DNA from: Ephemerocybe angulata
Lineage: Eukaryota; Basidiomycota; Agaricomycetes; Agaricales; Psathyrellaceae
NCBI GenBank assembly: GCA_013368325.1
Contig: JAACJK010000165.1
Span: forward strand, 434,001 to 498,000
DNA: 64,000 bases
Direction of reading: 5' to 3'
Shown: positions 1 to 64,000 of the stretch, in pieces
Layout of the letters: each line of letters opens with the position of its first letter
Numbering within the stretch: the first letter of the stretch is position 1
The notes under the pieces: model-generated
What the model was told of the DNA's origin: nothing
Database searches by the model: none
What the model saw: the letters and a program-made list of their open reading frames with translations, nothing else
Made by a program: the position numbers and the translations under genes

Positions 1-1060
1 TGTTGAAGGGCGGAGGAGGCGTCGACTATGATAGCGCCAGATTTACAGATGGCGGGACTCTGTTTGCAGAGTTGAGGGGAGTATAGAGCAGTAGGAGGGT
101 TGAGACCGATCGGGGTGTAGGGGTCGTTGTCGAGGAAGAGGCGAAGACAAGGCGAAGAGTGAAGTGGCGCCGTTGATTATCCTTTGGGGTAAGGTGGTTG
201 AGGACGAGGCTTCCGGGGCAAATGTAGCGAGGAATAGCCTCCTTGATATGGCTGACGGGATGCTGGTGAGCCTTTAGGCGAACTCAGAGTCGCTCGCTTG
301 TGAACGACCGTGTCATCAGCGTAGGCGACCAAGAGCGCGACAGTGTTGAACGTTGTGGGGAGGCGGTGGAAAACGATGCATCCGTGATCGTGATGGAGGG
401 ACCGGGGGCAAGGCTCCTGGACGCGCTGTCGGGGGCGAAGGCGAGCTTGTGGTGGACGGCTCCCTCAGGCTGGATATCTCGCCGTCAGCGCCTCCGAACG
501 CGGACTTGAGGAGTCGGAGGCGGTGAGCGAGAGAGAGGCACGGATAGATAAGATAGCTGCCGGAGAGAGCGGTGGTGATGCAGGGCAGGTCGTTGAGCAC
601 GGAGGCGAAGGCGTAGAGAGGAAGGAGGGAGACGTGTGCGGGAGTGGGATTCACCGAAGCGGGCACAAACAATCCTTGCTGACGGTTAAAGTCAGCTTGA
701 GAAGATGAGAAGAGACACCAATCTAACTTACCAGTGCTCGTGGTTGGAGAGAGACAAGCGTTGGGCTCGAGGCTCGGCGCTCGTTGGCCCCTATCTCGGT
801 GATCGCATCAGGCGCCGGAAGCCCTTGGCAATTACCTCCGGGCTCGGTGCTTGACCTGGACCTCCATGTCGTCCAACATCGAAGACAACGCCGAAGGTTC
901 TAACAACTCGTTCCCATCTATACTTGCGCTGAAGGAGTCAAATTGAGAGGGTTCATGCATTCGAGGTTCGGTTCCAGCATTATTGTTTACTGGTCGGGGC
1001 GAGTTGCGCTTGGAGTGGGGTGCGCCATCGTCCGACCTTGGCTGGGATCGTTGTAGTGCC
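1..1060. repeat. Spacer block R0, partial unit of the tandem array
   Basis: This block aligns colinearly with 10182-11280 and with 19715-20850. Shared landmarks are the GACTCTGTTTGCAGAGT palindrome (57-73), the GGTGGAAAACGATGCATC stretch near 365-382, and an ATG followed by an acidic start at 865. In the other two units this block lies 1.6 kb downstream of an ankyrin gene, so another copy of that gene is expected just left of the window. The divergence from R1 is clearly greater than R1 versus R2. Confidence 0.7.
316..735 (-). pseudogene. Decayed spliced ORF of the spacer, copy R0
   Basis: On the minus strand a donor (GTAAGT, complement of ACTTAC near 728) and an acceptor (TCAG near 672) bracket a ~57 bp intron. 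A reading frame downstream of it contains SVLNDLPCI and a Leu-rich stretch, then becomes Pro/Ser-rich. The same donor and a matching acceptor are kept in R1 (10857-11090) and R2 (20386-20643), but there the SVLN-LPCI stretch is in a different frame. I do not recognise the family. Conservation of the splice sites argues that a gene once existed here; it is probably no longer functional. Confidence 0.3.
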
Positions 1061-2880
1061 CGAGAGACGGCAAGGAGCGATGCATGATAGGTGAGTATTA
1101 TTTCTTTTACGCTTACGCTTGCTTACTTGGCCTGTACAGACTCGGTGGGATCGATTTCGAGTCTAGAAACGCAAGCCGAATCCCAATGGCCTAATGGCCG
1201 GTTAAGCTGGTCATCGTGCCTGCGCACCACTACCTCCCTGGAAATGGTATCTCTACGATCCATATCTGGCTATCAGTCACGAATATGAGGTGAACAACGC
1301 GACTGTGCACTTTGTGACTTCGTCGGCGCTCAAGCAGATGACATGAGCTTCCTCGCCGCTCATAAGGTCTCAAGGGGCGAACGTCTGCTGCTGAATATTT
1401 TCTGAACTCGAAGTTCCCCAAAGAACCGGCCGTCTGAATGGTGTCGAGAGAAATCTAGTCTCCTGTAGGTAACGGTTGCAGCCAGCCTGACGAGATTCGC
1501 GTGGCTCGCGAGGTGAGCACCATTCTTCCTGAATGGCCTGTAACTCATGCAGATGCCCAGAATTGAGCCCGTCCTCACCCTCGCAAATACCTGTCCTTAC
1601 GGCTGCCCACACCAAGGGCTAGGCCAGCGACGCAGCACGGGAAGCTACGCGTAACGAACTCAAAGTGCACAACGCTCGGTGGAATGGCGCTTAGCAGGGA
1701 GGAATCCCACTCCAGCTCGAGACGAGCTCGAACACCAGTTTGGAGCTATGCACGGCCTCTGACAGTACATTCAAACTCGACCTAGCAGATAGAATACGTA
1801 TTGTTTCTCTTCGCGTGGCTCAGGTAGGCGATCTTCGTTCTTCTAAGCTCTTCGCGGTGCTCACCTGCTCATAGAAATTCGCCAGCAATGCACCCTTCGA
1901 TCTAGACGGATTGTCCGTGCAGGACGTCAAGCAATGTGCTCGCCCATGAATCGACGAGGGGGATACCCTGATGTCGGTGCCCTTCGTCACCTCTTCCGAT
2001 CCTTTCTCCGTCCCGACAGGCGAAGAATGCTCGGGAGTCTCTACCTAGGGCCAGCGTCGGGGAGTTGGGCTCTTTGGACAGCTTCGTTGCAATGTTCGAC
2101 TTGTTTAGTGCCGTGGCATTGCCGATCGTCGTGGAGGTGAATGCCGTCGATGAGCGGGATCTCGACAGGATTGGAAGGTGCGCGGTGTTGTAGGGTCGGA
2201 TATCTATTGAGGTTTGGCCGATTGGTTCGCCCGCTTACATGTTAATTCAATTTCAATGATATCGACAACTGAAATATACGAGCTGGCGTGTGGCCGTCTG
2301 CGAGGTCATGCATGTGGTGCCGAGGCTCGGAGCTTCCTCCAGTACTCACTTCCCGCGAAACTACACCTCAACACCCCGACGGGAAGTGCCCCTCGAGCAC
2401 TGGCGAACTCTGTTGAGGACACCAAGTTTGAGATACTGCAGGCTGGGCGGCAGGTCGGGGATAGGCTGGGGGTGAGGCGCGGTGCTTCAATTTATATTGG
2501 AAATATCTTGAACAAGTTGAACGGTTGCATTTCTCGACGGCATTACCCAGCCGAGGTATATACAAATCATATTCTGGCGAACAAATTATTAACTATTCTT
2601 GAATTCTTCTCCCAGTAGTTGTGCAACGGGGGACAGGGTTACCGTTTTGGATGATGGGTGGAGGGTGTAAAGACCCTCCAATCTTACTTCGCCCCTTTCT
2701 CTGCAACTCCCATCTCATTATACTATCTTACTCTCCCCTATTACCCGCCATCCTCCTCCTCGCGCAGACGTATGCTCTTGCCGTTGCCTATGTGCGACTA
2801 AGAATCTCACACATAGGTTGTATCGCGCATGGGCGAAGGCGATGAGCATACGGCTGTGCGGTGAGTTTCATATAAATCCT
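1061..2880. other. Gene-free stretch, nothing recognised
   Basis: Only short ORFs in all frames. The segment 1080-1200 resembles 4030-4120: both have a GTGAGT donor-like site followed by TGCTTAC and CTTGG. This suggests old duplicated exon/intron debris. The AT-rich tail 2200-2620 has no support as coding sequence. Confidence 0.5.
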
Positions 2881-3560
2881 CGAGATCGTCGTGGACGATG
2901 ATGATGAGTGCTAACTGCTCGAGCCTCAGTACGGATTAGAAACGGAACACCACAGGCTCGAGTTGGCTGCAGGCGGGAGGAGCCTGTAGGCAAGGACGGC
3001 AACGACAAGGCCAGGTGGACGGAAGGTACGCCCCTGCTTGGCCCCTGCCTTTGTGGTGTCACGATCTGAAAGTTTGGCAACCTTACCATTGGCACTATGT
3101 ATGTCGACAATGAAGGCGACGTCAACGACCCTGAGGCCTGAAAAGCGAACCTGCCTGCGCTACGTGCGGACGTTTCCCAGTGTCACCCATTTCCCATACA
3201 CTAGGCCTCGGTCCGGTCCGAAAGGGATGAGCTCGAACATCCCATCGAGATGTGGACGAGCGCTAATTTCATAAGAGCATTCACGCCGATAAGTACAAGT
3301 AAAATACGCCAGTTCTTCCACGACGCTTCGCACCGCAGACAAAAAGCTAGCCCAGGACCTCCTCGTACCTCTTCAGTCGTCTGAACCACCCCAAAGTCCG
3401 ATCCGCGTCCGGGTGTGTATCGCCCTGGCCCTCTTTTGCAGCGTGTTGTGCAGGAATGGGCGTAGCGCGCAGTCCATGAATATGACTTCCGACATGGAGG
3501 TAAGAGCCCAACACTGACGGCTCGTGTTAGTTCAGTGAGTCAGGGAGAGCTCCCAACTTA
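2881..3560. repeat. Spacer block S, similar to 22945-23540
   Basis: Blocks of similarity to the segment upstream of copy C include GGCAACGACAAGGCCAGG (near 2998), the ATGTATGTCGACAATGAAGG start (3097) and a block ending in CCATGAATATGACT (near 3475). The same segments appear in the same order in 22945-23540. Only short degenerate ORFs are present. It shows that copy A and copy C share an upstream region that copy B lacks. Confidence 0.6.
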
Positions 3561-4790
3561 CCAGGGCGGATACAACGTAGTTATGGTTTGAAAGAGAGAA
3601 GGTCGCGGTGTTTCGTCAAGCGACGCTGTCGGTGTGGCGTCCCACGGCCGGCACTCTTCGTTGGGCTCAGACACGTCGAGTTTCTCCCAGCACCAGGTAA
3701 ATCATACCAAATCCTTTCTGAGGTAGATTGAGTACTCCACCGTCCAGGCAGGGATCCGTTGGACAATGTCAAGCCACTCGCGCGCGACCCCTACTTCGGT
3801 GATGGGATATTCCCTCCGGCCTCTTTACCATGAACCACCATGTTGTTCTCGAGTTTCGACATCGACGTCGACGTCAGATGAATCCTGAGTCTTGGTGACC
3901 CATTTTCTCTTCTGATAGTCCTTGAAGGCGCTGTGTACGCTAGGTATGGTCAACGCTCCAGAAGGGATTTCTTTGTTGGGTATGGCAATCCGTCGGCGTG
4001 GCCTTGGCTTGAGCATGCGATAAGATGACTGAGAGGTGAGTTTCTCTTTTCCTATCTCACCTTCTGCGCTTGCTTACCTTGGCTTGGCCAATAAGAGTCG
4101 GCTCGATTGAATAGCTTCTCGCCCGCTCGAAGACGGAAGTACTGCTGCTACGAATCGCCGAGCGGCGACAGGACGTCGTTGAAGCTGCCTGACCATTACG
4201 TCCCCAGGGTCCATAACTATGGAGCCTTCAGTTGAATCCGAAGAGAGAACGGCGAGTGGGATTTCTGCTGCTGAATCCAACGCGATTCGGGGAGGCGGTT
4301 GGTCCAAAAAGAAGCAAAGGCAGTCGAGAGAATACGGGAAAGTGGCTGCGAGGTGAGTACTATCCACTTCACCTTCTTCGATGATGAACGACCACCTTCA
4401 TGATATTGATATGGTCTAAAGCCTCAGGTAAAGGTCTCCTGCAACGCGGAAATCGTCTATTTCGCCGACTCTTTCATGGAACCCACTCAAATTGCATCGG
4501 CGCGTCGACATCATCTTCATGTTTGGCCGGCCTCACCATCCACTGCGGCCCATGTCCAGCTTCGAAGGCGTGTAATTACCAGGACTCGTGGGGTTTCGAC
4601 GGCGTTATGAAGTCGTTATGGTATCCCTTGGTGAGTGATCTTGCACGGTTTCCCTCGTTTCTTTGCTTCAGCTGCACCGTTTTCCCGTCCCCTGGAGCGT
4701 TATGTGGCTTCTACACGGCTACACGGCTTCTGCAATGTCTGTGGAGCTGCTACACCTGTTGCTCGAGCCTCGAGGGCCCCGTGCGGCGTA
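3561..4790. other. Gene-free stretch, nothing recognised
   Basis: No ORF here resembles a known protein and none can be joined convincingly by splicing. Two GAGGTGAGT sites (4034, 4351) look like splice donors of decayed exons similar to the one at 1090. The ORF at 4400-4837 is low complexity and stops just before the conserved upstream element of copy A. Confidence 0.45.
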
Positions 4791-4794
4791 GCGA

Positions 4795-5193
4795 CAGGCC
4801 GAAACCTGGCGTGGTGCTAATTAGGCGCCCAATGTGACCGTGTTTGAACTGGGACCCCACCGTCCCTGCTGAGTCCCAAGTTAACTCAATGCTAACGCAA
4901 AGCCCTTTCTTGAACACCCGGAATGCACGTCTGCGTGTCTATCTACTCTTGTAGCCCCTTGCCCTCGTGTTGCGTTCCGCATTTTCATTTCGCTTCCCAA
5001 TCGTTTCACGGGTATTCATGCCGATGTAAGTATGATATGCACGAGGGTTAGTCGCCTCATGTTGGCCGGTATATCACAGGGAGATCCGTCTGCGCCTCGA
5101 GACTATTCTTCTTCCTCATTTGCCCATCCTTCACTTCACTCTTGCCATTTGTCCGTCATCCCTCGCTTCACTCTTGTCATTTGTCCGTCCACT
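4795..5193 (+). promoter_or_regulatory. Conserved upstream region of copy A
   Basis: The motif TTAGGCGCCCAATGTGACC at 4820 recurs as TTAGGCGCCCATCGTGACG at 25490 upstream of copy C, at a similar distance from the ATG (about 375 and 590 bp). Pyrimidine-rich CATTTGTCCGTC/CTTCACTC repeats occur at 5117-5190 just before the start codon, typical of fungal leaders. No clear TATA box is seen. Promoter role is inferred from position and from conservation between the two paralogs only. Confidence 0.4.
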
Positions 5194-8100
5194 ATGTCGA
5201 CTGACAATTGCATCCCTGGAAATCCAGACATTGCCGGGGTCGGTGTTCGTATCGCGATCTACGTCCAAACCCTCCTGTGTTTCTTTCCGGCTTTTTGGGC
5301 GCTCCTCGATGGGAAGGTTTCGCAGGGCGAATTGGACGCCGCCGAGAATCAGGCCACGACGAACCTCGTTCTTGCTTTCGCAATCCTCATCTCCTCCATC
5401 GTCCAGGCTCAGACACTCGGTTTAACGAACTACCACGCCAGCATCGTCCTCAACATGTCCTGGCTGAATAATACCAACGCGTTCATCTATTTCCTCCTCT
5501 ACATCCAACACAAGAGTCAAGCAGGCGTTCGGGGGCGGGTGGCACCTACCTGGCGTGCGTGGGTCCAGCATATACGGGAATTGGCTGTCTCCGTCGTGCA
5601 CCCTGGTGGGTACCGACCCTGTAGATCATTCAATTCTAGGGTCTTAACTTATTTGCGACAGGTACTGCAAAAGCACATCCAACAAGTGCTGGCGAGTCAG
5701 ACCCAGAACTCGGTCATACTGATGGCGTGGCCTCTATTCGCAACGGTGTTGAACGAACTCAACTCAGTGAGTCAGGTCTTCGCTTCCTCCGAGTCAAACC
5801 TTGTGGGTGCTCACCCGAATGTATGATGGACGTAGACAATATACAGGGCAACGAAGACTATGCGCGCACGGGTGCGAAGCTTCTGGTCAAGCGTTTCGTT
5901 TTGCTCTTGGGGTCGTTACACCTCAGTCTCATGGCCGGTCTGGGGCTGTGGCTTTGGAGCAACATTCGGACGTTCGGAAAAGGGCAGGATGCTGTGAACG
6001 ACTGTGCAGCCAAGCACGCGCTCCTTGCGATCTTGGGAAAGCATGTCCCGTTCGCTTCAGAGGCCCTGCGGATCGTATCCTTGGCTATCTACGCGGTATT
6101 CCTCGTCCCCGGAGTCAACCTCCTCCTCCCGGTTGTGGTATTCCTTGGCTTCTATCATCTTCACCGTGTCGCTCCGACTCCGAAGATTGCTGGCTCGGGA
6201 GCGAGAGCTGACTCCTATATTCGCCCTTCGAGGCTCCGCTTTCAGGGTCACCGTGCCTACAATTCCATCGTGCAGCGTTGGAACATCCTTCCACCCTTCA
6301 TCGGTCTAATCTTTCTGTTGGCCATCAACCTCGTCTTCATCGTCGACATTGAGCTTGCGCTGAAGCAAAATGCAGGCCTCCAGGGGAAGGACGAGGCTAA
6401 GTGGGGATTCGGTCAGATCCTGGCAATGCTCTTGTTGTTCATGCCTCTCCGCGATCTCGCCGAAACGATTCTCGCTCGCAGGATGAAGCAGCGACAGAAG
6501 GATTTGGATATGGGTCTCGGGGGTGCTATCAATGCAAAGGACCGGAGCATGGTACGAACCTGGATTGCAAGGGGAGCAAATCCAAATGCAAAATTTGAGG
6601 GTATGTCGATCCATGGTTGACTTTAGCCGGTTGGCAGTGACTAATCAATGCATATAGGGGATACATCCGCAATGCATATGGCTTGCAATCTCGAAGATTT
6701 GGACCTCATCAGAAGCCTATTAGAAGCAGGGGCGGATCCAAATACAAAAGGTATGCTCCAACGAGGGTAACTTGTGCATGCACTTATCGTCTAGACAGAT
6801 GGGTGTAGGAGAGACACATATATGGTCGCCAGTGATAATACAAATTGTCTTCGGCTCCTCAATAAAGTGGAGAGGGGGTCCTTAGGTTTGAAAATTAACA
6901 TACTCTCAGCTATGTACTGGCAATCTGATTCTCCGATGTAGATGGGGTCCAGGCTCTCGTTCAAGCAGCAGAAAATGGCTATGGAGCCGCAGTCAAGCTT
7001 CTTCTTCCATCTCTAGAAATCAATCCTGAAGACCGTCAGGTACGTGCTTTTCTCTAATATTATACACGGGTTTAGTCTAAAGTAGGATTGCAAATTACCT
7101 TTAACCTTGAAGAATCTCTTTGAGGCGCTTTCGGGCCTCAATGTCAACGCAAGAAACAACGGGAGAACAGCTTTATTTTCCGCCCTCAACAAGGCCCAGA
7201 AATTTGAAGCCATCATCAAGTTCCTTCTTACCGCGCCTGGGATCGACGTCAACGCGCCCGACACCAGTGGGATGACACCCTTGACCTTTGCGGCCAGGGA
7301 TGGCCATGAAGCTGTTGTCAAGCTCCTTCTCGCTGCACCTGGGATCGACGTCAACACGCCAAGCATCGGAAGGCAGACACCCTTGAGTCTTGCGGCTGAG
7401 CGCGGCTACGAAGCAGTTGTCAAGTTCCTCCTCGCCGCACCTGGAATCAACGTCAACGCGCCAAACACCGATGGGTGGACACCCTTGCGTTTTGCGGCTC
7501 AGAACGGCCATGAAGCTGTTGTCAAGCTCCTTCTTGCCGCACCTGGGATCGACGTCAACGCGCCATCCACCAGCGCGCGGACACCCTTACGTTTTGCAGC
7601 TGAGAACGGCCACGAAGCTGTTGTCAAGCTTCTTCTCGCTGCGCCTGGGATCGACGTCAACGCGCCAGACACCGATGGGTGGACACCCTTGCTTGTTGCG
7701 GCTGTGAACGGCCACGAAGCTGTTGTAAAGCTACTTCTCGCCGCTCCTGGGATTGACGTCAACGCGCCAGACACCAAAGGGCGGACGCCCTTGACATCCG
7801 CGGTCAGGCAGGGACACAAAGCTGCTGTAAAGCTCCTTATTGCCGCGCCTGGGGTCGACGTCAATGCACCAGACACCGATGGCTGCATATCCTTGATATT
7901 TGCGGCAAGGTACAGCAAGGAAGGTGTTGTCACGCTCCTCCTCACCGCGCCTGGGATCAACGTCAATGTAGCAGACAGCTTAGGGCGGACACCCTTGAGA
8001 TTCGCGGCCGAGAACGGTCACAAAGCTATTGTCAAGCTCCTTCTCGCCGCGCCTGGGATCAACGTCAACATGCCAGACACCAATGGGCAGACACCCTTGA

Positions 8101-8564
8101 GTATTGCGGGTAGGGACGGCCATGAAGCTGTTGTCAAGCTCCTTCTCGCTGCGCCTGGAATCAACGTCAACGCGCCAGACACCGATGGGTGGACACCCTT
8201 GAGTTCTGCAGCCAGGAACGGCCGCGAAGCTGTTGTCAAGCTCCTTCTCACCGCGCCTGGGATCGACGTCAATGCGGCGGACACCAGCGGGTGGACGGCC
8301 ATGACTTGGGCGGCCTTCGAAGGCCAAGAAGCTATTGTCCAGGACCTCTGCGCAGTTCCCGAAATTCTCTTTGATGTGGCTGACGTCCAGCGGCATCTTG
8401 AACATCCACCTGGAGACTGGTTTATGGGGTACGTTCCTGCATCGGAGGAAGAGCAGGACCAGTGTGTGCGGATATTGGAAGAGTTTGTGGAGTCGAAAGG
8501 CGGCGGGGCCCAGGATGGATCAGAAGGAGGCGAACCTAGTGGAGGCCGAAGGGACGACCCGTAG
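5194..8564 (+). CDS. Multi-pass membrane protein with C-terminal ankyrin repeats, copy A
   Basis: Exons fit 5194-5605, 5662-6600, 6658-6750, 6799-6885, 6942-7039 and 7113-8564, giving a 1026-aa protein. The ATG at 5194 is chosen because copies B and C start at the matching place before a conserved NPDIAG motif. Hydrophobic segments lie near residues 14-38, 57-77, 82-103, 216-237, 271-305, 345-368 and 385-402. About 11-12 ankyrin repeats of 34 residues follow (consensus pieces LLLAAPGIDVNAPDT and GWTPL-AA-NGHEAVVK), then a conserved cap (WAAFEGQEAIVQDLCAVPEI) and an acidic, Gly-rich tail. The membrane part resembles an expanded agaricomycete family of unknown function; fusion to ankyrin repeats suggests a membrane protein that binds partners in the cytosol. 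No channel or receptor motif is visible, so function is open. Short, mostly phase-1 introns. Confidence 0.85.
7200..8330 (+). repeat. Ankyrin-coding tandem repeat, 102 bp unit, about 11 copies
   Basis: Direct repeats with the core CTCCTTCTCGCCGCGCCTGG and GACGTCAACGCGCCAGACAC spaced by 102 bp. Units are unusually alike at nucleotide level, which points to recent unit duplication or gene conversion. Copy B has about 5 units and copy C at least 7. Confidence 0.9.
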
Positions 8565-10169
8565 GCGAGGTGTATTACTACTTTCGGGCTGTAATGCGGA
8601 CCCGTCTCTATACCTTCCTATCATGACCAGTCCTTTCAAGTTACAAAGCCTGCGCTACTTTGAGCCGCCGTATGCATCTTTCTGTATTTATTTAATTCCA
8701 TTTCCTGTAATAAACGAACCAACTCGGGGATCGTTGATCGTTGTACAGTTCGAGCTCAGCTCAATTTCCCTTATCTTTTGTGGCCCCGGTGCCCGATGAT
8801 CAACCCCTCTGTGCTCTGATTTTAATTTTAAGAAATTTTTACCAGCCTCCAGTCTCAAGGCATCCCGCGGCCTACCCCAGCGTAATAGCCTCAGTGATCC
8901 ATCTGTGCAGTGGTTTACCCGTAGGCCTGTGTATACAATCGGACATACAGTTCACCCAAAGGCATGCGATGTGGAATCTCGCTGAATGGACGGTAACGCC
9001 CGACGGGCGCTTAAATGAACAGCACCAAGAACATGCATATAAAGAACAACAAGCGAAGAAAAACTCCTAAATTCAGTACCTATTACCTATGCACAAAAAG
9101 AATGCGATACCGTATACGTCTCACAGATATACTGAAATAACAGCCGTGCAATGTGGTTCCGGTCAGAAGGCTGCGTCCACCGCCGATCCTCGCCAGCCCA
9201 ATCCCACAATAGAGAATGCCTGTCTTCACGGTGAGTGCTCTTGTTTGCCCTAAATTAAACTCTTGAGGTCAGCTTTATTCTGCTTGGGCCTGGGAAGCGA
9301 TAACGAACGACCTTGAAGCCTGAAGGCTCAAAAATAACGCAAGATTGTGCTTACGGGCGTAGCTGCAGACCCCAAGGGATCGAGAGAAGTGTCAGCCCTG
9401 AGATAGGATCATAAACAGAAGTGTATTTTACACCTACCGAGAATACTTGAGTGTTGCATCGAGAGCCACAGCGCTCCCCAGGGCGCGGGCGCCTATGCAT
9501 TCTCCGGCGCTAACCTCCCATGCTACCAGAGCTCCACAGAATCCGCGTTGCAATACGTAGACCATTTAGCAAATCTACGCGACATCGTCACCCGTTATCC
9601 TCGCCCATCGGTCCCACCAACCATCCATAGACGCCGTGCGCTCCATCTCGGGGCTCGCCTCGTGACAACCTTGCTTCGCACCCTTCCTCCCTCGCCTCTG
9701 GTTGCTCCGACGCTCTAGAGCACTCGCTATCCAACGACTTCAAGCTGTCGGCTGCTACGCCAAGGCCAGCTCCAGGCAGTGGACGGTCGACGGTCGTGCT
9801 GGCTTGTGCATAGCCCCATCGGCGGGGTACCCGTACGGACACGACTTCTCGGCCTCTCGCATCCTCTTCGTGCTCCTGGCACCTTCCGTATGGGTCTCGC
9901 CGTGAGCTTCCCCGGTTTCCGTGCACTTCTCCCCTGTGAATCCCCCCTTCTCCTGTTCGGCTTCGCCGTTTTCCTACATGGATCATTTGTGGATCGTGGT
10001 GGATGTGTTGGAGGGTGGATCCTTGCACGATGTCGACTGCGATGGCAAGGTTGTAGAAAAAGGAAACCCGTTGGAAGATCTATTTGAGGCGTTGCGGAGG
10101 GCGGCTAAGGCGCGTTGGAGGAGTGGGGTTGGAGAAGAAGCCGTATGCACGGTGAGGGCGGGACCGCTG
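8565..10169. repeat. Spacer downstream of copy A, duplicated downstream of copy B
   Basis: Colinear with 18120-19705. Landmarks are CCGTCTCTATACCTT after the stop codon, GACGGGCGCTTAAATGA (9003) versus the same at 18532, AAGGCTGCGTCCACCGCCGATCC (9168 and 18690, partial), and TCTACGCGACATCGTCAC (9575 and 19095). A plus-strand ORF near 9980 reads LWIVVDVLEGGSLHDV, which superficially recalls a kinase hinge, but it is short and not conserved in frame in the copy near 19520. No gene is supported. Confidence 0.6.
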
Positions 10170-11280
10170 AGGAGAAAAATCGTTGAAGGTCGGAGGAGAC
10201 GTCGAGTATGTTAGCGCCGGATTGACAGATTAGGGGACTCTGTTTGCAGAGTCGAGAGGAGTGGAGCGCAGGAAGATCGGGATGTCGGGGTCATTCGACG
10301 TTGTCGAGGAGGAAGAGGCGGAGAATGAAGTGGTGCCGTTGATTGACCTTTGAGGTAAGGCGGTCGAGGACGAGTCTTCCGTGTCAAATGTAGCGAGGGT
10401 GAGCCTTCTCCAGAGTTCAGACAGCCAGTGGGATGCTGATGAGCCTTAAGGTAAACTGAAAGCCACTCGCTAGTGAGCGCGACCGTGTGTTCGGCGTAGT
10501 CGACAATCCCAAGAGCGAGGTGGTGTTGAACGTTGAGGGGAGTCGGTGGAAAACGATGCATCAGTGTCGGAGGCAAGTCTCCCAGACGCGCTGTTGGGGG
10601 CGAAAGCGAACTTGTGGTGTGGTGCTTCCTCATGTCGGATATCTTGTCTTCGAGCGCCGTCTGGACTGGGGGGTGGTCGGAGGAATATAATAGTTGCAGG
10701 AGGGAAGGCGGTTGATGCAGGGCAGGGCGTTGAGCACGGAGGTCGGAGGCGTAGAGGAAAAAGAGCGACGAGAGCTCAACCAACTACTGAAGCGGGCTTA
10801 GAGGCGTGGCCTGGATCACTGGCATGGCTGAGAAGGCGCGAATCTAATGGTGGGGGTCAGCTTGAAAAAATATGAAGAGACGCCGAGAAGGACTTACCAC
10901 AGGTTGTACTTGGAGGGGATATAGCGGGTCGTGGTTGAAGCTTGAAGAGCGACAGGCGCGAGTGACGGCAAGCGTCTAATTCCCCGGTCTCCGCTTTCGG
11001 ACAGGGTTCGCGCGGCCTCGGTGAACGGAACCCTACACCCTCCCGTTGGTTGCAGACCGCTGCGAGCTCAGCTAAAGGCTCAGGCCTCACTGCAATGTGC
11101 AGGAATTGACTGTGCGCACATGTCGACGTAGCCGGGGACGACGACGAGGCCAGCTAAACGGGAAGGTTTGCCCCTATCTTAGTGATGTCACCGGTTGATT
11201 GGACGACCTCGCTGCTTTCTTCCAACCACGATGTCTGTCGGCAGCGAGGACGACTTCGCCGATTCTGAGCCCTGGTGGGT
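10170..11280. repeat. Spacer block R1
   Basis: Homologous to 1-1060 and nearly identical to 19710-20850 over long runs: a 60-codon stretch (10533-10712 against 20061-20240) translates identically. A 4 bp difference near 10777-10783 (CCAACTACTG against TTACTG) shifts the minus-strand frame relative to R2. The high identity is out of proportion to the divergence of the flanking ankyrin genes. Confidence 0.8.
10857..11090 (-). pseudogene. Spacer spliced ORF, copy R1 (frameshifted)
   Basis: Exon starting at 11090 with a GTAAGT donor near 10897 and an acceptor ATTAG about 53 bp further. After splicing the frame ends early because of a 4 bp insertion relative to R2. Counterpart of the 178-codon spliced ORF at 20054-20643. 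No recognised domain. Confidence 0.25.
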
Positions 11281-11364
11281 AAATATTTGTGCACTGTGTG
11301 CGCCCTCACTCACTGTCATTCGTCATCAACAGCGGTGGCGAGGCCCGATAACACGCGAAGGTTG
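11231..11364 (+). other. Short conserved spliced ORF with acidic start (R1)
   Basis: ATG at 11231 begins MSVGSEDDFADSEP; a GTGGGT donor follows, the intron ends in CATCAACAG, and the next exon stops within seven codons (about 20 codons in all). R2 has the same arrangement at 20752 (MTVGSEDDFADSES) with a GTGAGT donor. Related ATG contexts occur at 865, 3097 and 23149. This could be the first exon of a larger lost gene; a functional 20-residue peptide is less likely. Confidence 0.2.
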
Positions 11365-12330
11365 TAGCAACGCTTGCCGTCGGTTCCAAGGCCGGTTCCT
11401 CCTCAAATGTGTGTCGAGGCTGAGAGTCGCTGTACCAGGGCGGGGGGACTAGATAGAAAGGTGAGTGCTCTGCTACCAGGTACTGCGCGTATGCATATTG
11501 ACCAGTATAGACCCTCAGCGCGATCGCCTTCTCTCCACCCACTGCCAATACCTGAAGACCCCTGGCAGCTCACCGCTTTCAAAATAAGCGTTCAGCGCGC
11601 ACCCTCTTTCTCTTCGCCATTATTAGACTGGCTAATTGATTTAGGAGCATTAGTGAGATAGGCGGACGCTAGGTGAGCCTGCTCTACCTTGCTTTGCTGA
11701 AGGTTCGCTCATATCCCCCTTGGACTTCCCCATGCCCCGTCATTTCGCCACAAGGATCGACATAGTTTCAAGGGTTCGAACACGAGATCACTACCGTACG
11801 AGGTATTAGAAAGGTATCATATATGATATTTCCCGGAACCTTGAATATACGTTGGTCTCTCTGGCAGATCCCAATGGCCGCGCCTCAGTCGTCGTGGTGG
11901 AGACCTTACCATTCTAGTCAAATCCAAAGTGAGCATTCGTGAAGCACATTCAATGAGAGTCTGACGACCCACAGAGAATCCACGGTTGAAGGAGGATTAA
12001 CACTGGCTTCACGACGGGCGCTTAACGCGACCTTCGACGCCACAGCCTGTACGACGGACGACGACGCCCCGTACAACACCAAGTGAATATCCAGGAGGAG
12101 TGTCGGGTACTCCCACCGGCGTCACCCGTGGAGCGCGAGCCTTGAGGCGGGAAGAAGAACTGTAGCCCCGTAGTCCCGTTGAAACACTTGCGTTCCGGAG
12201 TCCGCTATGGATGTCATCCCTGCGCCCAAGGCGACGGGAGCTTCTCAGAGACGATCGGTCGAGTGAGTATCCGTTCCACCTCGCGCACACACACTCGCTG
12301 ACCTGGCCCCTCCACTCACCTTAGCCCACC
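11365..12330. repeat. Spacer block duplicated at 20880-21930
   Basis: Colinear with the segment behind R2: GACTAGATAGAAAGGTGAG (11448 and 20957), GGTTTCAAGGGTTCGAACACGAG (11768 and 21269), AACACTGGCTTCACGACGGGCGCTTAA (12000 and 21561) and a GTGAGT...CCAG intron-like stretch (12255-12350 and 21842-21925). The last, with conserved ends on both sides, looks like a decayed intron. No intact coding sequence. Confidence 0.6.
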
Positions 12331-13055
12331 CCTCTATGAGCCAGCCACGCGACATGCCAAGGAGATTTCGTCTCAGGAATCACTCGGACGCGGGGTTGAT
12401 AATTGGGAGACGGTCCAGCATGACCAATTTTACTTCACCGTGCCAGTCTTTATGGCGGTCATATTACTCAGGTGAACGCCAAAGTTTGTGATTCATCTCC
12501 ACCTGTTTCGGTTAAGGCTCTTATTTATGAGGAAAAATTTGAACGCACGTTCTCCTAGAATGACTTTTCGATCTCGCCTGCGACCCAAAAGGGCGTGCCC
12601 TCCTTCCTTCCAGGCATCCAGAAGGATGAAGTGACAGATGGTTTGAGGCAAGACTAGCCGGGTCAAAGTGACCCTGAACTCGAAACCACGCGAAGAATGT
12701 ACTTTCTCTAAACCATATCATGCGCATTGTATGTATCCAGGTCGACTGAGGTCTCATCAATGCAGCCTAACTTCCAGAGGACTGACATGAGCCGATGAAA
12801 CGCGTGCCTGGGCACGGGCGCTTAAATTGCTCTGTGCGCAGCGCACATGCGATGGCACGTTGGAGCGTGCATTTCATTTTAACCTGTCATGCCAGTCCTC
12901 AGGATGCCACATATATTCTTGGCTTCATTTAATTTGCCCGCACTCCTCATATCAACAAGGTGCACAGACCTTCAATGACCTCTGTAGGAGGTGTACCCAA
13001 TTTGACCCTCTTTTGGTGGCTATGGCACTCGATTGAGCAACTAGAACACTCCATC
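12331..13055. other. Gene-free stretch specific to this spacer
   Basis: This part is missing from the otherwise parallel spacer after copy B, where the sequence jumps from about 21960 to 22030. It has one exact GGGCGCTTAA at 12817 and no coding evidence. It may be an insertion in this unit or a deletion in the other. Confidence 0.4.
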
Positions 13056-13800
13056 CAGGTTAAGGTATACTTCAAGGTCAGTCTCTTGAAGGATGGAGGG
13101 CTATGTGTGGGGCCCGAGGGTGCGAAGTAGGCGGATGTCGCGCGATTTAAACGTGTTGCGCGCATGGGCGCTTAATATCGTTATATCGCTCTGAACGGGG
13201 CTGCTGTAAGTGACACTTGGTGCGTACAAGTATACTATGACCAGATAATGTCAGCAGGCGTAAGACCTGCGGCACCATGACCGGTCGCCCTACCGCTCAT
13301 CCCCCGTTATTCCACGGTCCTAGAGCGTATCACCACGAGCTTACATTCTCATTGCGTTGCCCGCGATGAGTCTACAAACGTTCTTGTTGACGTCCTCTCC
13401 AGGCTGTGCGTGAATCGGCGACCAGATGTGCGTAACAGAGGCGAACTCCTGGACCCTATATCTCCCCCACGTCCCGCGATTTCCTTCCCTCACTCGCCGT
13501 ACCCCATCTCCTGCGCGTCCAGCCCAATTCGCCCCTTCCTCCGTAAATCATCTTTCAAGGTAGTGGTGGAGGTGCGGCCCTGTGTGCCCTTTGGAGCGTG
13601 AGTAATAGGATCTCGAGGAGGGCGACAGTGCGTATCGGAGGGCCCAGTTGGATGTTGCGCAAGAATGGCGAGGAAATCGGTTGGGGGGTCGAGAGCAAGC
13701 CCTCACGGTGAGCGCGTCGACGGAGATGTAACGTTGAGCGATTGGAAGCGTTGCGGACCCACCGAGGTTGAACGTTGAGGGGCTGTTCGTGCGCATGGGC
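13056..13800. repeat. Spacer block duplicated at 22030-22790
   Basis: Near-identical segments: GAAGGATGGAGGGCTATGTG, CGCGATTTAAACGTGTTGCG with GCGCATGGGCGCTTAAT, and TCCCCCACGTCCCGCGATTTC. The order is the same in both units. ORFs on both strands change frame between the two copies, so I do not call a gene. Confidence 0.65.
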
Positions 13801-15507
13801 CGAGACTGGGGGGAGGAGGACAGAAGGGCCGTTTCGAGACATAAAGTCATAGGGAGAGGGTGCACACTCGTGACTTTGAGAGGAAAACATGTCATCCAGG
13901 CGGGGTGGGGAATGCTTGCTTGAGCGTCGGGAGCGTGGTTTCGACCCTGGTGTTGTCAAAGGCTATATGCTTGGTTGAGTGCGAGGGCGAGGTTACATGT
14001 TGAGAAAAGGCGGTAGGACACGATACATAGCTTTTCGTGGTGGAAGCTGAGCGCTGAGCTCTAGAAGCGAGTCGGCCTGTTGGATGGAGGAGACTCTGTG
14101 GAAGTATCCCTCCGCGTCATCGAGCACCTGGAAGCGACCTGGGGAGGCTAATGTTGGGCATGTCGGCACTGATTCAACGTTTACAGTGAGAGGAACGGAG
14201 CTTCCGGGTGGGTGAGGTAATGGGCAAATTTCAAAAGGCGGGTGGAACACGAAGAATAGTCGAGAGTGAGGGTATGGCGTCGTGTTGAGAGAGATCGAGC
14301 GAGAGGCCGAAAGCTGTAGTTGCTGCCGAGGCCGCCTGGGTTTCTGACAGGGCGAAAAAGAGGTCGGGCTAGTAGTAGTAGAGGGCGTTGCTTGAGAGGA
14401 CGGCCAGAGGCGCAGGATGAATGAACGAACCGGCTGTATCTTCCTTATCTTATCTTATCTGAGGCCACTTTTGATGTGCCATCGCCGAATCGCAACCGTG
14501 TTGGCTGGTCCTCTCGCGCTACTCTTTTACTCACTCATCGTCCTTCTCTGTTCATGCAAACTCAAGCTCAAGTTCGGACTGGGAGTGGAGATTTCTCCAT
14601 CTGGTGCTCACCGGCACCTCTCGCTGCCCTCAAATAGACCAATTTTCGGAAGAAAGCGGCATGAAGGAGACGGACAGCAAAGCAGCCGGAAGATCGATGC
14701 AAGGGGAGACTGACAACTAGTATGCTGGGCTGGTGGAGGGGGGGAAAGGTGTATATCGTTGTAAGTACCTTTCTAGGAGCTCCGGATGTGTCCTGACTGG
14801 TACTATGCCTCAACCGCAGGATGGTATAGTGTTACTTGGCCGTGACTATCAAGGGAGCGAGGGAGGTTGGTGCCTTGCTGAACCTGCGTTGGGCTGACTG
14901 TGGAAACAGAGTACGGGCAATTCATTGAGGCGCCTCGCGACGCGTCTTCGTGTTCTGCAATTGTTGCAGTCAAGGGGCTCAAGTATTGACGGTGGGGATA
15001 CCACAATTTAATTGTTTCAGGCTATAGATGAGGCACCCGAAATGTACATGAAGCAAACTTGGGAGGAGTGACTCTATGAAGTGGACGTTCGGCGATGGAC
15101 ATGAGGCCCATTTTCACCATCGACTGACTGCCGCCCGCGCGTAACCTAGATTCGTACTCATCCCTAACGCCACAGGTCTTGTGCTTTGGACGGCTTGGAT
15201 TGAGTCGACTCGGCGGCGATAGTAAGCGTCTAGGGACCCCCTTCTGCCACGGCCCATAAGGATGCGAAGCACTTCTCTGGGGGTGCTCGGCATATACGAG
15301 CTATACTCGCTGCTACCTCGTTTCGGGTGCGTAGATGACATTACGCAGCTTCATTCACCCTGCCAAAGAAACACGAATGTTTCGAGGACACCTGATTTGC
15401 ACAAGGCTTGACCGCCTCGTGTCCGTATATCATAGGGATGCTCACTTCCCTCCGGATGACCCACTCCTCTCCTTGACACCCCGTTCTCCTCTCGCGACTC
15501 GTCCACC
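13801..15507. other. Upstream region of copy B, nothing recognised
   Basis: Short ORFs only. It does not align with the upstream regions of copies A and C, so the promoter environment of copy B differs. Pyrimidine-rich leader (CTCCTCTCCTTGACACCCC) just before the ATG at 15508. Confidence 0.45.
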
Positions 15508-18119
15508 ATGTGCCTTATCCCAGCGAATCCTGACATCGCGGGCATCGGCGTTCGCATTGCGATCTACGCCCAGAACCTTCTCTGCTTCTTCCCAGCTTTC
15601 TGGGCACTCCTCGACGGCAAAGTGACCGAAACCGAACTGGAATCAGCCGAGAAACAGGCAACAACCAACCTCGTCCTTGCATTCGCCATCCTTATCTCCT
15701 CCATGGTTCAGGCTACGACATTGGGATTGACTAGCTACCACGCTAGCATCGTCCTTAATATGTCGTGGATGAATAACACGAACGCGTTCATCTACTTCCT
15801 GCTCTACGTCCAACACAAGAGTCAACCTGCTCCGGGTTCCGGACACGTTGTGGAGCCCACCTTCGGTGCATGGGCGAGGCATATCAGATGCTCGTTCCTT
15901 CCCGGTACGCACCGTACATATAACTTTATTAAGTTCATCTGACGAGGCTGCCTACATCAGGAACAGACCCAAGGCAAGGAAATCATACCTCGAGTGCGGA
16001 ATCCGGGCACTCTGGCGGGCCCTCTGTGCAGACCGTAGGTAACAAGACTGGGATGCGTGAGTCACAAGCTTCTTAAACCATTTTCGTCGCCCTGAAACTG
16101 ACCTCTTCATTGACGATACCAGCTACGCTACCCAACCCAAGTGCAAGGCCCAAAGAGGCAGGCATTGAACGTCGAAAAGGTAAGGCACATATATATGAAT
16201 CACCTGCGTCCAGCTCAACAAGTGCACCAGAGGACATTCTAGATGCACGCACGGCTGCCAAGAATCTCGTCAAGCGCTATGTCTTGCCCTTGGGTTCACT
16301 CCATCTGAGCCTTATGGCCGCGCTGGGGCTGTGGCTTTGGAGCGACATTCGCGGTTTCGGGAAGATGCGGGAAAAGGCGAACAACTGCGCGGCGGAGCGT
16401 GCCCTCATATCGATCCTCGGTAGCCATGTCCCCTTTGCGTCGGGGGCGCTGCGGATCGTCTCCCTTGTCACCTACTGTCTATTTCTGGTTCCAGGGCTCA
16501 ATCTCCTCCTACCTATTGTGGTGTTCCTTGGTTTCCACTATTGTGCTCGGGGTTCACCTCCAACAATCGTAAAGCCAGGTCCGCGTCGCATGCCATGGGA
16601 TATGAGCGCTTGGGAGCGCCTTAGAGATTCCGCACTCCGCTGGGTCCAGAAGTCCATCGCGCGGTGGTGGAGCGTGCTTCCGCCTATTCTCGGTTTGGCC
16701 TTCCTGTTGGTCATCAACCTAGTCTTCATCATCGACGTCGAGCTCACGCTGAAGCAAAATGCACACCTCCAGGATGAAGACGAAGCCAAGTGGGGGTTTG
16801 GCCAAATCCTGGCAATCCTTCTGCTGTTCATGCCCCTCCGTGATCTTGCCGAGGCACTTCTTGCCCGTAAGATGCAAAAAGAAATGAACCTGGGTCTCGA
16901 GGGCGCCGTCAATCAAAAGCAATGGGATGCAGTCCTCGCCTTTGTTGCGAGGGGGGCAGACCCCAATATTCATATCCAAGGTGTGTCCACAGTCTATTCG
17001 AGACCACAAATTTAGAACTGAGAAGAGACCGGCTTATCAGGAGAAACATCAGCAATCCGAGCGGCGTACCTTTCTGACAGGCTAGACGTTGTTAGGGCCC
17101 TGTTGGATGCAGGTTCAGATCCAAATATTGAACGTAGGTTCCAACTATTTACTGGGATTGTATGGAAAGACTTATCTTCATTTAACAGCTGGCCCAAAGA
17201 GAGACACGAAAATGATTCAGAGGACGAATAAAGACTGCCTCCAAGTTTTGAGAAATTATGGTAATCGGGTCATAGGTTTGTTCTTTAGTAAGTCTTACTA
17301 AATGTCAGTGCTAATGCTTCCATTCACTCAGATGGTGCATTTGCGCTGACGAATTTGGCGTCCAAGGGATATTATATCGGGGTCAAGCTCCTTCTCGCTG
17401 CACCTGGGATCAACATCAACGCGCCAGACACCTATGGGCAGACACCCTTGCATCTTGCGGCTGAGAACGGCCACAAAGCTGTTGTCGAGCTCCTTCTCGC
17501 CGTGCCTAGGATCGACGTCAACGCGCGAGACATCTATGGGTGGACACCCTTGCTTAATGCGGCTCAGTACAGCCATGAAACTGTTGTAAAGCTACTTCTC
17601 GCCGCTCCTGGGATCGATGTCAACGCGCCAAGCACCGGATCTGGGAGGACACCCTTGAGTATTGCGGCCAGGTGGAGCCACGAAGCTGTTGTCAAGCTCC
17701 TTCTCGCCGTGCCTGGGATTGACATCAATGCGCCAGACACCAATGGGTGGACACCCTTGATAGTTGCAGCAATGTGTGGCAAGGAAGCTGTTGTCGAGCT
17801 CCTTCTCGCCGCGCCTTCGATCAACGTCAACGCGCCAGACACCGGTGGGTGGACGGCCTTGACTTTGGCAGCCTTCAAAGGCAACGAAGCTATTGTCCAG
17901 GACCTCTGCGCAGTTCCCGAAATTATCGTCGATGTGGCGGAGGTCAAGCGGCGGCTTAAAAATCCACCTAAAGGCTGGGAGTGGGAGGATCCTCCATCGA
18001 AGTATGAGCAGGAGAGGTGTGTAAGGATATTGGAAGAGTTTGTGGAATCGAAACGCGGCGGGGTCCAGGATGGATCAGAAGGAGGCGAACCCTGTGGAGG
18101 CGGAAGGGGCGACCCCTAG
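15508..18119 (+). CDS. Multi-pass membrane protein with C-terminal ankyrin repeats, copy B
   Basis: Exons fit 15508-15904, 15961-16056, 16123-16179, 16231-16980, 17041-17133, 17189-17275 and 17332-18119, giving 755 aa with every junction in phase 1. The order of parts is as in copy A: three hydrophobic segments in exon 1 (NPDIAGIGVRIAIYAQNLL start), a short polar variable linker in exons 2-3, four more hydrophobic segments in exon 4 (GSLHLSLMAALGLWLWS first), two short divergent ankyrin units in exons 4-5, and about 5 near-identical ankyrin repeats in exon 7. The tail (CVRILEEFVESK, then Gly/acidic) matches copy A. The main differences are fewer ankyrin repeats and a shorter loop between segments 5 and 6. 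Function unknown; likely same role as copy A with a changed binding surface. Confidence 0.85.
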
Positions 18120-19705
18120 ACGAGGTGTATTCTTAAGTTCGGACTCTTCGGACTGCAATGTGGACCCGTCTCTATACCTTTCTATCATGACCAGTACTGC
18201 CGTATGGTCCTCTCTGTGTTTATTTTATCCCAATTTCCTGTAACGAACATTTGACGAACCAACTCAGAGATTGTTGTTCACGGCTTCAAGCTCAGCTCCA
18301 TTTCCCTCCAGCATTACACGTGGAGGTGCTGTCCCGCGCGAAGAATATATACATGCTTCGTGGCGCCCATTGCCCAACTTAAATGATATGATCCACCCCT
18401 ACGCGTACGGCCTACCACAGCTTAACAGCCTCAGTCATCCATCTGTGCGCTTGTTTACCCTCTGACATACAGTTCAGGTACGATCCAAAGGCATGGGACG
18501 TGGAATCTCGCTGAATGGACGGTAAAGCTCGACGGGCGCTTAAATGAGCAGCACCAAGAATATGCGTAATAAAGAACAACAAGCGAAGAAATAGGCGTAA
18601 ATCTACTACGTAACCATGCACGAATGGGAGGGCAATACCCTTGTACGTCTCGCAGATATACTAAAATACCAGCTGCTTTCGCTCGGAAGGCTGCGTCCAC
18701 CGCCGATCCTTGCCAGCCCAATCCCAGAATGCCTGTCTTCGTTGTGAGTGCTCTTGTTTTCCCTAAATCAAATTCTTGTGAGCTTAATTGTGTCTGGTTG
18801 GACCCGAAGCGAGATAACTAGTCCTACCTTGAAGCATGAACTCTCGAAACAACGCGAAGCTATGTCCACAAGCGTAGTTGCAGATCCCGAGGGATCTAGA
18901 GGATTGTTAGCCCTGAGATAGGATCATAAATAGGATCATAAATAGGAATGTAGTTTACACCTACCGAGAATGCTCGAGTGTTGCATCGAGAGCCAAGACG
19001 CTCCCCGGCGCGCGGGCGCCTATGCATTCTCCGGTGCTAACGTCCCGATGCTACTAGAGCTCCACAGAATACGCGTTGCGATACGTAAACCATTCAGTCA
19101 ATCTACGCGACATCGTCACGCGTTATCCTCGCCCATCGGCCCACCAAGCGTCCACAGACGTTCAGAAGAAGGAGCGGGCATAACCGTGCGCTCCCTCTCG
19201 GTGCTCGCCTCGTGACAATCGTGCGTTCGCCCCTTCCGCCCTCGGGCCTCGACTCTGGTTGCTCCGACGCTCCAGAGTAGTCGCTGGAAATAACGACCTC
19301 AACCTATCAGTTGTTACACAAGGCCAGCTTCTTGGAGTGGGCGGTCCGCCCCTTCGACGCGGTACCACCCGTACGAACATGCTTTCTCGGCCTCTCGTAT
19401 CCTCTTCGCGCCCTGGTGCATTGCGTATGCGTCTCGTCATGAGTCTCCGCTGCTTTCGGTCCACTTTCCCCGGTGACTCCCCCTTCCCGTTCGGCTTCGC
19501 TGGTTTCCTACACACGTTGTGGTGGATGGCTGGTGAGGGGTGCAGGGGCGTCTTCGTGTGCATTTTCAACTGCAGTGGAGAGGTGGTCGTAGATGGGTTG
19601 GAGATATGTCGTCGGAGAACCTAATCGAGATGTTGTGCAAGGCGCGTTGGAGGAGTGGAGTTGGAGAAGAAGCCATATGCGCCGCCGCGGTGGGCGGCGC
19701 GCGAG
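18120..19705. repeat. Spacer downstream of copy B
   Basis: Counterpart of 8565-10169, colinear with small indels, including an internal duplication GGATCATAAATA at 18921-18945. No intact gene. Confidence 0.6.
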
Positions 19706-19709
19706 GAGA

Positions 19710-20850
19710 GAAATCATTGAAGGTCGGAGGAGACGTCGAGTACGTTGGCGCCGGATTGACAGATTAGGGGACTCTGTTTGCAGAGTCGAGAGGAGTGGAC
19801 CAAGATCGGGATGTCGGGGTCATTCGACGTTGTCGAGGAAGTGGCGGACAATGACGTGGTGCCGTAGATTGGCCTTTGAGGTAAAGCGGTCGAGGACGAG
19901 TCTTCCGTGTCAAATGTAGCGAGGTGAGCCTTCTCCAGAGTTCAGACAGCCAGTGGGATGCCAATGAGCCTTAAGGTAAACTGAAAGTCGCTCGCTAGTG
20001 ACTCGCGCGACCGTGACTTCGGCGTAGTCGACAGGCCCAAGAGCGCGGCGGTGTTAAACGTTGAGGGGAGTCGGTGGAAAACGATGCATCAGTGTCGGAG
20101 GCAAGTCTCCCAGACGCGCTGTTGGGGGCGAAAGCGAACTTGTGGTGTGGTGCTTCCTCATGTCGGATATCTTGTCTTCGAGCGCCGTCTGGACTGGGGG
20201 GTGGTCGGAGGAATATAATAGTTGCAGGAGGGAAGGCGGTTGATGCAGGGCAGGGCGTTGAGCACGGAGGTCGGAGGCGTAGAGGAAAAAGAGCGACGAA
20301 AGCTCAATTACTGAAGCGGGCTTAGAGGCGTGGCCTGGATCACTGGCGTGGCTGAGAAGGCGCGAATCTAATGGTGGGAGTCAGCTTAAAAAATATGAAG
20401 AGACGCCGAGAAGGACTTACCACAGGTTGTACTTGGAGGGGATATAGCGGGTCGTGGTTGAAGCTTGAAGAGCGACAGGCGCGAGTGACGGCAAGCGTCT
20501 AATTCCCCGGTCTCCGCTTTCGGACAGGGTTCGCACGGCGTTGGTGAACGGAACCCTACATCCTCCCGTTGGTTGCAGACCGCTGCGAGCTCAGCTAAAG
20601 GCTCAGGCCTCAGTGCAATGTGCAGGAAATTGACTGTGCGCACATGTCGACGTAGCCGGGGACGACGACGAGGCCAGCTAAACGGGAAGGTTTGCCCCTA
20701 TTGGTGAAGTCACCAGTTGATTGGGCGACCTCACTGCTTTCTTCCAACCACGATGACTGTCGGCAGCGAGGACGACTTCGCCGATTCTGAGTCCTGGTGA
20801 GTGGATATGTGTGCACTGTGTGCGCCCTCACTCACTGTCATCTGTCATCA
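19710..20850. repeat. Spacer block R2
   Basis: Nearly identical to R1 (10170-11280) across long stretches and more diverged from R0. Contains the same ATAATAGTTGCAGG and GGTGGAAAACGATGCATC landmarks. Confidence 0.8.
20054..20643 (-). other. Spacer spliced ORF, copy R2, 178 codons
   Basis: Exon 20643-20421, a 53 bp GTAAGT...TTAG intron, then exon 20367-20054 give an open frame of 178 codons. The product is Pro/Ser/Leu-rich with no domain I recognise. The R1 copy is broken by a 4 bp change and the R0 copy keeps the splice sites but uses another frame downstream, so the open frame here may be chance within a decaying gene. Called with low confidence. Confidence 0.25.
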
Positions 20851-22790
20851 ACAGCGGTGTGGAGCCCCGATAACGCGCTAAGGTTGTAGCGACGATTGCC
20901 GTCGGTTCCCTCCTCAAATGTCTTGTCAAGGCTGAGTCACTGTACCAGGGCGGGGGACTAGATAGAAAGGTGAGTCCCCTACCTTACCAGATACTGCACC
21001 TATGCATATTGACCAGTATATTCCCTCGTCGCGATCGCCTTCTCTCCACCCACTGTCAATACCTGACGACCTAGCTCACCGCCCCCAAAATAAACGTTCA
21101 ACGCGCAGCCTCTCTCTCTCTTCGCCATTCTCTTAGGCTGGATAGTTGATGTAGGAGGAGAGGTAGTGAGATAGACGGACGCTGGGTGAGCCAGATCTAC
21201 CCTGCTTTGCTGAAGGTTCGCTCATACTTCCCCAGGACCCGCCATTTTCGCCACAAGGATCAGCGTGGTTTCAAGGGTTCGAACACGAGGTCACTACCTT
21301 CCGAAGTAAGTATTATGAAGGTATTGTATATCCCGGAGCCTTGAATCTAGCCTAATCTCTCTCGCAGCCACCAATGACTGCGCCTGCAGCTGAAGTGGTC
21401 GAGACGTATGCGAGAAAGCTCTACACCGGCTCGACAGTCGACACCGTCAGTCGAAAAATGCACCATTTTAGTCAAACCAAAAGTGAGCATTCGTGAATCA
21501 TATTCAATCGGAGTCTGACGACCCACAGATCGACAGAGAATCCACGGTCGAAGGAGGATTAACACTGGCTTCACGACGGGCGCTTAATGCGACCTTCGAC
21601 GACACGAACACGCAGTCTGTGTGACGGACGACGAAGCCCCGTACAACGACAAGACTCAAGTGAATATCCAGGGGGAGTGTCGGGTACTCCCACTGGCATC
21701 AATCGTAGAGCGTCAGACAAAAGCAGAAGAGGAACCGTAGCCCGTAGCCACGTTGAAACACTTACGTTCCGGAGTCTGTTACTATGGCTGTCATCTTTGC
21801 GCCTATAGCGATTCGACTTTCTCATAGACGATCTCGGTCGGGTGAGTGTCCTCTGTTCCACCTCGCGCACACACACTGGCTGACCTGGCCCCTCCACTCA
21901 CCTCAACCTACCTTTCTATGATCCAGTAACGCGACATGCCAAGGCGATTTCGTCTCAGGAACGGACGATAATCGGGAGGCGGTGCGGGTTCGTCAGGAAA
22001 AGCCTAGCCCGACGAATTCCACTTCACCAAGGTCAGTCCTGAAGGATGGAGGGCTATGTGTGGGGCCCGAGGGTGCGAAGCAATCGGACGTCGCGCGATT
22101 TAAACGTGTTGCGCGCATGGGCGCTTAATCTTGTTGTATCGCTTTGGATAGGGCTGCTGTAAGCGACACCTGGTGCATACAAGTACTCTACAGCCAGATA
22201 ATGTCAGAAGGGATAAGGCCGGCGGCACCATGACCGGTCTCCCTATCGCCCATCCCCCGTTCTTCCCCGCGGTCCTATGGCATATCCCCATGATCTAACA
22301 TTTTCATGGTGTTGCCCGCGATGAGCCTATAAACGTTCTTGCTGACGTCCTCTCCAGGCTGTGCGTGAACCGGCGACCAGATGTGCGTAACAGAAGCGAA
22401 CTCCCGGACCCTATATCTCCCCCACGTCCCGCGATTTCCTTCCCTCACTCGCCGCACCCGTCCCTGATCCATCTCCTGCGCGTCCAGCCCAATTCGGCCC
22501 CTTTCTTCCGTAAATCTTTCGAGGTAATGGTTGAGGTCCGGCACTGTGTGCCCTTTGGAATGTAAGTAAGAGGATCTCGCGGGCAGTAGTGCGTATCGGA
22601 GGGCCCGGTGGGATATTGCATAAGAATGGCGAGGAAATCGGTTGGGGGGTAGGGAGAGCGCCGTTCCTCGCGGTGAGCATGTTGAAGGAGATGGAGCGTT
22701 GAGCGATTGGAAGCGTTGCGGACCCACCGAGGTTGAGGGGCTGTTCGTGCGCATGGGCCGAGACTGCGGGGAGGAGGAGAGGAGGGACGT
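20851..22790. repeat. Spacer, duplicate of 11280-12330 and 13056-13800
   Basis: Two blocks matching the spacer behind copy A, joined near 21960-22030 without the 12331-13055 segment. No coding evidence. Confidence 0.6.
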
Positions 22791-24000
22791 TTCGAGAAGT
22801 CGTTGCGCTAGATGAGCAGACGGCCAGAGTCCATTTGTGTCGTCAATCGTCGAGGCCGGGTTATATTGACGACAATCCGGGCGTCTGGGCTATAAGGCAG
22901 AGTGGTGGTAGCACACTCGCGAATTTGAGGGGAACATGTCGTCCAGGCGGTGGATATAAACAGAATACCACGGCCTCGTCGCGTCGGTTGCAGGGGCTGA
23001 GGGAACAGTCTGTAGGAAATTGGCCGCGTCAGGGTATCAATCATGTAGGTGCGGACGGCAACGACGAGGCCAGGTTCATGGAAGGTGTGTTCCACTCTTT
23101 GTGATGCCACCGTCTGAAGGTTCTGCGACCTCGTTGCTTTGACCACCATGCTTGTCGACAACGAAGGCCACATCAACGATCCTGACTCGGAGGCATGTCA
23201 AGTGAATCTGCCCAGTGCCTGCACATAGAGCTCGGTACGAAAATGATAAGCTCGAATGTTGCCTTGAGGTGTGGACGAGTGTGCACGCGGCACCCAGCCA
23301 CCAATATCTCAAGATCATCACGTTTACGCTGGTAAGTACAAGAAAAATGCGCCGAGTCCTCCACGACAGTTCGCGCCGTAGACGTATAGGTAGCCTAGAG
23401 CCTCCTCATATATCATCGGTCGTCTGAGCCACTTCAAAGTTTCATCCGCATCCGGGTAAGCATCGCCCCTCCCCCGTTCTGCAGCGCAGTGTGGAGGAGC
23501 GCACTCCATGAACATGACTGCACCACTGGTAAAAATAACGGCAGTTAGGGAATCTCAATGTTTGAGCGCGGCGGAGAGATGCGAGCGTCTGAGAGATCCG
23601 CACGAAAGGTTGAGCGGGATAGCGGAGAGTCGTCGAAGGAGAGGATCAGAGGCGGAGACCAACGATTTGGAGTGAAGTGAGAGAAGTGGAGGATCCGTGT
23701 TGACCCAGTCAGCGATGGCAGAGATATCGAACTATTCGAGAGGGCGCCGTCGTTCTGGGTGAAAGCGCACTCGAGCTGCAGAGGGCGAAGGCAAGATCGA
23801 AGCGAGGTGGTACAAGGCAAGATACCGTGACGGTCCGAGGCGTTCGCTGCGGGTTGTTGCTCAATTCCTGTACGCTGAGGAACGCGCGCGATGCACATAT
23901 CAGCCGAGATGTATATCGAGAGAATTGCCACGCACCATTGGATAACGAAGCGTCTGAACCGCGCCCTGCATGGTGGTTCGAGCACCACTCCTCAGATTCT
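22791..24000. repeat. Upstream region of copy C, partly like 2881-3560
   Basis: 22945-23540 is colinear with the region upstream of copy A. The rest, including ORFs near 23545-23988, changes frame often and has no recognised similarity. Confidence 0.5.
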
Positions 24001-25480
24001 CACTCAGCTCCCGGATACTGAGATACACCTCCCGGTTCCTGTTATTGAGACTGCAGTTTACAGAAGAATTCATGGAGATTCCGGTTTAAGGTCGGCACCG
24101 AGCCTCCATGAGCAGGGTATCCACGATCGCCGTTGGCATGTCCTTCTCCGACGCTGGAAACGGAACTGGGATGCTTCGTTGTGCGGCGAGCGTAGGGGGA
24201 GGAGGAGGCATTCAGAGGGTATATCCCTGGCGTGATAGTGAAGATGGACAACTGAAGGCGATTGTGAGCTTGGGGAGTTCGAGTCGAGGCAGTGAGGATG
24301 GGGGCACGACTCACAACGCGTATGGGGTCACAACAACAGCTGGGGCAGTCGGATGGACATGACGCACCTGGTTGTACGAGGTCAGAGCCGGGGTGGGAGT
24401 GTCCAGCGGCAGAGCGGCAGGAAGTGAGCTAAACGCAGTGGAGGGAGGGAGGAAGGAGACTCGGAGCCTGCCATCACGGTTGATGTTGCCTGTTCGGCTT
24501 ACTGCTTCCGCCCAGCTCGACGCTTGATTCAAACCACCATGTTCTCGCCAACGAGGACGACATCGACGACCGAGATCAACTCACTCATCTCTCCTTGCCC
24601 ATGCCACAGCGGTGACGGCCTATTGCTACGGCCTGGCCGATGTACTCCTTCCCGTCTCTCCTCCCCCAGGCCCTGCGCAATCTTTTCTTCATTCTCTTCG
24701 AAACCCGACCAACGTTGAAGAAGGGGCGATTGCTATGAAGGACTTCGACATACCTCAACGATTATCTGCACCTATTTCGCTTCTGTATCCTCGTTGGAAG
24801 CGCTCGTCACCAGGGACTTGAGCCGTATCTGGGTCTCGGCTCTCGGATGAGTGAACGATGTTTCTCAAAACTTCTCGTAGGTGATCTACTGGCCAGGGCT
24901 AATGAATTGGATACTAACACTCCAGGGTAATTACTCTATAGACTGGTATTGGCCAGGAGCAACGACGAAATGACATCTGGCTGGAGCTAGCACGAGCCTC
25001 TAAACTTTGCCTTCATCCGCCCCCCTCAAGCTCGACGCCGCCTTTGGCTAGCTCAGCATTCCGTCTTGGGTCCATGAGCTATACAACGAATTGAACTCGG
25101 TCGCTTCACGGGAGAGGCTTGGTGTACTCGAGAAAGCCGGAATAAGATAGGGAGGGACAGCTAGCGGCGCAGCGGAAAACAACGGATTCCTGTGCATTGG
25201 TCCACGCGAGAACGAGAACTCCGAGCGCTGGGTTGGACGAGTCCCGGAGTATGCGGTGGAGGTAGCATTCACAGTCTTCAGCGTATTGGGGCGTCTTAAT
25301 TCGTGAGTTCTCCTCGTCGTCCACCACTCTGGTTCCCTTCCGTATCTTTTCTTCTTCCCTTGTTTGGTAGCTTAGAACTCGTCTTCCCGACCCCGGGCCA
25401 ATCATTTTGGACTATGCTTTATGCATGCGGCGGGGGCGCTGTGCGATGGTGGAGCCGCGAGGCTGGGACACGACCTGTTG
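24001..25480. other. Gene-free stretch, nothing recognised
   Basis: Short ORFs on both strands, none joined by convincing introns. An ATG context at 24540 (ACCACCATGTTCTCG) resembles the small acidic-start ORFs of the spacers but diverges at once. Confidence 0.4.
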
Positions 25481-26076
25481 GCGTCTGATTTAGGCGCCCA
25501 TCGTGACGATGGGTCTCCTGCCCCAGTTTACATCGCGCGCAGTCTCTTAATTACTCGTTCGTCGATTTCTTGGATCTCGCTATATCTATTTCGCTTTACA
25601 AGCTACATACTGACTCAATATATCGGTTTAGGCGGCGACTGGCTATAAGGTCCCATGGACTCGCCCTACATCTATTTTCTCCCTTCAGGCCAATCGATTC
25701 CCCGCTGTTTGCACGATTGGCCTTCTGTGCTACGTCTGCCGAGATGGTAATGATGGTGAAGGCAAGCCTGTTGTATAGAATAGGGCGGGGAGTATATTCG
25801 TTATGATGGGTATTTCATTTGGCGGACATTCGTGCCACAGTTCGGAAGTGACTGCCTGACCATTTGCGCGAGGCAGCTCAATGAATGTTGCCTCCTTCCG
25901 AATGCGCACATCATACGGGGTCATTCGCCCTGCCTAGGGGCTTCGTACATGTTTGGGAGGACGCCTGGTATGCATGAGGACTGCTCCGGATCGTGTCCCT
26001 ATATCACAGTGACCCTCATCTTGTTCTTGATTACCCACTTTTCATCGTTGCCCACCCCCGTTCTTCTCTCGCGATC
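25481..26076 (+). promoter_or_regulatory. Conserved upstream region of copy C
   Basis: Carries TTTAGGCGCCCATCGTGACG at 25490, matching the element upstream of copy A, and a pyrimidine-rich leader (CACCCCCGTTCTTCTCTCGC) ending at the ATG (26077). Role inferred from shared position in two paralogs. Confidence 0.35.
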
Positions 26077-27769
26077 ATGGCGAGTGCCATGTGCATCCCG
26101 GGGAATCCAGACATCGCAGGCATCGGCGTTCGCATTGCGATCTACGCTCAGAATCTTCTCTGCTCCTTCCCAGCTTTCTGGGCACTCGTCGACGGCAAAG
26201 TGACCGAAACCGAACTGGAATCAGCCGAGAAACAGGCAACAACCAACCTCGTCCTTGCATTCGCCATCCTTATCTCCTCCATGGTTCAGGCCACGACACT
26301 GGGATTGACGAGCTACCATGCCAACATCGTCCTCAGCATGTCCTGGATGAACAATACCAACACGTTCATCTACTTCCTGCTCTACGTCCAACACAAGAGT
26401 CAACCTACTCCAGGTTCCGGACACATCGTGGAGCCCACTTTCCTTGCATGGGCGAGGCATATTAGATGCTCGTTCCTTCCCGGTGCGAACCATGCCACAT
26501 GTAGCGCCGTTGATTTTGTCTGACGGGATTGCTGTCAGGAACGAAATCAGGCAGAGGAAATCATATTTCAAACGCAGAATCCGGGCAGTTTGGCACAGCC
26601 TCTGTGCTGGCTGTAGGCGCCGAGACTGGGTTACGTGAGTTGGGAGCTTCTTAAACCATTCCTTTTGTCCTGAAACCAACCTCTCGATAAAATTTACGAT
26701 TATAACACCAGACCTAGTAGATACCCCAAGACCTGAGAACCTAGATGGACCAGGTGCTCTTTCCAATGAGGAAATGGGCAATGGACGTCAAAAAGGTAAG
26801 TCATATAACTTTAAAACACTTGCGCCCGGCTGATCAAGTGCACCAGGGGAAACTGTCGACGCACGCACGGCTGCTAAGAATCTCGTCAAGCGCTACGTCT
26901 TGCCTTTGGGTTCACTCCATTTGAGCCTTATGGCCGCGCTAGGGTTGTGGCTTTGGAGCGACATTCGCGGTTTCGGGAACATGCGGGACACGGCGAACAA
27001 CTGCGCGGCGGAGCATGCCCTCATATCGATTATCGGTACCCATATTCCATTTGCATCGGGGGCACTGCGGATCGTCTCCTTCGTCATCTACAGTCTCTTT
27101 CTGGTTCCAGGGCTCAACCTCCTCCTCCCTATAGTGGTGTTCCTTGGTTTCCACTATTGTGCTCGGGGTTCACCTCCAACGATCATAAGGCTAGGTCCAC
27201 GTAGAGAACGTATCACACTACGGGAAGTCGGACATGCCATCATTTGGCCAAGCCTTTGGGGGATACTAGCGTTGGAGGTGCTTCGGGGGTGCATCTGGGA
27301 CCCCTCATTCCGCTGGGTCCAGAAGTTCATCGCACAGTGGTGGAGCATATTTCCACCTGTTCTCGGTTTGGTCTTCCTGTTGGCCATCAACCTGGTCTTC
27401 ATCATCGACATCGAGCTCACGCTGAAGCAGAATGCGCCCCTCCAGGGTCATGACGAAGCCGTGTGGAGGTTTGGCCAAATCCTGGCAATCCTTCTACTAT
27501 TCATGCCCCTTCGTGATCTTGCCGAGGCCCTTCTCGCCCGTAAGATGCAAAAAGAAATGAACCTGGGTCTCGAGGGCGCCGTCAATCAAAAGCAATGGGA
27601 TGCAGTCCTTGCATTTGTTGCAAGGGGGGCAGATCCCAATATTGATATGCGAGGTGCGTCTCCACTCCATTCGCTGAGACCACATCATTTCGACTGAGCA
27701 AGAGGCCGGTCTATCAGGAGAAACGACCGCAATGCGAGTCGCGTACCTTTCCAATAGAGTGGACGTTGT
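26077..27769 (+). pseudogene. Membrane/ankyrin gene copy C, 5' part, split by a 35 kb insertion
   Basis: Exons fit 26077-26482, 26539-26634, 26712-26795, 26847-27653 and 27718-27769, all in phase 1 as in copy B. The encoded part has the seven hydrophobic segments and the first divergent ankyrin unit (ARGADPNIDMRG), plus a longer loop than B between segments 5 and 6. The exon is cut after GACGTTGT at 27769 and resumes at 62984. Read through into the insertion, the protein would lose all its main ankyrin repeats. No other lesion is seen, so the gene was probably functional until the insertion. Confidence 0.8.
27762..27769. repeat. Left 8 bp target-site duplication (GACGTTGT)
   Basis: Identical to 62984-62991; the next bases on either side differ between the two ends. 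Keeping one copy rebuilds RVDVVKALLDAG, the expected ankyrin helix, and copy B has GACGTTGT at the same place (near 17087). Zisupton elements are reported to make 8 bp duplications. Confidence 0.85.
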
Positions 27770-28020
27770 CACATGCGTCAGCTGCTAGGATTGATCCTTC
27801 TGCAAATTTATGCAGCCGAAAGGATTGACGCCCAATCCTAGCCTTTCGGCAATCCTAGCACTGTATTTCCGACAGGCTGGGTGTCAGGTACGACTTCACA
27901 ATATCAATCCTATCACTATCCTTCCAATCCTAGCAAAATCCTAGTGCTGTAGACTTTGACCTTGTCACGTAGTATGGGTCATCGTATAGGATTAATCCTA
28001 GTCTACTGCCAATCCTATTC
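27770..28020. repeat. Left terminus with subterminal AATCCTA repeats
   Basis: About nine copies of AATCCTA or its complement in 250 bp, e.g. 27785, 27834, 27852, 27904, 27927, 27937 and 28010, and the palindrome TAGGATTAATCCTA at 27987-28000. Most read AATCCTA on the plus strand. Clustered subterminal repeats are typical transposase-binding regions of large DNA transposons. Confidence 0.75.
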
Positions 28021-28425
28021 AAGTAGTAGTGGTGGTGTATCAATAGCCAGCCATAGATACATTACAGGGGTATACGTAGTCAACTTGAAAGGATGATATC
28101 CAGAGTCCAGACTCAAGTCAGTGCTCGCTCTTTCCCCTTTTGCGTAGTCTCAAAGATGAGATTCGTGGCTATACTCCGAACCGTTGGAAACTGCAGGAGG
28201 GTCTCTTCACGCAAGCCGCGGTATCGAAATAGTATGTGACTGCAGCCTACATTCACCGGGCCAATACGACGGTCCCATCGGTGAAGGAGCCATTGGTCCG
28301 TTCCCGGTGAGTATATCTCAAGTGCACGGTCATCACGGAGCCCAAGCTGCGAGAGCATCGAGCGAGACTCCGATAAGCGGAGACAATGGTCTTGATCCGC
28401 TTCAAGTAGGACCTCGCGGAAGCGA
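28021..28425. other. Gene-free stretch inside the element
   Basis: Short ORFs on both strands without recognisable similarity; probably the downstream region of the convergent-end gene at 28426-29448. Confidence 0.4.
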
Positions 28426-29448
28426 TTATTGTCCTAACAGGTATATCAGTATAAGTTGCCGGGTTATGTAGAGCTTTGTTTGGCGCACCATTGTCCAGAA
28501 GTACACAATAACGACTCGTGGCACGAACGGCACCAAGACGGGAGGCGAGCCATGCTCAGAGTCACTGTCGGAGACTTCAATCACAATTGCGTTGCCTTTG
28601 GAGGTACCTTCGCCTCTGGTCACAGATGACACAGAGGCCGTTCGCTGAACATGGTCGTTTTCGGATTCCGAGTCTGAGCTGATGCTGATGGTGGAGTACC
28701 GGGGTCGCGCTGCGGGTGGGGAGGGACATGGGAATGGATTGGGGGCAGGAGGGCGAACTGGGGCCTGAGGAGGTACGGGATGATCTGTTGGAGGTGTGCT
28801 TATATCACCATCGTTGTTGCTGAGATCGAATGCCTTGACACGGGCGTGCTTTGGAATACCGAGGTTGTCACAAACTTGATCGAAGCACGTGGCTTGGATT
28901 ATTGTTGTGCGTGCGGCCATTGTCTTCAAAGTATGATCCTTACGTGGGCACTCCCGGAGCTCCTCCCTCATAATAAGAAGCCTTGAAAGCTTGTTATCGG
29001 TAAGAAGAGTCCCTTCGGATATTCCCTTTGTAAAGAAGCGCGTAGCCTTAAGACATTCTGGAGCTCGAACACGTCTATTTGCAAGTGTTGCGCACTGGGA
29101 ATAAATATTAGTTGTGGAAAGGCGTCAGATGGCTTGTTGCATGCGCACCTGTAGGTACCATGCTCCAATCTTATCAAATCTATCTCTTCCAACCGACAAT
29201 GAGTATCCATTAACTGCATGTCCATTATGGACAGGCCGTGCTATGGTCTTGGGTTTCTCGGCAGCACGGATGACTTCAAGGTGCTGGAGAAGTTGGCGGT
29301 TGCACTCACGCCGTGCATCGGTTTTTTTCATGCCCCGGAAGTGAGATGAAGACAGGTAGCCAAGGCGAGGTGCCTTTCGACTTGTTGAGGGAGGTGTTGC
29401 CAAGCCGAGGGCGGATTGTTTCCTCTTGGGAGTGGTCGTCGTAACCAT
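28426..29448 (-). CDS. Cargo gene of unknown function, divergent from KDZ 1
   Basis: Two exons fit: 29448-29149 and 29094-28426, joined in phase 0 across a 54 bp GTGCGC...CCCAG intron. The N-terminal half is basic and Thr/Ser-rich (MVTTTTPKRKQSALGLATPP), followed by a mostly helical charged region (LLIMREELRECPRKDHTLKT). The C-terminal part is Pro-rich and then Ser/Asp-rich (STISISSDSESEND and VIEVSDSDSEHGSP). These acidic Ser stretches look like SUMO-interacting or nuclear-protein linkers, but that is only an impression. The gene shares a 460 bp intergenic region with the KDZ transposase, so co-expression is likely. A third intron near the 3' end cannot be excluded. Not recognised. Confidence 0.55.
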
Positions 29449-29908
29449 TGCTAGAAGGGTGCACTAAATCAATCATTCAAACGAGTTATATATGAGCCAG
29501 TATCTATGGTCCCGTGGTTCGTATTGTATCTGCTATTGTCTATGGGGCTGTGGACCATCAGGGGCTCCACAGGCTGCGCTGTCTTGCTAGTCGCTCGCAA
29601 GTTGTTGCAGCGTGTTACAAACAATTATAACAATTAAATACCTGTTCTATAGCAACGTCTGGCCCATTCAGGGCTGATATAACAATATATGGTTACCAAG
29701 TCGACTTGCGGGCCTGTGTAGCATAGCAGCAAAAAATTGGGGAGACTCGTCACTCAGGCGACTATTGGGCGATTATCGTAACTCGCAACATTGTCGCCGA
29801 CTCGCAACGGAAAATGAGGGACATTCTTGACTATAAAATGGCTAAAGAACTTCAACGAACTGCTATACCACATTAACCACCTAATACTCGAGCTCTCTAG
29901 GACAGCAT
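29449..29908 (+). promoter_or_regulatory. Divergent intergenic region with TATA box for KDZ 1
   Basis: TATAAA at 29833-29838 lies about 75 bp upstream of the KDZ ATG (29909). Upstream, ACTCGCAAC and GCGACT words repeat around 29740-29812 (for example GTCGCCGACTCGCAACGG), which could be protein-binding sites. Confidence 0.5.
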
Positions 29909-32900
29909 ATGGCTATACAATCAAGGCTTCACCGTGTCCGTGGAGGAACAGCATCATTTGATGACTCCTCCGATGAAGAAACGGAGGTCGAGATTACCAG
30001 CGTTCGAGATCCAGATACCGGAAAGGTCAAAACCCACTATGTCCAGTTCACGAGCTCAGCCTCGCTTTCAAACGCCGATATTCCCTCCCTATCCCTGGGT
30101 GACACCAGCATCTTGCTTGCAAAGACACTGTTGTCTGAGTTTGACTCCCCCGCTTCTCCGGCTACTGGTAGCCAATCGAAAGAAGAAAACTGTACAACAG
30201 TACCACTGCCTACGGCCACCCCAGATCCCGAGCACGAAGCACCGAAGGTTCAAAAGCCACAGGTAATTATCCAAATTATATTATGTTTATTTCGGACTGT
30301 CATTTAATGTCTTCAAAAATGTCAGGGTGCCTCGACGCTGCTACAGCCATTTATTGAAACTGCCGATAGCCTCCAAAATGCGATTTTTTTCTCTGAAACG
30401 CATCCTAATCTTGGACAGCCATGCCGATGTGGATCGAAGGCGGACGCTCTCTACACATGCCGGGATTGCTTCTTGGCACCTTTATCTTGCAAGAAATGCA
30501 TTTTGGATGAGCATAGGGCGCTTCCATTCCACCGTATATCCGTCTGGAATGGAGCTTTCTTTGAGCAAACATCTCTTGGCAATCTAGGCGATATGATCTA
30601 TCTTGGACACCTCGGTAACGCCTGTCCTCACCGTGCAAGCTCAAGCAAAGGTCGCAAATTCACTCTTGTTCACACCAACGGGTTCCACGAAATGCGAATT
30701 CAATTCTGTCGCTGTGATGGTTCTCCTGAGGAATACGTCCAGCTCATGCACGCCCAACTATTTCCCAGTACCATCGCACTCCCGCAAACAGCATTCACAT
30801 TCGACCTACTATCCGATTTCCACACCCATACGCTCACCTCCAAGAAATCGCCATACGACTATCACGAGGCTCTCCGACGATTAACAAACTCAGCCTTTCC
30901 ACAAGATGTCCCTGTACGTTACTGTACCCAATATTTACCGTCACAACTTGACTGACTAATTAACTCACTGCACATAGGATCGGTACCATGAATTTTGTCG
31001 TGTCTCTCGAGTGTGGAGATACCTCTCAAGTCAACGCCAATCTGGCCAAGCTCATGAGATTGACCGGCTTTTAAAGGAAGGTCGTTTCCATACAATCGTG
31101 GTACGCTGCCCGGCATGTCCAGATGTCGGCTTCAATGTAGAAAAGGCGGAGATTGAGCTCGCAGGGGAGGATGAAAGGTACGAGCAACTACATACCAACA
31201 CACACCGAATTACTGACTTTATCATATTCACTTTAGGCACAAGTATACACTATTTATCTCGGCCGACGGCAACTACCGTCTACAGCGTAAAGCCAAGAAC
31301 GATGATCCAGACGATGTGGCACTAAACGATGGCCATGGTTGCTTCGCTAGGACGCAAGATTATCAAAAATGGCTCTCAAGTCAGGATGAGGTTGACGATG
31401 TAAGTGCCAAATCAATGACTGATAGATTTTGGGACTTACCATGCGTATCCTAGACGGGAATATGCGCCCATCTTCGTGCTGTGCGCCTGCAGAACATTGT
31501 TAAGTTTCGAAACGCGGTCATTAGCGGTGTGGTGGCTATACAGTGTGCGCGGCATGGATTTTTTATGCCCCAAGGTGTTGTCGACCTTAGCAAGGGCGAA
31601 GCGTAAGTCTATTGTTTTTATTTTAAGCTAATTGCACTGACTGGTTGCTACACAGCTATGCTCGTACGGACTATGCCCTGAACCGCTCTTTGAGTGATCA
31701 GTCCGACCAACGCTGGATCATGCTTAGCTACGACATCTGGTGCTCGTACTCAGCGAAGCTCAAGAAACGGTTCGCAGAGCTCTTCCCTGAGTCAGCTGAG
31801 TTGATACAGAAGCTGCGTGGGGCCGTACCGAAGATGCACATTAAGAACCATATTGTTGCGTGTCAGCAATTGTGGTCCTTCAATTACCTCCGTAACTCGG
31901 GCCGAACCTGCGGAGAGATGATCGAGACGACCTGGTCAGACTTGAATCAGGCAAGTGGCAGCACTCGCGAACAGAATGACGGGCATAGGCACGACACATT
32001 GGATGACTTCATGAATTACTGGAATTGGAAGAAATTCCAAGGCATAGCTTCGACAATCGCTGAGGACTACGCTAAGGTTATGAAACGATTGCCCACACTG
32101 AAAGCTAATTTTGAGCAGTTCACGAAGCGCTTTCCCACCGAGCTTATTCAAGAGTGGAAGTCGATTGATCGTGATCCGTATCGAGACGATAATAAGGTCG
32201 TCCATAGTGTCTACGAGGCAACCATTACAAAAGGCATGTTCTTATTGTTACTTTTATTGTCCCTACCCAATTCACGCTGCACCACAGGTCCACCCACTCA
32301 GGCACAGGCTTATCAAGACTCGGTCGATGAGGAGCGGGTTCGCCAGCTTTCTAAATCAGGCGGCGTTGGGGACAGTTTAATCATCAGCAAAGGCATTGAG
32401 CTTGAGGATCAGCAGTGAGTGCAGCATTAATTGACTTGAGTAGCCTGGCTCATGGTGGCATTCATAGATTGGCCATTCTTGAACTCGTTGCAGACCCTTC
32501 AAAGGACAAGGAACATCTCAAACATATCTCCGCAGAGCGCCGGACTCTTTATTATCGTATCAACAATTGGATGAAGATGTATGCCACCAGCTACCCACAT
32601 CCAGACAACTCGAAGCCGATGAGCGAGGATGAGCCAGAGAAAATTGTGCTTCCATTACCGTCAAACTTAACCCAGCTGAGTCGCGCATCACGGAAGCTCG
32701 ATTCCTTAACTCGGACTGAACTCAAGCTACGGGAGGGGCAGGCACACGATGGTCTGGCAGAGCTACGGATGGCAATCAAGACATATAACTTCAACGTGAA
32801 GTTCAAGAAGGACAACGTCGTGGGTCAAGGACCTAACACGCGCGCTGAAATGTTTTTGCGCACGCTCAACTCTGAAAAAGTACGTGCTGGGCAGAAATAC

Positions 32901-33455
32901 AAGCGGGCGCGGAAGGCGCTTCTTCGGTTGGGCTTTGACCCTCATGATCCGACCCTGCGACCTCTGGATGAGAAGGACCAGGCTACGGAGCAATCAAAGA
33001 ACACAAGTATCCCATCCAAGTTGGGGGATTCAAAGAAGAGCGAACCGTGGTTTTGGAATGTGAGCCATCCCGGGGGTTTAACAGAACAGGAGAAAAAGAA
33101 GTGGAGTGTCGAAAGTGAGTACATCTCTATCCCAATCACATCAAGTGTAACAGGCTCTAACTGCTCTCATACTCCAGTGGATAGAGTAAAATGGTTCAGG
33201 GACAAAGCAGTACGGGACCGTGCAGAAGAAGAAAAAGAAATTCTCGAGGAAGAAATGAAGCGCGTGGTTGCTTCGTTTCGGAAGTATGCTGATGTTTGGA
33301 GTCATCTCGCGGAAGAACAACGAAACAAAGACGTGCCAGGAAAGTCGAGCTATGCATTACGCAAGGTCGCTTTGTACACACGGCTTTCTGACGATGCGGA
33401 AAAGCTGTTTCATAATGCCCGCAAGCCGAAAATCTCTGAACCATCTTCAAGTTGA
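29909..33455 (+). CDS. KDZ transposase 1, intact
   Basis: Nine exons (29909-30262, 30326-30913, 30978-31177, 31237-31399, 31454-31602, 31656-32233, 32288-32414, 32468-33114, 33178-33455) give 1027 aa. Residues about 151-190 form a CxC2-type cysteine cluster (CRCG, then C-DC, C-KC, and H--LPFHRI) typical of KDZ proteins. The RNase H-fold core has CARHGFFMP with KGEAYARTDYAL, then LSYDIWCSYS, MHIKNHIVACQ, and GEMIETTWSDLNQASGSTRE followed by HDTLDDFMNYWNWKK. The C-terminal third is helical and charged. The enzyme should cut and join the element ends. Intron 6 uses a GC donor (AAG|GCATGT); because it is 54 bp it could also be read through, adding 18 mostly hydrophobic residues. No frameshift or stop is seen. 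Confidence 0.9.
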
Positions 33456-33599
33456 CCTCAACTCGTACTATTTCCATAGACATATTACACAATAAATGTA
33501 GGGCTTGGACCGTCCGACCAGTAGACGACAATAGTATCGCGCATTGCTTTGGTGTTGCTTTGACCGCCGGGAGATCAGCCCTTCCAAGCCACGACTATC

Positions 33600-33643
33600 T
33601 GTGCTTTGTGCTGCAGCCCATTGTGCTTTGTGCTGCAGCCCAT
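33600..33643. repeat. 22 bp tandem duplication
   Basis: TGTGCTTTGTGCTGCAGCCC plus AT occurs twice in direct succession between the KDZ 1 gene and the next cargo gene, just upstream of a weak TATA-like ACTATAAGTATT (33655). Confidence 0.6.
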
Positions 33644-33762
33644 GGGCCACCGCAAACTATAAGTATTGTCCCATCAACTCAGACGGCGGTACAAGCCCAA
33701 TTACCACTTGAATACCACCCCCTCATTCCCAACATCCTGTCCACTGCCGTCAACAAGTCAAC

Positions 33763-36518
33763 ATGTCCGAGAAAATTGATTCTCCAGCACAACCGTCGAG
33801 CACCAAATTCACCGCTGCCCTACCCGACCAACATGCCTTCACGACTAGCGAATCTCAGTTTCTGAATGAATACGTACCCGAATACGTAGCTGAATGTGCT
33901 CGATTGGACAGTATATCCACTGAGCAACACCCCGACAAGAACTCAGGTCGCCGCACAGCTGGTGTCTATGGCTTGAAGAAGCAGTGGTCAGACGCGAAGG
34001 TCTACCCTGCATTTGTGAAAAAGTTCTACACCTCTGAGCACGACCGCCCGAATGCAGTATCATTGAAGAAGGTGAGTGTTCATTCCGTATGCCTCCTACT
34101 CTACTCACATCACCATCCAGGCCATTAACAAGTACCTGAGCAATAAGCGCACCTTAATGAAGACAAAGAAAGGCGTTTCAGCTCAGCCGTCAGTACCAGC
34201 ATCTGCAGCAGCCCCTAGCAAGCGATCCAAGCCTCGAAAGGTCAACGCTGCTGGGATTTTCGCAACGGAAGTAGGGAACAAAGACGGCATACGGGAGAAG
34301 ATGCAGGAGAAGCGGCAGGAGGCAGGTGGCTCGGTGCAGCTGAACTTCAAGGCCTACGACGGTGCCAAGACGGAGCTATACAACAGCTTGCCCGATACCA
34401 AGAAGGAACGCTATGAAGCGCTCGCGAGAGAACAGAACGAAGCGGCTGAACGCAAGCCCGATGCTGATCACCTGTACCAGTGCGTAAACTCACCCTTTTT
34501 GTGAGACGATGTAACAATAGACTGACAATTGATATAGAAACCAAACCACCATCGACAAGACGGTCTTCACGGCTTTGGAAGCCCTTGTCGGGGATGATTG
34601 GGGCCAGCACGGTCGAGTAGTGTTCTTCGTTATGGGCGCATTCCGAGATCGACGAGAGAAGCTCAAAACCTTCAAGTAGTGATCACCACGGGTTGACCCC
34701 GGGTCACGGCGCAGCAACCCGCACCCGCACCCGGGGTAACCCTACCCGCATACCCGCAGTTTTACCCGTCCGAACGAACCCAAAAACGGCCAAATCGGAT
34801 GAGATTTGGCCGAGATATGGTTGATTTATGTCCTATGACATAAATGGGCCATATCTCAGCCAGTTTCCGTCCGATTTGGACGTTCTCGGGCTCGTTTTGT
34901 AGGGGACGGGTAGGGGAACGTCCACCCGCACCCGCACCCCACGGGGTACAACCCGCGAACCCGTGCGGGTTGCGCGACCCGTGGTTATCACTACCTTCAA
35001 GTACGCCATTATAACCTGTCACGAGTAAAGTAGGGTATATTAACCATGAGAATTCAATCTTTCTAGGACATCTATCGCCCCAGCGTCTGTCGAGGGATTT
35101 GAACTTGAAGTTGATGACTATGCGGAACGAATACGTGAGCCATTCAAGAAGTGGGCCCTCAAAGCACTTCCACGTACGTGCTTTGCGCAACCCGCTCTCA
35201 TCACGCACTAACCAGTTCCCCTAGGACCCAATGCAACTCGCATTTCTGGAGAAGGGGTTGGGCTCACGTACACCGAAGATGGGTATCCCAGTATTCCGGA
35301 TGTCCCCGATGTCGAAGCGCTTTCTGCAAATGCTGTACGTTCAGTATTAGCAGAGTATATCAGATCAGCATGGAGTACGTCGACTTACAGTTCAGTCTAA
35401 TTACCAGTACTAACCCTTCCGTCGACGTTGCAGATGCTGCTTTACCTGCTGATCAACGTGATATACCTGTACCCTGGGTACGCCTACAGACCGTCACAGA
35501 CAGAGCAGGAGACCTGCGCAACCCCGGCCTGGTAGCGGCATTCCCATCTCTCGACCCTGCAACAATGTCACTGAACGACCGCTACGCATTGTACGGGATA
35601 ATCATTACTCACCAGCGCAAAGGGGCCCGACTGGTGGAGTTCATTGTGTCGGGGAGGTCGTCTCAGTCTGTAGCGGATGGACTCTGCGATCATGAGCCAT
35701 CCAAAGAGCCGAACGATGAAATCGAGGAGGTACCTGATCCGGCGAAGCCCCAGATGGGACGACGACCACCCCAGATTACACCACCACCCCCCGCGACACC
35801 TCCTCCGGTTACACCCCTGACAGCAACACCTCCCAAATCGACAGCTCCTCCAGCAACAACTCCCAAAGTAACACCTCCACCGGTTACGCCCCCGCCAGCG
35901 ACGCCTCCGGCCACGCCTCCCAAAGCGACACCTCGTCCGGTTACAGCTCCTCCGGCTACACCTCCCCGAGCGACGCCCCCGCCAGCGACACCTCCTCCGG
36001 CAACACCTCCCCAAGCGACTCCCCGCCCATCGACACCTCCTCCGGCTACCCCTACCACCTGTACTTGTCCGGTTTGTGCAACACTTCGCGCTGACTACTG
36101 TCCAAGCTTGGGTGCACAATAGCCGCTAATCATTCAGCATGCACAAGATGTGCGTCCTGTAGATGAGCCATCATTCCCCTCGGCTCCATTTCGGGTCGCT
36201 TATTCAGCCCAATTCCTGACCGCCTCGTCACTGCTCGCGCCCCCTGGGGCCGCCATCACTCCCGCCCAGGTTGACCGCTGGGGATATGCTGGACTAAGAA
36301 CTTTGATTTACCTGCCCCTACCTGCCAATCAACCCGTCAATGCATCTCGATCCAAGGTACGGATTCAGCGAGAAGATCGATCGGGCCTGGTGGGTGCGTG
36401 GTTGGGCTCGTCACTGGTGCCCCGGCCACTCCTTCAATGCGCACCGGGCTCCTGCACGGCGCTCAACCGCAAGCCTTGGAGCTGTGTGCAGCGGGGTTCT
36501 CGATTTTCCGGGAGATAG
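33763..36518 (+). CDS. Cargo gene with Thr/Pro-repeat C-terminal region
   Basis: Exons fit 33763-34071, 34121-34479, 34538-34675, 35067-35173, 35225-35374, 35434-36071 and from 36138 on. The N-terminal 100 residues end in a Lys-rich segment; exon 2 is basic (KRSKPRKVNAAGIFATEVG) with TKKERYEALAREQNEAAERK, which recalls the last helix of an HMG box. The middle (VPWVRLQTVTDRAG, NDRYALYGIIITHQRKGARLVEFI) is globular and unknown. Exon 6 encodes many ATPP/VTPP units. The 3' end is uncertain: frame 1 stops at 36518, while a second frame from about 36340 (GFSEKIDRAWWVRGWARHW) stays open to 36693, so an intron or a frameshift lies near 36350. Intron 3 contains a MITE. The gene sits in tandem with KDZ 1 on the same strand. 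Function not recognised. Confidence 0.65.
34668..34677. repeat. 10 bp target-site duplication of the MITE (left)
   Basis: ACCTTCAAGT at 34668-34677 is repeated exactly at 34993-35002. It overlaps the end of exon 3 and the GT of its donor. Confidence 0.85.
34678..34992. mobile_element. 315 bp MITE in intron 3 of the cargo gene
   Basis: Ends are inverted repeats: AGTGATCACCACGGGT at the left, AGTGATAACCACGGGT on the opposite strand at the right. The interior has ACCCGCACCCGCACCC runs facing each other and a central palindromic stretch (GACATAAATGGGCCATATCTC against its complement at 34800-34830). A 10 bp duplication fits a Mutator-type relative. It is non-autonomous: no ORF. The host intron grows by 325 bp and its donor context changes from GTACGC to GTAGTG. 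Confidence 0.85.
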
Positions 36519-36924
36519 TTCGTTAGCTACATTCGAACACGCAGAGTACGGCTATGTTGTGATTATGACCCCACTTCGCATTTCATACCGCCACCCGCTC
36601 CAGTACCCGGCTCAATACACAATACACCCATTTCGAAGGGCTACGTATGTCAAACCGCCGGCACCCCGATACACCAATTCCAAGCACCAGTAATGTAGAG
36701 CGTTTCTCTCCCTAAATACTCCCGCTTCATCCCCCATTTCCTACATGGGTAGCCCATGATAAATATGCCCAACTGATAGTACAAGCACCTGGACTGAGAC
36801 TCTGCGCCTCTCACAGGAACCTCTTGGAATATTTGGGCAGTCGGCATTTGACCGTCCTCAACATGGGCCTAACCTAATTGGGTTACCTCCCTCAGATTGA
36901 TATCTAACCAAATTGAGCTTAGCA
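36519..36924. other. 3' region of the cargo gene, no separate gene
   Basis: Holds the alternative open frame to 36693 described for the upstream gene, then non-coding AT-richer sequence. Confidence 0.4.
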
Positions 36925-37215
36925 TGATACCCCGGCGCCCATCGAAGATACACGGCGCTTCAGCACCCCGGCGCCTAATCGAAGATACACGTGGGCGCTT
37001 CAGCATATACCCCGGCGCTTATTCGAAGCTACACTTCGGTACCTCCGAATACACTTCCATACCTCCGGATATACCTCGGCGCCTCAGCATACACCCCAGC
37101 GCCTAATCGGAGGTACACCTCCGCGCTTCCGCATACACCCCAGCGCTTAATTGGGGATTCACCTCGGCGCCTCAGCATATGCCCCGGCGCTTAATCTATT
37201 CTGTACGCCGGCGGT
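36925..37215. repeat. 43 bp imperfect minisatellite containing GGCGCTTA
   Basis: About six units built on CCCCGGCGCTTAATCG, GATACAC and CAGCATA, e.g. at 36970, 37010, 37095, 37138 and 37181; the last three are spaced by 43 bp. GGCGCTTA is the same word that recurs across the window. Confidence 0.7.
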
Positions 37216-37410
37216 TAGGATGTTCAATCGAGAGGCCTTGTTTTTGCAGTGTGCACAGGGTATAAAGTTGAGGTGACTAGATATTACACGGGCGCTTATT
37301 GAAGCAGCAGCTCCCTTGGCGCGGTATACAATTCATTACACCATTCTAATGCACTCATTACATAGTATTTCTGTCAGAAGAACATATCAACGGGGAAATT
37401 ATGTTTAGAA
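37216..37410. other. Short non-coding gap
   Basis: No ORF of note; one GGGCGCTTATTGAAG at 37290. Confidence 0.4.
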
Positions 37411-37412
37411 TA

Positions 37413-37740
37413 TATCGTCCGGACTCCGAAGCACCAGTGCGATGCACCCAATCCAGAATTCGTGGACTTGAGCTGCTCAGTCGGAAACACCAGACCAATG
37501 CACACAAACGCGGATATTACACTTAGAACATATCGTCCGGACTCCGAAGCACCAGTGCGATGCACCCAATCCAGAATTCGTGGACTTGTGCTGCTCAGTC
37601 GAAAACACCAGACCAATGCACACAAACGCGGATATTACACTTAGAACATATCGTCCGGACTCCGAAGCACCAGTGCGATGCACCCAATCCAGAATTCGTG
37701 GACCTGTGCTGCTCAGTCGGAAACACCAGGGCAATACACA
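37413..37740. repeat. 118 bp tandem repeat, 2.8 copies
   Basis: Units start with TATCGTCCGGACTCCGAAGC at 37413, 37531 and 37649, almost identical; the third is cut short near 37735. Located just beyond the 3' end of KDZ 2. The six-frame ORFs here are by-products of the repeat. Confidence 0.9.
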
Positions 37741-40376
37741 CACTGTAGCGACGGCCTTGGACGCGTTGTGAACAATAGACTCTGATATCAGTGTAAATCA
37801 CACAAACAGGTAGATTTCCATAAGTCACTAGATACACGAAGTGCACATATCAAGGTGATGCCATGACAACGTCCTCAGACTCATGATCAGTGGACGGCTG
37901 CACAGTTGACTCTGACTTCCGCCTTGCGTAATACAAGTCGGGGCTAGAGCACTCCTCCATTGCGCTCGCAATCCGTTCGTCTACCCCCTTCCACATATGT
38001 TCAAACTTGCGACGAAGGCCGAGGCATATAGCCCCCTGCCTCTTTGCGTATGCTTGAAGTCCCTCAGCGTACCCCTTATCATCCCCTGCTTGTGCTTGTT
38101 TCGCGTCCGCGCGGTCATACCATTCTTTCTCTTTCCACGTAAAGAACCGGATGGTTCGTTTCATCTCTTCTCTGACGATCTTGATCTCCTCGTGGTATCG
38201 CGCCGCACGGGCTCTGGACTTGGCCCATTCTACTTTAATCACTATGGTTCCGTGAGCGAGGCTATGCTATCTCTGGATAAATGAACCTACTCTCCGCCTC
38301 ATACTCGGTATGATTATCTTTCGCCGCGGACGCGTGCCTCCAGATCCACGAAACGGTACGACGTGTCTCGTGCGTGCGCCTCTTTTCTTTTTCCTTCTGT
38401 TTTGAAGTTAAGGTCTCCTCCGCTCGCTCATCGATGTCGGGGGCTGCCATCGCCCTGATGTCGCTGTCCTGCAGCGGAAGGTAGAACGCCTCTAGCCCAA
38501 CCTTTCCCAACATGCGTCCCAGCGAGAGAAGAGCTTCGCGAGCTTGGCGGTACTCATCCCTTGCCGCTCCAATCTGGGCTTCGATGTTACCCAGGAGGTT
38601 TAAAGCCTTGGTATTCGGGGCCTGGCCGCGAAGCCACCGCTTTTTGAGGTCGTAGACGGTTACCCGCCGCTGGAGACACCTTCTCAGGGAGGTAAGTGCT
38701 TCTTCCGCCTGCGCCGCGCGGAGTTGAAACTCAATGTCGACCAAGTTAGTATCAACTGGCACTTGTGTACCGATTTGCGAGGGAAGCCAAATTGGGAGCT
38801 CATAGGGTGGGACTGTCTTGGGCCCGGTCGCCTTCTGACGGAGAAGAATTGTTGCTGGAATGTAAAGCTGGAGCGTCTGGTACCATGCGTCGATGCGGCG
38901 AATGAGAGCATTTGATCGAAGCTGGATACGAGTGAGTTCGCGGTCCCGTGAGTGAGTCCATGTTTGCTTCATTTCGCTTTTCAAAGCACGCCTGGCGAAC
39001 AATGGTGAGTTCTTTCATATTTGAACTGTATTAGAACAGACTTACTGGTCAGATTCAATATCAATCCCGCGTGATATGAGAACACTAGGGGAGACGTCAG
39101 GGCTCAGCGACGTATCCTTCCCTGCGGCAATGGCTACAGCTTCTGCTTCCGCAAGAGCCCGTCTGACTGCCGTCTGTGTCGGAAGTGCCACAGTCATTTC
39201 GAACGGGTTGGGATTAGTAGCAGGATCTCGTTCCCAAGCAGTCATAGACTCGGTCCAGCCCTTGACCGTTGCGGCGTCCAAGGTTTCTTCTAGTTCGGCA
39301 TGGGCGATGGTATTTTCGGCGACCTTAGACAGAGCTGTGTCCATCTTCTTCAGGAGAGAGGAGCCTGTAGTCAATGTAATTAGCAACCCTTCCTATTAGT
39401 TTGAACGGCACCCACCGAGATCAATGATCTTTCGCCAGTTATAGTCGCCAAAGTTATAATCCAGCGTATCTCGACGCGTACCCGGACCCATCTCTCGTGT
39501 GCTGGGCGCCAGGGGATTCGCCTCTCCCCACCCACGCTCTGGGGCCTCTCCATCACCAAGGCCAGCTCCCGGTGTGAACATGAATGCGAATTTGGTTTGG
39601 CATGGCGCTATGTGTGCGGGAAGATGGAATTTAGGAACTAGGAATCGGGCCTTAGATCCGCTTCTGAGGATCGGAGATTTCAAGTCGATTTTCGAGATTC
39701 GCTCTAGAAGATACTTTGACCATTGACACGCGATGTCGTAGGAGATGTAGAATGTCTGTAGAATGCCAAGAGCCATGACAACAAGACTCCAATGGAAGAT
39801 GAAGTCCATGTTGCAATACCTTCAGCAGGGCCAACATGCAGTCAGTAAGCGTTTAACGACATGGCTAAGGCCACGTACCTCTCCCCTTTTTGCAAATCGC
39901 ACACCGCGGATGGTCGCTTCATATTATGGCGCGCACATTCGACGGTAGCGACGCCTGTCGCAGCATAGCCCTGCCCAGGACTAACGTCAGCGAGATTGAC
40001 GGCATCGTGGCGGGAGCAAGTGCTCTTCGGTTCGACTTCGTCCTTGTGCTTGTCCAGAAACTTGGCAAATTTGGATTCCTCCACAAAGTAAGAATACCCC
40101 TTACTGAGCCCCGGATCAGCCTTGTCGCTCGACACGTCCTTTCGCTTTAGACGGAAGCAGGCGTCTAAGGCCAGATTGAGGGCATGAATATATCTAAGTA
40201 TTGTTCCAATTAGAGGAGTACTCTGGACGCGAGAGGGAAGTTCATACCGCGTTTCTTCGGGTTCATCCTGCCATCCTTCTGCCATGTTGATTCCAGGGTG
40301 GGGGCACGGAGGGCAGAGAAGCGCACATTCGCCTTCTTTGGTCTCGGCTGCAGACCGAATAGGGTCGTGTCCGCGC

Positions 40377-40381
40377 ATCAT
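40377..40381. repeat. 5 bp target-site duplication ATCAT (left copy)
   Basis: ATCAT at 40377-40381 and 49714-49718. A 3 bp reading (TCA with termini starting TGCACC) is also possible because of base sharing at the junction. Confidence 0.7.
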
Positions 40382-41277
40382 GCACCTTAGTCACATGGGA
40401 ATAGGTGCCTCTTAGGCTTCTGAATATACCCTTCCAGCAAGCCTAAGAGGCGGGCAATTCCCAGGAAGGATTTCTTGTTCCACATCCCTCCTTCCCCTCC
40501 CATATTCCTGTTCCACTTCCAGGGCCATTTCCCATTCCACATTTCCCCTTCCACCTTCCCCTTCTTCCAGCTTGTTCTTCCCATCATTGATGTCACAGTC
40601 ACGGGGTGTCCGGGGTCCTATCTTTTTTTTTTTTTTTTTTTTTCTTTTTGGCCCTCTCTGTAGATTTATGTCATACGGTGGTGTTGGAACCAGCCTAGCT
40701 CTACCTACAGTAGCCTGCGAAGCTATTTGATCTCTGAACCTTGTGAATAATTTTTTCTACCAGTTGGGCTTATTAGCAGTCAAAACAAGGCATGATTGAA
40801 GGCAGGTGAACCTTTACGTGCCACCATCTGACAATTGAGAAAAAAAAGTGAGCACCATGCCAAATAACTTGATAAGCAAAAGCCCAAAGTGCAAGTCACA
40901 AGTCATTGAACTTTGTATCCAAAGCCATGCATTACAAGGCTTCTTCCAGATTTCCCTTCCCACTCTTCTTCCAGGGCAGGCTTTTTCCAGCTTTCTTTCC
41001 AACGAAGCCTTCTTCCCACTCTTCTTCCATGCCACACTTCTTCCCACCCTGTTTCCAAAGCAGTCTCCTTCCTACACTTCTTCCAAGGCAGTGTTCTTCC
41101 CACTCTTCTTCCATTTCCATTCTTCCCACTCTTCTTCCATCCTTCCTCCCCTCTTCCATCCTTCCCACTCTTCTTCCCTCCTTCCCACTCTTCTTCCAAG
41201 GCAGACTTCTTCCTACTCTTCTTCCAAGGAAGCCATACTTGCTTAGCCGTCAGGTATTTGGGCCTGAGTTCCCATGA
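40382..41277. repeat. Left inverted repeat of the 9.3 kb element
   Basis: Outer ~330 bp unique sequence with an internal palindrome (GCCTCTTAGGCTT and AAGCCTAAGAGGC), then a T-run at 40622-40648, unique sequence, and a CTTCTTCCA-rich minisatellite (40928-41230). It ends with a segment matching 48663-48712 in reverse. Confidence 0.85.
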
Positions 41278-42840
41278 AGGCAGTTACAAGCACAGTAATA
41301 CCACCAACCTTGCCGCCGCGCCTATGGAGACTCGCAGTCCAAACCATGTTAACACAGTAGGTGGTGCGCTATTTCTTGAAATCCACCTTCTCAGAGTTGT
41401 GCCAGCTGGAGAACTTGGCCATTGAGTAGATCATGCCAGTGGCATCTGGTGGTGCTCAGCGATGCAAGTGAATGACCTCAAGTAAATGGGGCTTACCAGA
41501 GATATTGATACAGAGGAAGGTGATGACTCATGAGAGCATCATGATAACAGGCGTGTACAGAGATATAGTTGTACTGTGGCTGGGTGAGATTAGTGGCAAC
41601 CACACCTCAGGAAGGTGTAGTGCATATGATCAGAACATTCCTGATGTTATCCAGCATTGGAATATCATGACCTGCTTGAAGAGTGCTGGAAGAACCCATA
41701 GTACCATAACTACATCACCTCTACTGCCAGACCTCACACACACATCTCACACTGCTTTATTTTGCGTCTCGCAAAATACGAAAAAATATGGTAGCAAGGA
41801 AACCCACTTGAGTGGCTGTACAAAGCTGTATGATGTATACAGCTAGCCACTTTTGAGCCACTTGGCACTTTTTTGGAGCACCAGGGAATTTCAGTCACTG
41901 ATATACATCCGAGAGTATGGAGGGAGCGTAGTAGAAAATAAGGGTGAATTAACAGGGGGAGTTAGGTGGTGTGCACCTTCCACAATGTGCATCCTGTCAT
42001 CACCAAGCCACCAATACTAACCTACAGAATCGCCCCCTTGTCCACCTTTCCTACATTGGTCTGGGGTATACTTCTCATGCTTGTGTATCAAGGCTTCGCC
42101 CCCCCGCGAGCGAGTGCGAGCAGACCGGAGGTATGCATCAGCGAGCGAGCACTGACCCCACATGCAAATGTAATATTTTGAATATATAGCTTGATTTTTT
42201 ATGGGGGTTTGCGGCTGTAGTCAAGCTGTAGGGTTGGTAGTAGGCTTCCAACACCAGTGTCCAGGTCTGCCCAGAGGGCCATAGTTTCAAAATAATGCTG
42301 CACACTGCTTGTGAGGCAGCTTGAAATACTTTGTGTACATATATACAATCATACCCATCAAATGCAATGCGCTTCACTGCCAGACCCGGGCTGAAGCGCT
42401 TTGGAAGCGCTCAAAAAGCGCCCGTCGCGTAAGCCATTCGGTAATTGCCGAAGGCACGTGAGCCCCAGGCAAGCGCCATCAACGTCACCGTCCGTGGCCC
42501 ACCAGGCGCTGAGTCCTGACCATTTCAAACAACCACATCCCTTCCAAACCTCGTTCACCTCCAGTGTCGCACCTCCAGCACCCGGACATGCCCTGCGCAG
42601 CTGCACCGACAACAACGGCGGAAATGCCGGCCACCCTCAACGTCTGGCGGGCGCGATCAGCGTGAGACGACCTCGAGCCCCGCAACGGCGACGAACTAGA
42701 ACGCGACGACGACACAGTCAGCACTCGAGAATCGATGGGAGGACATGACAGACTCACAGTGGATGTGGAGGGTGTACTAGACGAGCGCGAAGTACGAAGA
42801 GCTAGATCCGGGATGGTATCGAAAGGTCAGTTCATTTGTG
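41278..42840. other. Interior of the 9.3 kb element, no gene recognised
   Basis: Short ORFs only. The Arg/Pro-rich ORF at 42401-42748 precedes the OFD1-like fragment and might be its 5' flank, but no family resemblance is seen. Confidence 0.4.
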
Positions 42841-42849
42841 CTCAACTAT

Positions 42850-43660
42850 AATCAGCGGCCACTTAGGCCATTACGTCGAAGAGGAACCGCCCGAGCAGGA
42901 GTCCGTTTTTGAGGTGCAGCCGGACAAGGGCTTCCATTCAGTGGAGAAGGTCGTGGTTGGGGGTGATGGAAGGGAGAGGCTGAGTATCAGTGGGTGGTTC
43001 CACCATATCCAAGAGGGCGAGGAGAGGTACTACCCGGAGAAGCCTGCCGAGGCTAAAAGCTTCACGAGAGCAGCTGGTGCGTTATACATATACTATCTTT
43101 TCTTTCCTTGTACTTACGCTTAATCGCAGACATCCACCTCGACGCTACCCCGACTCCTCAGAAGCGACGATCCCTGCGCGCCTCACTGAATCCTAGACCG
43201 CCTTCCTTTCCTGAACCCGTCTACCTCAAACAACACACGATGAAAGCGCTCGCCCCGCGCTTCGTCGAAGAATCCTCGCTCGAGCTGCACCACCGAAATC
43301 GCCAAATCCCTCGAGACGCGCCTGCGCGCCCTGGACGACCGCGCAGGCAAGGTCCCGCCACACTCCAGCGGGGTCGATCTCAGCGTAGACCGCAAGGGCC
43401 GCAGCGGGTGGGCCATCCGCGGGCCGCCGCACAAGTGGCGCTACCGCACTTTGAAGGAAGGGGCGAGGAGCGTGGTAGAGGCGCGACGGCAACCCCGAGC
43501 GTCGACGCGAACGCGCGGAGCCTGCAGGACGAGCTGTTCAGCAGCGTTCAGCAGCGCGGCGTTCCGTGCGTGGCTGTCGCTTGTGACGAAGCTGATTCCG
43601 ATGCGGCATCGCGTGGAGGCGCGGCGGTTTAGGCCCCCGGCTTGGGCATGCGACAAGTCC
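42850..43660 (+). pseudogene. Captured fragment of a prolyl 3,4-dihydroxylase (TPA1/OFD1-like)
   Basis: First block (42890-43060): VFEVQPDKGFHSVEKV, then RERLSISGWFHHIQEGEE, which matches the 2-oxoglutarate oxygenase core of TPA1/OFD1 proteins (FEVQPG-SFH-V and RLS-SGW-H). After an intron-like gap (GTGCGT...CGCAG, about 43078-43130) comes PVYLKQHTMKALAPRFVEE with SSLELH, then after a frame change GWAIRGPPHKWRYRTL, and after two more changes NARSLQDELFSS and AAFRAWLSLVTKLIPMRHRV with EARRFRP. TPA1/OFD1 hydroxylates a ribosomal protein S23 proline or acts in sterol/oxygen sensing. At least three frameshifts and missing N-terminal parts make this a dead copy; the parent gene is presumably elsewhere in the genome. 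Confidence 0.75.
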
Positions 43661-46200
43661 CCGACGTTTCTTGTGCGTCCTATGTGTCGTTGGCGGTAGT
43701 CTCGCAGGGTGCTTCATGCGAAGGAGTGGAGGTGTGTTCGTCGTCGCCGTCGGTTCGGTTCTGTGTCTTCGGTCTAGCCTGTCCTCGTCGACGTGGTGGT
43801 GGTGATGGAGATCTTGCCGCTTGGTGAGTCCGGTGACTCGGGCATCGTAAACGAGAGTTGGGTCTTGTGTATGGCTAGTTGCGAATGGTAAGTCAGTCCC
43901 TTTAGACCTTAGCGTCGAGTACTGACGCACCTTTTAGCTTGTTTTCGATTGCCCCTGCCTTGCATCGTATTTGGAGTCTTGTCCGAGACGTCATGCAGCC
44001 CATGACCGGGGACGTAGACGAGGAAACGGTGGCGGGAATGCTGTCGGTGCTTGTGGAATCTGGGTGTCGCTTAGTGCGCCAAAGCGGTTGGTGGGGATGC
44101 GATGGCGTCGTGTTCGGTCGTCGCTCACGGCTGGACAAAGGTGAGTAGATAGGCAGAGTTTTTAGAAGAAAGATACTGACCTTGTGACATCTCCTATAGT
44201 CAGATGCTCGTTTCGCTTGTGAGTGCGGGACTTTGGACACATCTCCAAGGCTCTGTTAGCCGGCGTTGACTACCTCAGTCACGAATACCGACCCAACTTG
44301 AACTAGAGAATTGCGTCGACTTTCAAAAAAGACCTTTCGGATAGCGCTGATCCAGCGTACGGCTGGGAGTGAGTTCGGTGCTCGCATGCTGTCGTCGTTT
44401 CGATGCTGATGGACAGCCTCTAGCACCCGACGGTCCTTTCGTTTCACGGCTAGTGAATGGTAAGCAAGTTGGTGTAGACCAGAGCGGGGAGTACTAACGC
44501 ACCTTTGAGCTTAGATGCACGCGCTCGCTCTGCCGCCCAACATTTCCCGGCCTTGAATGTACTAGGAGGATGCGGCGATAGTTGAGGGGATCAGTGAAGG
44601 TCTCTAACGAGGTGCGATCGGAAGCGAGGTGGTGAACTTGCGAGGAGGAGGAGGCGAGGCTGGATGTGGTGCTGGGGGAGGCGGAGAGCGGTGGCGAGGA
44701 GGGCGAGGGGTATTATAGAAGGCAGAGGGTGCAGAGGGGGTGGCAGAGTAGGGAGTGGCGTGAGTAGGAGTGTTATGTGGCGCCGCATAAATTCATGTTA
44801 TTGGATGTGAAACTTGTATCTAGTATGTTTACACTAGGAATTCCAAGAGCTTTGGTTACCAGTGCACCGGAAAGGAAGTGAAAGCTGGGGAAGCGCCCAT
44901 TGTACAGTTTCTTGAAATGTTTTGTGACCGAGATGAAGCCGGGCGAATGTCGAGTGTGGAGGGTGATAATGAGGTCTGGCGTATGGAACATAAGTTGCAT
45001 CAAACCCAGAATCTTGCACGGTCTGACCTTAACTCAAATACTGGTCCGTTTGCTACATGAGTAGGCGCGTTTTGAAGAGCTGATTTTACTGGTTATTTAT
45101 GTGATTTTTACATATTTGTTATCTGCAGTGTGTCGCTTACCTCGTCGCCGGTAAAGTGAAGTGAGCTCGCCTGCCGTCTTCATCGTCATACTAAGGTATT
45201 ACGCCCTTTCGAAGTCCAGAGACGTATGGTAGGTAAATATAGTAGAGTATATAGTTACATTACATATAAATATGGTGTATTGGCCCTATGGGGGCCTCGT
45301 TAGGTTCGGATTTGTCCCCTTGAGACCCGGGCGCTTAAACGGCGGGCTTGAGGATGTTTGGCCGATCTCGAGCACCTAAAGGTAGGTGAACCATCACCCT
45401 TGTCTGCGCGATTAACAGACTGACGCATCAGTCGACTTCTCACACTTCGACATCTCACAACGCAGCCCTATAGCTACGATCTAGGGTAGACGCGCCGACG
45501 GATATAATGGATTATGGCTTCAAGGTGCGTCAGTGACAATCAGCAACTCTACCAAGCGACGAACCTACCTTTTTATAGCCCAAGTCTGCTATAACGGCCC
45601 CTAATGCCCGCGAATGCATTGTGCACGACCTCAAAGCATCCAAAATCTCATTCGGCGTCATCGACGATCAAACGACGGGTTCGGTGTACACGATGCGGCT
45701 ATCGCTAGCGCCCGCTACTCGGAAATCCCAGCAATACAGTTACAATTTCGCAATATACATTTTTCTATGTAGAGCAATGTTATAACATCCAACACCAGTT
45801 GTTTACCTCTCAAGAATCAAGGGCCAGTGAGGGCTTGAGCCAATGGAGACGCCCAGATCGCGCGATCGAAACGGCTCTGATGACGCGCGCACACACTTTG
45901 TCCTTGACCATCACCCTTGGCCATTCCGACCCTTCTTTTCCAGGCGTCGCACGACTTCTCACTGCACCTCCGATCCAGACCAACGACAACAGCGCACGTA
46001 CACTGGGAACCAGCACCGACGGCGGCCTACGCACCACCCACCAATTCACTAGGGAGGATTAGGCGGACAGCGGCAGGCGCCTCCAAACTCTCGTCGCGAC
46101 GCCGCCGTCAGAAATATCGCACAAGTTCGAGCATGAAGACACACATCGAAATAGCACCAGCAACGGCCGGGCGTGAGCCGAATCACAGCGGCCTGGAGGA
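43661..46200. other. Interior of the 9.3 kb element, duplicated segments, no gene
   Basis: 43865-43945 resembles 44440-44515 (GGCTAGT, AATGGTAAG, GTAGACC or TTAGACC, GAGTACT-ACGCACCTTT-AGCTT), an internal duplication. GGGCGCTTAA occurs at 45329. Short ORFs, none recognised. Confidence 0.4.
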
Positions 46201-46399
46201 GCGGAGATGAAGGTAAGCACGACAGTCGCAAGATCCAACCGTCACTTACCTCCCGTCTTTTACTGGCAGGCCCGCCCAACGGCATCTCCGAGGCCGGAGG
46301 CGCGCCTCCCACTGCGACTGCATCGCGCCGACACCTTGCCCCGCACTGAGAGTAGGAGACGACGGGCGCAAGTGGCGCAGTCTGGGGCGCAGCGGTAGA

Positions 46400-47770
46400 A
46401 CGGTAAGCACGATGCGCACAAGACCGAAACACGACTTACCTGGCTCCCTCATCGTCAGAACCTGTCCTCCTGTGCCCGCACCCCACTCACCCCCTTCGGC
46501 CAGAGCTTCAAATTCGGCGGGCAGCCCCCCGCAGCGGACGATGACACCAAGAGCGAAGCCCCAAGTCCAACAACAAACGGTGGCCCCGCATTCTCCAAAC
46601 CCACGCGACACGGACACCACCACAAGCACTCCATGTCCTACGGTCTCTTCTCTTTCCTCGAATACGGGAGCAACAACCCTTTGTCCCTCTCCATCGACCT
46701 CCGGCACACACGACCAACGCCATGCGACGGCGCGCAACAACTGGGAGATCTTGAATGGCAGGGTGTGCATGACGGCGACCGACCGGAGCGACAAGTCAAG
46801 CCCGGCACACTAGGCTCACCGCGCGCAATCACAACACACCCTCACAACCCGAACTCGGTGGAGTGCAGGATGGTAGCCGTGCACGGCAAATCTAGACCAA
46901 CGGTGCGTCGGTCAGTACTCGAGGCTCGTGTCTTCTTTCAACGGACTTACAATTTGCTAGATACCCCGCTCCATGTTTACCACAATTCTACCATGTCCGC
47001 CTGCCCACCCGTACTTCATCAGCAGCCTCAGCGGCAGTGCGAACGCGATGAAGCGGGACAGCTATGCGAGCAGCCTCCTCATGCACCAGCACGCGACGCG
47101 CGCGATCCGCAGTGCAGTCTCGGACGCGACTACGACATACAACTCCAATAGCGATCTCGTGCTCGACATCTCGCGGCCGGGGAAGCTCTCGAAGAAACAG
47201 AGTGTCCGGAGGAGTGCGGACTCGATGGGGACGCAGTGGAATTGAGGGTGGATACTTCGAGCAGCAAGTTCACGTCTGCGCCAACGAGGCGGGCGAGGAA
47301 GAGCTCCGCACCCTCCGCTGCATCCCGGCAGAGCGGCCTTCTCCACGGTAAAAGCGAGGGAGGCTTTGGCTTTGGCTATGCGTATCCGAGCGCGAGGCAG
47401 AGGACCTTGTACGAGTCTGAGTTCAGACTTGTCGTCAGCTTGCCGCCCCCGCTGCCTCCGCCGCTGGGCTCGTCCCCGCTTCCGTCTAGCGCGCCGCTCT
47501 CTAGCACGTTCGACTCTGTGAGGAGCTCGCCTCCGGGGATCGTCCTGCCCACGCTGAGCTCGCAGCCGTCGAGTATCTCGGACATCTCGAGGCCGCAGCT
47601 GGGATACTTTGATCAGGACGCTGCGACGTATTTGCAGTCTCATTCGGGCTGGCGGACAGGGCGGTTTAGTGGTCGGGGACATGTGCAGGGACAGTCGAGT
47701 TCGAGCTCGGTCCCTGTGGGCGTGAGCCTCATCCCTAGCCGCGCGAACTCGATGCAGGAAGGCAACACTT
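46400..47770 (+). pseudogene. Captured Ser/Pro-rich gene fragment, unidentified
   Basis: A Ser/Thr/Pro-rich stretch (about 46430-46760), then ISSLSGSANAMKRDSYASSL with RAIRSAVSDATTTYNSNSDL and LDISRPGKLSKKQS (46973-47245), then after a one-base frame change a long Ser/Pro-rich frame (47236-47760; FGFGYAYPSARQRTLYESEF and DISRPQLGYFDQDAATYLQS). High GC and codon pattern look like host coding DNA. Frame changes and lack of a start indicate a captured, decayed fragment. Family not recognised. Confidence 0.4.
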
Positions 47771-48660
47771 TCGTACTACTCGCCCTAGCGCAGGTCGTCG
47801 TGCTTTTCCTGGCTTCCTTTTCATTCGACATCTTGCTATTTTATTTGGCGATTTCTTCTTCGCTTTGGAATTGCTCTCTTGCATTGACGCAGCACGCTCA
47901 TATCGATTTGGTTCACCGCCTGTCGTACATTACCCTGTTTGTACCCTGTACACTGCCACGATACCTACGACTTTCCCCATTCACACAGACACTTCCCTAC
48001 TACCCACTGTTGTATTTCTACCATCCCATACATGTACACTCAGTTACCCCGCTCCATCTTAGGACAATTCTGATGTGTGGTAGAGGCAAGCATCCTTTGA
48101 AGTTTTGAGGGCCCGCGTCTGCAATGGCATCTCCGCCAACACCGGGCAACGAAATCACGGGGGCTTTATCACCGGCCCGTGCCGCCGCTTGCATAAGCGC
48201 CCAATCCATCAAAGTTGTTTCTGAGGGGTTTTTGCAAGGGGTTTTGCCGGCCTCCAATAAATACAGGAAATTTTTAGAAACTCATGGAAATATAAATTAC
48301 TTAAGGATACACTTTATTTGTGCTAGGGGCAAATACCTTTCTATGCTGCACGGAGACTTCCTACAAGTTTTGAGCCCAAATACCTGAGTGCAAGGTTCCT
48401 TTACCTGTGCACAAAGTGCCTTAGAGTATGCCTGCAACCTGGCATAGAATTTTGAGCCCAAATACTTAGGGTGTGCCTGTGATCACGCATAGAGTTGGAG
48501 CCCATGGCCTGGCGCAAGGTGCCTCAAGGTATGCCAGCAATCTTGAATGAAATTCGAGTCTAAAAACCTGTGCGCAGGGTGCCTTTGAGTATTACATGAT
48601 ATTCAACTTTGAGCCAAATTAGCTGAAGGCTAGGCAACTTGAGTATGGATATGGACGCAA
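47771..48660. other. Interior of the 9.3 kb element, low-complexity sequence
   Basis: Open frame continues to 48108 but becomes hydrophobic and irregular. 48360-48610 has repeated GAGCC-AAATACCTG, GGTGCCT and ATGCCTGCAA words, probably decayed minisatellite. Confidence 0.4.
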
Positions 48661-48662
48661 GC

Positions 48663-49436
48663 ATACATGAAACTTGAGCCTAAATACCTGATGGCTAGGT
48701 AAGTATGGCCCCTTGGAGAGAGAGAGGGAAGAAGGCTGCTCTGGAAGAAGAGCGGGAAGAAGACCACCTTGGAAGAAGAGTGGGAAGAAGAATGCCTTGG
48801 AAGAATAGTGGGAAAGATGGAAGAAGATTGGGAAGAAGATTGCCTTGGAAGAAGAGCGGGAAAGATGGAAGAAGATTGGGAAGAAGATTGCCTTGGAAGA
48901 AGAGCGGGAAAGATGGAAGAAGATTGGGAAGAAGATTGCCTTGGAAGAAGAGTAGGAAGAATGGAAATGGAAGAAGAGTGGAAAGAACACTGCCTTGGAA
49001 GAAGTGTAGGAAGGAGACTGCTTTGGAAACAGGGTGGGAAGAAGTGTGGCATGGAAGAAGAGTGGGAAGAAGGCTTCGTTGGAAAGAAAGCTGGAAAAAG
49101 CCTGCCCTGGAAGAAGAGTGGGAAGGGAAATCTGGAAGAAGCCTTGTAATGCATGGCTTTGGATACAAAGTTCAATGACTTGTGACTTGCACTTTGGGCT
49201 TTTGCTTATCAAGTTATTTGGCATGGTGCTCACTTTTTTTCTCAATTGTCAGATGGTGGCACGTAAAGGTTCACCTGCCTTCAATCATGCCTTGTTTTGA
49301 CTGCTAATAAGCCCAACTGGTAGAAAAAATTATTCACAAGGTTCAGAGATCAAATAGCTTCGCAGGCTACTGTAGGTAGAGCTAGGCTGGTTCCAACACC
49401 ACCGTATGACATAAATCTACAGAGAGGGCCAAAAAG

Positions 49437-49474
<38 letters not shown>

Positions 49475-49713
49475 TAGGACCCCGGACACCCCGTGACTGT
49501 GACATCAATGATGGGAAGAACAAGCTGGAAGAAGGGGAAGGTGGAAGGGGAAATGTGGAATGGGAAATGGCCCTGGAAGTGGAACAGGAATATGGGAGGG
49601 GAAGGAGGGATGTGGAACAAGAAATCCTTCCTGGGAATTGCCCGCCTCTTAGGCTTGCTGGAAGGGTATATTCAGAAGCCTAAGAGGCACCTATTCCCAT
49701 GTGACTAAGGTGC
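48663..49713. repeat. Right inverted repeat of the 9.3 kb element
   Basis: Reverse complement of 40382-41277 with an enlarged TGGAAGAAGA minisatellite (48715-49150) that explains most of the ~150 bp length difference. A-run of about 35 at 49437-49472 corresponds to the shorter T-run on the left. Confidence 0.85.
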
Positions 49714-50916
49714 ATCATGCGCTTCAGAAGCTTGAGATGGCGCCACTCGTGCACCATCCGCAGGAAGCTGGGATATCTATCCTGTGATATGTTAGTAGTG
49801 CAGTGGGTAGCTGGTATAATAAGACAAACATACCTTGACCTCACCAATTCCCGTGTTATCTGTAAGCCGAGAAATTGTATTGTAGAGTTCGAATGGGGAC
49901 ACCTTCGACTCGTACTGCAATATCTCGAATACCTCAAGCACTCTGATCGTCGCCGCCGATTTAGGGTTCACCGTGGTCGCCGGGTAGAGCCTTCTTTCCA
50001 GAAGCTGTTCGACCTGACTCTTTGCGGAAGCACCACAGGCGCAATAGTCAACACCCAGGGTGTGAACACCGTCAATATCGATGATGACGAAGTCATCCCC
50101 CCAAGCGGTATCCGGTTTTGGACAAAGCTCCCCAGGAGCATGGCCGAGCTGGATACGTAGACCAAGAGATTTAAGAGAGATCCTAACAAAAAAGTGGCCG
50201 TTCCATCGCTAAGGAGATTCAGCTGAGTAAGAGCAATCGGCGGTAGGCTCCCATAAGGCGAGAACATACCTGAATTCTATGCAGTGGGAGGTGCAAGTGC
50301 CTTGCCCTCATGCATTCGACGCAGAACATGTCAATATTATCGCAACACATGCAGCGATACTCAGCAACCTTCACGCTGCAAGAACACATGTCAGTTGATC
50401 CACCTCGACCCTCAAGGGTAATGAGTGATCGAAGGTATGCGTCGATATGTTTTGTCCACTCGTGTTTGGCCTTGTCCTGCAACGGGTTGATCAATCAGCA
50501 AGCCAAGGCTGATAGCACATATCGTCGCTCACTCCCTGCCCTGGAGGTCGCCTTGTGTCGTGTTCGTCCTCCTCTTCTGGATCTTTTGTGGGTGGTAGCA
50601 TATCCTTTTCGAGGAAGCTGTCGAAGTACGCAGGGTCCCAGCCGTGCTCCTCTCTAACATCAGTCCAAGACGCCAAGATCTCCTCTGTCGTCCGGGTATC
50701 ATTAATCGCAACATCTGGTGCGCAGATTCCAGAAGCCGCAGCTTTCGTAGCCACCCGAAACCCTCCAGACGCAAGAGTCTTCAACTTCACGGTCTGTAGC
50801 GTCCGGGAGGATGATAAACTGCGCTCATCAAGTCCCAGGGGGTTGTCTAGCGTGGTCGGGGTGTACATTGACATCTTGATCTTCGGCTTTTTGCCCTTTC
50901 CCCCATCTTTCGGCAT

Positions 50917-51094
50917 TGTGGACTCAGCGCGGGTGTATGGGTGGTGTAAGGTGAGTGTCGCACTCTACGTTCGAGCGGTCACAGTGCCTAATTTAAGGCT
51001 ACAGGTTCCTATCAAGTCGGACGAAGTTAGTGGTACGTACAGGTGTACACTTGAGGCTACGTTGTCACCCTTGCCCAACGTTCACTCAGAAACC
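50917..51094. promoter_or_regulatory. Divergent intergenic region between KDZ 2 and the next gene
   Basis: Only 178 bp separate the KDZ 2 start (50916, minus) from the ATG at 51095 (plus), so the two genes probably share a promoter. No clear TATA box. Confidence 0.4.
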
Positions 51095-51857
51095 ATGGGT
51101 CGCAGAGCCAAGTACTTCACCCTGGCCGAGAAGACAGAGGAACGCAAGAGGCAGCAAGCTATTCGAAATTTGAAACCGCAGTGAGTTTCTCTGCAAACAT
51201 TAGTCCGTGTCGTGTCTTACTTCAGCTCCTTTGAAAAGTGCCATCGCTGCGAGAAAAACCGCAAATCGACGCCAATACCTCCGACGCAAGCCCATACCCA
51301 TCTTACCCGACTCGCTCAAACTACAAGCAAAAGCAGTCATATCCTGGAGCCGATGGAGCTCCCTTTTTGAGCGCTTCTATCACGGCCAGGACTCGCTCGT
51401 CCTCGAGGAGGTTGACCTGGAGGACAGCGACTTTCGTACCTTGGTCGGCCGCCCCGATTATCCCAACTCCCTCACATCCATGGACTCTGACGTGTTTCAC
51501 GGTATCTGGGAGGAGCTATCCGCAGCTATACATGGACGCATGTGCTGGTGCTACGCAAGGGAGGTGGAAGGAAGGATGGGCCGCATTCGAGAGACGACTG
51601 ACTCTGCTATCTTGGAGGAGCTATGGGATTGGTACGCTGCCCTTTCAAAGGATCATTCATTTTTACTTGGTATCCTCAGGGGGAAGTCTATGTTACAGTA
51701 CACTCCATCTGACCTCATTGCGCGGATTAATTTGAACTGGACCTCGCGCTTGATTGTGTTCATACTGGAGGACTTGGAGGCGTTTCGTTTCAACCGAGGT
51801 CATTTTCTCCGAGTTTGCGCAGATAGACTATGGGCTATGGGCTCCTGTACTACTTGA
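51095..51857 (+). CDS. Cargo gene of unknown function, basic N-terminus
   Basis: Two exons (51095-51180, 51239-51857) give 234 aa. The N-terminal ~55 residues are very basic and helical (MGRRAKYFTLAEKTEERKRQ, then AARKTANRRQYLRRKP), suggesting DNA or RNA binding. The rest is acidic and aromatic-rich (FYHGQDSLVLEEVDLEDSDF, WEELSAAIHGRMCWCYAREV). I believe similar basic-start ORFs accompany KDZ genes in other agaricomycetes, but cannot verify. The acceptor AAAAG at 51238 is unusual; TTCAG at 51225 would shift the frame and stop early. Confidence 0.6.
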
Positions 51858-51874
51858 TAGCGAATGTATTTACA

Positions 51875-52440
51875 TCAGGTACAATGAGACGGCTCGTTGA
51901 TAACAAGCCACTGTTGGACCACCTCGTCGACCTGGAGCCCCCAGCGGAGGAGTCTCTCATGCTCCCTCTTAGTGCGCGCGTACGTGGTGTTCTCTGCGAA
52001 TGCCTGATACACGCGCTGAAGCACATATGAGCAATTAGCAGTAACAAAAGGTAAGAAGAACTCGAACACTCACAAGCTTCTCCTCAGCGATGTCCCTGTC
52101 CCTATCCTTCTTAGGCTTTTTAGTTGAAGTTACCGGCCACCGGCGGAGCCAGTAGCATAGGAATCCATCGAGCCACGCGACAGTTCGATCAGACCGTATG
52201 GCTTCCTCGAAGTCGTCAACGTTCTCGATTATCGTCATCAGCTGTTTTGAGTCAGCCCGGTATGGTGCCAGCTGCGGGCCGCTCGCTGATCAGCATGCGC
52301 GGATCAGACATGGGGTGATGTGACCAACCGGTGGCATTGTGATCGAGCGCTGCGGGGAGAAACAAGCGCTCGTGGTCGAGTATCTGCGTTATCGACAAGT
52401 GCGGCTCGTCCGTGTTCTGGAGATACTTGTCTGTGTTTAT
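51875..52440 (-). CDS. Cargo gene of unknown function, 3' exons
   Basis: Three exons on the minus strand: about 52430-52329, 52285-52074 and 52015-51875, joined in frame. The sequence reads KYLQNTDEPHLSITQILDHE, then APYRADSKQLMTIIENVDDF, WLDGFLCYWLRRWPVTSTKK, and AFAENTTYARTKREHERLLR. An acceptor at about 52431 shows that at least one upstream exon exists, but I cannot locate it. It converges on the gene at 51095-51857 with an 18 bp gap. No recognised domain. Confidence 0.5.
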
Positions 52441-53091
52441 ATTAATCCCTTATATCCAACGTTATCGGACGCGAGGAGGGATATCAAAGGAAGTATCACT
52501 AACTAGAGTTTATTTCAAAATAGGGTAGATCGCGCAAATCGTTATCTATCGAGGAAGATCTGCCTCGTAGAAAAAGAGCATTTAGATAATTATTACGGGG
52601 GATGACTACCATATGACTCGAGTACTAATTTTTTGGGCATTGCGGGACCGCCGTTTCTGCACAGCCCGGGCGGAAGCAAAGGTAAAGGTGCGGAAGTGTT
52701 CAAGTACCTTGTCAGAAATCGGGGGAAGGCGAACTGAGCAGCATAACGATCCGGATCCCATGCCATCAAGCATGGCAACGCACTTCTAAAATATTGAAGA
52801 ATAGACGCTTCTTTGTACTTGCCGATAACCAAGGGCGGAAGCGCTGAATTAACTTACAAGTCAGGCGCAGGCCAGGAAGCGATCATTTCGAATTAGCACG
52901 GGTAAGGACAGGTATGTTTACGACAGTCGAAAACGCGTAGTTACAAGATAGGTAACGATATACTACGCGTTTACAGCAAGAAGAAATACAGCATTTTGTG
53001 TGAAATCGTCCAGAGGCGTCATGGGCACGGTCTCAAGTCCAATCGCGCAGGTACTCAGCCAGAATCATCGATCTCCTCCCCCAGCTCGCCT
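52441..53091. other. Gene-free stretch
   Basis: AT-rich, short ORFs only. May contain the missing first exon of the gene ending at 51875 or its promoter. Confidence 0.4.
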
Positions 53092-53631
53092 CTAATTTCC
53101 TCGTGCACCGCCGTCCCTCGTCGCTCCGCTGCGAAGCCTCGTAACGGCGCCACCGTAGAGAGTCGTATGAATCGGCTCGTCGGCCATCGAAACTGGGCGG
53201 TTGGCGTAGCGGTCGAGGCTGAGGCGGTTTTGGATGATGGTACGAAGGTCCTCGCGGAGGTCCTCCCTGTGGTCGGCCCACTCTTCGTCAGTCAAGAGGC
53301 GCGGGTTCGGCGATCTGCGGCGACGGCGAGTAGCAAGGTCGAAAGCGGCGGAGATTACGTGCTTGCAGAGTAGTACGCGTCAGCGTCAGAGCGAGAGGAT
53401 GGGGCGGTCTACAAAACTCACAAGGCGATGCATGGCGCAGTACATGGCGCGATTGATGTCAGGCGGGGTAGGGGGAATGTCATGGAGAATGGTGAAACGA
53501 CAGTAGGACTCGTCGACGAAGGAGTGAACGTCCCCGTTCGCCATAATGACGGTGATGAGGCCGATTGCAAAGACCAGCATGTCGGCCTGCCGCGTAGCAG
53601 ACAACAGGCCGGTGTTGGATATGGTCGGCAT
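53092..53631 (-). CDS. Small cargo gene of unknown function
   Basis: Exons 53631-53422 and 53361-53092 join in phase 0 and give 159 aa. Exon 1 has a hydrophobic segment (ADMLVFAIGLITVIMANGDV) followed by FVDESYCRFTILHDIPPTPP; exon 2 is Arg/Asp-rich (ATRRRRRSPNPRLLTDEEWA, DHREDLREDLRTIIQNR). The start could be further upstream. Not recognised. Confidence 0.5.
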
Positions 53632-54894
53632 GTCGGCTTCTACCTGGGGGCAGAGCGTGAGGCGTGACAGCTGGGGACGGCGGCGTTGGGAGACTTACGC
53701 TGGTGCTGGGGGTGAAAAGAAAGGCGATGGGCTGGGTAGTGGGCCTGGGGCATACTGCAGAATTGAGGCAAGTCTATATAGATGAGCGGAAGAAGCCCAT
53801 CGCCACGGTAGTACCATATTCGGCAGATCACAGATCTGGAATCTCGGCCTTACCATATTTGGTCGCCTGGTAGCCAATCGCGATTCAGAAAGTGGCTTGT
53901 TGAGTTTGCCTCGAACATAGATTGCGATATATCTCCTCATCGAGAGCTCCGATAAGACTTTTGAGCCTCCAGAAATATTGCTCTAGTATGTTTCTAGTAT
54001 ATTGTATTGTAGAGATACACAGGGAACAAAACTTTGGTATGAGCACGCAAATGCTGGGTCCGACGGTGAAGTCGCATTGGCGGACTCGTCTGGAATTTCA
54101 AGTTCCTCGCACCCCTTACCAAAAAAAGTTGTTAAACAGATATATCTGCGCTACCAATTAATATCTTGCATATAGGCTGTGTTATATCAGTGTTCTCTCA
54201 CATGTCGGGGCACCCGTTGCTGATGGGAGGTCGGTTCAATATTGCCTGGGATGGCGCCGCAATGGAGCGCTTAATTTCTTCAATAGATAGTCCTAGTATA
54301 CATAAAAGGATGTATAGTAGAGCTGTAATGTCTTACAGCTCGAATAGGCATGCATTCAACGTGCGTTTGCCTGTCTCGAGCAAATGCGCACTCGGCACTC
54401 GCACTCTGACTTGTCTAGACTCGTTTGTAGTCCTACATCACCGCAGACATTATCTACCTGCATTGCATATGCGTATTACACTAGTACAATATTTAAAACC
54501 GGCACAGAGAGCTGGGGATGGAGAGTTGCCAGTACGGATCCCCCGACCTGCCTTCAGGCGCAAAATCGTTACAAGTCCAAATTCGCAAGATGCCGACGGA
54601 TCAATAATGCCGAACCTTGCCGAACGGCATAGTTGCCTGGGCGCTTATTTACAGGGCGGTGGGCAAAATAACAAAGGCAACAGTCGTTTCCCGTTTCTGC
54701 CTCAACTCTCGTACCACAATCAAATCGGTATCTCTCCACCGCATTTAACTTCGCGTTGTCACTTCAGCCATTGAAAAAGAACGGGAGAGCAAGACATATA
54801 TTGAGGGGGCGTAAGTAGGACGGGGATACAGTAGGAACGCATATGAGTCCATCAAACATCGGAGACAAGTATACACGAAAGTACATGAGCGCGC
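53632..54894. other. Gene-free stretch
   Basis: Short ORFs only. Variants of the recurring word are present (GAGCGCTTAATT at 54269, GGGCGCTTATTT at 54641). Confidence 0.4.
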
Positions 54895-56047
54895 TCAGAC
54901 ATACACGACAGAGCCTCTGTTGAATGCAGTCTCATAAGCCTGAAACGCCGTCTGGAGGGTGCAATGGCGACTGAAACTAGCCGAAGCAACGCCCGTGACG
55001 TAGGGCGATGTGCTCTGCCTAAAATGGAGAGCTAAAAATGAGTGGATCTAGAGCATATCTTAGGAAAACCCACCACCCGCCGAAGATCCCGACACGTGTA
55101 CCCTTAGTTATTACGTAGTAGCGCTCTTCTGCATTGAGGAGTCAGAATACAATGACTAAATCGATGAATTAGAAGAAAGGAATACTTGCCACCGGGTCCA
55201 GTGAAAACAGCGTTCATGGGCGCAGGTGCTGGCTGAGGGTTGCTACTGTTCGGCCCCAAGGAATCGAAGCCAGGAATGATGGTAGAGATGGGATACGTAG
55301 GCGCGGGCGCGAGGTTGACGGGGGCACCGATGGCGACGGTGGTAGTGACCTGAGGAGCAGCGGCAGCGGCGGGGGTAACCTGAGGTCCACTAGCAGCAGA
55401 CGCGCGAGTAACTTGGGGCCCACTAGTGACCACAGGGGTGGTGACAGAGATCGACTGAGGAATGGCCAGGTGGGGCAAACCCATAGCCAGCTTGACCGAC
55501 TTGGACGGCAACTGGAGCGGGCGATGGGCGCCACCCGAGACATGGTCGGATGTATCAGAAGCAGAAGAATCAGAGTCCGCCGGGGAGGGAGCTGATAAAC
55601 GAAAAGGGTTAGATGGAGAAGAAGTAGGATGGAAACGAACAAACCCCGATTCCCTGAGAGCAGGCCTACTGGATCGACCTCCTCCACCTTGGGGAGGGGG
55701 CCATCGTCATCGCTCGAGTCAGAGACTTCGTCTGGAACCAGCAAAAAGCCGGTTCCATCGCAGGCAAGACAAGTCTCTGGATCTATCCGTACAATGATGT
55801 TCACTACGATACTAACCAATATTGTAAATCCACGTACGATACTGAGTTTCGCCTATCGAAGCAGCCTCGAACATATGACGACCTGCGGGAATGTGTTTCA
55901 GTGATGAATGGACGAGCAAGGGCCAAAGAGAGACTTACGACTATCAAACGCACGGATTACGGCCCCCAACAAGTCCTTCATGGCCGAGGAGAGCTTCGTG
56001 CCGCGAAAGACGTTGCGCTCCTGATTCATGCTAGACTGCTTTGCCAT
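54895..56047 (-). CDS. Protein with C-terminal RNase H1 N-terminal (viroplasmin-like) domain
   Basis: Six exons (56047-55939, 55882-55817, 55782-55645, 55591-55193, 55128-55074, 55018-54895) give exactly 296 aa. The N-terminus is helical (SAMKDLLGAVIRAFDSRRHM), followed by DPETCLACDGTGFLLVP with a CxxC, an acidic stretch (DSSDDDGPLP) and an Ala/Thr/Pro/Val-rich linker with repeated GPQVT. The last ~60 residues read YYVITKGTRVGIFGGW, then SPYVTGVASASF and AFQAYETAFNRGS. That is the pattern of the small domain that binds RNA/DNA hybrids at the N-terminus of eukaryotic RNase H1; no RNase H catalytic domain follows. A role in handling nucleic acid hybrids is inferred. Shares a 281 bp divergent promoter region with the 1064-aa gene. 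Confidence 0.7.
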
Positions 56048-56328
56048 CGTTGGACTGTGATAGAAGAGTGCGGGTGTGGTTGTCAAGTACAAGAAAAAAA
56101 GGCGGAGAAAGTGATTGCGGTTGAAGGAAGATTGGTGAGGACTTTATAGATATCCGCCGTCTGTTTACGGGTTGTTTGCTTTGAGATTGAGTGTTGATAC
56201 GTGCGATAGAGCTCGCGTGCGAAGGTTCAGAAGAGTGATGGAGGCGAACTGGGAGCCTAAGCGTGATGACCTATCAAGACTAACTTTGTATCATTTGGGC
56301 TTGACCATATGTCGTTAATTAGACCCCT
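56048..56328. promoter_or_regulatory. Divergent intergenic region
   Basis: 281 bp between the starts of the minus-strand RNase H1-N-like gene and the plus-strand 1064-aa gene. Nothing distinctive beyond AT-rich ends; shared promoter inferred from head-to-head layout. Confidence 0.35.
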
Positions 56329-59300
56329 ATGAGCTCGAGGAATATGGTAGTACTTCAGTCATCCATAAATCCTACACCAGTCAGTGGTGTATCCCAGATA
56401 TCCATTTTTCCCTTCTACGACCCTTCTATGGCACCTCCAGGCTGGGCGTCGCCAGAGCAGACTGCGCTCCTCACCGGCCTCATCCCAGAGTATGAGAAGT
56501 GTCAAGTCGATCGTCATTATAAGCCCTTTTGGACCAAGCTTTACTCCAGCTACCTCACCCAAAATCCCCTTATCCAAGATTTGTATCCAGGACGTACAAT
56601 CCAAGATCTCGATGAAGCAGAGATGGCTTCTTACACGACGGCATTGGAGAAACTACAGACTGTGAGCCGTCCACTTTTAACTATCCTCCCGATTGAATAC
56701 TGATAATTGGCTTAGCGTCTTCGCGAATGGTACCGCTGGCGGTGTAATACTCGAAGCAGAAGGCTCGCAGTTACCATACCCAAGAACATTCTCAAGTCAA
56801 TCTACTCTCCACGTACTCGAGGTTTGAAGGCATACGAGGCTTTTTCAAAGCTGTATCCTGAGGATGTCCGGACTGCTCTGGACGCACGGTGTGAAGAAGA
56901 AGGAGTCACGGGAAAATCTGTACTGCAATCTTGGCACGTTGTGTGCAAGGACCTCTGCAACACTGCCTCGGCGGAGCAACTGAAAGCGATCGATGATTAT
57001 GTCGAGGCTAAGAATGAGAAGGATGAGGCAGATGAACCTACGGATTCTAAACGGTACGTGTCTACCTTCGCCCGATGCCCATTCTATATTCTCACACCGG
57101 GCCCCCCCTCATGTGCATAGGTACCACAAAGTCCTCCCCGCAATCCTCAAAGCCGCCGTTGAGCCTGCCGTCCGCAAGGCGGGCTTGATGGCGCTTATCA
57201 CTTTAGTCGGGCCGGTCCCGGAATCAAACGGGAGGATCTCAGCATGGACGTTCGTACTCTTTCTTTCTTGACCAATTCTCTCCATTACTGACATATGAAC
57301 TAAGCTTGCAATTCGGCGACAAGGATAATACACCACTTTTCTCTTCATCCTGGGTAGACCACGATCGAGTGTATGTGGAGGCGGTAGCTCGTTTCGCAAA
57401 GCGATATATATTCAGTATGTCATTTCTTTTAACTTTACTGGCTGAGCACTTCTCACATTCCCTCTTCAAGATCAATCTTCAACTCAAGAGAAGACAGAAT
57501 CTGGAACCCAAGACCCATCGTCTCCGCCCCACGGGGGAGACGAGCAAGTTCGCGATGGCAGTCAGCAGAACCCTCTGCCCGATCGCGATGACTCGGATGG
57601 TCAGCTGAAGTCTCCGCCATCTGGTGTACCCAATTCATCCTCATCCGCGAACAACGATATACCCAATGTGGCTTCACCCGCTGGTATCCATCCACCTAAT
57701 CCATCTTCTTCCCCGGGTATCAACCACGCCTTACCCTTTCCCAATGGTAGTAATCTGTCGATTCCTTCTCCTGCCAACAGCGATCTCGGCTTCGGTTTTG
57801 AGGGACTTGATGCATCGACTAATCGGGGCCCGTTGTTGCGGCTGCCTACCCCACCACCGATTCCCCGTCACTTTCCCGCCCCAAGCGCCCAGTTTCCGAT
57901 GCCCCTGCACCACCGTGACCACATTCTGGCGAGGGAGAACAACCTCTGCTCGGTCACATTGGACAGCGTCGCGGATGGAGATCTGATCAGGATGGACTCG
58001 ACTTACCAAGGAATGCCGCCAGCTGAACTCGGTGAGTCAGGTCTGGGGACGGCTCAGAAGGAGTGGCAGACGACACCTGTCCTTGGCTGGGACTCGTTTC
58101 TGGGTAGATCGTCGAAGTACGGGCGGCCATCAGTCAGTGCGATACCTTCTCCCGACGAAGCGCCGCAGAACCCAGAGGACCAGACCATATTCGCTCCGAC
58201 GGCGACGTATTCACCGAGCACGTTCATTCTTCCTCCCTTCCCCAATCCTGGGAGACCAACATCCCCCAACGACACCACGCCTGACCTGTGGTCAAACTTG
58301 GACATCGACCTCCGTGGTTCTGGGCAGGATATCCCTGAAAGACCTCACATGAGCATGATACAGGGGCATGGGCTACCCCCGGATGCCCCTTTCATCGCAA
58401 GTCAGCCTGTTGAGCTTCTACAGCCCGATTCTGCTAAGTCTAGTGACTCCTCAACGGCTCCTTGGGGTCTTGATCTACGATTGCGATCGATGTCTCCAAT
58501 CATCCCTCCTACACCACCTCCATCGCCTTATGCCGCACCCGCTGTCATCGAGGCTCATCACCATGTGGCAATCCCGATACTGGGTGACTTCCCTGGTTCT
58601 GCCGCACCATCGAGTGCGACTGGTGGCGTCGAGACGCACCCAAATGCAATCACAAGCACACCTGTCCCTCAGCCCGTCCGGAGCCATCTCGAGACCTCTC
58701 CCCCTCAAGCGATACTCGGCGCAATGACTGTCGGCTCTGTTCCTCCCAAAGAAGACGCTGTAAGCCCAAACCCCTCATTGACAACCGCGCAGAGTCCCGC
58801 CGCCCCCGCTACCGCTTCGACCGCGCTGGCCGCTTCTTCTCCGCTGACCGCTTCTACTGCACTGACCGCTTCTACCGCGCCCACCGCTTCTTCCGCGTTG
58901 ACTCCTTCTACGGCTGAGCCTGTTGCCTCTACCGCCGCTTCTGCGGCTTCTACCAACCTGGGAGGGGATGTGCCGCAGACCCCGGCTTCGACTTCCCATG
59001 GGTTGGGTCAAGATCCTCGCGATCTTGCGCCGCCTGTTATTCGCCGATCGGGGAGGGGGATCGTCCCATCGAAAACAAGAGAGAGGTTACAGCAGATAGG
59101 TTCAAATATTCCTCTGTTTTCGAGACCTATCGCCAAGGACTCCACCGACCCACTCACCCCTCCACCTTGGTTCTCGTCGGCGATGACGGATCTTCGCGAT
59201 CCTGAGCTCGGTGGTGAGTGGGTTGCCTTGGTCGACAGGTGGGCGAATCTGGAGCAGGCTCTTGGGTACGGGAAAATGTTCAAGGTATGTAGTTTTTGAT

Positions 59301-59860
59301 TGTGTGTCCTTCTGACGATCTATTGACTGTTTACAGGGATCGATGCCTGTGAAAGGACGGCCTGACGAATGGACGAAATGGACGAACAAGAGCGCACATG
59401 GCGCGCGTAACCATTCACGACCTCCCTTCATTGACGACCCAGCCGACATCGGCACCGCGATCACCAAGTGGTGGAAAGCCATGCGACCCCCGACTCGCTC
59501 TGACGATGGACAGACCTGTGAGGAGCCTCCAGTCAGTACCGAGGCTTGGGCTCCCCTCCGGAAGTCCGGGTCTAATGGTACGATATCGCTCATGATGGTC
59601 ATGCTGTGGTGGGGTCGTGCCGCGTTGCCAGGTCCAGAACGCTTCCGGGAGGACTCTCGCGAGGACTGGAAAGCTTTGGTGGCCGATGTGTATGCCTCTT
59701 TTGACGTGCTCATCTCGACCATACCACCTCGAGGCGAAAAGCGAACTCTCGACGAGAACACTCAGCCTAGTGACGCCGATCCACAGAAAAAGTACGTGAT
59801 CCCACCTCTACTTCACGCGTGAACGAAGCTAACATGGCCACCAGAGCTCGTCAAAGCTAA
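56329..59860 (+). CDS. Large cargo protein, 1064 aa, agaricomycete family of unknown function
   Basis: Seven exons (56329-56661, 56716-57053, 57121-57249, 57305-57414, 57471-59284, 59337-59791, 59845-59860) join in frame to 1064 aa. N-terminal ~330 residues are helical and charged (WASPEQTALLTGLIPEYEKC, LREWYRWRCNTRSRR, AYEAFSKLYPEDVRTALDAR, YHKVLPAILKAAVEPAVRKA). The middle ~500 residues are low complexity, rich in Pro/Ser/Thr/Ala, with ALTASTA-type repeats. The C-terminus has GGEWVALVDRWANLEQALGY, ITKWWKAMRPPTR and SNGTISLMMVMLWWGRAA. The W-x-x-L-V, WWK and NG...WWG pattern matches an abundant agaricomycete family of unknown role that I associate with transposon-rich regions; that is from memory. 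Alternatively the last exon could splice to the ORF at 61971-62588. Confidence 0.7.
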
Positions 59861-60890
59861 TCCTGTATAGCAGCTCTGTTCTTCGACTCTTCTCCTCTCC
59901 CCAATGCCTCACATTCGCCCACGTGTTCTCTCCCTCGCCTCCACCGCTCTCCCTCGCCTCCACCGCCCTCGCCTCCACTGCTTCACAGTTTTCTTCTTGT
60001 TTTATACTTCTCTTCAGGCCCCTCTCTTCTTCCTTTGTGCAGACCGCACGCCCACGTAGATTCTTGGGCTCGTCTTGACTTTCCCGTTTTGGACAGTGCC
60101 ACGCTCGATCAGGATCGCCTAGCGTTTCTTGGACACCCTCTTCCGGCCCCTGTCTTGGACCTCATGTTTCTCCCTGAATCCCTCTTCGTAGTCATTTCTT
60201 TGCATTTACCTCATATTTCCTTTGCTCGTTCTTTCTCACATGATACGTGTTCCCCCACTACCCCTGCGTCACCCACTCATCATTCAGGCCTTTGTGCATA
60301 CGTTTTGTCCTCTTCTGTTCTCAATGGCATCTTTCCCTGGCTCGTTCTTCTCCCTTTGATACGTGTTCCCCTCCCTCACCCTCACCCCCACTCCATCACT
60401 CCCTCACCATTGATCGGCCCTTGTACATACGTTTCGGCCACCCCTATAGATAAGCAGTTGTATATACGGTTTGATGCTGCTGAATTATACCCTCTCGATC
60501 GAACACTGTCTCGAGTGCTTGGTGTTGCTGCCTCAATCCCTCCAGGTGCGCCGCTGTATCCTTTAAACGTAATTAGTACCCAAGAACTTTGAGTTGTCCG
60601 GTGGACCGCCGGTTGTACGACGATAGCTCAGGTTCGAGTTTGGGGGTTCTATGGACTTACTCACATTCCTAAGGCCTGGATATTGCGATGGCTCTCCTCA
60701 AGTATCGCAGTCCGCCGTACTAGTCGCTCCTCGCCTTTACTGTGTGTGTATTCTATCCCTCTATGTACGTACCCTGCACTGAGTTTGAATGGGCATGTAT
60801 TTATTATGTCGTCGATGTCCCGTTCTTCGAACCTGTTGCCCTCCGAGGTCGTTTCGACTCTCGAAAGAAAATCTCTAAGTCCAAAGTAAG
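59861..60890. other. Gene-free pyrimidine-rich stretch
   Basis: Long CT-rich tracts with CTCCCTCGCCTCCACCGC repeats (59934-59980). The open frame 60035-60592 is low complexity and has no family resemblance. Confidence 0.4.
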
Positions 60891-60892
60891 CA

Positions 60893-61285
60893 GTGAGGCT
60901 TCTTCTGGGTGTATCAGGCTTCTTTGGGTGTATCAGGCTTCCTCTGGGTGTATCAGGCTTCCTCTGGGTGTATCAGGCTTCTCCTGGGTGCATCTGGGTG
61001 CATCAGGCGAGACGTGGGTGTATCGCTGTTGTACGATTCAGGGGTGGGTATCCTCGAGGAGACGGTGGGCTCCTGGCTCTGAAGTGCGGCACAGACAAAA
61101 TTTCTCAGTCTAAAGTAATCCGTCTACTTTGAGGGATCAGGGTCACGGTAAGCATGGTCGGCTTGTTCTGGGTGCATCGGGCTTCCTTTGGGTGCATCGG
61201 GCTTCTTCTGGGTGTATCGGGGTTCTTCTGGGTGTATCGGGGTTCTTCTGGGTGCATCTGGGTGCATCAGCCTACTTACATGTCC
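60893..61285. repeat. Two clusters of a ~20 bp minisatellite
   Basis: GGCTTCCTCTGGGTGTATCA and close variants (GGGTTCTTCTGGGTGTATCG) repeat at 60896-61015 and 61160-61272. The two clusters are followed by similar flanks (TCGAGGAGAC near 61053 and TCGAGGGGAC near 61320), so an approximately 260 bp segment was duplicated as a whole. Confidence 0.8.
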
Positions 61286-61494
61286 TGTATCGCCGTGGTA
61301 TGGTTCAGGAGTGGGATCCTCGAGGGGACAGCGGTGGACTCCTGGCTATGAAGCAGGCTGAAGCTCGGCACATTTTACCTCTCTGAATAGGGAATGCGTG
61401 TTATTATAAGCTCTGAGTCCACCGCCTTAGATACCGATGTAATGCAACCAGATCCCAAATTCGGCTGGCCGAATTTGGACTGGCTGATCCCAAG

Positions 61495-61580
61495 GGGAAA
61501 AAAAAGTGCACTTGAGCAGGTTCGAACGCAGGACTTCCCCAGCTCAAGGTGGCGACGCTACCAGTGAGCCACAGTACCAA
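61495..61580 (-). ncRNA. tRNA-like Pol III unit (possible SINE head or tRNA pseudogene)
   Basis: On the minus strand TGGCTCACTGG (61571-61561) fits the Pol III A box and CGTTCGAACC (61528-61519) approximates the B box; starts are 43 bp apart as in a tRNA. A run of eight T at about 61505-61498 would terminate. The T-stem and acceptor stem do not pair properly, so it is not a working tRNA. Confidence 0.4.
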
Positions 61581-61970
61581 CGTCAGCGTTGGTTTTGTAA
61601 TTAACATCATCCGCGGGCATCTGATCAGGCCTGCCCAGGTTTGACGACTCTTTTCCGCGTTCGCTATACGGCTTATCCGGGGTTCTGTGGTCCCAAATTG
61701 TATCGCAGTTATACCAAAGGTATTACATTGTTTATTCGAGTGAATAGTGCCCTCGCAGCGGCTGGGATACACCTAGAAATCGGGTCGGATTGGCGGGCTA
61801 ATTGCGCTATATTGATGGGATTAGTCAGGTAAGCTCTTCATCAAACAATCATACGATGTCCTAATCCGAATCGGAGGGAGATCTGCGCAAGGGACTGAGG
61901 CCTCAGCGCTCGCCCATTACTTAGGTTAGACTGCACTGCTCGATTCAAATTTTTGATTGACCTGTGTTCC
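61581..61970. other. Gene-free stretch
   Basis: Short ORFs, none recognised; may be the body of a SINE-like unit or the upstream region of the next ORF. Confidence 0.35.
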
Positions 61971-62588
61971 ATGTCAGATAGCGATAGCTCCTTGGAGAAG
62001 CATCCGCAAGAAGCCAGTGGCACCATTTGGGAGGGCGGGATGGCGGGAATGCCCCTGTCCAAACCCCTGTTTTCGATTGTGTGCATCGGAAGCACCAATA
62101 AAAAATGCCGAAAGAGCGTATTGCAGCTTGATACACCCATTCCTTGCACAACGGCCCAACCGTCACTGCCAGATTGGCCAATGCCAAAAGTGCACCACTC
62201 GGTTGAGATCAGTTACAGTCCTTTGTGCATTATTCTGACAACATCGGCTGCCCCTACACCTCCCCCAGCGACACCTCCTGCAGCGACGCCTCCCAGAGAG
62301 AAACCACCCGTAAAGAAACCGAAGGGGGGCCGCAAGAAAACCTCCCTGGCTGTGGCTCAAGTGCTGGGCGGCCCATCTGTAGGTCGATCCACGAGATCAT
62401 CAGCGCGTCAAGGGGCTGGGGCGGCGAATGTTGAGTTGAATGGCGGGAACGGAGCGAAGGGAAAGCGGAAGCGCGATGACGACGAGATGGAGGCGGGTCC
62501 CGACCCTAACCGCCGGCGGTGGGAGGTCTACGACCCAGTCACGAAGGAGCTCGTGGAATGGGGGTATTGGGGAAAGAAGAAACATTAG
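61971..62588 (+). CDS. Hypothetical ORF with basic C-terminus
   Basis: An uninterrupted frame of 205 codons from the ATG at 61971. The first ~85 residues have no clear character. The rest begins APTPPPATPPAATPPREKPP, then a Lys-rich stretch (KKPKGGRKKTS), KGKRKRDDDEMEAGPDPNRR and WEVYDPVTKELVEWGYWGKK. The TPP run ends in CCCCCAG, so it could instead be the terminal exon of an upstream gene (either the 1064-aa gene or a lost copy of the 33763 gene, which also has ATPP repeats). It is the last gene before the right end of the giant element. Confidence 0.45.
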   Translation: MSDSDSSLEKHPQEASGTIWEGGMAGMPLSKPLFSIVCIGSTNKKCRKSVLQLDTPIPCTTAQPSLPDWPMPKVHHSVEISYSPLCIILTTSAAPTPPPATPPAATPPREKPPVKKPKGGRKKTSLAVAQVLGGPSVGRSTRSSARQGAGAANVELNGGNGAKGKRKRDDDEMEAGPDPNRRRWEVYDPVTKELVEWGYWGKKKH

Positions 62589-62616
62589 TCGAGTCGCAAT
62601 GTGAATTATTCAGCGA

Positions 62617-62659
62617 TCGTGGGAAATCCCGTCCAGGGTGGATCGGATTTCCCACGATT
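62617..62659. terminator. Perfect 14 bp stem hairpin after the last cargo ORF
   Basis: ATCGTGGGAAATCC (62617-62630) and GGATTTCCCACGAT (62646-62659) with a 15 bp loop. It lies 29 bp after the stop codon. In a eukaryote this is not a classical terminator; it might be an RNA 3' structure or a remnant inverted repeat of a small element. Confidence 0.4.
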
Positions 62660-62699
62660 CTTGAAGACATCGAGTTGTCTTCCCCTCTTTGACTTGTGC

Positions 62700-62983
62700 G
62701 TCGTGGCATTACGATTATAGTAGGATTAAATTAGGATTGAGAATATCTAATGTTAATTTGTATGGACTTGCCTCCAATAGAAGTTATAGAACATAATACA
62801 CTTGGACTTGAGAGAATGAGAAGGATTGTAAAAGGATTGGATAGCAAACCTAGCGAGGGAGTCTCAAATCACCGCGACAGGCTCTGGGAGATGGATGAAG
62901 GCTTGGATTGGAAAAGGATTAGTGAGCTATCCTACTCCCTGCAAATATTCGGACTAGGATTAATCCTACCAGCTGACATCCCT
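62700..62983. repeat. Right terminus with subterminal TAGGATT repeats
   Basis: TAGGATT or AAGGATT occurs at 62720, 62731, 62821, 62834, 62915 and 62955, mostly in the orientation opposite to the left end. TAGGATTAATCCTA at 62955-62968 duplicates the palindrome at 27987-28000. GCAAATATTC (62941) mirrors GCAAATTTATG near the left end. Confidence 0.75.
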
Positions 62984-64000
62984 GACGTTGTTAAGGCATT
63001 GTTGGATGCAGGTTCAGATCCAAATATCGAACGTAGGTACCGAACACTGGGCTTATATACGAAGTCTTATTTTCATTTATCAGCCGGCGGTCCAAATAGA
63101 GGCACCGAAATCATCCAGAGGGAAAATAAAGCCTGCCTCCAGCTCCTGAGAAGCTATGATAATCGGCTCCTGGGTTCGTTCTTTATCAAGTCTCACATAA
63201 CAGTGCTGATGCTTTTGTCTACTTAGATGGGGTATCTGCGATGAAATCCATGGTGGTTGAGGGATATGGTGTGGGGGTCAAGCTCCTTCTCGCCGCGCCT
63301 GGGATCGACGTCAACGCGCCAGACGCCTGGGGGAGGACACCCTTGAGCTTTGCGGCCGAGAAGGGCCACGAAGCAATTGTCAAGCTCCTTCTCGCCGCGC
63401 CTGGGATCAACGTCAACGCGCCAGACACCTATGGGCGGACTCCCTTGAACTTTGCGGCCTTCTACGGCCACGAAGCTGTTGTCAAGCTCCTTCTCGCCAT
63501 GCCCGGGATCGACGTCAACAAGCCAAGCACCAGTGGGAGCACACCCTTGAGTCTTGCCGCTCAGAACGGCCATGAAGCTGTCGTCAATCTCCTTCTCGCC
63601 GCGCCTGGGATCGCCGTCAATGCGCCAGACACCAATGGGCGGACACCCTTGAGCTCTGCAGCCTGCTGGGGCCGCGAAGCTGTTGTCAAGCTCCTTCTCG
63701 CTGCGCCTGGGATCAATGTCAATGCGCCAGACACCGGCAGGAAGACTCCCTTGAGTATTGCGGCTAGGGACGGCTATGAAGCGGTTGTCAAGCTCCTCCT
63801 CGCCGCGCCTGGGATCAACGTCAATGCGCCAGACACCAGGAGGCGGGCACCCTTGAGTTTTGCGGCTGAGGGCGGCAACGAAGCTGTTATCAAGCTCCTC
63901 CTTGCCGTGCCTGGGCTAGAAGTCAACGCGGAAGACACCAGTGGGTGGACGGCCATGACTTGGGCGGCCTTCAAAGGCAGAGAAGCGATTGTCCAGGACC
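62984..64000 (+). pseudogene. Membrane/ankyrin gene copy C, 3' part, continues beyond the window
   Basis: Exon 5 resumes with the right GACGTTGT copy (62984-62991) and ends at 63032; further exons are 63084-63173 and 63237 onward. The frame encodes KALLDAGSDPNIE, a divergent second ankyrin unit and then at least seven near-identical 34-residue ankyrin repeats (LLLAAPGIDVNAPD type). The cap unit (SGWTAMTWAAFKGREAIVQD) is reached at the window edge, so only the tail is missing. No stop or frameshift within this part. Cut off from its promoter and membrane domains by the 35 kb insertion. Confidence 0.85.

Follow-up and report, generated by a model that had tools for sequence, protein, structure and literature searches.

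The 35-kb insert that interrupts an Ephemerocybe angulata ankyrin gene consists, with a probability of about 0.93, of three nested cut-and-paste DNA transposons, the middle one (KDZ2) belonging to a multicopy, Kyakuja-like KDZ family that lacks TET/JBP. An earlier note had taken this part of the window (the whole 64,000-nucleotide stretch that was analysed) for a single transposon; instead, each of the three elements has its own ends and target site duplication (TSD). In the proposed order of events, KDZ1 (~9.0 kb) would have inserted into the ankyrin exon, KDZ2 (16.9 kb, from another KDZ lineage) into gene D of KDZ1, and a 9.3-kb element with long terminal inverted repeats (TIRs) into the transposase exon of KDZ2. 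Stacked insertions can pass for a giant cargo transposon.

Table 1. Features of the nested insertions and their flanks (window positions).
Feature	Position	Strand	Evidence or remark
Ankyrin gene, left half with start of interrupted ankyrin repeat	26834..27769	+	87% match at C152:577085 and other near-full-length paralogs; joined flanks align
Outer TSD ACGTTGT, left copy	27763..27769	+	8-bp reading GACGTTGT starts at 27762
KDZ1, left part, ending with left CCCCTAC copy	27770..36055	+	End motifs, TSDs, domain matches
KDZ1 left subterminal AGGATT array	27787..28016		10 copies, both orientations
KDZ1 transposase gene, exon by exon	29885..33455	+	CxC2 7.7e-32, KDZ 6.9e-34
Short repeat inside KDZ1, about 320 bp	34676..34995		26 copies among those listed, 88–98% identity; internal inverted match
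Gene D, 5' part, split by KDZ2	35139..36055	+	Rejoined frame open through to stop
KDZ2 TSD CCCCTAC, left	36049..36055	+	End/TSD scan
KDZ2 (middle KDZ element)	36056..62250	+	Family end motifs and TSD; 26,195 bp
KDZ2 left subterminal repeat arrays	36901..37742		GATRCACC-type motif, weak here
KDZ2 transposase, 3' half	37850..40382	-	KDZ 4.2e-34; KDZ 1.8e-21 in another Pfam scan
Innermost element, CACCTTAG...CTAAGGTG	40383..49712		TIR arms and TSD
Innermost stretch like open frames at C146	42874..43645		79%; further piece 44668–44790, 87%
Innermost stretch like open frame at C11	47005..48076		86%
KDZ2 transposase, 5' half (CxC2)	49713..50964	-	CxC2 1.7e-38
KDZ2 gene A (MGRRAKY...)	51089..52027, rough limits	+	Exon 51204–51854 was the search query
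KDZ2 gene C, C-terminal RNase H1 N-terminal domain	54898..55706, rough limits	-	Cauli_VI match
KDZ2 gene B	56323..59822, rough limits	+	Genome searches, pN/pS, linkage to gene A
KDZ2 right subterminal array	60902..61290		GGGTGYATC
KDZ2 TSD CCCCTAC, right	62251..62257	+	End/TSD scan
KDZ1, right part	62258..62984	+	TSD and end alignment
Gene D, 3' part	62258..62588	+	Rejoined frame
KDZ1 right subterminal AGGATT array	62722..62967		7 copies
Outer TSD ACGTTGT, right copy	62985..62991	+	Terminal alignment
Ankyrin gene, right half, ankyrin repeats	62992..63999	+	Ank_2 4e-49 (ORF 63163–63999); joined flanks align

The insert (27770–62984) splits a single ankyrin exon. Once joined, the flanks give one ankyrin repeat, GETTAMRVAYLSNRVDVVKALLDAGSDPNIE, as read from the sequence, and every one of the five paralogous loci compared, which lie on C152 and show 78–85% identity, is continuous through the rejoined junction, with a one-base gap caused by a surplus element base in the joined query. 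The claim that a KDZ-related insert separates the halves of one exon therefore holds, and the paralogs supply the empty sites. The 8-bp direct repeat reported earlier, GACGTTGT, is genuine (27762–27769 and 62984–62991), but as a TSD the 7-mer ACGTTGT suits the ends better. Read inwards (CACATGCGTCAGCTGCTAGGATTGATCC and CAGGGATGTCAGCTGGTAGGATTAATCC), the ends match without gaps at 22 of 30 terminal bases in the 7-bp frame; the 8-bp frame gives 4 of 30. The outer TSD is best read as this 7-mer, which would make the G at 62984 an element base and the element 27770–62984. The inverted likeness of the outer ends, also noticed previously, is further seen in a 21-base core, GTCAGCTGSTAGGATTRATCC, which has two matches in the 58.7-Mb genome at up to three mismatches, one forward and one reverse, both being these ends; the reversed-pattern control likewise gave one forward and one reverse match.

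That search found no copies of the outer termini beyond this pair, and no close relative of the KDZ1 transposase turned up in the genome, where its 80 other matches are 25–48% identical. Because there is no second KDZ1 copy, its ends rest on one insertion and five empty paralogs. The same observation bears on the idea that the nest was assembled at another site before entering the ankyrin gene as a 26–35-kb load under KDZ1 ends. Nothing fixes the timing of the outer relative to the inner insertions, and KDZ1 keeps long open frames, as such composite transposition would allow; but the genome lacks a second copy of those ends or a close transposase relative, and stepwise nesting requires no extra step. 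We consider composite transposition improbable, and stepwise nesting remains the preferred reading.

KDZ1 comprises ~9.0 kb of its own DNA in two parts (27770–36055 and 62258–62984); the 26-kb figure proposed earlier for the element is reached by subtracting nothing but the innermost element from the interval. Both KDZ1 and KDZ2 have a KDZ catalytic domain and a CxC-type cysteine cluster, as expected of the KDZ superfamily, and the insert does contain KDZ transposase genes, as had been stated. An HMG-box match in ORF 34076–34504 was below the cut-off (E 0.18). Gene D, when rejoined across KDZ2, reads in frame through TPPPATP-TPPPATPP and on to a stop, whereas the other two frames have three stops each. 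A homolog search with gene D, a repetitive query, scored only the 7,995 candidates with the most shared words and gave two weak matches (E values of 2e-4 and 5e-4). With no clear homolog, the evidence that gene D is split comes from the TSD and the repeat that continues in frame.

KDZ2 is located within gene D and measures 16,858 bp after removal of the nested element together with one of its two TSD copies. The end motifs of its family were defined outside the window, where homology breaks off exactly between near-identical copies that have different flanks. In the window a single motif pair, 36056/62250, with 12 of 14 positions matched at either end, is bounded by an exact 7-bp TSD, and no equivalent pair occurred in 200 Markov-simulated windows. 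A first TSD scan (6–9 bp; 36000–37000 and 61250–62000) gave no convincing pair. A wider scan with the CA..TG rule gave seven exact 7-bp pairs from 80,640 tried, about five being expected by chance, and the strongest terminal match among the seven is 36056/62250. On their own, the end motifs are weak. Single motifs at 11 or more of 14 positions occur twice (left) and three times (right) in the window, versus 2.3 and 2.8 in controls; with up to one mismatch allowed, the left pattern does not outnumber its reversed control (242 versus 265 places), while the right pattern does (268 versus 162). The left GATRCACC array is faint, with four copies versus 13 on the right.

Ten copies of the KDZ2 family have both ends placed, with exact 7-bp TSDs that vary in sequence from copy to copy. 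Seven contiguous copies span 18–28 kb, and three of about 17 kb are split over contig ends and were paired via their TSDs. Of the nine copies tried besides those paired across contig ends, two (C152:606530 and C117:2419868) gave no left end accompanied by the TSD to be expected. Contrary to a first guess, the copy on C98 does not extend to 414.8 kb. The copy at C152:384480–404213 has an interior inverted relative to its own ends.

These copies weigh heavily against a single 35-kb (or 26-kb) KDZ transposon with cargo, whose internal end-like sequences would be due to chance. Such an element would account for the genuine outer ends and the direct repeat, but not for the fit of 36056/62250, flanked by an exact 7-bp TSD, to family ends that were defined independently, nor for the presence of the KDZ2 half in many places where the KDZ1 half is missing. 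Among the candidates that were scored (39 of 96 and 39 of 61), the KDZ2 gene and the right half are found elsewhere at 65–80% identity, whereas 27771–37921 is matched only in the 320-bp repeat. We regard the single-element reading as very improbable. A multi-gene KDZ unit with defined ends, as the earlier note envisaged, does exist in the form of KDZ2 and its relatives; it is not the whole insert.

The KDZ2 family carries the transposase and genes A, C, and B. At 32 of 40 gene-A loci, A is flanked by an opposite-strand KDZ gene upstream and a same-strand B downstream (KDZ in 34 and B in 37 of the 40, taken singly), with mostly fixed spacing. Raw pN/pS values are low, at 0.04–0.40 for the KDZ2 exons, 0.47–0.49 for A, 0.28–0.51 for B, and 0.23–0.57 for C, with synonymous sites near saturation. 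The Cauli_VI match of gene C comes from one hand-spliced exon pair only and scores 21.5 bits against a cut-off of 21; no other Pfam family was above cut-off in the A–C pieces scanned. Of five structure models for gene A, the best reaches a pLDDT of 69.5 and the second 50.5; a Foldseek search gave no match at E ≤0.001.

Linkage of KDZ, A, and B at mostly fixed spacing fits genes that serve the element, so we infer that A, B, and C are accessory genes rather than Starship-style cargo. The ratios below 1 for A, B, and C would also suit genes kept for the benefit of the host, but the constant neighborhood of gene A, and the lack of Pfam families besides Cauli_VI in the pieces scanned, make host-benefiting cargo unlikely. 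The captain of Starships is a tyrosine recombinase, DUF3435. No such captain was present among 28 translated pieces scanned against Pfam (part of the open frames), which do include KDZ transposases. In the accessible descriptions, Starships likewise are large fungal elements with many genes, but they occur in Pezizomycotina and use a tyrosine recombinase, while the elements here are of the KDZ type, from another phylum, and have a small conserved gene set. Starship cargo is variable and relevant to the host; here, A and B keep together as a constant set, and the additional 6–11 kb of the larger copies (C16, C98, C125, and C18) may be either nested insertions or cargo. The most likely reading of KDZ2 is a Kyakuja-like KDZ lineage that lacks TET and bears accessory genes serving the element, and not the Starship counterpart suggested before.

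None of the 25 TET/JBP loci comes closer than 30 kb to gene A or gene B, as judged by a Pfam Tet_JBP search, which very distant TET-like types could escape. Of 81 KDZ loci, 35 are near gene A, 20 near TET/JBP, and none near both. These two non-overlapping classes make the role of KDZ accessory genes testable, and the definition of the KDZ2 family makes KDZ transposons with and without TET/JBP directly comparable. An insert once misread as a giant element has led to a transposon family whose ends are placed to the exact base, with TSDs and dozens of module loci in a single genome.

Kyakuja families, in the accessible part of Kojima 2025 (PMC12730594), belong to the KDZ superfamily and carry TET/JBP. 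As described there, they share with the KDZ2 family a KDZ transposase, 7-bp TSDs, CA..TG termini, the lack of a true TIR, and occurrence in Agaricomycetes. The terminal features were found in ten KDZ2 copies, but the family does not encode the TET/JBP dioxygenase of TET+ Kyakuja; the lineage, judged by its ends alone, can be called Kyakuja-like. The outer element differs from Kyakuja, so described, in its partial TIR (22 of 30). Cryptococcus KDZ1–3, in the accessible part of their description (PMC12810828), are about 9–11 kb, with KDZ and cysteine-cluster domains and defined ends; they are close in size to the outer element and smaller than the KDZ2 family. Their TSDs of 4–8 bp, TIRs of 139–241 bp, and CxC1 domains are unlike those of the elements here. 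Literature pairing ‘Ephemerocybe angulata’ with ‘transposable’ was not found, and neither was such a KDZ module described in the titles and abstract openings searched, although an earlier description is possible.

The KDZ2 transposase, if active, would bind the subterminal arrays, cut at the CA..TG ends, and reinsert the element through a staggered cut of 7 bp; the products of A, B, and C might help transposition or escape from silencing. At somewhat less than even odds, KDZ2 may be an undescribed large-KDZ lineage in which a conserved module of A, C (an RNase H1 hybrid-binding-domain protein), and B replaces TET/JBP. Such a module would be an alternative way of achieving mobilisation or evading silencing, and would let 17–28-kb loads move in mushrooms.

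The innermost element (9.3 kb), which splits the KDZ2 transposase exon, has TIR arms at 40383–41226 and 48818–49712 and the TSD CATCATG at 40376–40382 and 49713–49719. No Pfam family was above cut-off in four of its interior ORFs. KDZ2 relatives are without this element. The KDZ2 frame is unbroken across the site in the C98 relative; matching blocks abut within about 10 bases there in the C98, C18, and C157 relatives; and the distance from KDZ to gene A is 11.9 kb in the window versus mostly 2.5 kb at other loci. As in the Pack-TYPE transposons described in plants, so far as the accessible part of that source goes (PMC8903248), it is a TIR element, with putative host-gene fragments in the two stretches that match open frames elsewhere; it differs in being fungal and in its 7-bp TSD. 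The subterminal motifs differ among all three elements.

The interval 27762–62991, which the earlier note had read as a single 35-kb KDZ-type cargo transposon, instead comprises ~9.0 kb of an outer element (KDZ1), 16.9 kb of a middle element (KDZ2), and 9.3 kb of an innermost element. We consider it a three-part nest because the middle element has the ends of a repeated family and an exact target-site duplication (TSD; CCCCTAC), because the KDZ2 half of the interval recurs separately in the genome, and because the middle element splits gene D of the outer element. Two KDZ transposase genes, KDZ1 and KDZ2, lie within the interval, in agreement with the presence of such genes reported earlier.

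Elements, transposase genes, and KDZ2-family copies (C followed by a number denotes a contig; locations lacking one are positions in the window)
Feature	Location	Strand	TSD	Length	Remarks
KDZ1 transposase gene	29.9–33.5 kb	+			CxC2 7.7e-32, KDZ 6.9e-34
KDZ2 transposase gene	50.9–37.9 kb	-			CxC2 1.7e-38; KDZ 1.8e-21 and 4.2e-34
Middle element (both ends)	36056–62250		CCCCTAC	26,195 bp	Length includes innermost insert
Innermost element	40383–49712		CATCATG		Long TIR arms; cuts KDZ2
KDZ2-family copy	C16:686493–714043		GCACGCC	27,551 bp
KDZ2-family copy	C18:187256–210765		TTCCTTG	23,510 bp
KDZ2-family copy	C125:118275–143698		GCTATTC	25,424 bp
KDZ2-family copy	C98:380786–406802		GTGGTGT	26,017 bp
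KDZ2-family copy (loci L039, L067)	C152:384480–404213		TGCGGCC (exact)	19,734 bp	Interior inverted relative to both ends
KDZ2-family copy	C18:157363–175365		GTCTTAC	18,003 bp	Left end picked among candidates via TSD
KDZ2-family copy, split over contig ends	C157/C68		GTAATGA		TSD-paired
KDZ2-family copy, split over contig ends	C69/C157		CGGGATG		TSD-paired
KDZ2-family copy, split over contig ends	C18/C208		GTACCTC		TSD-paired

The mushroom Ephemerocybe angulata belongs to the Agaricales, and the genome holding the window, which lies at C152:434001–498000, amounts to 58.7 Mb in 232 contigs. The insertion into an ankyrin exon was borne out: an 8-bp direct repeat, GACGTTGT, occurs at 27762–27769 and 62984–62991, and the flanks, when joined, yield a single ankyrin repeat. 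All five paralogous loci compared (L056–L060, all on C152) are continuous here, crossing the junction at 78–85% identity; one of them (L058, 16219–17092) is within the window. The right flank contains ankyrin repeats (Pfam Ank_2, 4e-49). Contig C152 carries a cluster of related ankyrin genes; besides the disrupted gene itself, five near-full-length matches to its left half lie on this contig, one in the window.

With the TSD taken as ACGTTGT, the outer ends match at 22 of 30 positions in an ungapped alignment; an 8-bp frame gives 4 matches in 30. The motif AGGATT, on either strand, is dense at both outer ends (10 copies in 27787–28016 and 7 in 62722–62967, of 43 in the window). The outer terminal core had no further genome match at ≤3 mismatches, and a DNA search of the genome with 27771–37921 gave, in the subset of candidates scored, matches only to a 320-bp repeat (34676–34995). 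The closest match to the KDZ1 protein among all 86 candidates scored was 48% identical. The frame of gene D is cut by the KDZ2 insertion; when rejoined, its TPPPATP repeat continues in frame up to the stop, with three stops in each of the other two frames. The ~320-bp repeat within the outer element has at least 26 genome copies (88–98% identity) and an internal inverted match, and is perhaps a MITE.

DNA searches with the two halves of the interval scored 39 of 96 candidates in one case and 39 of 61 in the other, so that a lack of matches is not absolute. At many places in the genome they found parts of the right half as well as the KDZ2 gene, at 65–80% identity and with order kept. Homology between the near-identical C157, C18, and C69 copies stops at one and the same base, at CACCTGTATGTGTC; at the other end, homology between C68 and C157 likewise stops at a shared base, reading inward CAGCCGATAGTGTC. 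Scanning the window for paired CA..TG termini bordered by exact 7-bp TSDs located the middle element, whose ends are CACCTGTACTTGTC and CAGCCGATGTTGTC. With motifs from the other copies, this was the sole pair in the window matching at ≥11 of 14 positions with an exact TSD, and no such pair occurred in 200 Markov-simulated windows, in which single end motifs were as frequent as in the window. Allowing ≤1 mismatch, the right-end pattern is enriched (268 places versus 162 in a reversed control) and the left-end pattern is not (242 versus 265). Exact matches number 24 for the right end, 15 having gene B ≤8 kb inwards, and eight for the left end, six being ends of TSD-bearing copies.

TSD matching suggests that KDZ2-family copies bridge the contig pairs C157/C68, C69/C157, and C18/C208 and interrupted the assembly there. 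For C152:606530 and C117:2419868, a search found no left end that matched. From the shorter copies, including the split copies of ~17.1 kb (a length summed from C157 and C68 positions), we infer a base unit near 17 kb. The spacing from KDZ to gene A or from gene A to gene B is widened in four of the six copies >19 kb (window, C98, C18, and C125); neither is widened in the C16 and C152 copies, so their extra length lies elsewhere.

Exon searches provided 81 KDZ loci, with every row counted; 40 gene-A loci, after three of 43 rows were dropped as fragments of loci already counted; 38 gene-B loci, after one of 39 rows was dropped as a fragment; and 25 TET/JBP loci, those over the cut-off among 30 rows. 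The 40 gene-A loci do not equal 40 independent insertions, since some, being nearly identical, may be duplicates created by the assembly. An opposite-strand KDZ lies ≤16 kb upstream of gene A at 34 of 40 loci (2.4–3.0 kb away in 29), a same-strand gene B ≤30 kb downstream at 37 (7.6–9.1 kb away in 30), and both at 32; gene A is upstream of 37 of the 38 gene-B loci. Only one gene-A locus (C11:248280–248885, 44% identical) lacks both a KDZ match and a gene-B match nearby; some others without a partner sit near contig ends. The KDZ loci form two non-overlapping classes, 35 near gene A and 20 near TET/JBP, with none near both and 26 near neither. Twenty of the 25 TET/JBP loci are ≤12 kb from a KDZ locus, and none is ≤30 kb from gene A or B.

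Pieces of genes A and B had no Pfam match over the cut-off, and all six homologs from a gene A protein search are from E. angulata. A C-terminal RNase H1 N-terminal domain in gene C was barely over the cut-off in a hand-spliced exon pair and below it in single exons. Raw pN/pS values between the window and the relatives compared, with synonymous differences near saturation, blocks <45 codons dropped, and no significance test, were 0.04–0.40 for KDZ2 exons, 0.47–0.49 for gene A (two comparisons), 0.28–0.51 for gene B, and 0.23–0.57 for gene C. Of 7,991 candidates scored in a protein search with the C98 KDZ2 transposase, 2,037 were relatives, and the best 120 of these include Coprinellus, Candolleomyces, and Suillus species.

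In the literature, TET+ Kyakuja elements are described as lacking TIRs and having CA..TG ends and 7-bp TSDs (Kojima 2025, PMC12730594), Cryptococcus KDZ elements are ~9–11 kb (PMC12810828) and are termed large mobile elements in PMC12510652, and the words KDZ and Zisupton are absent by term count from the giant-transposon review PMC6431247. Based on these comparisons, the middle element would be a new form of known KDZ transposons, possibly with affinity to Kyakuja.

The innermost element resembles the surrounding KDZ elements in its CA..TG ends and 7-bp TSD. Its TIR arms are identical at 833 of 896 aligned columns over both arms, with ungapped blocks of 224–299 bases at 99–100%. The interior matches stretches with long open frames on C146 (79%) and C11 (86%), and the C146 frame resembles an Ofd1/Tpa1-type protein; the element's own frame matches Ofd1_CTDD below threshold (E 0.087). 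This element looks like a Pack-type candidate. Related TIR pieces occur elsewhere in the genome, for example as a pair on C115 spanning ~10 kb.
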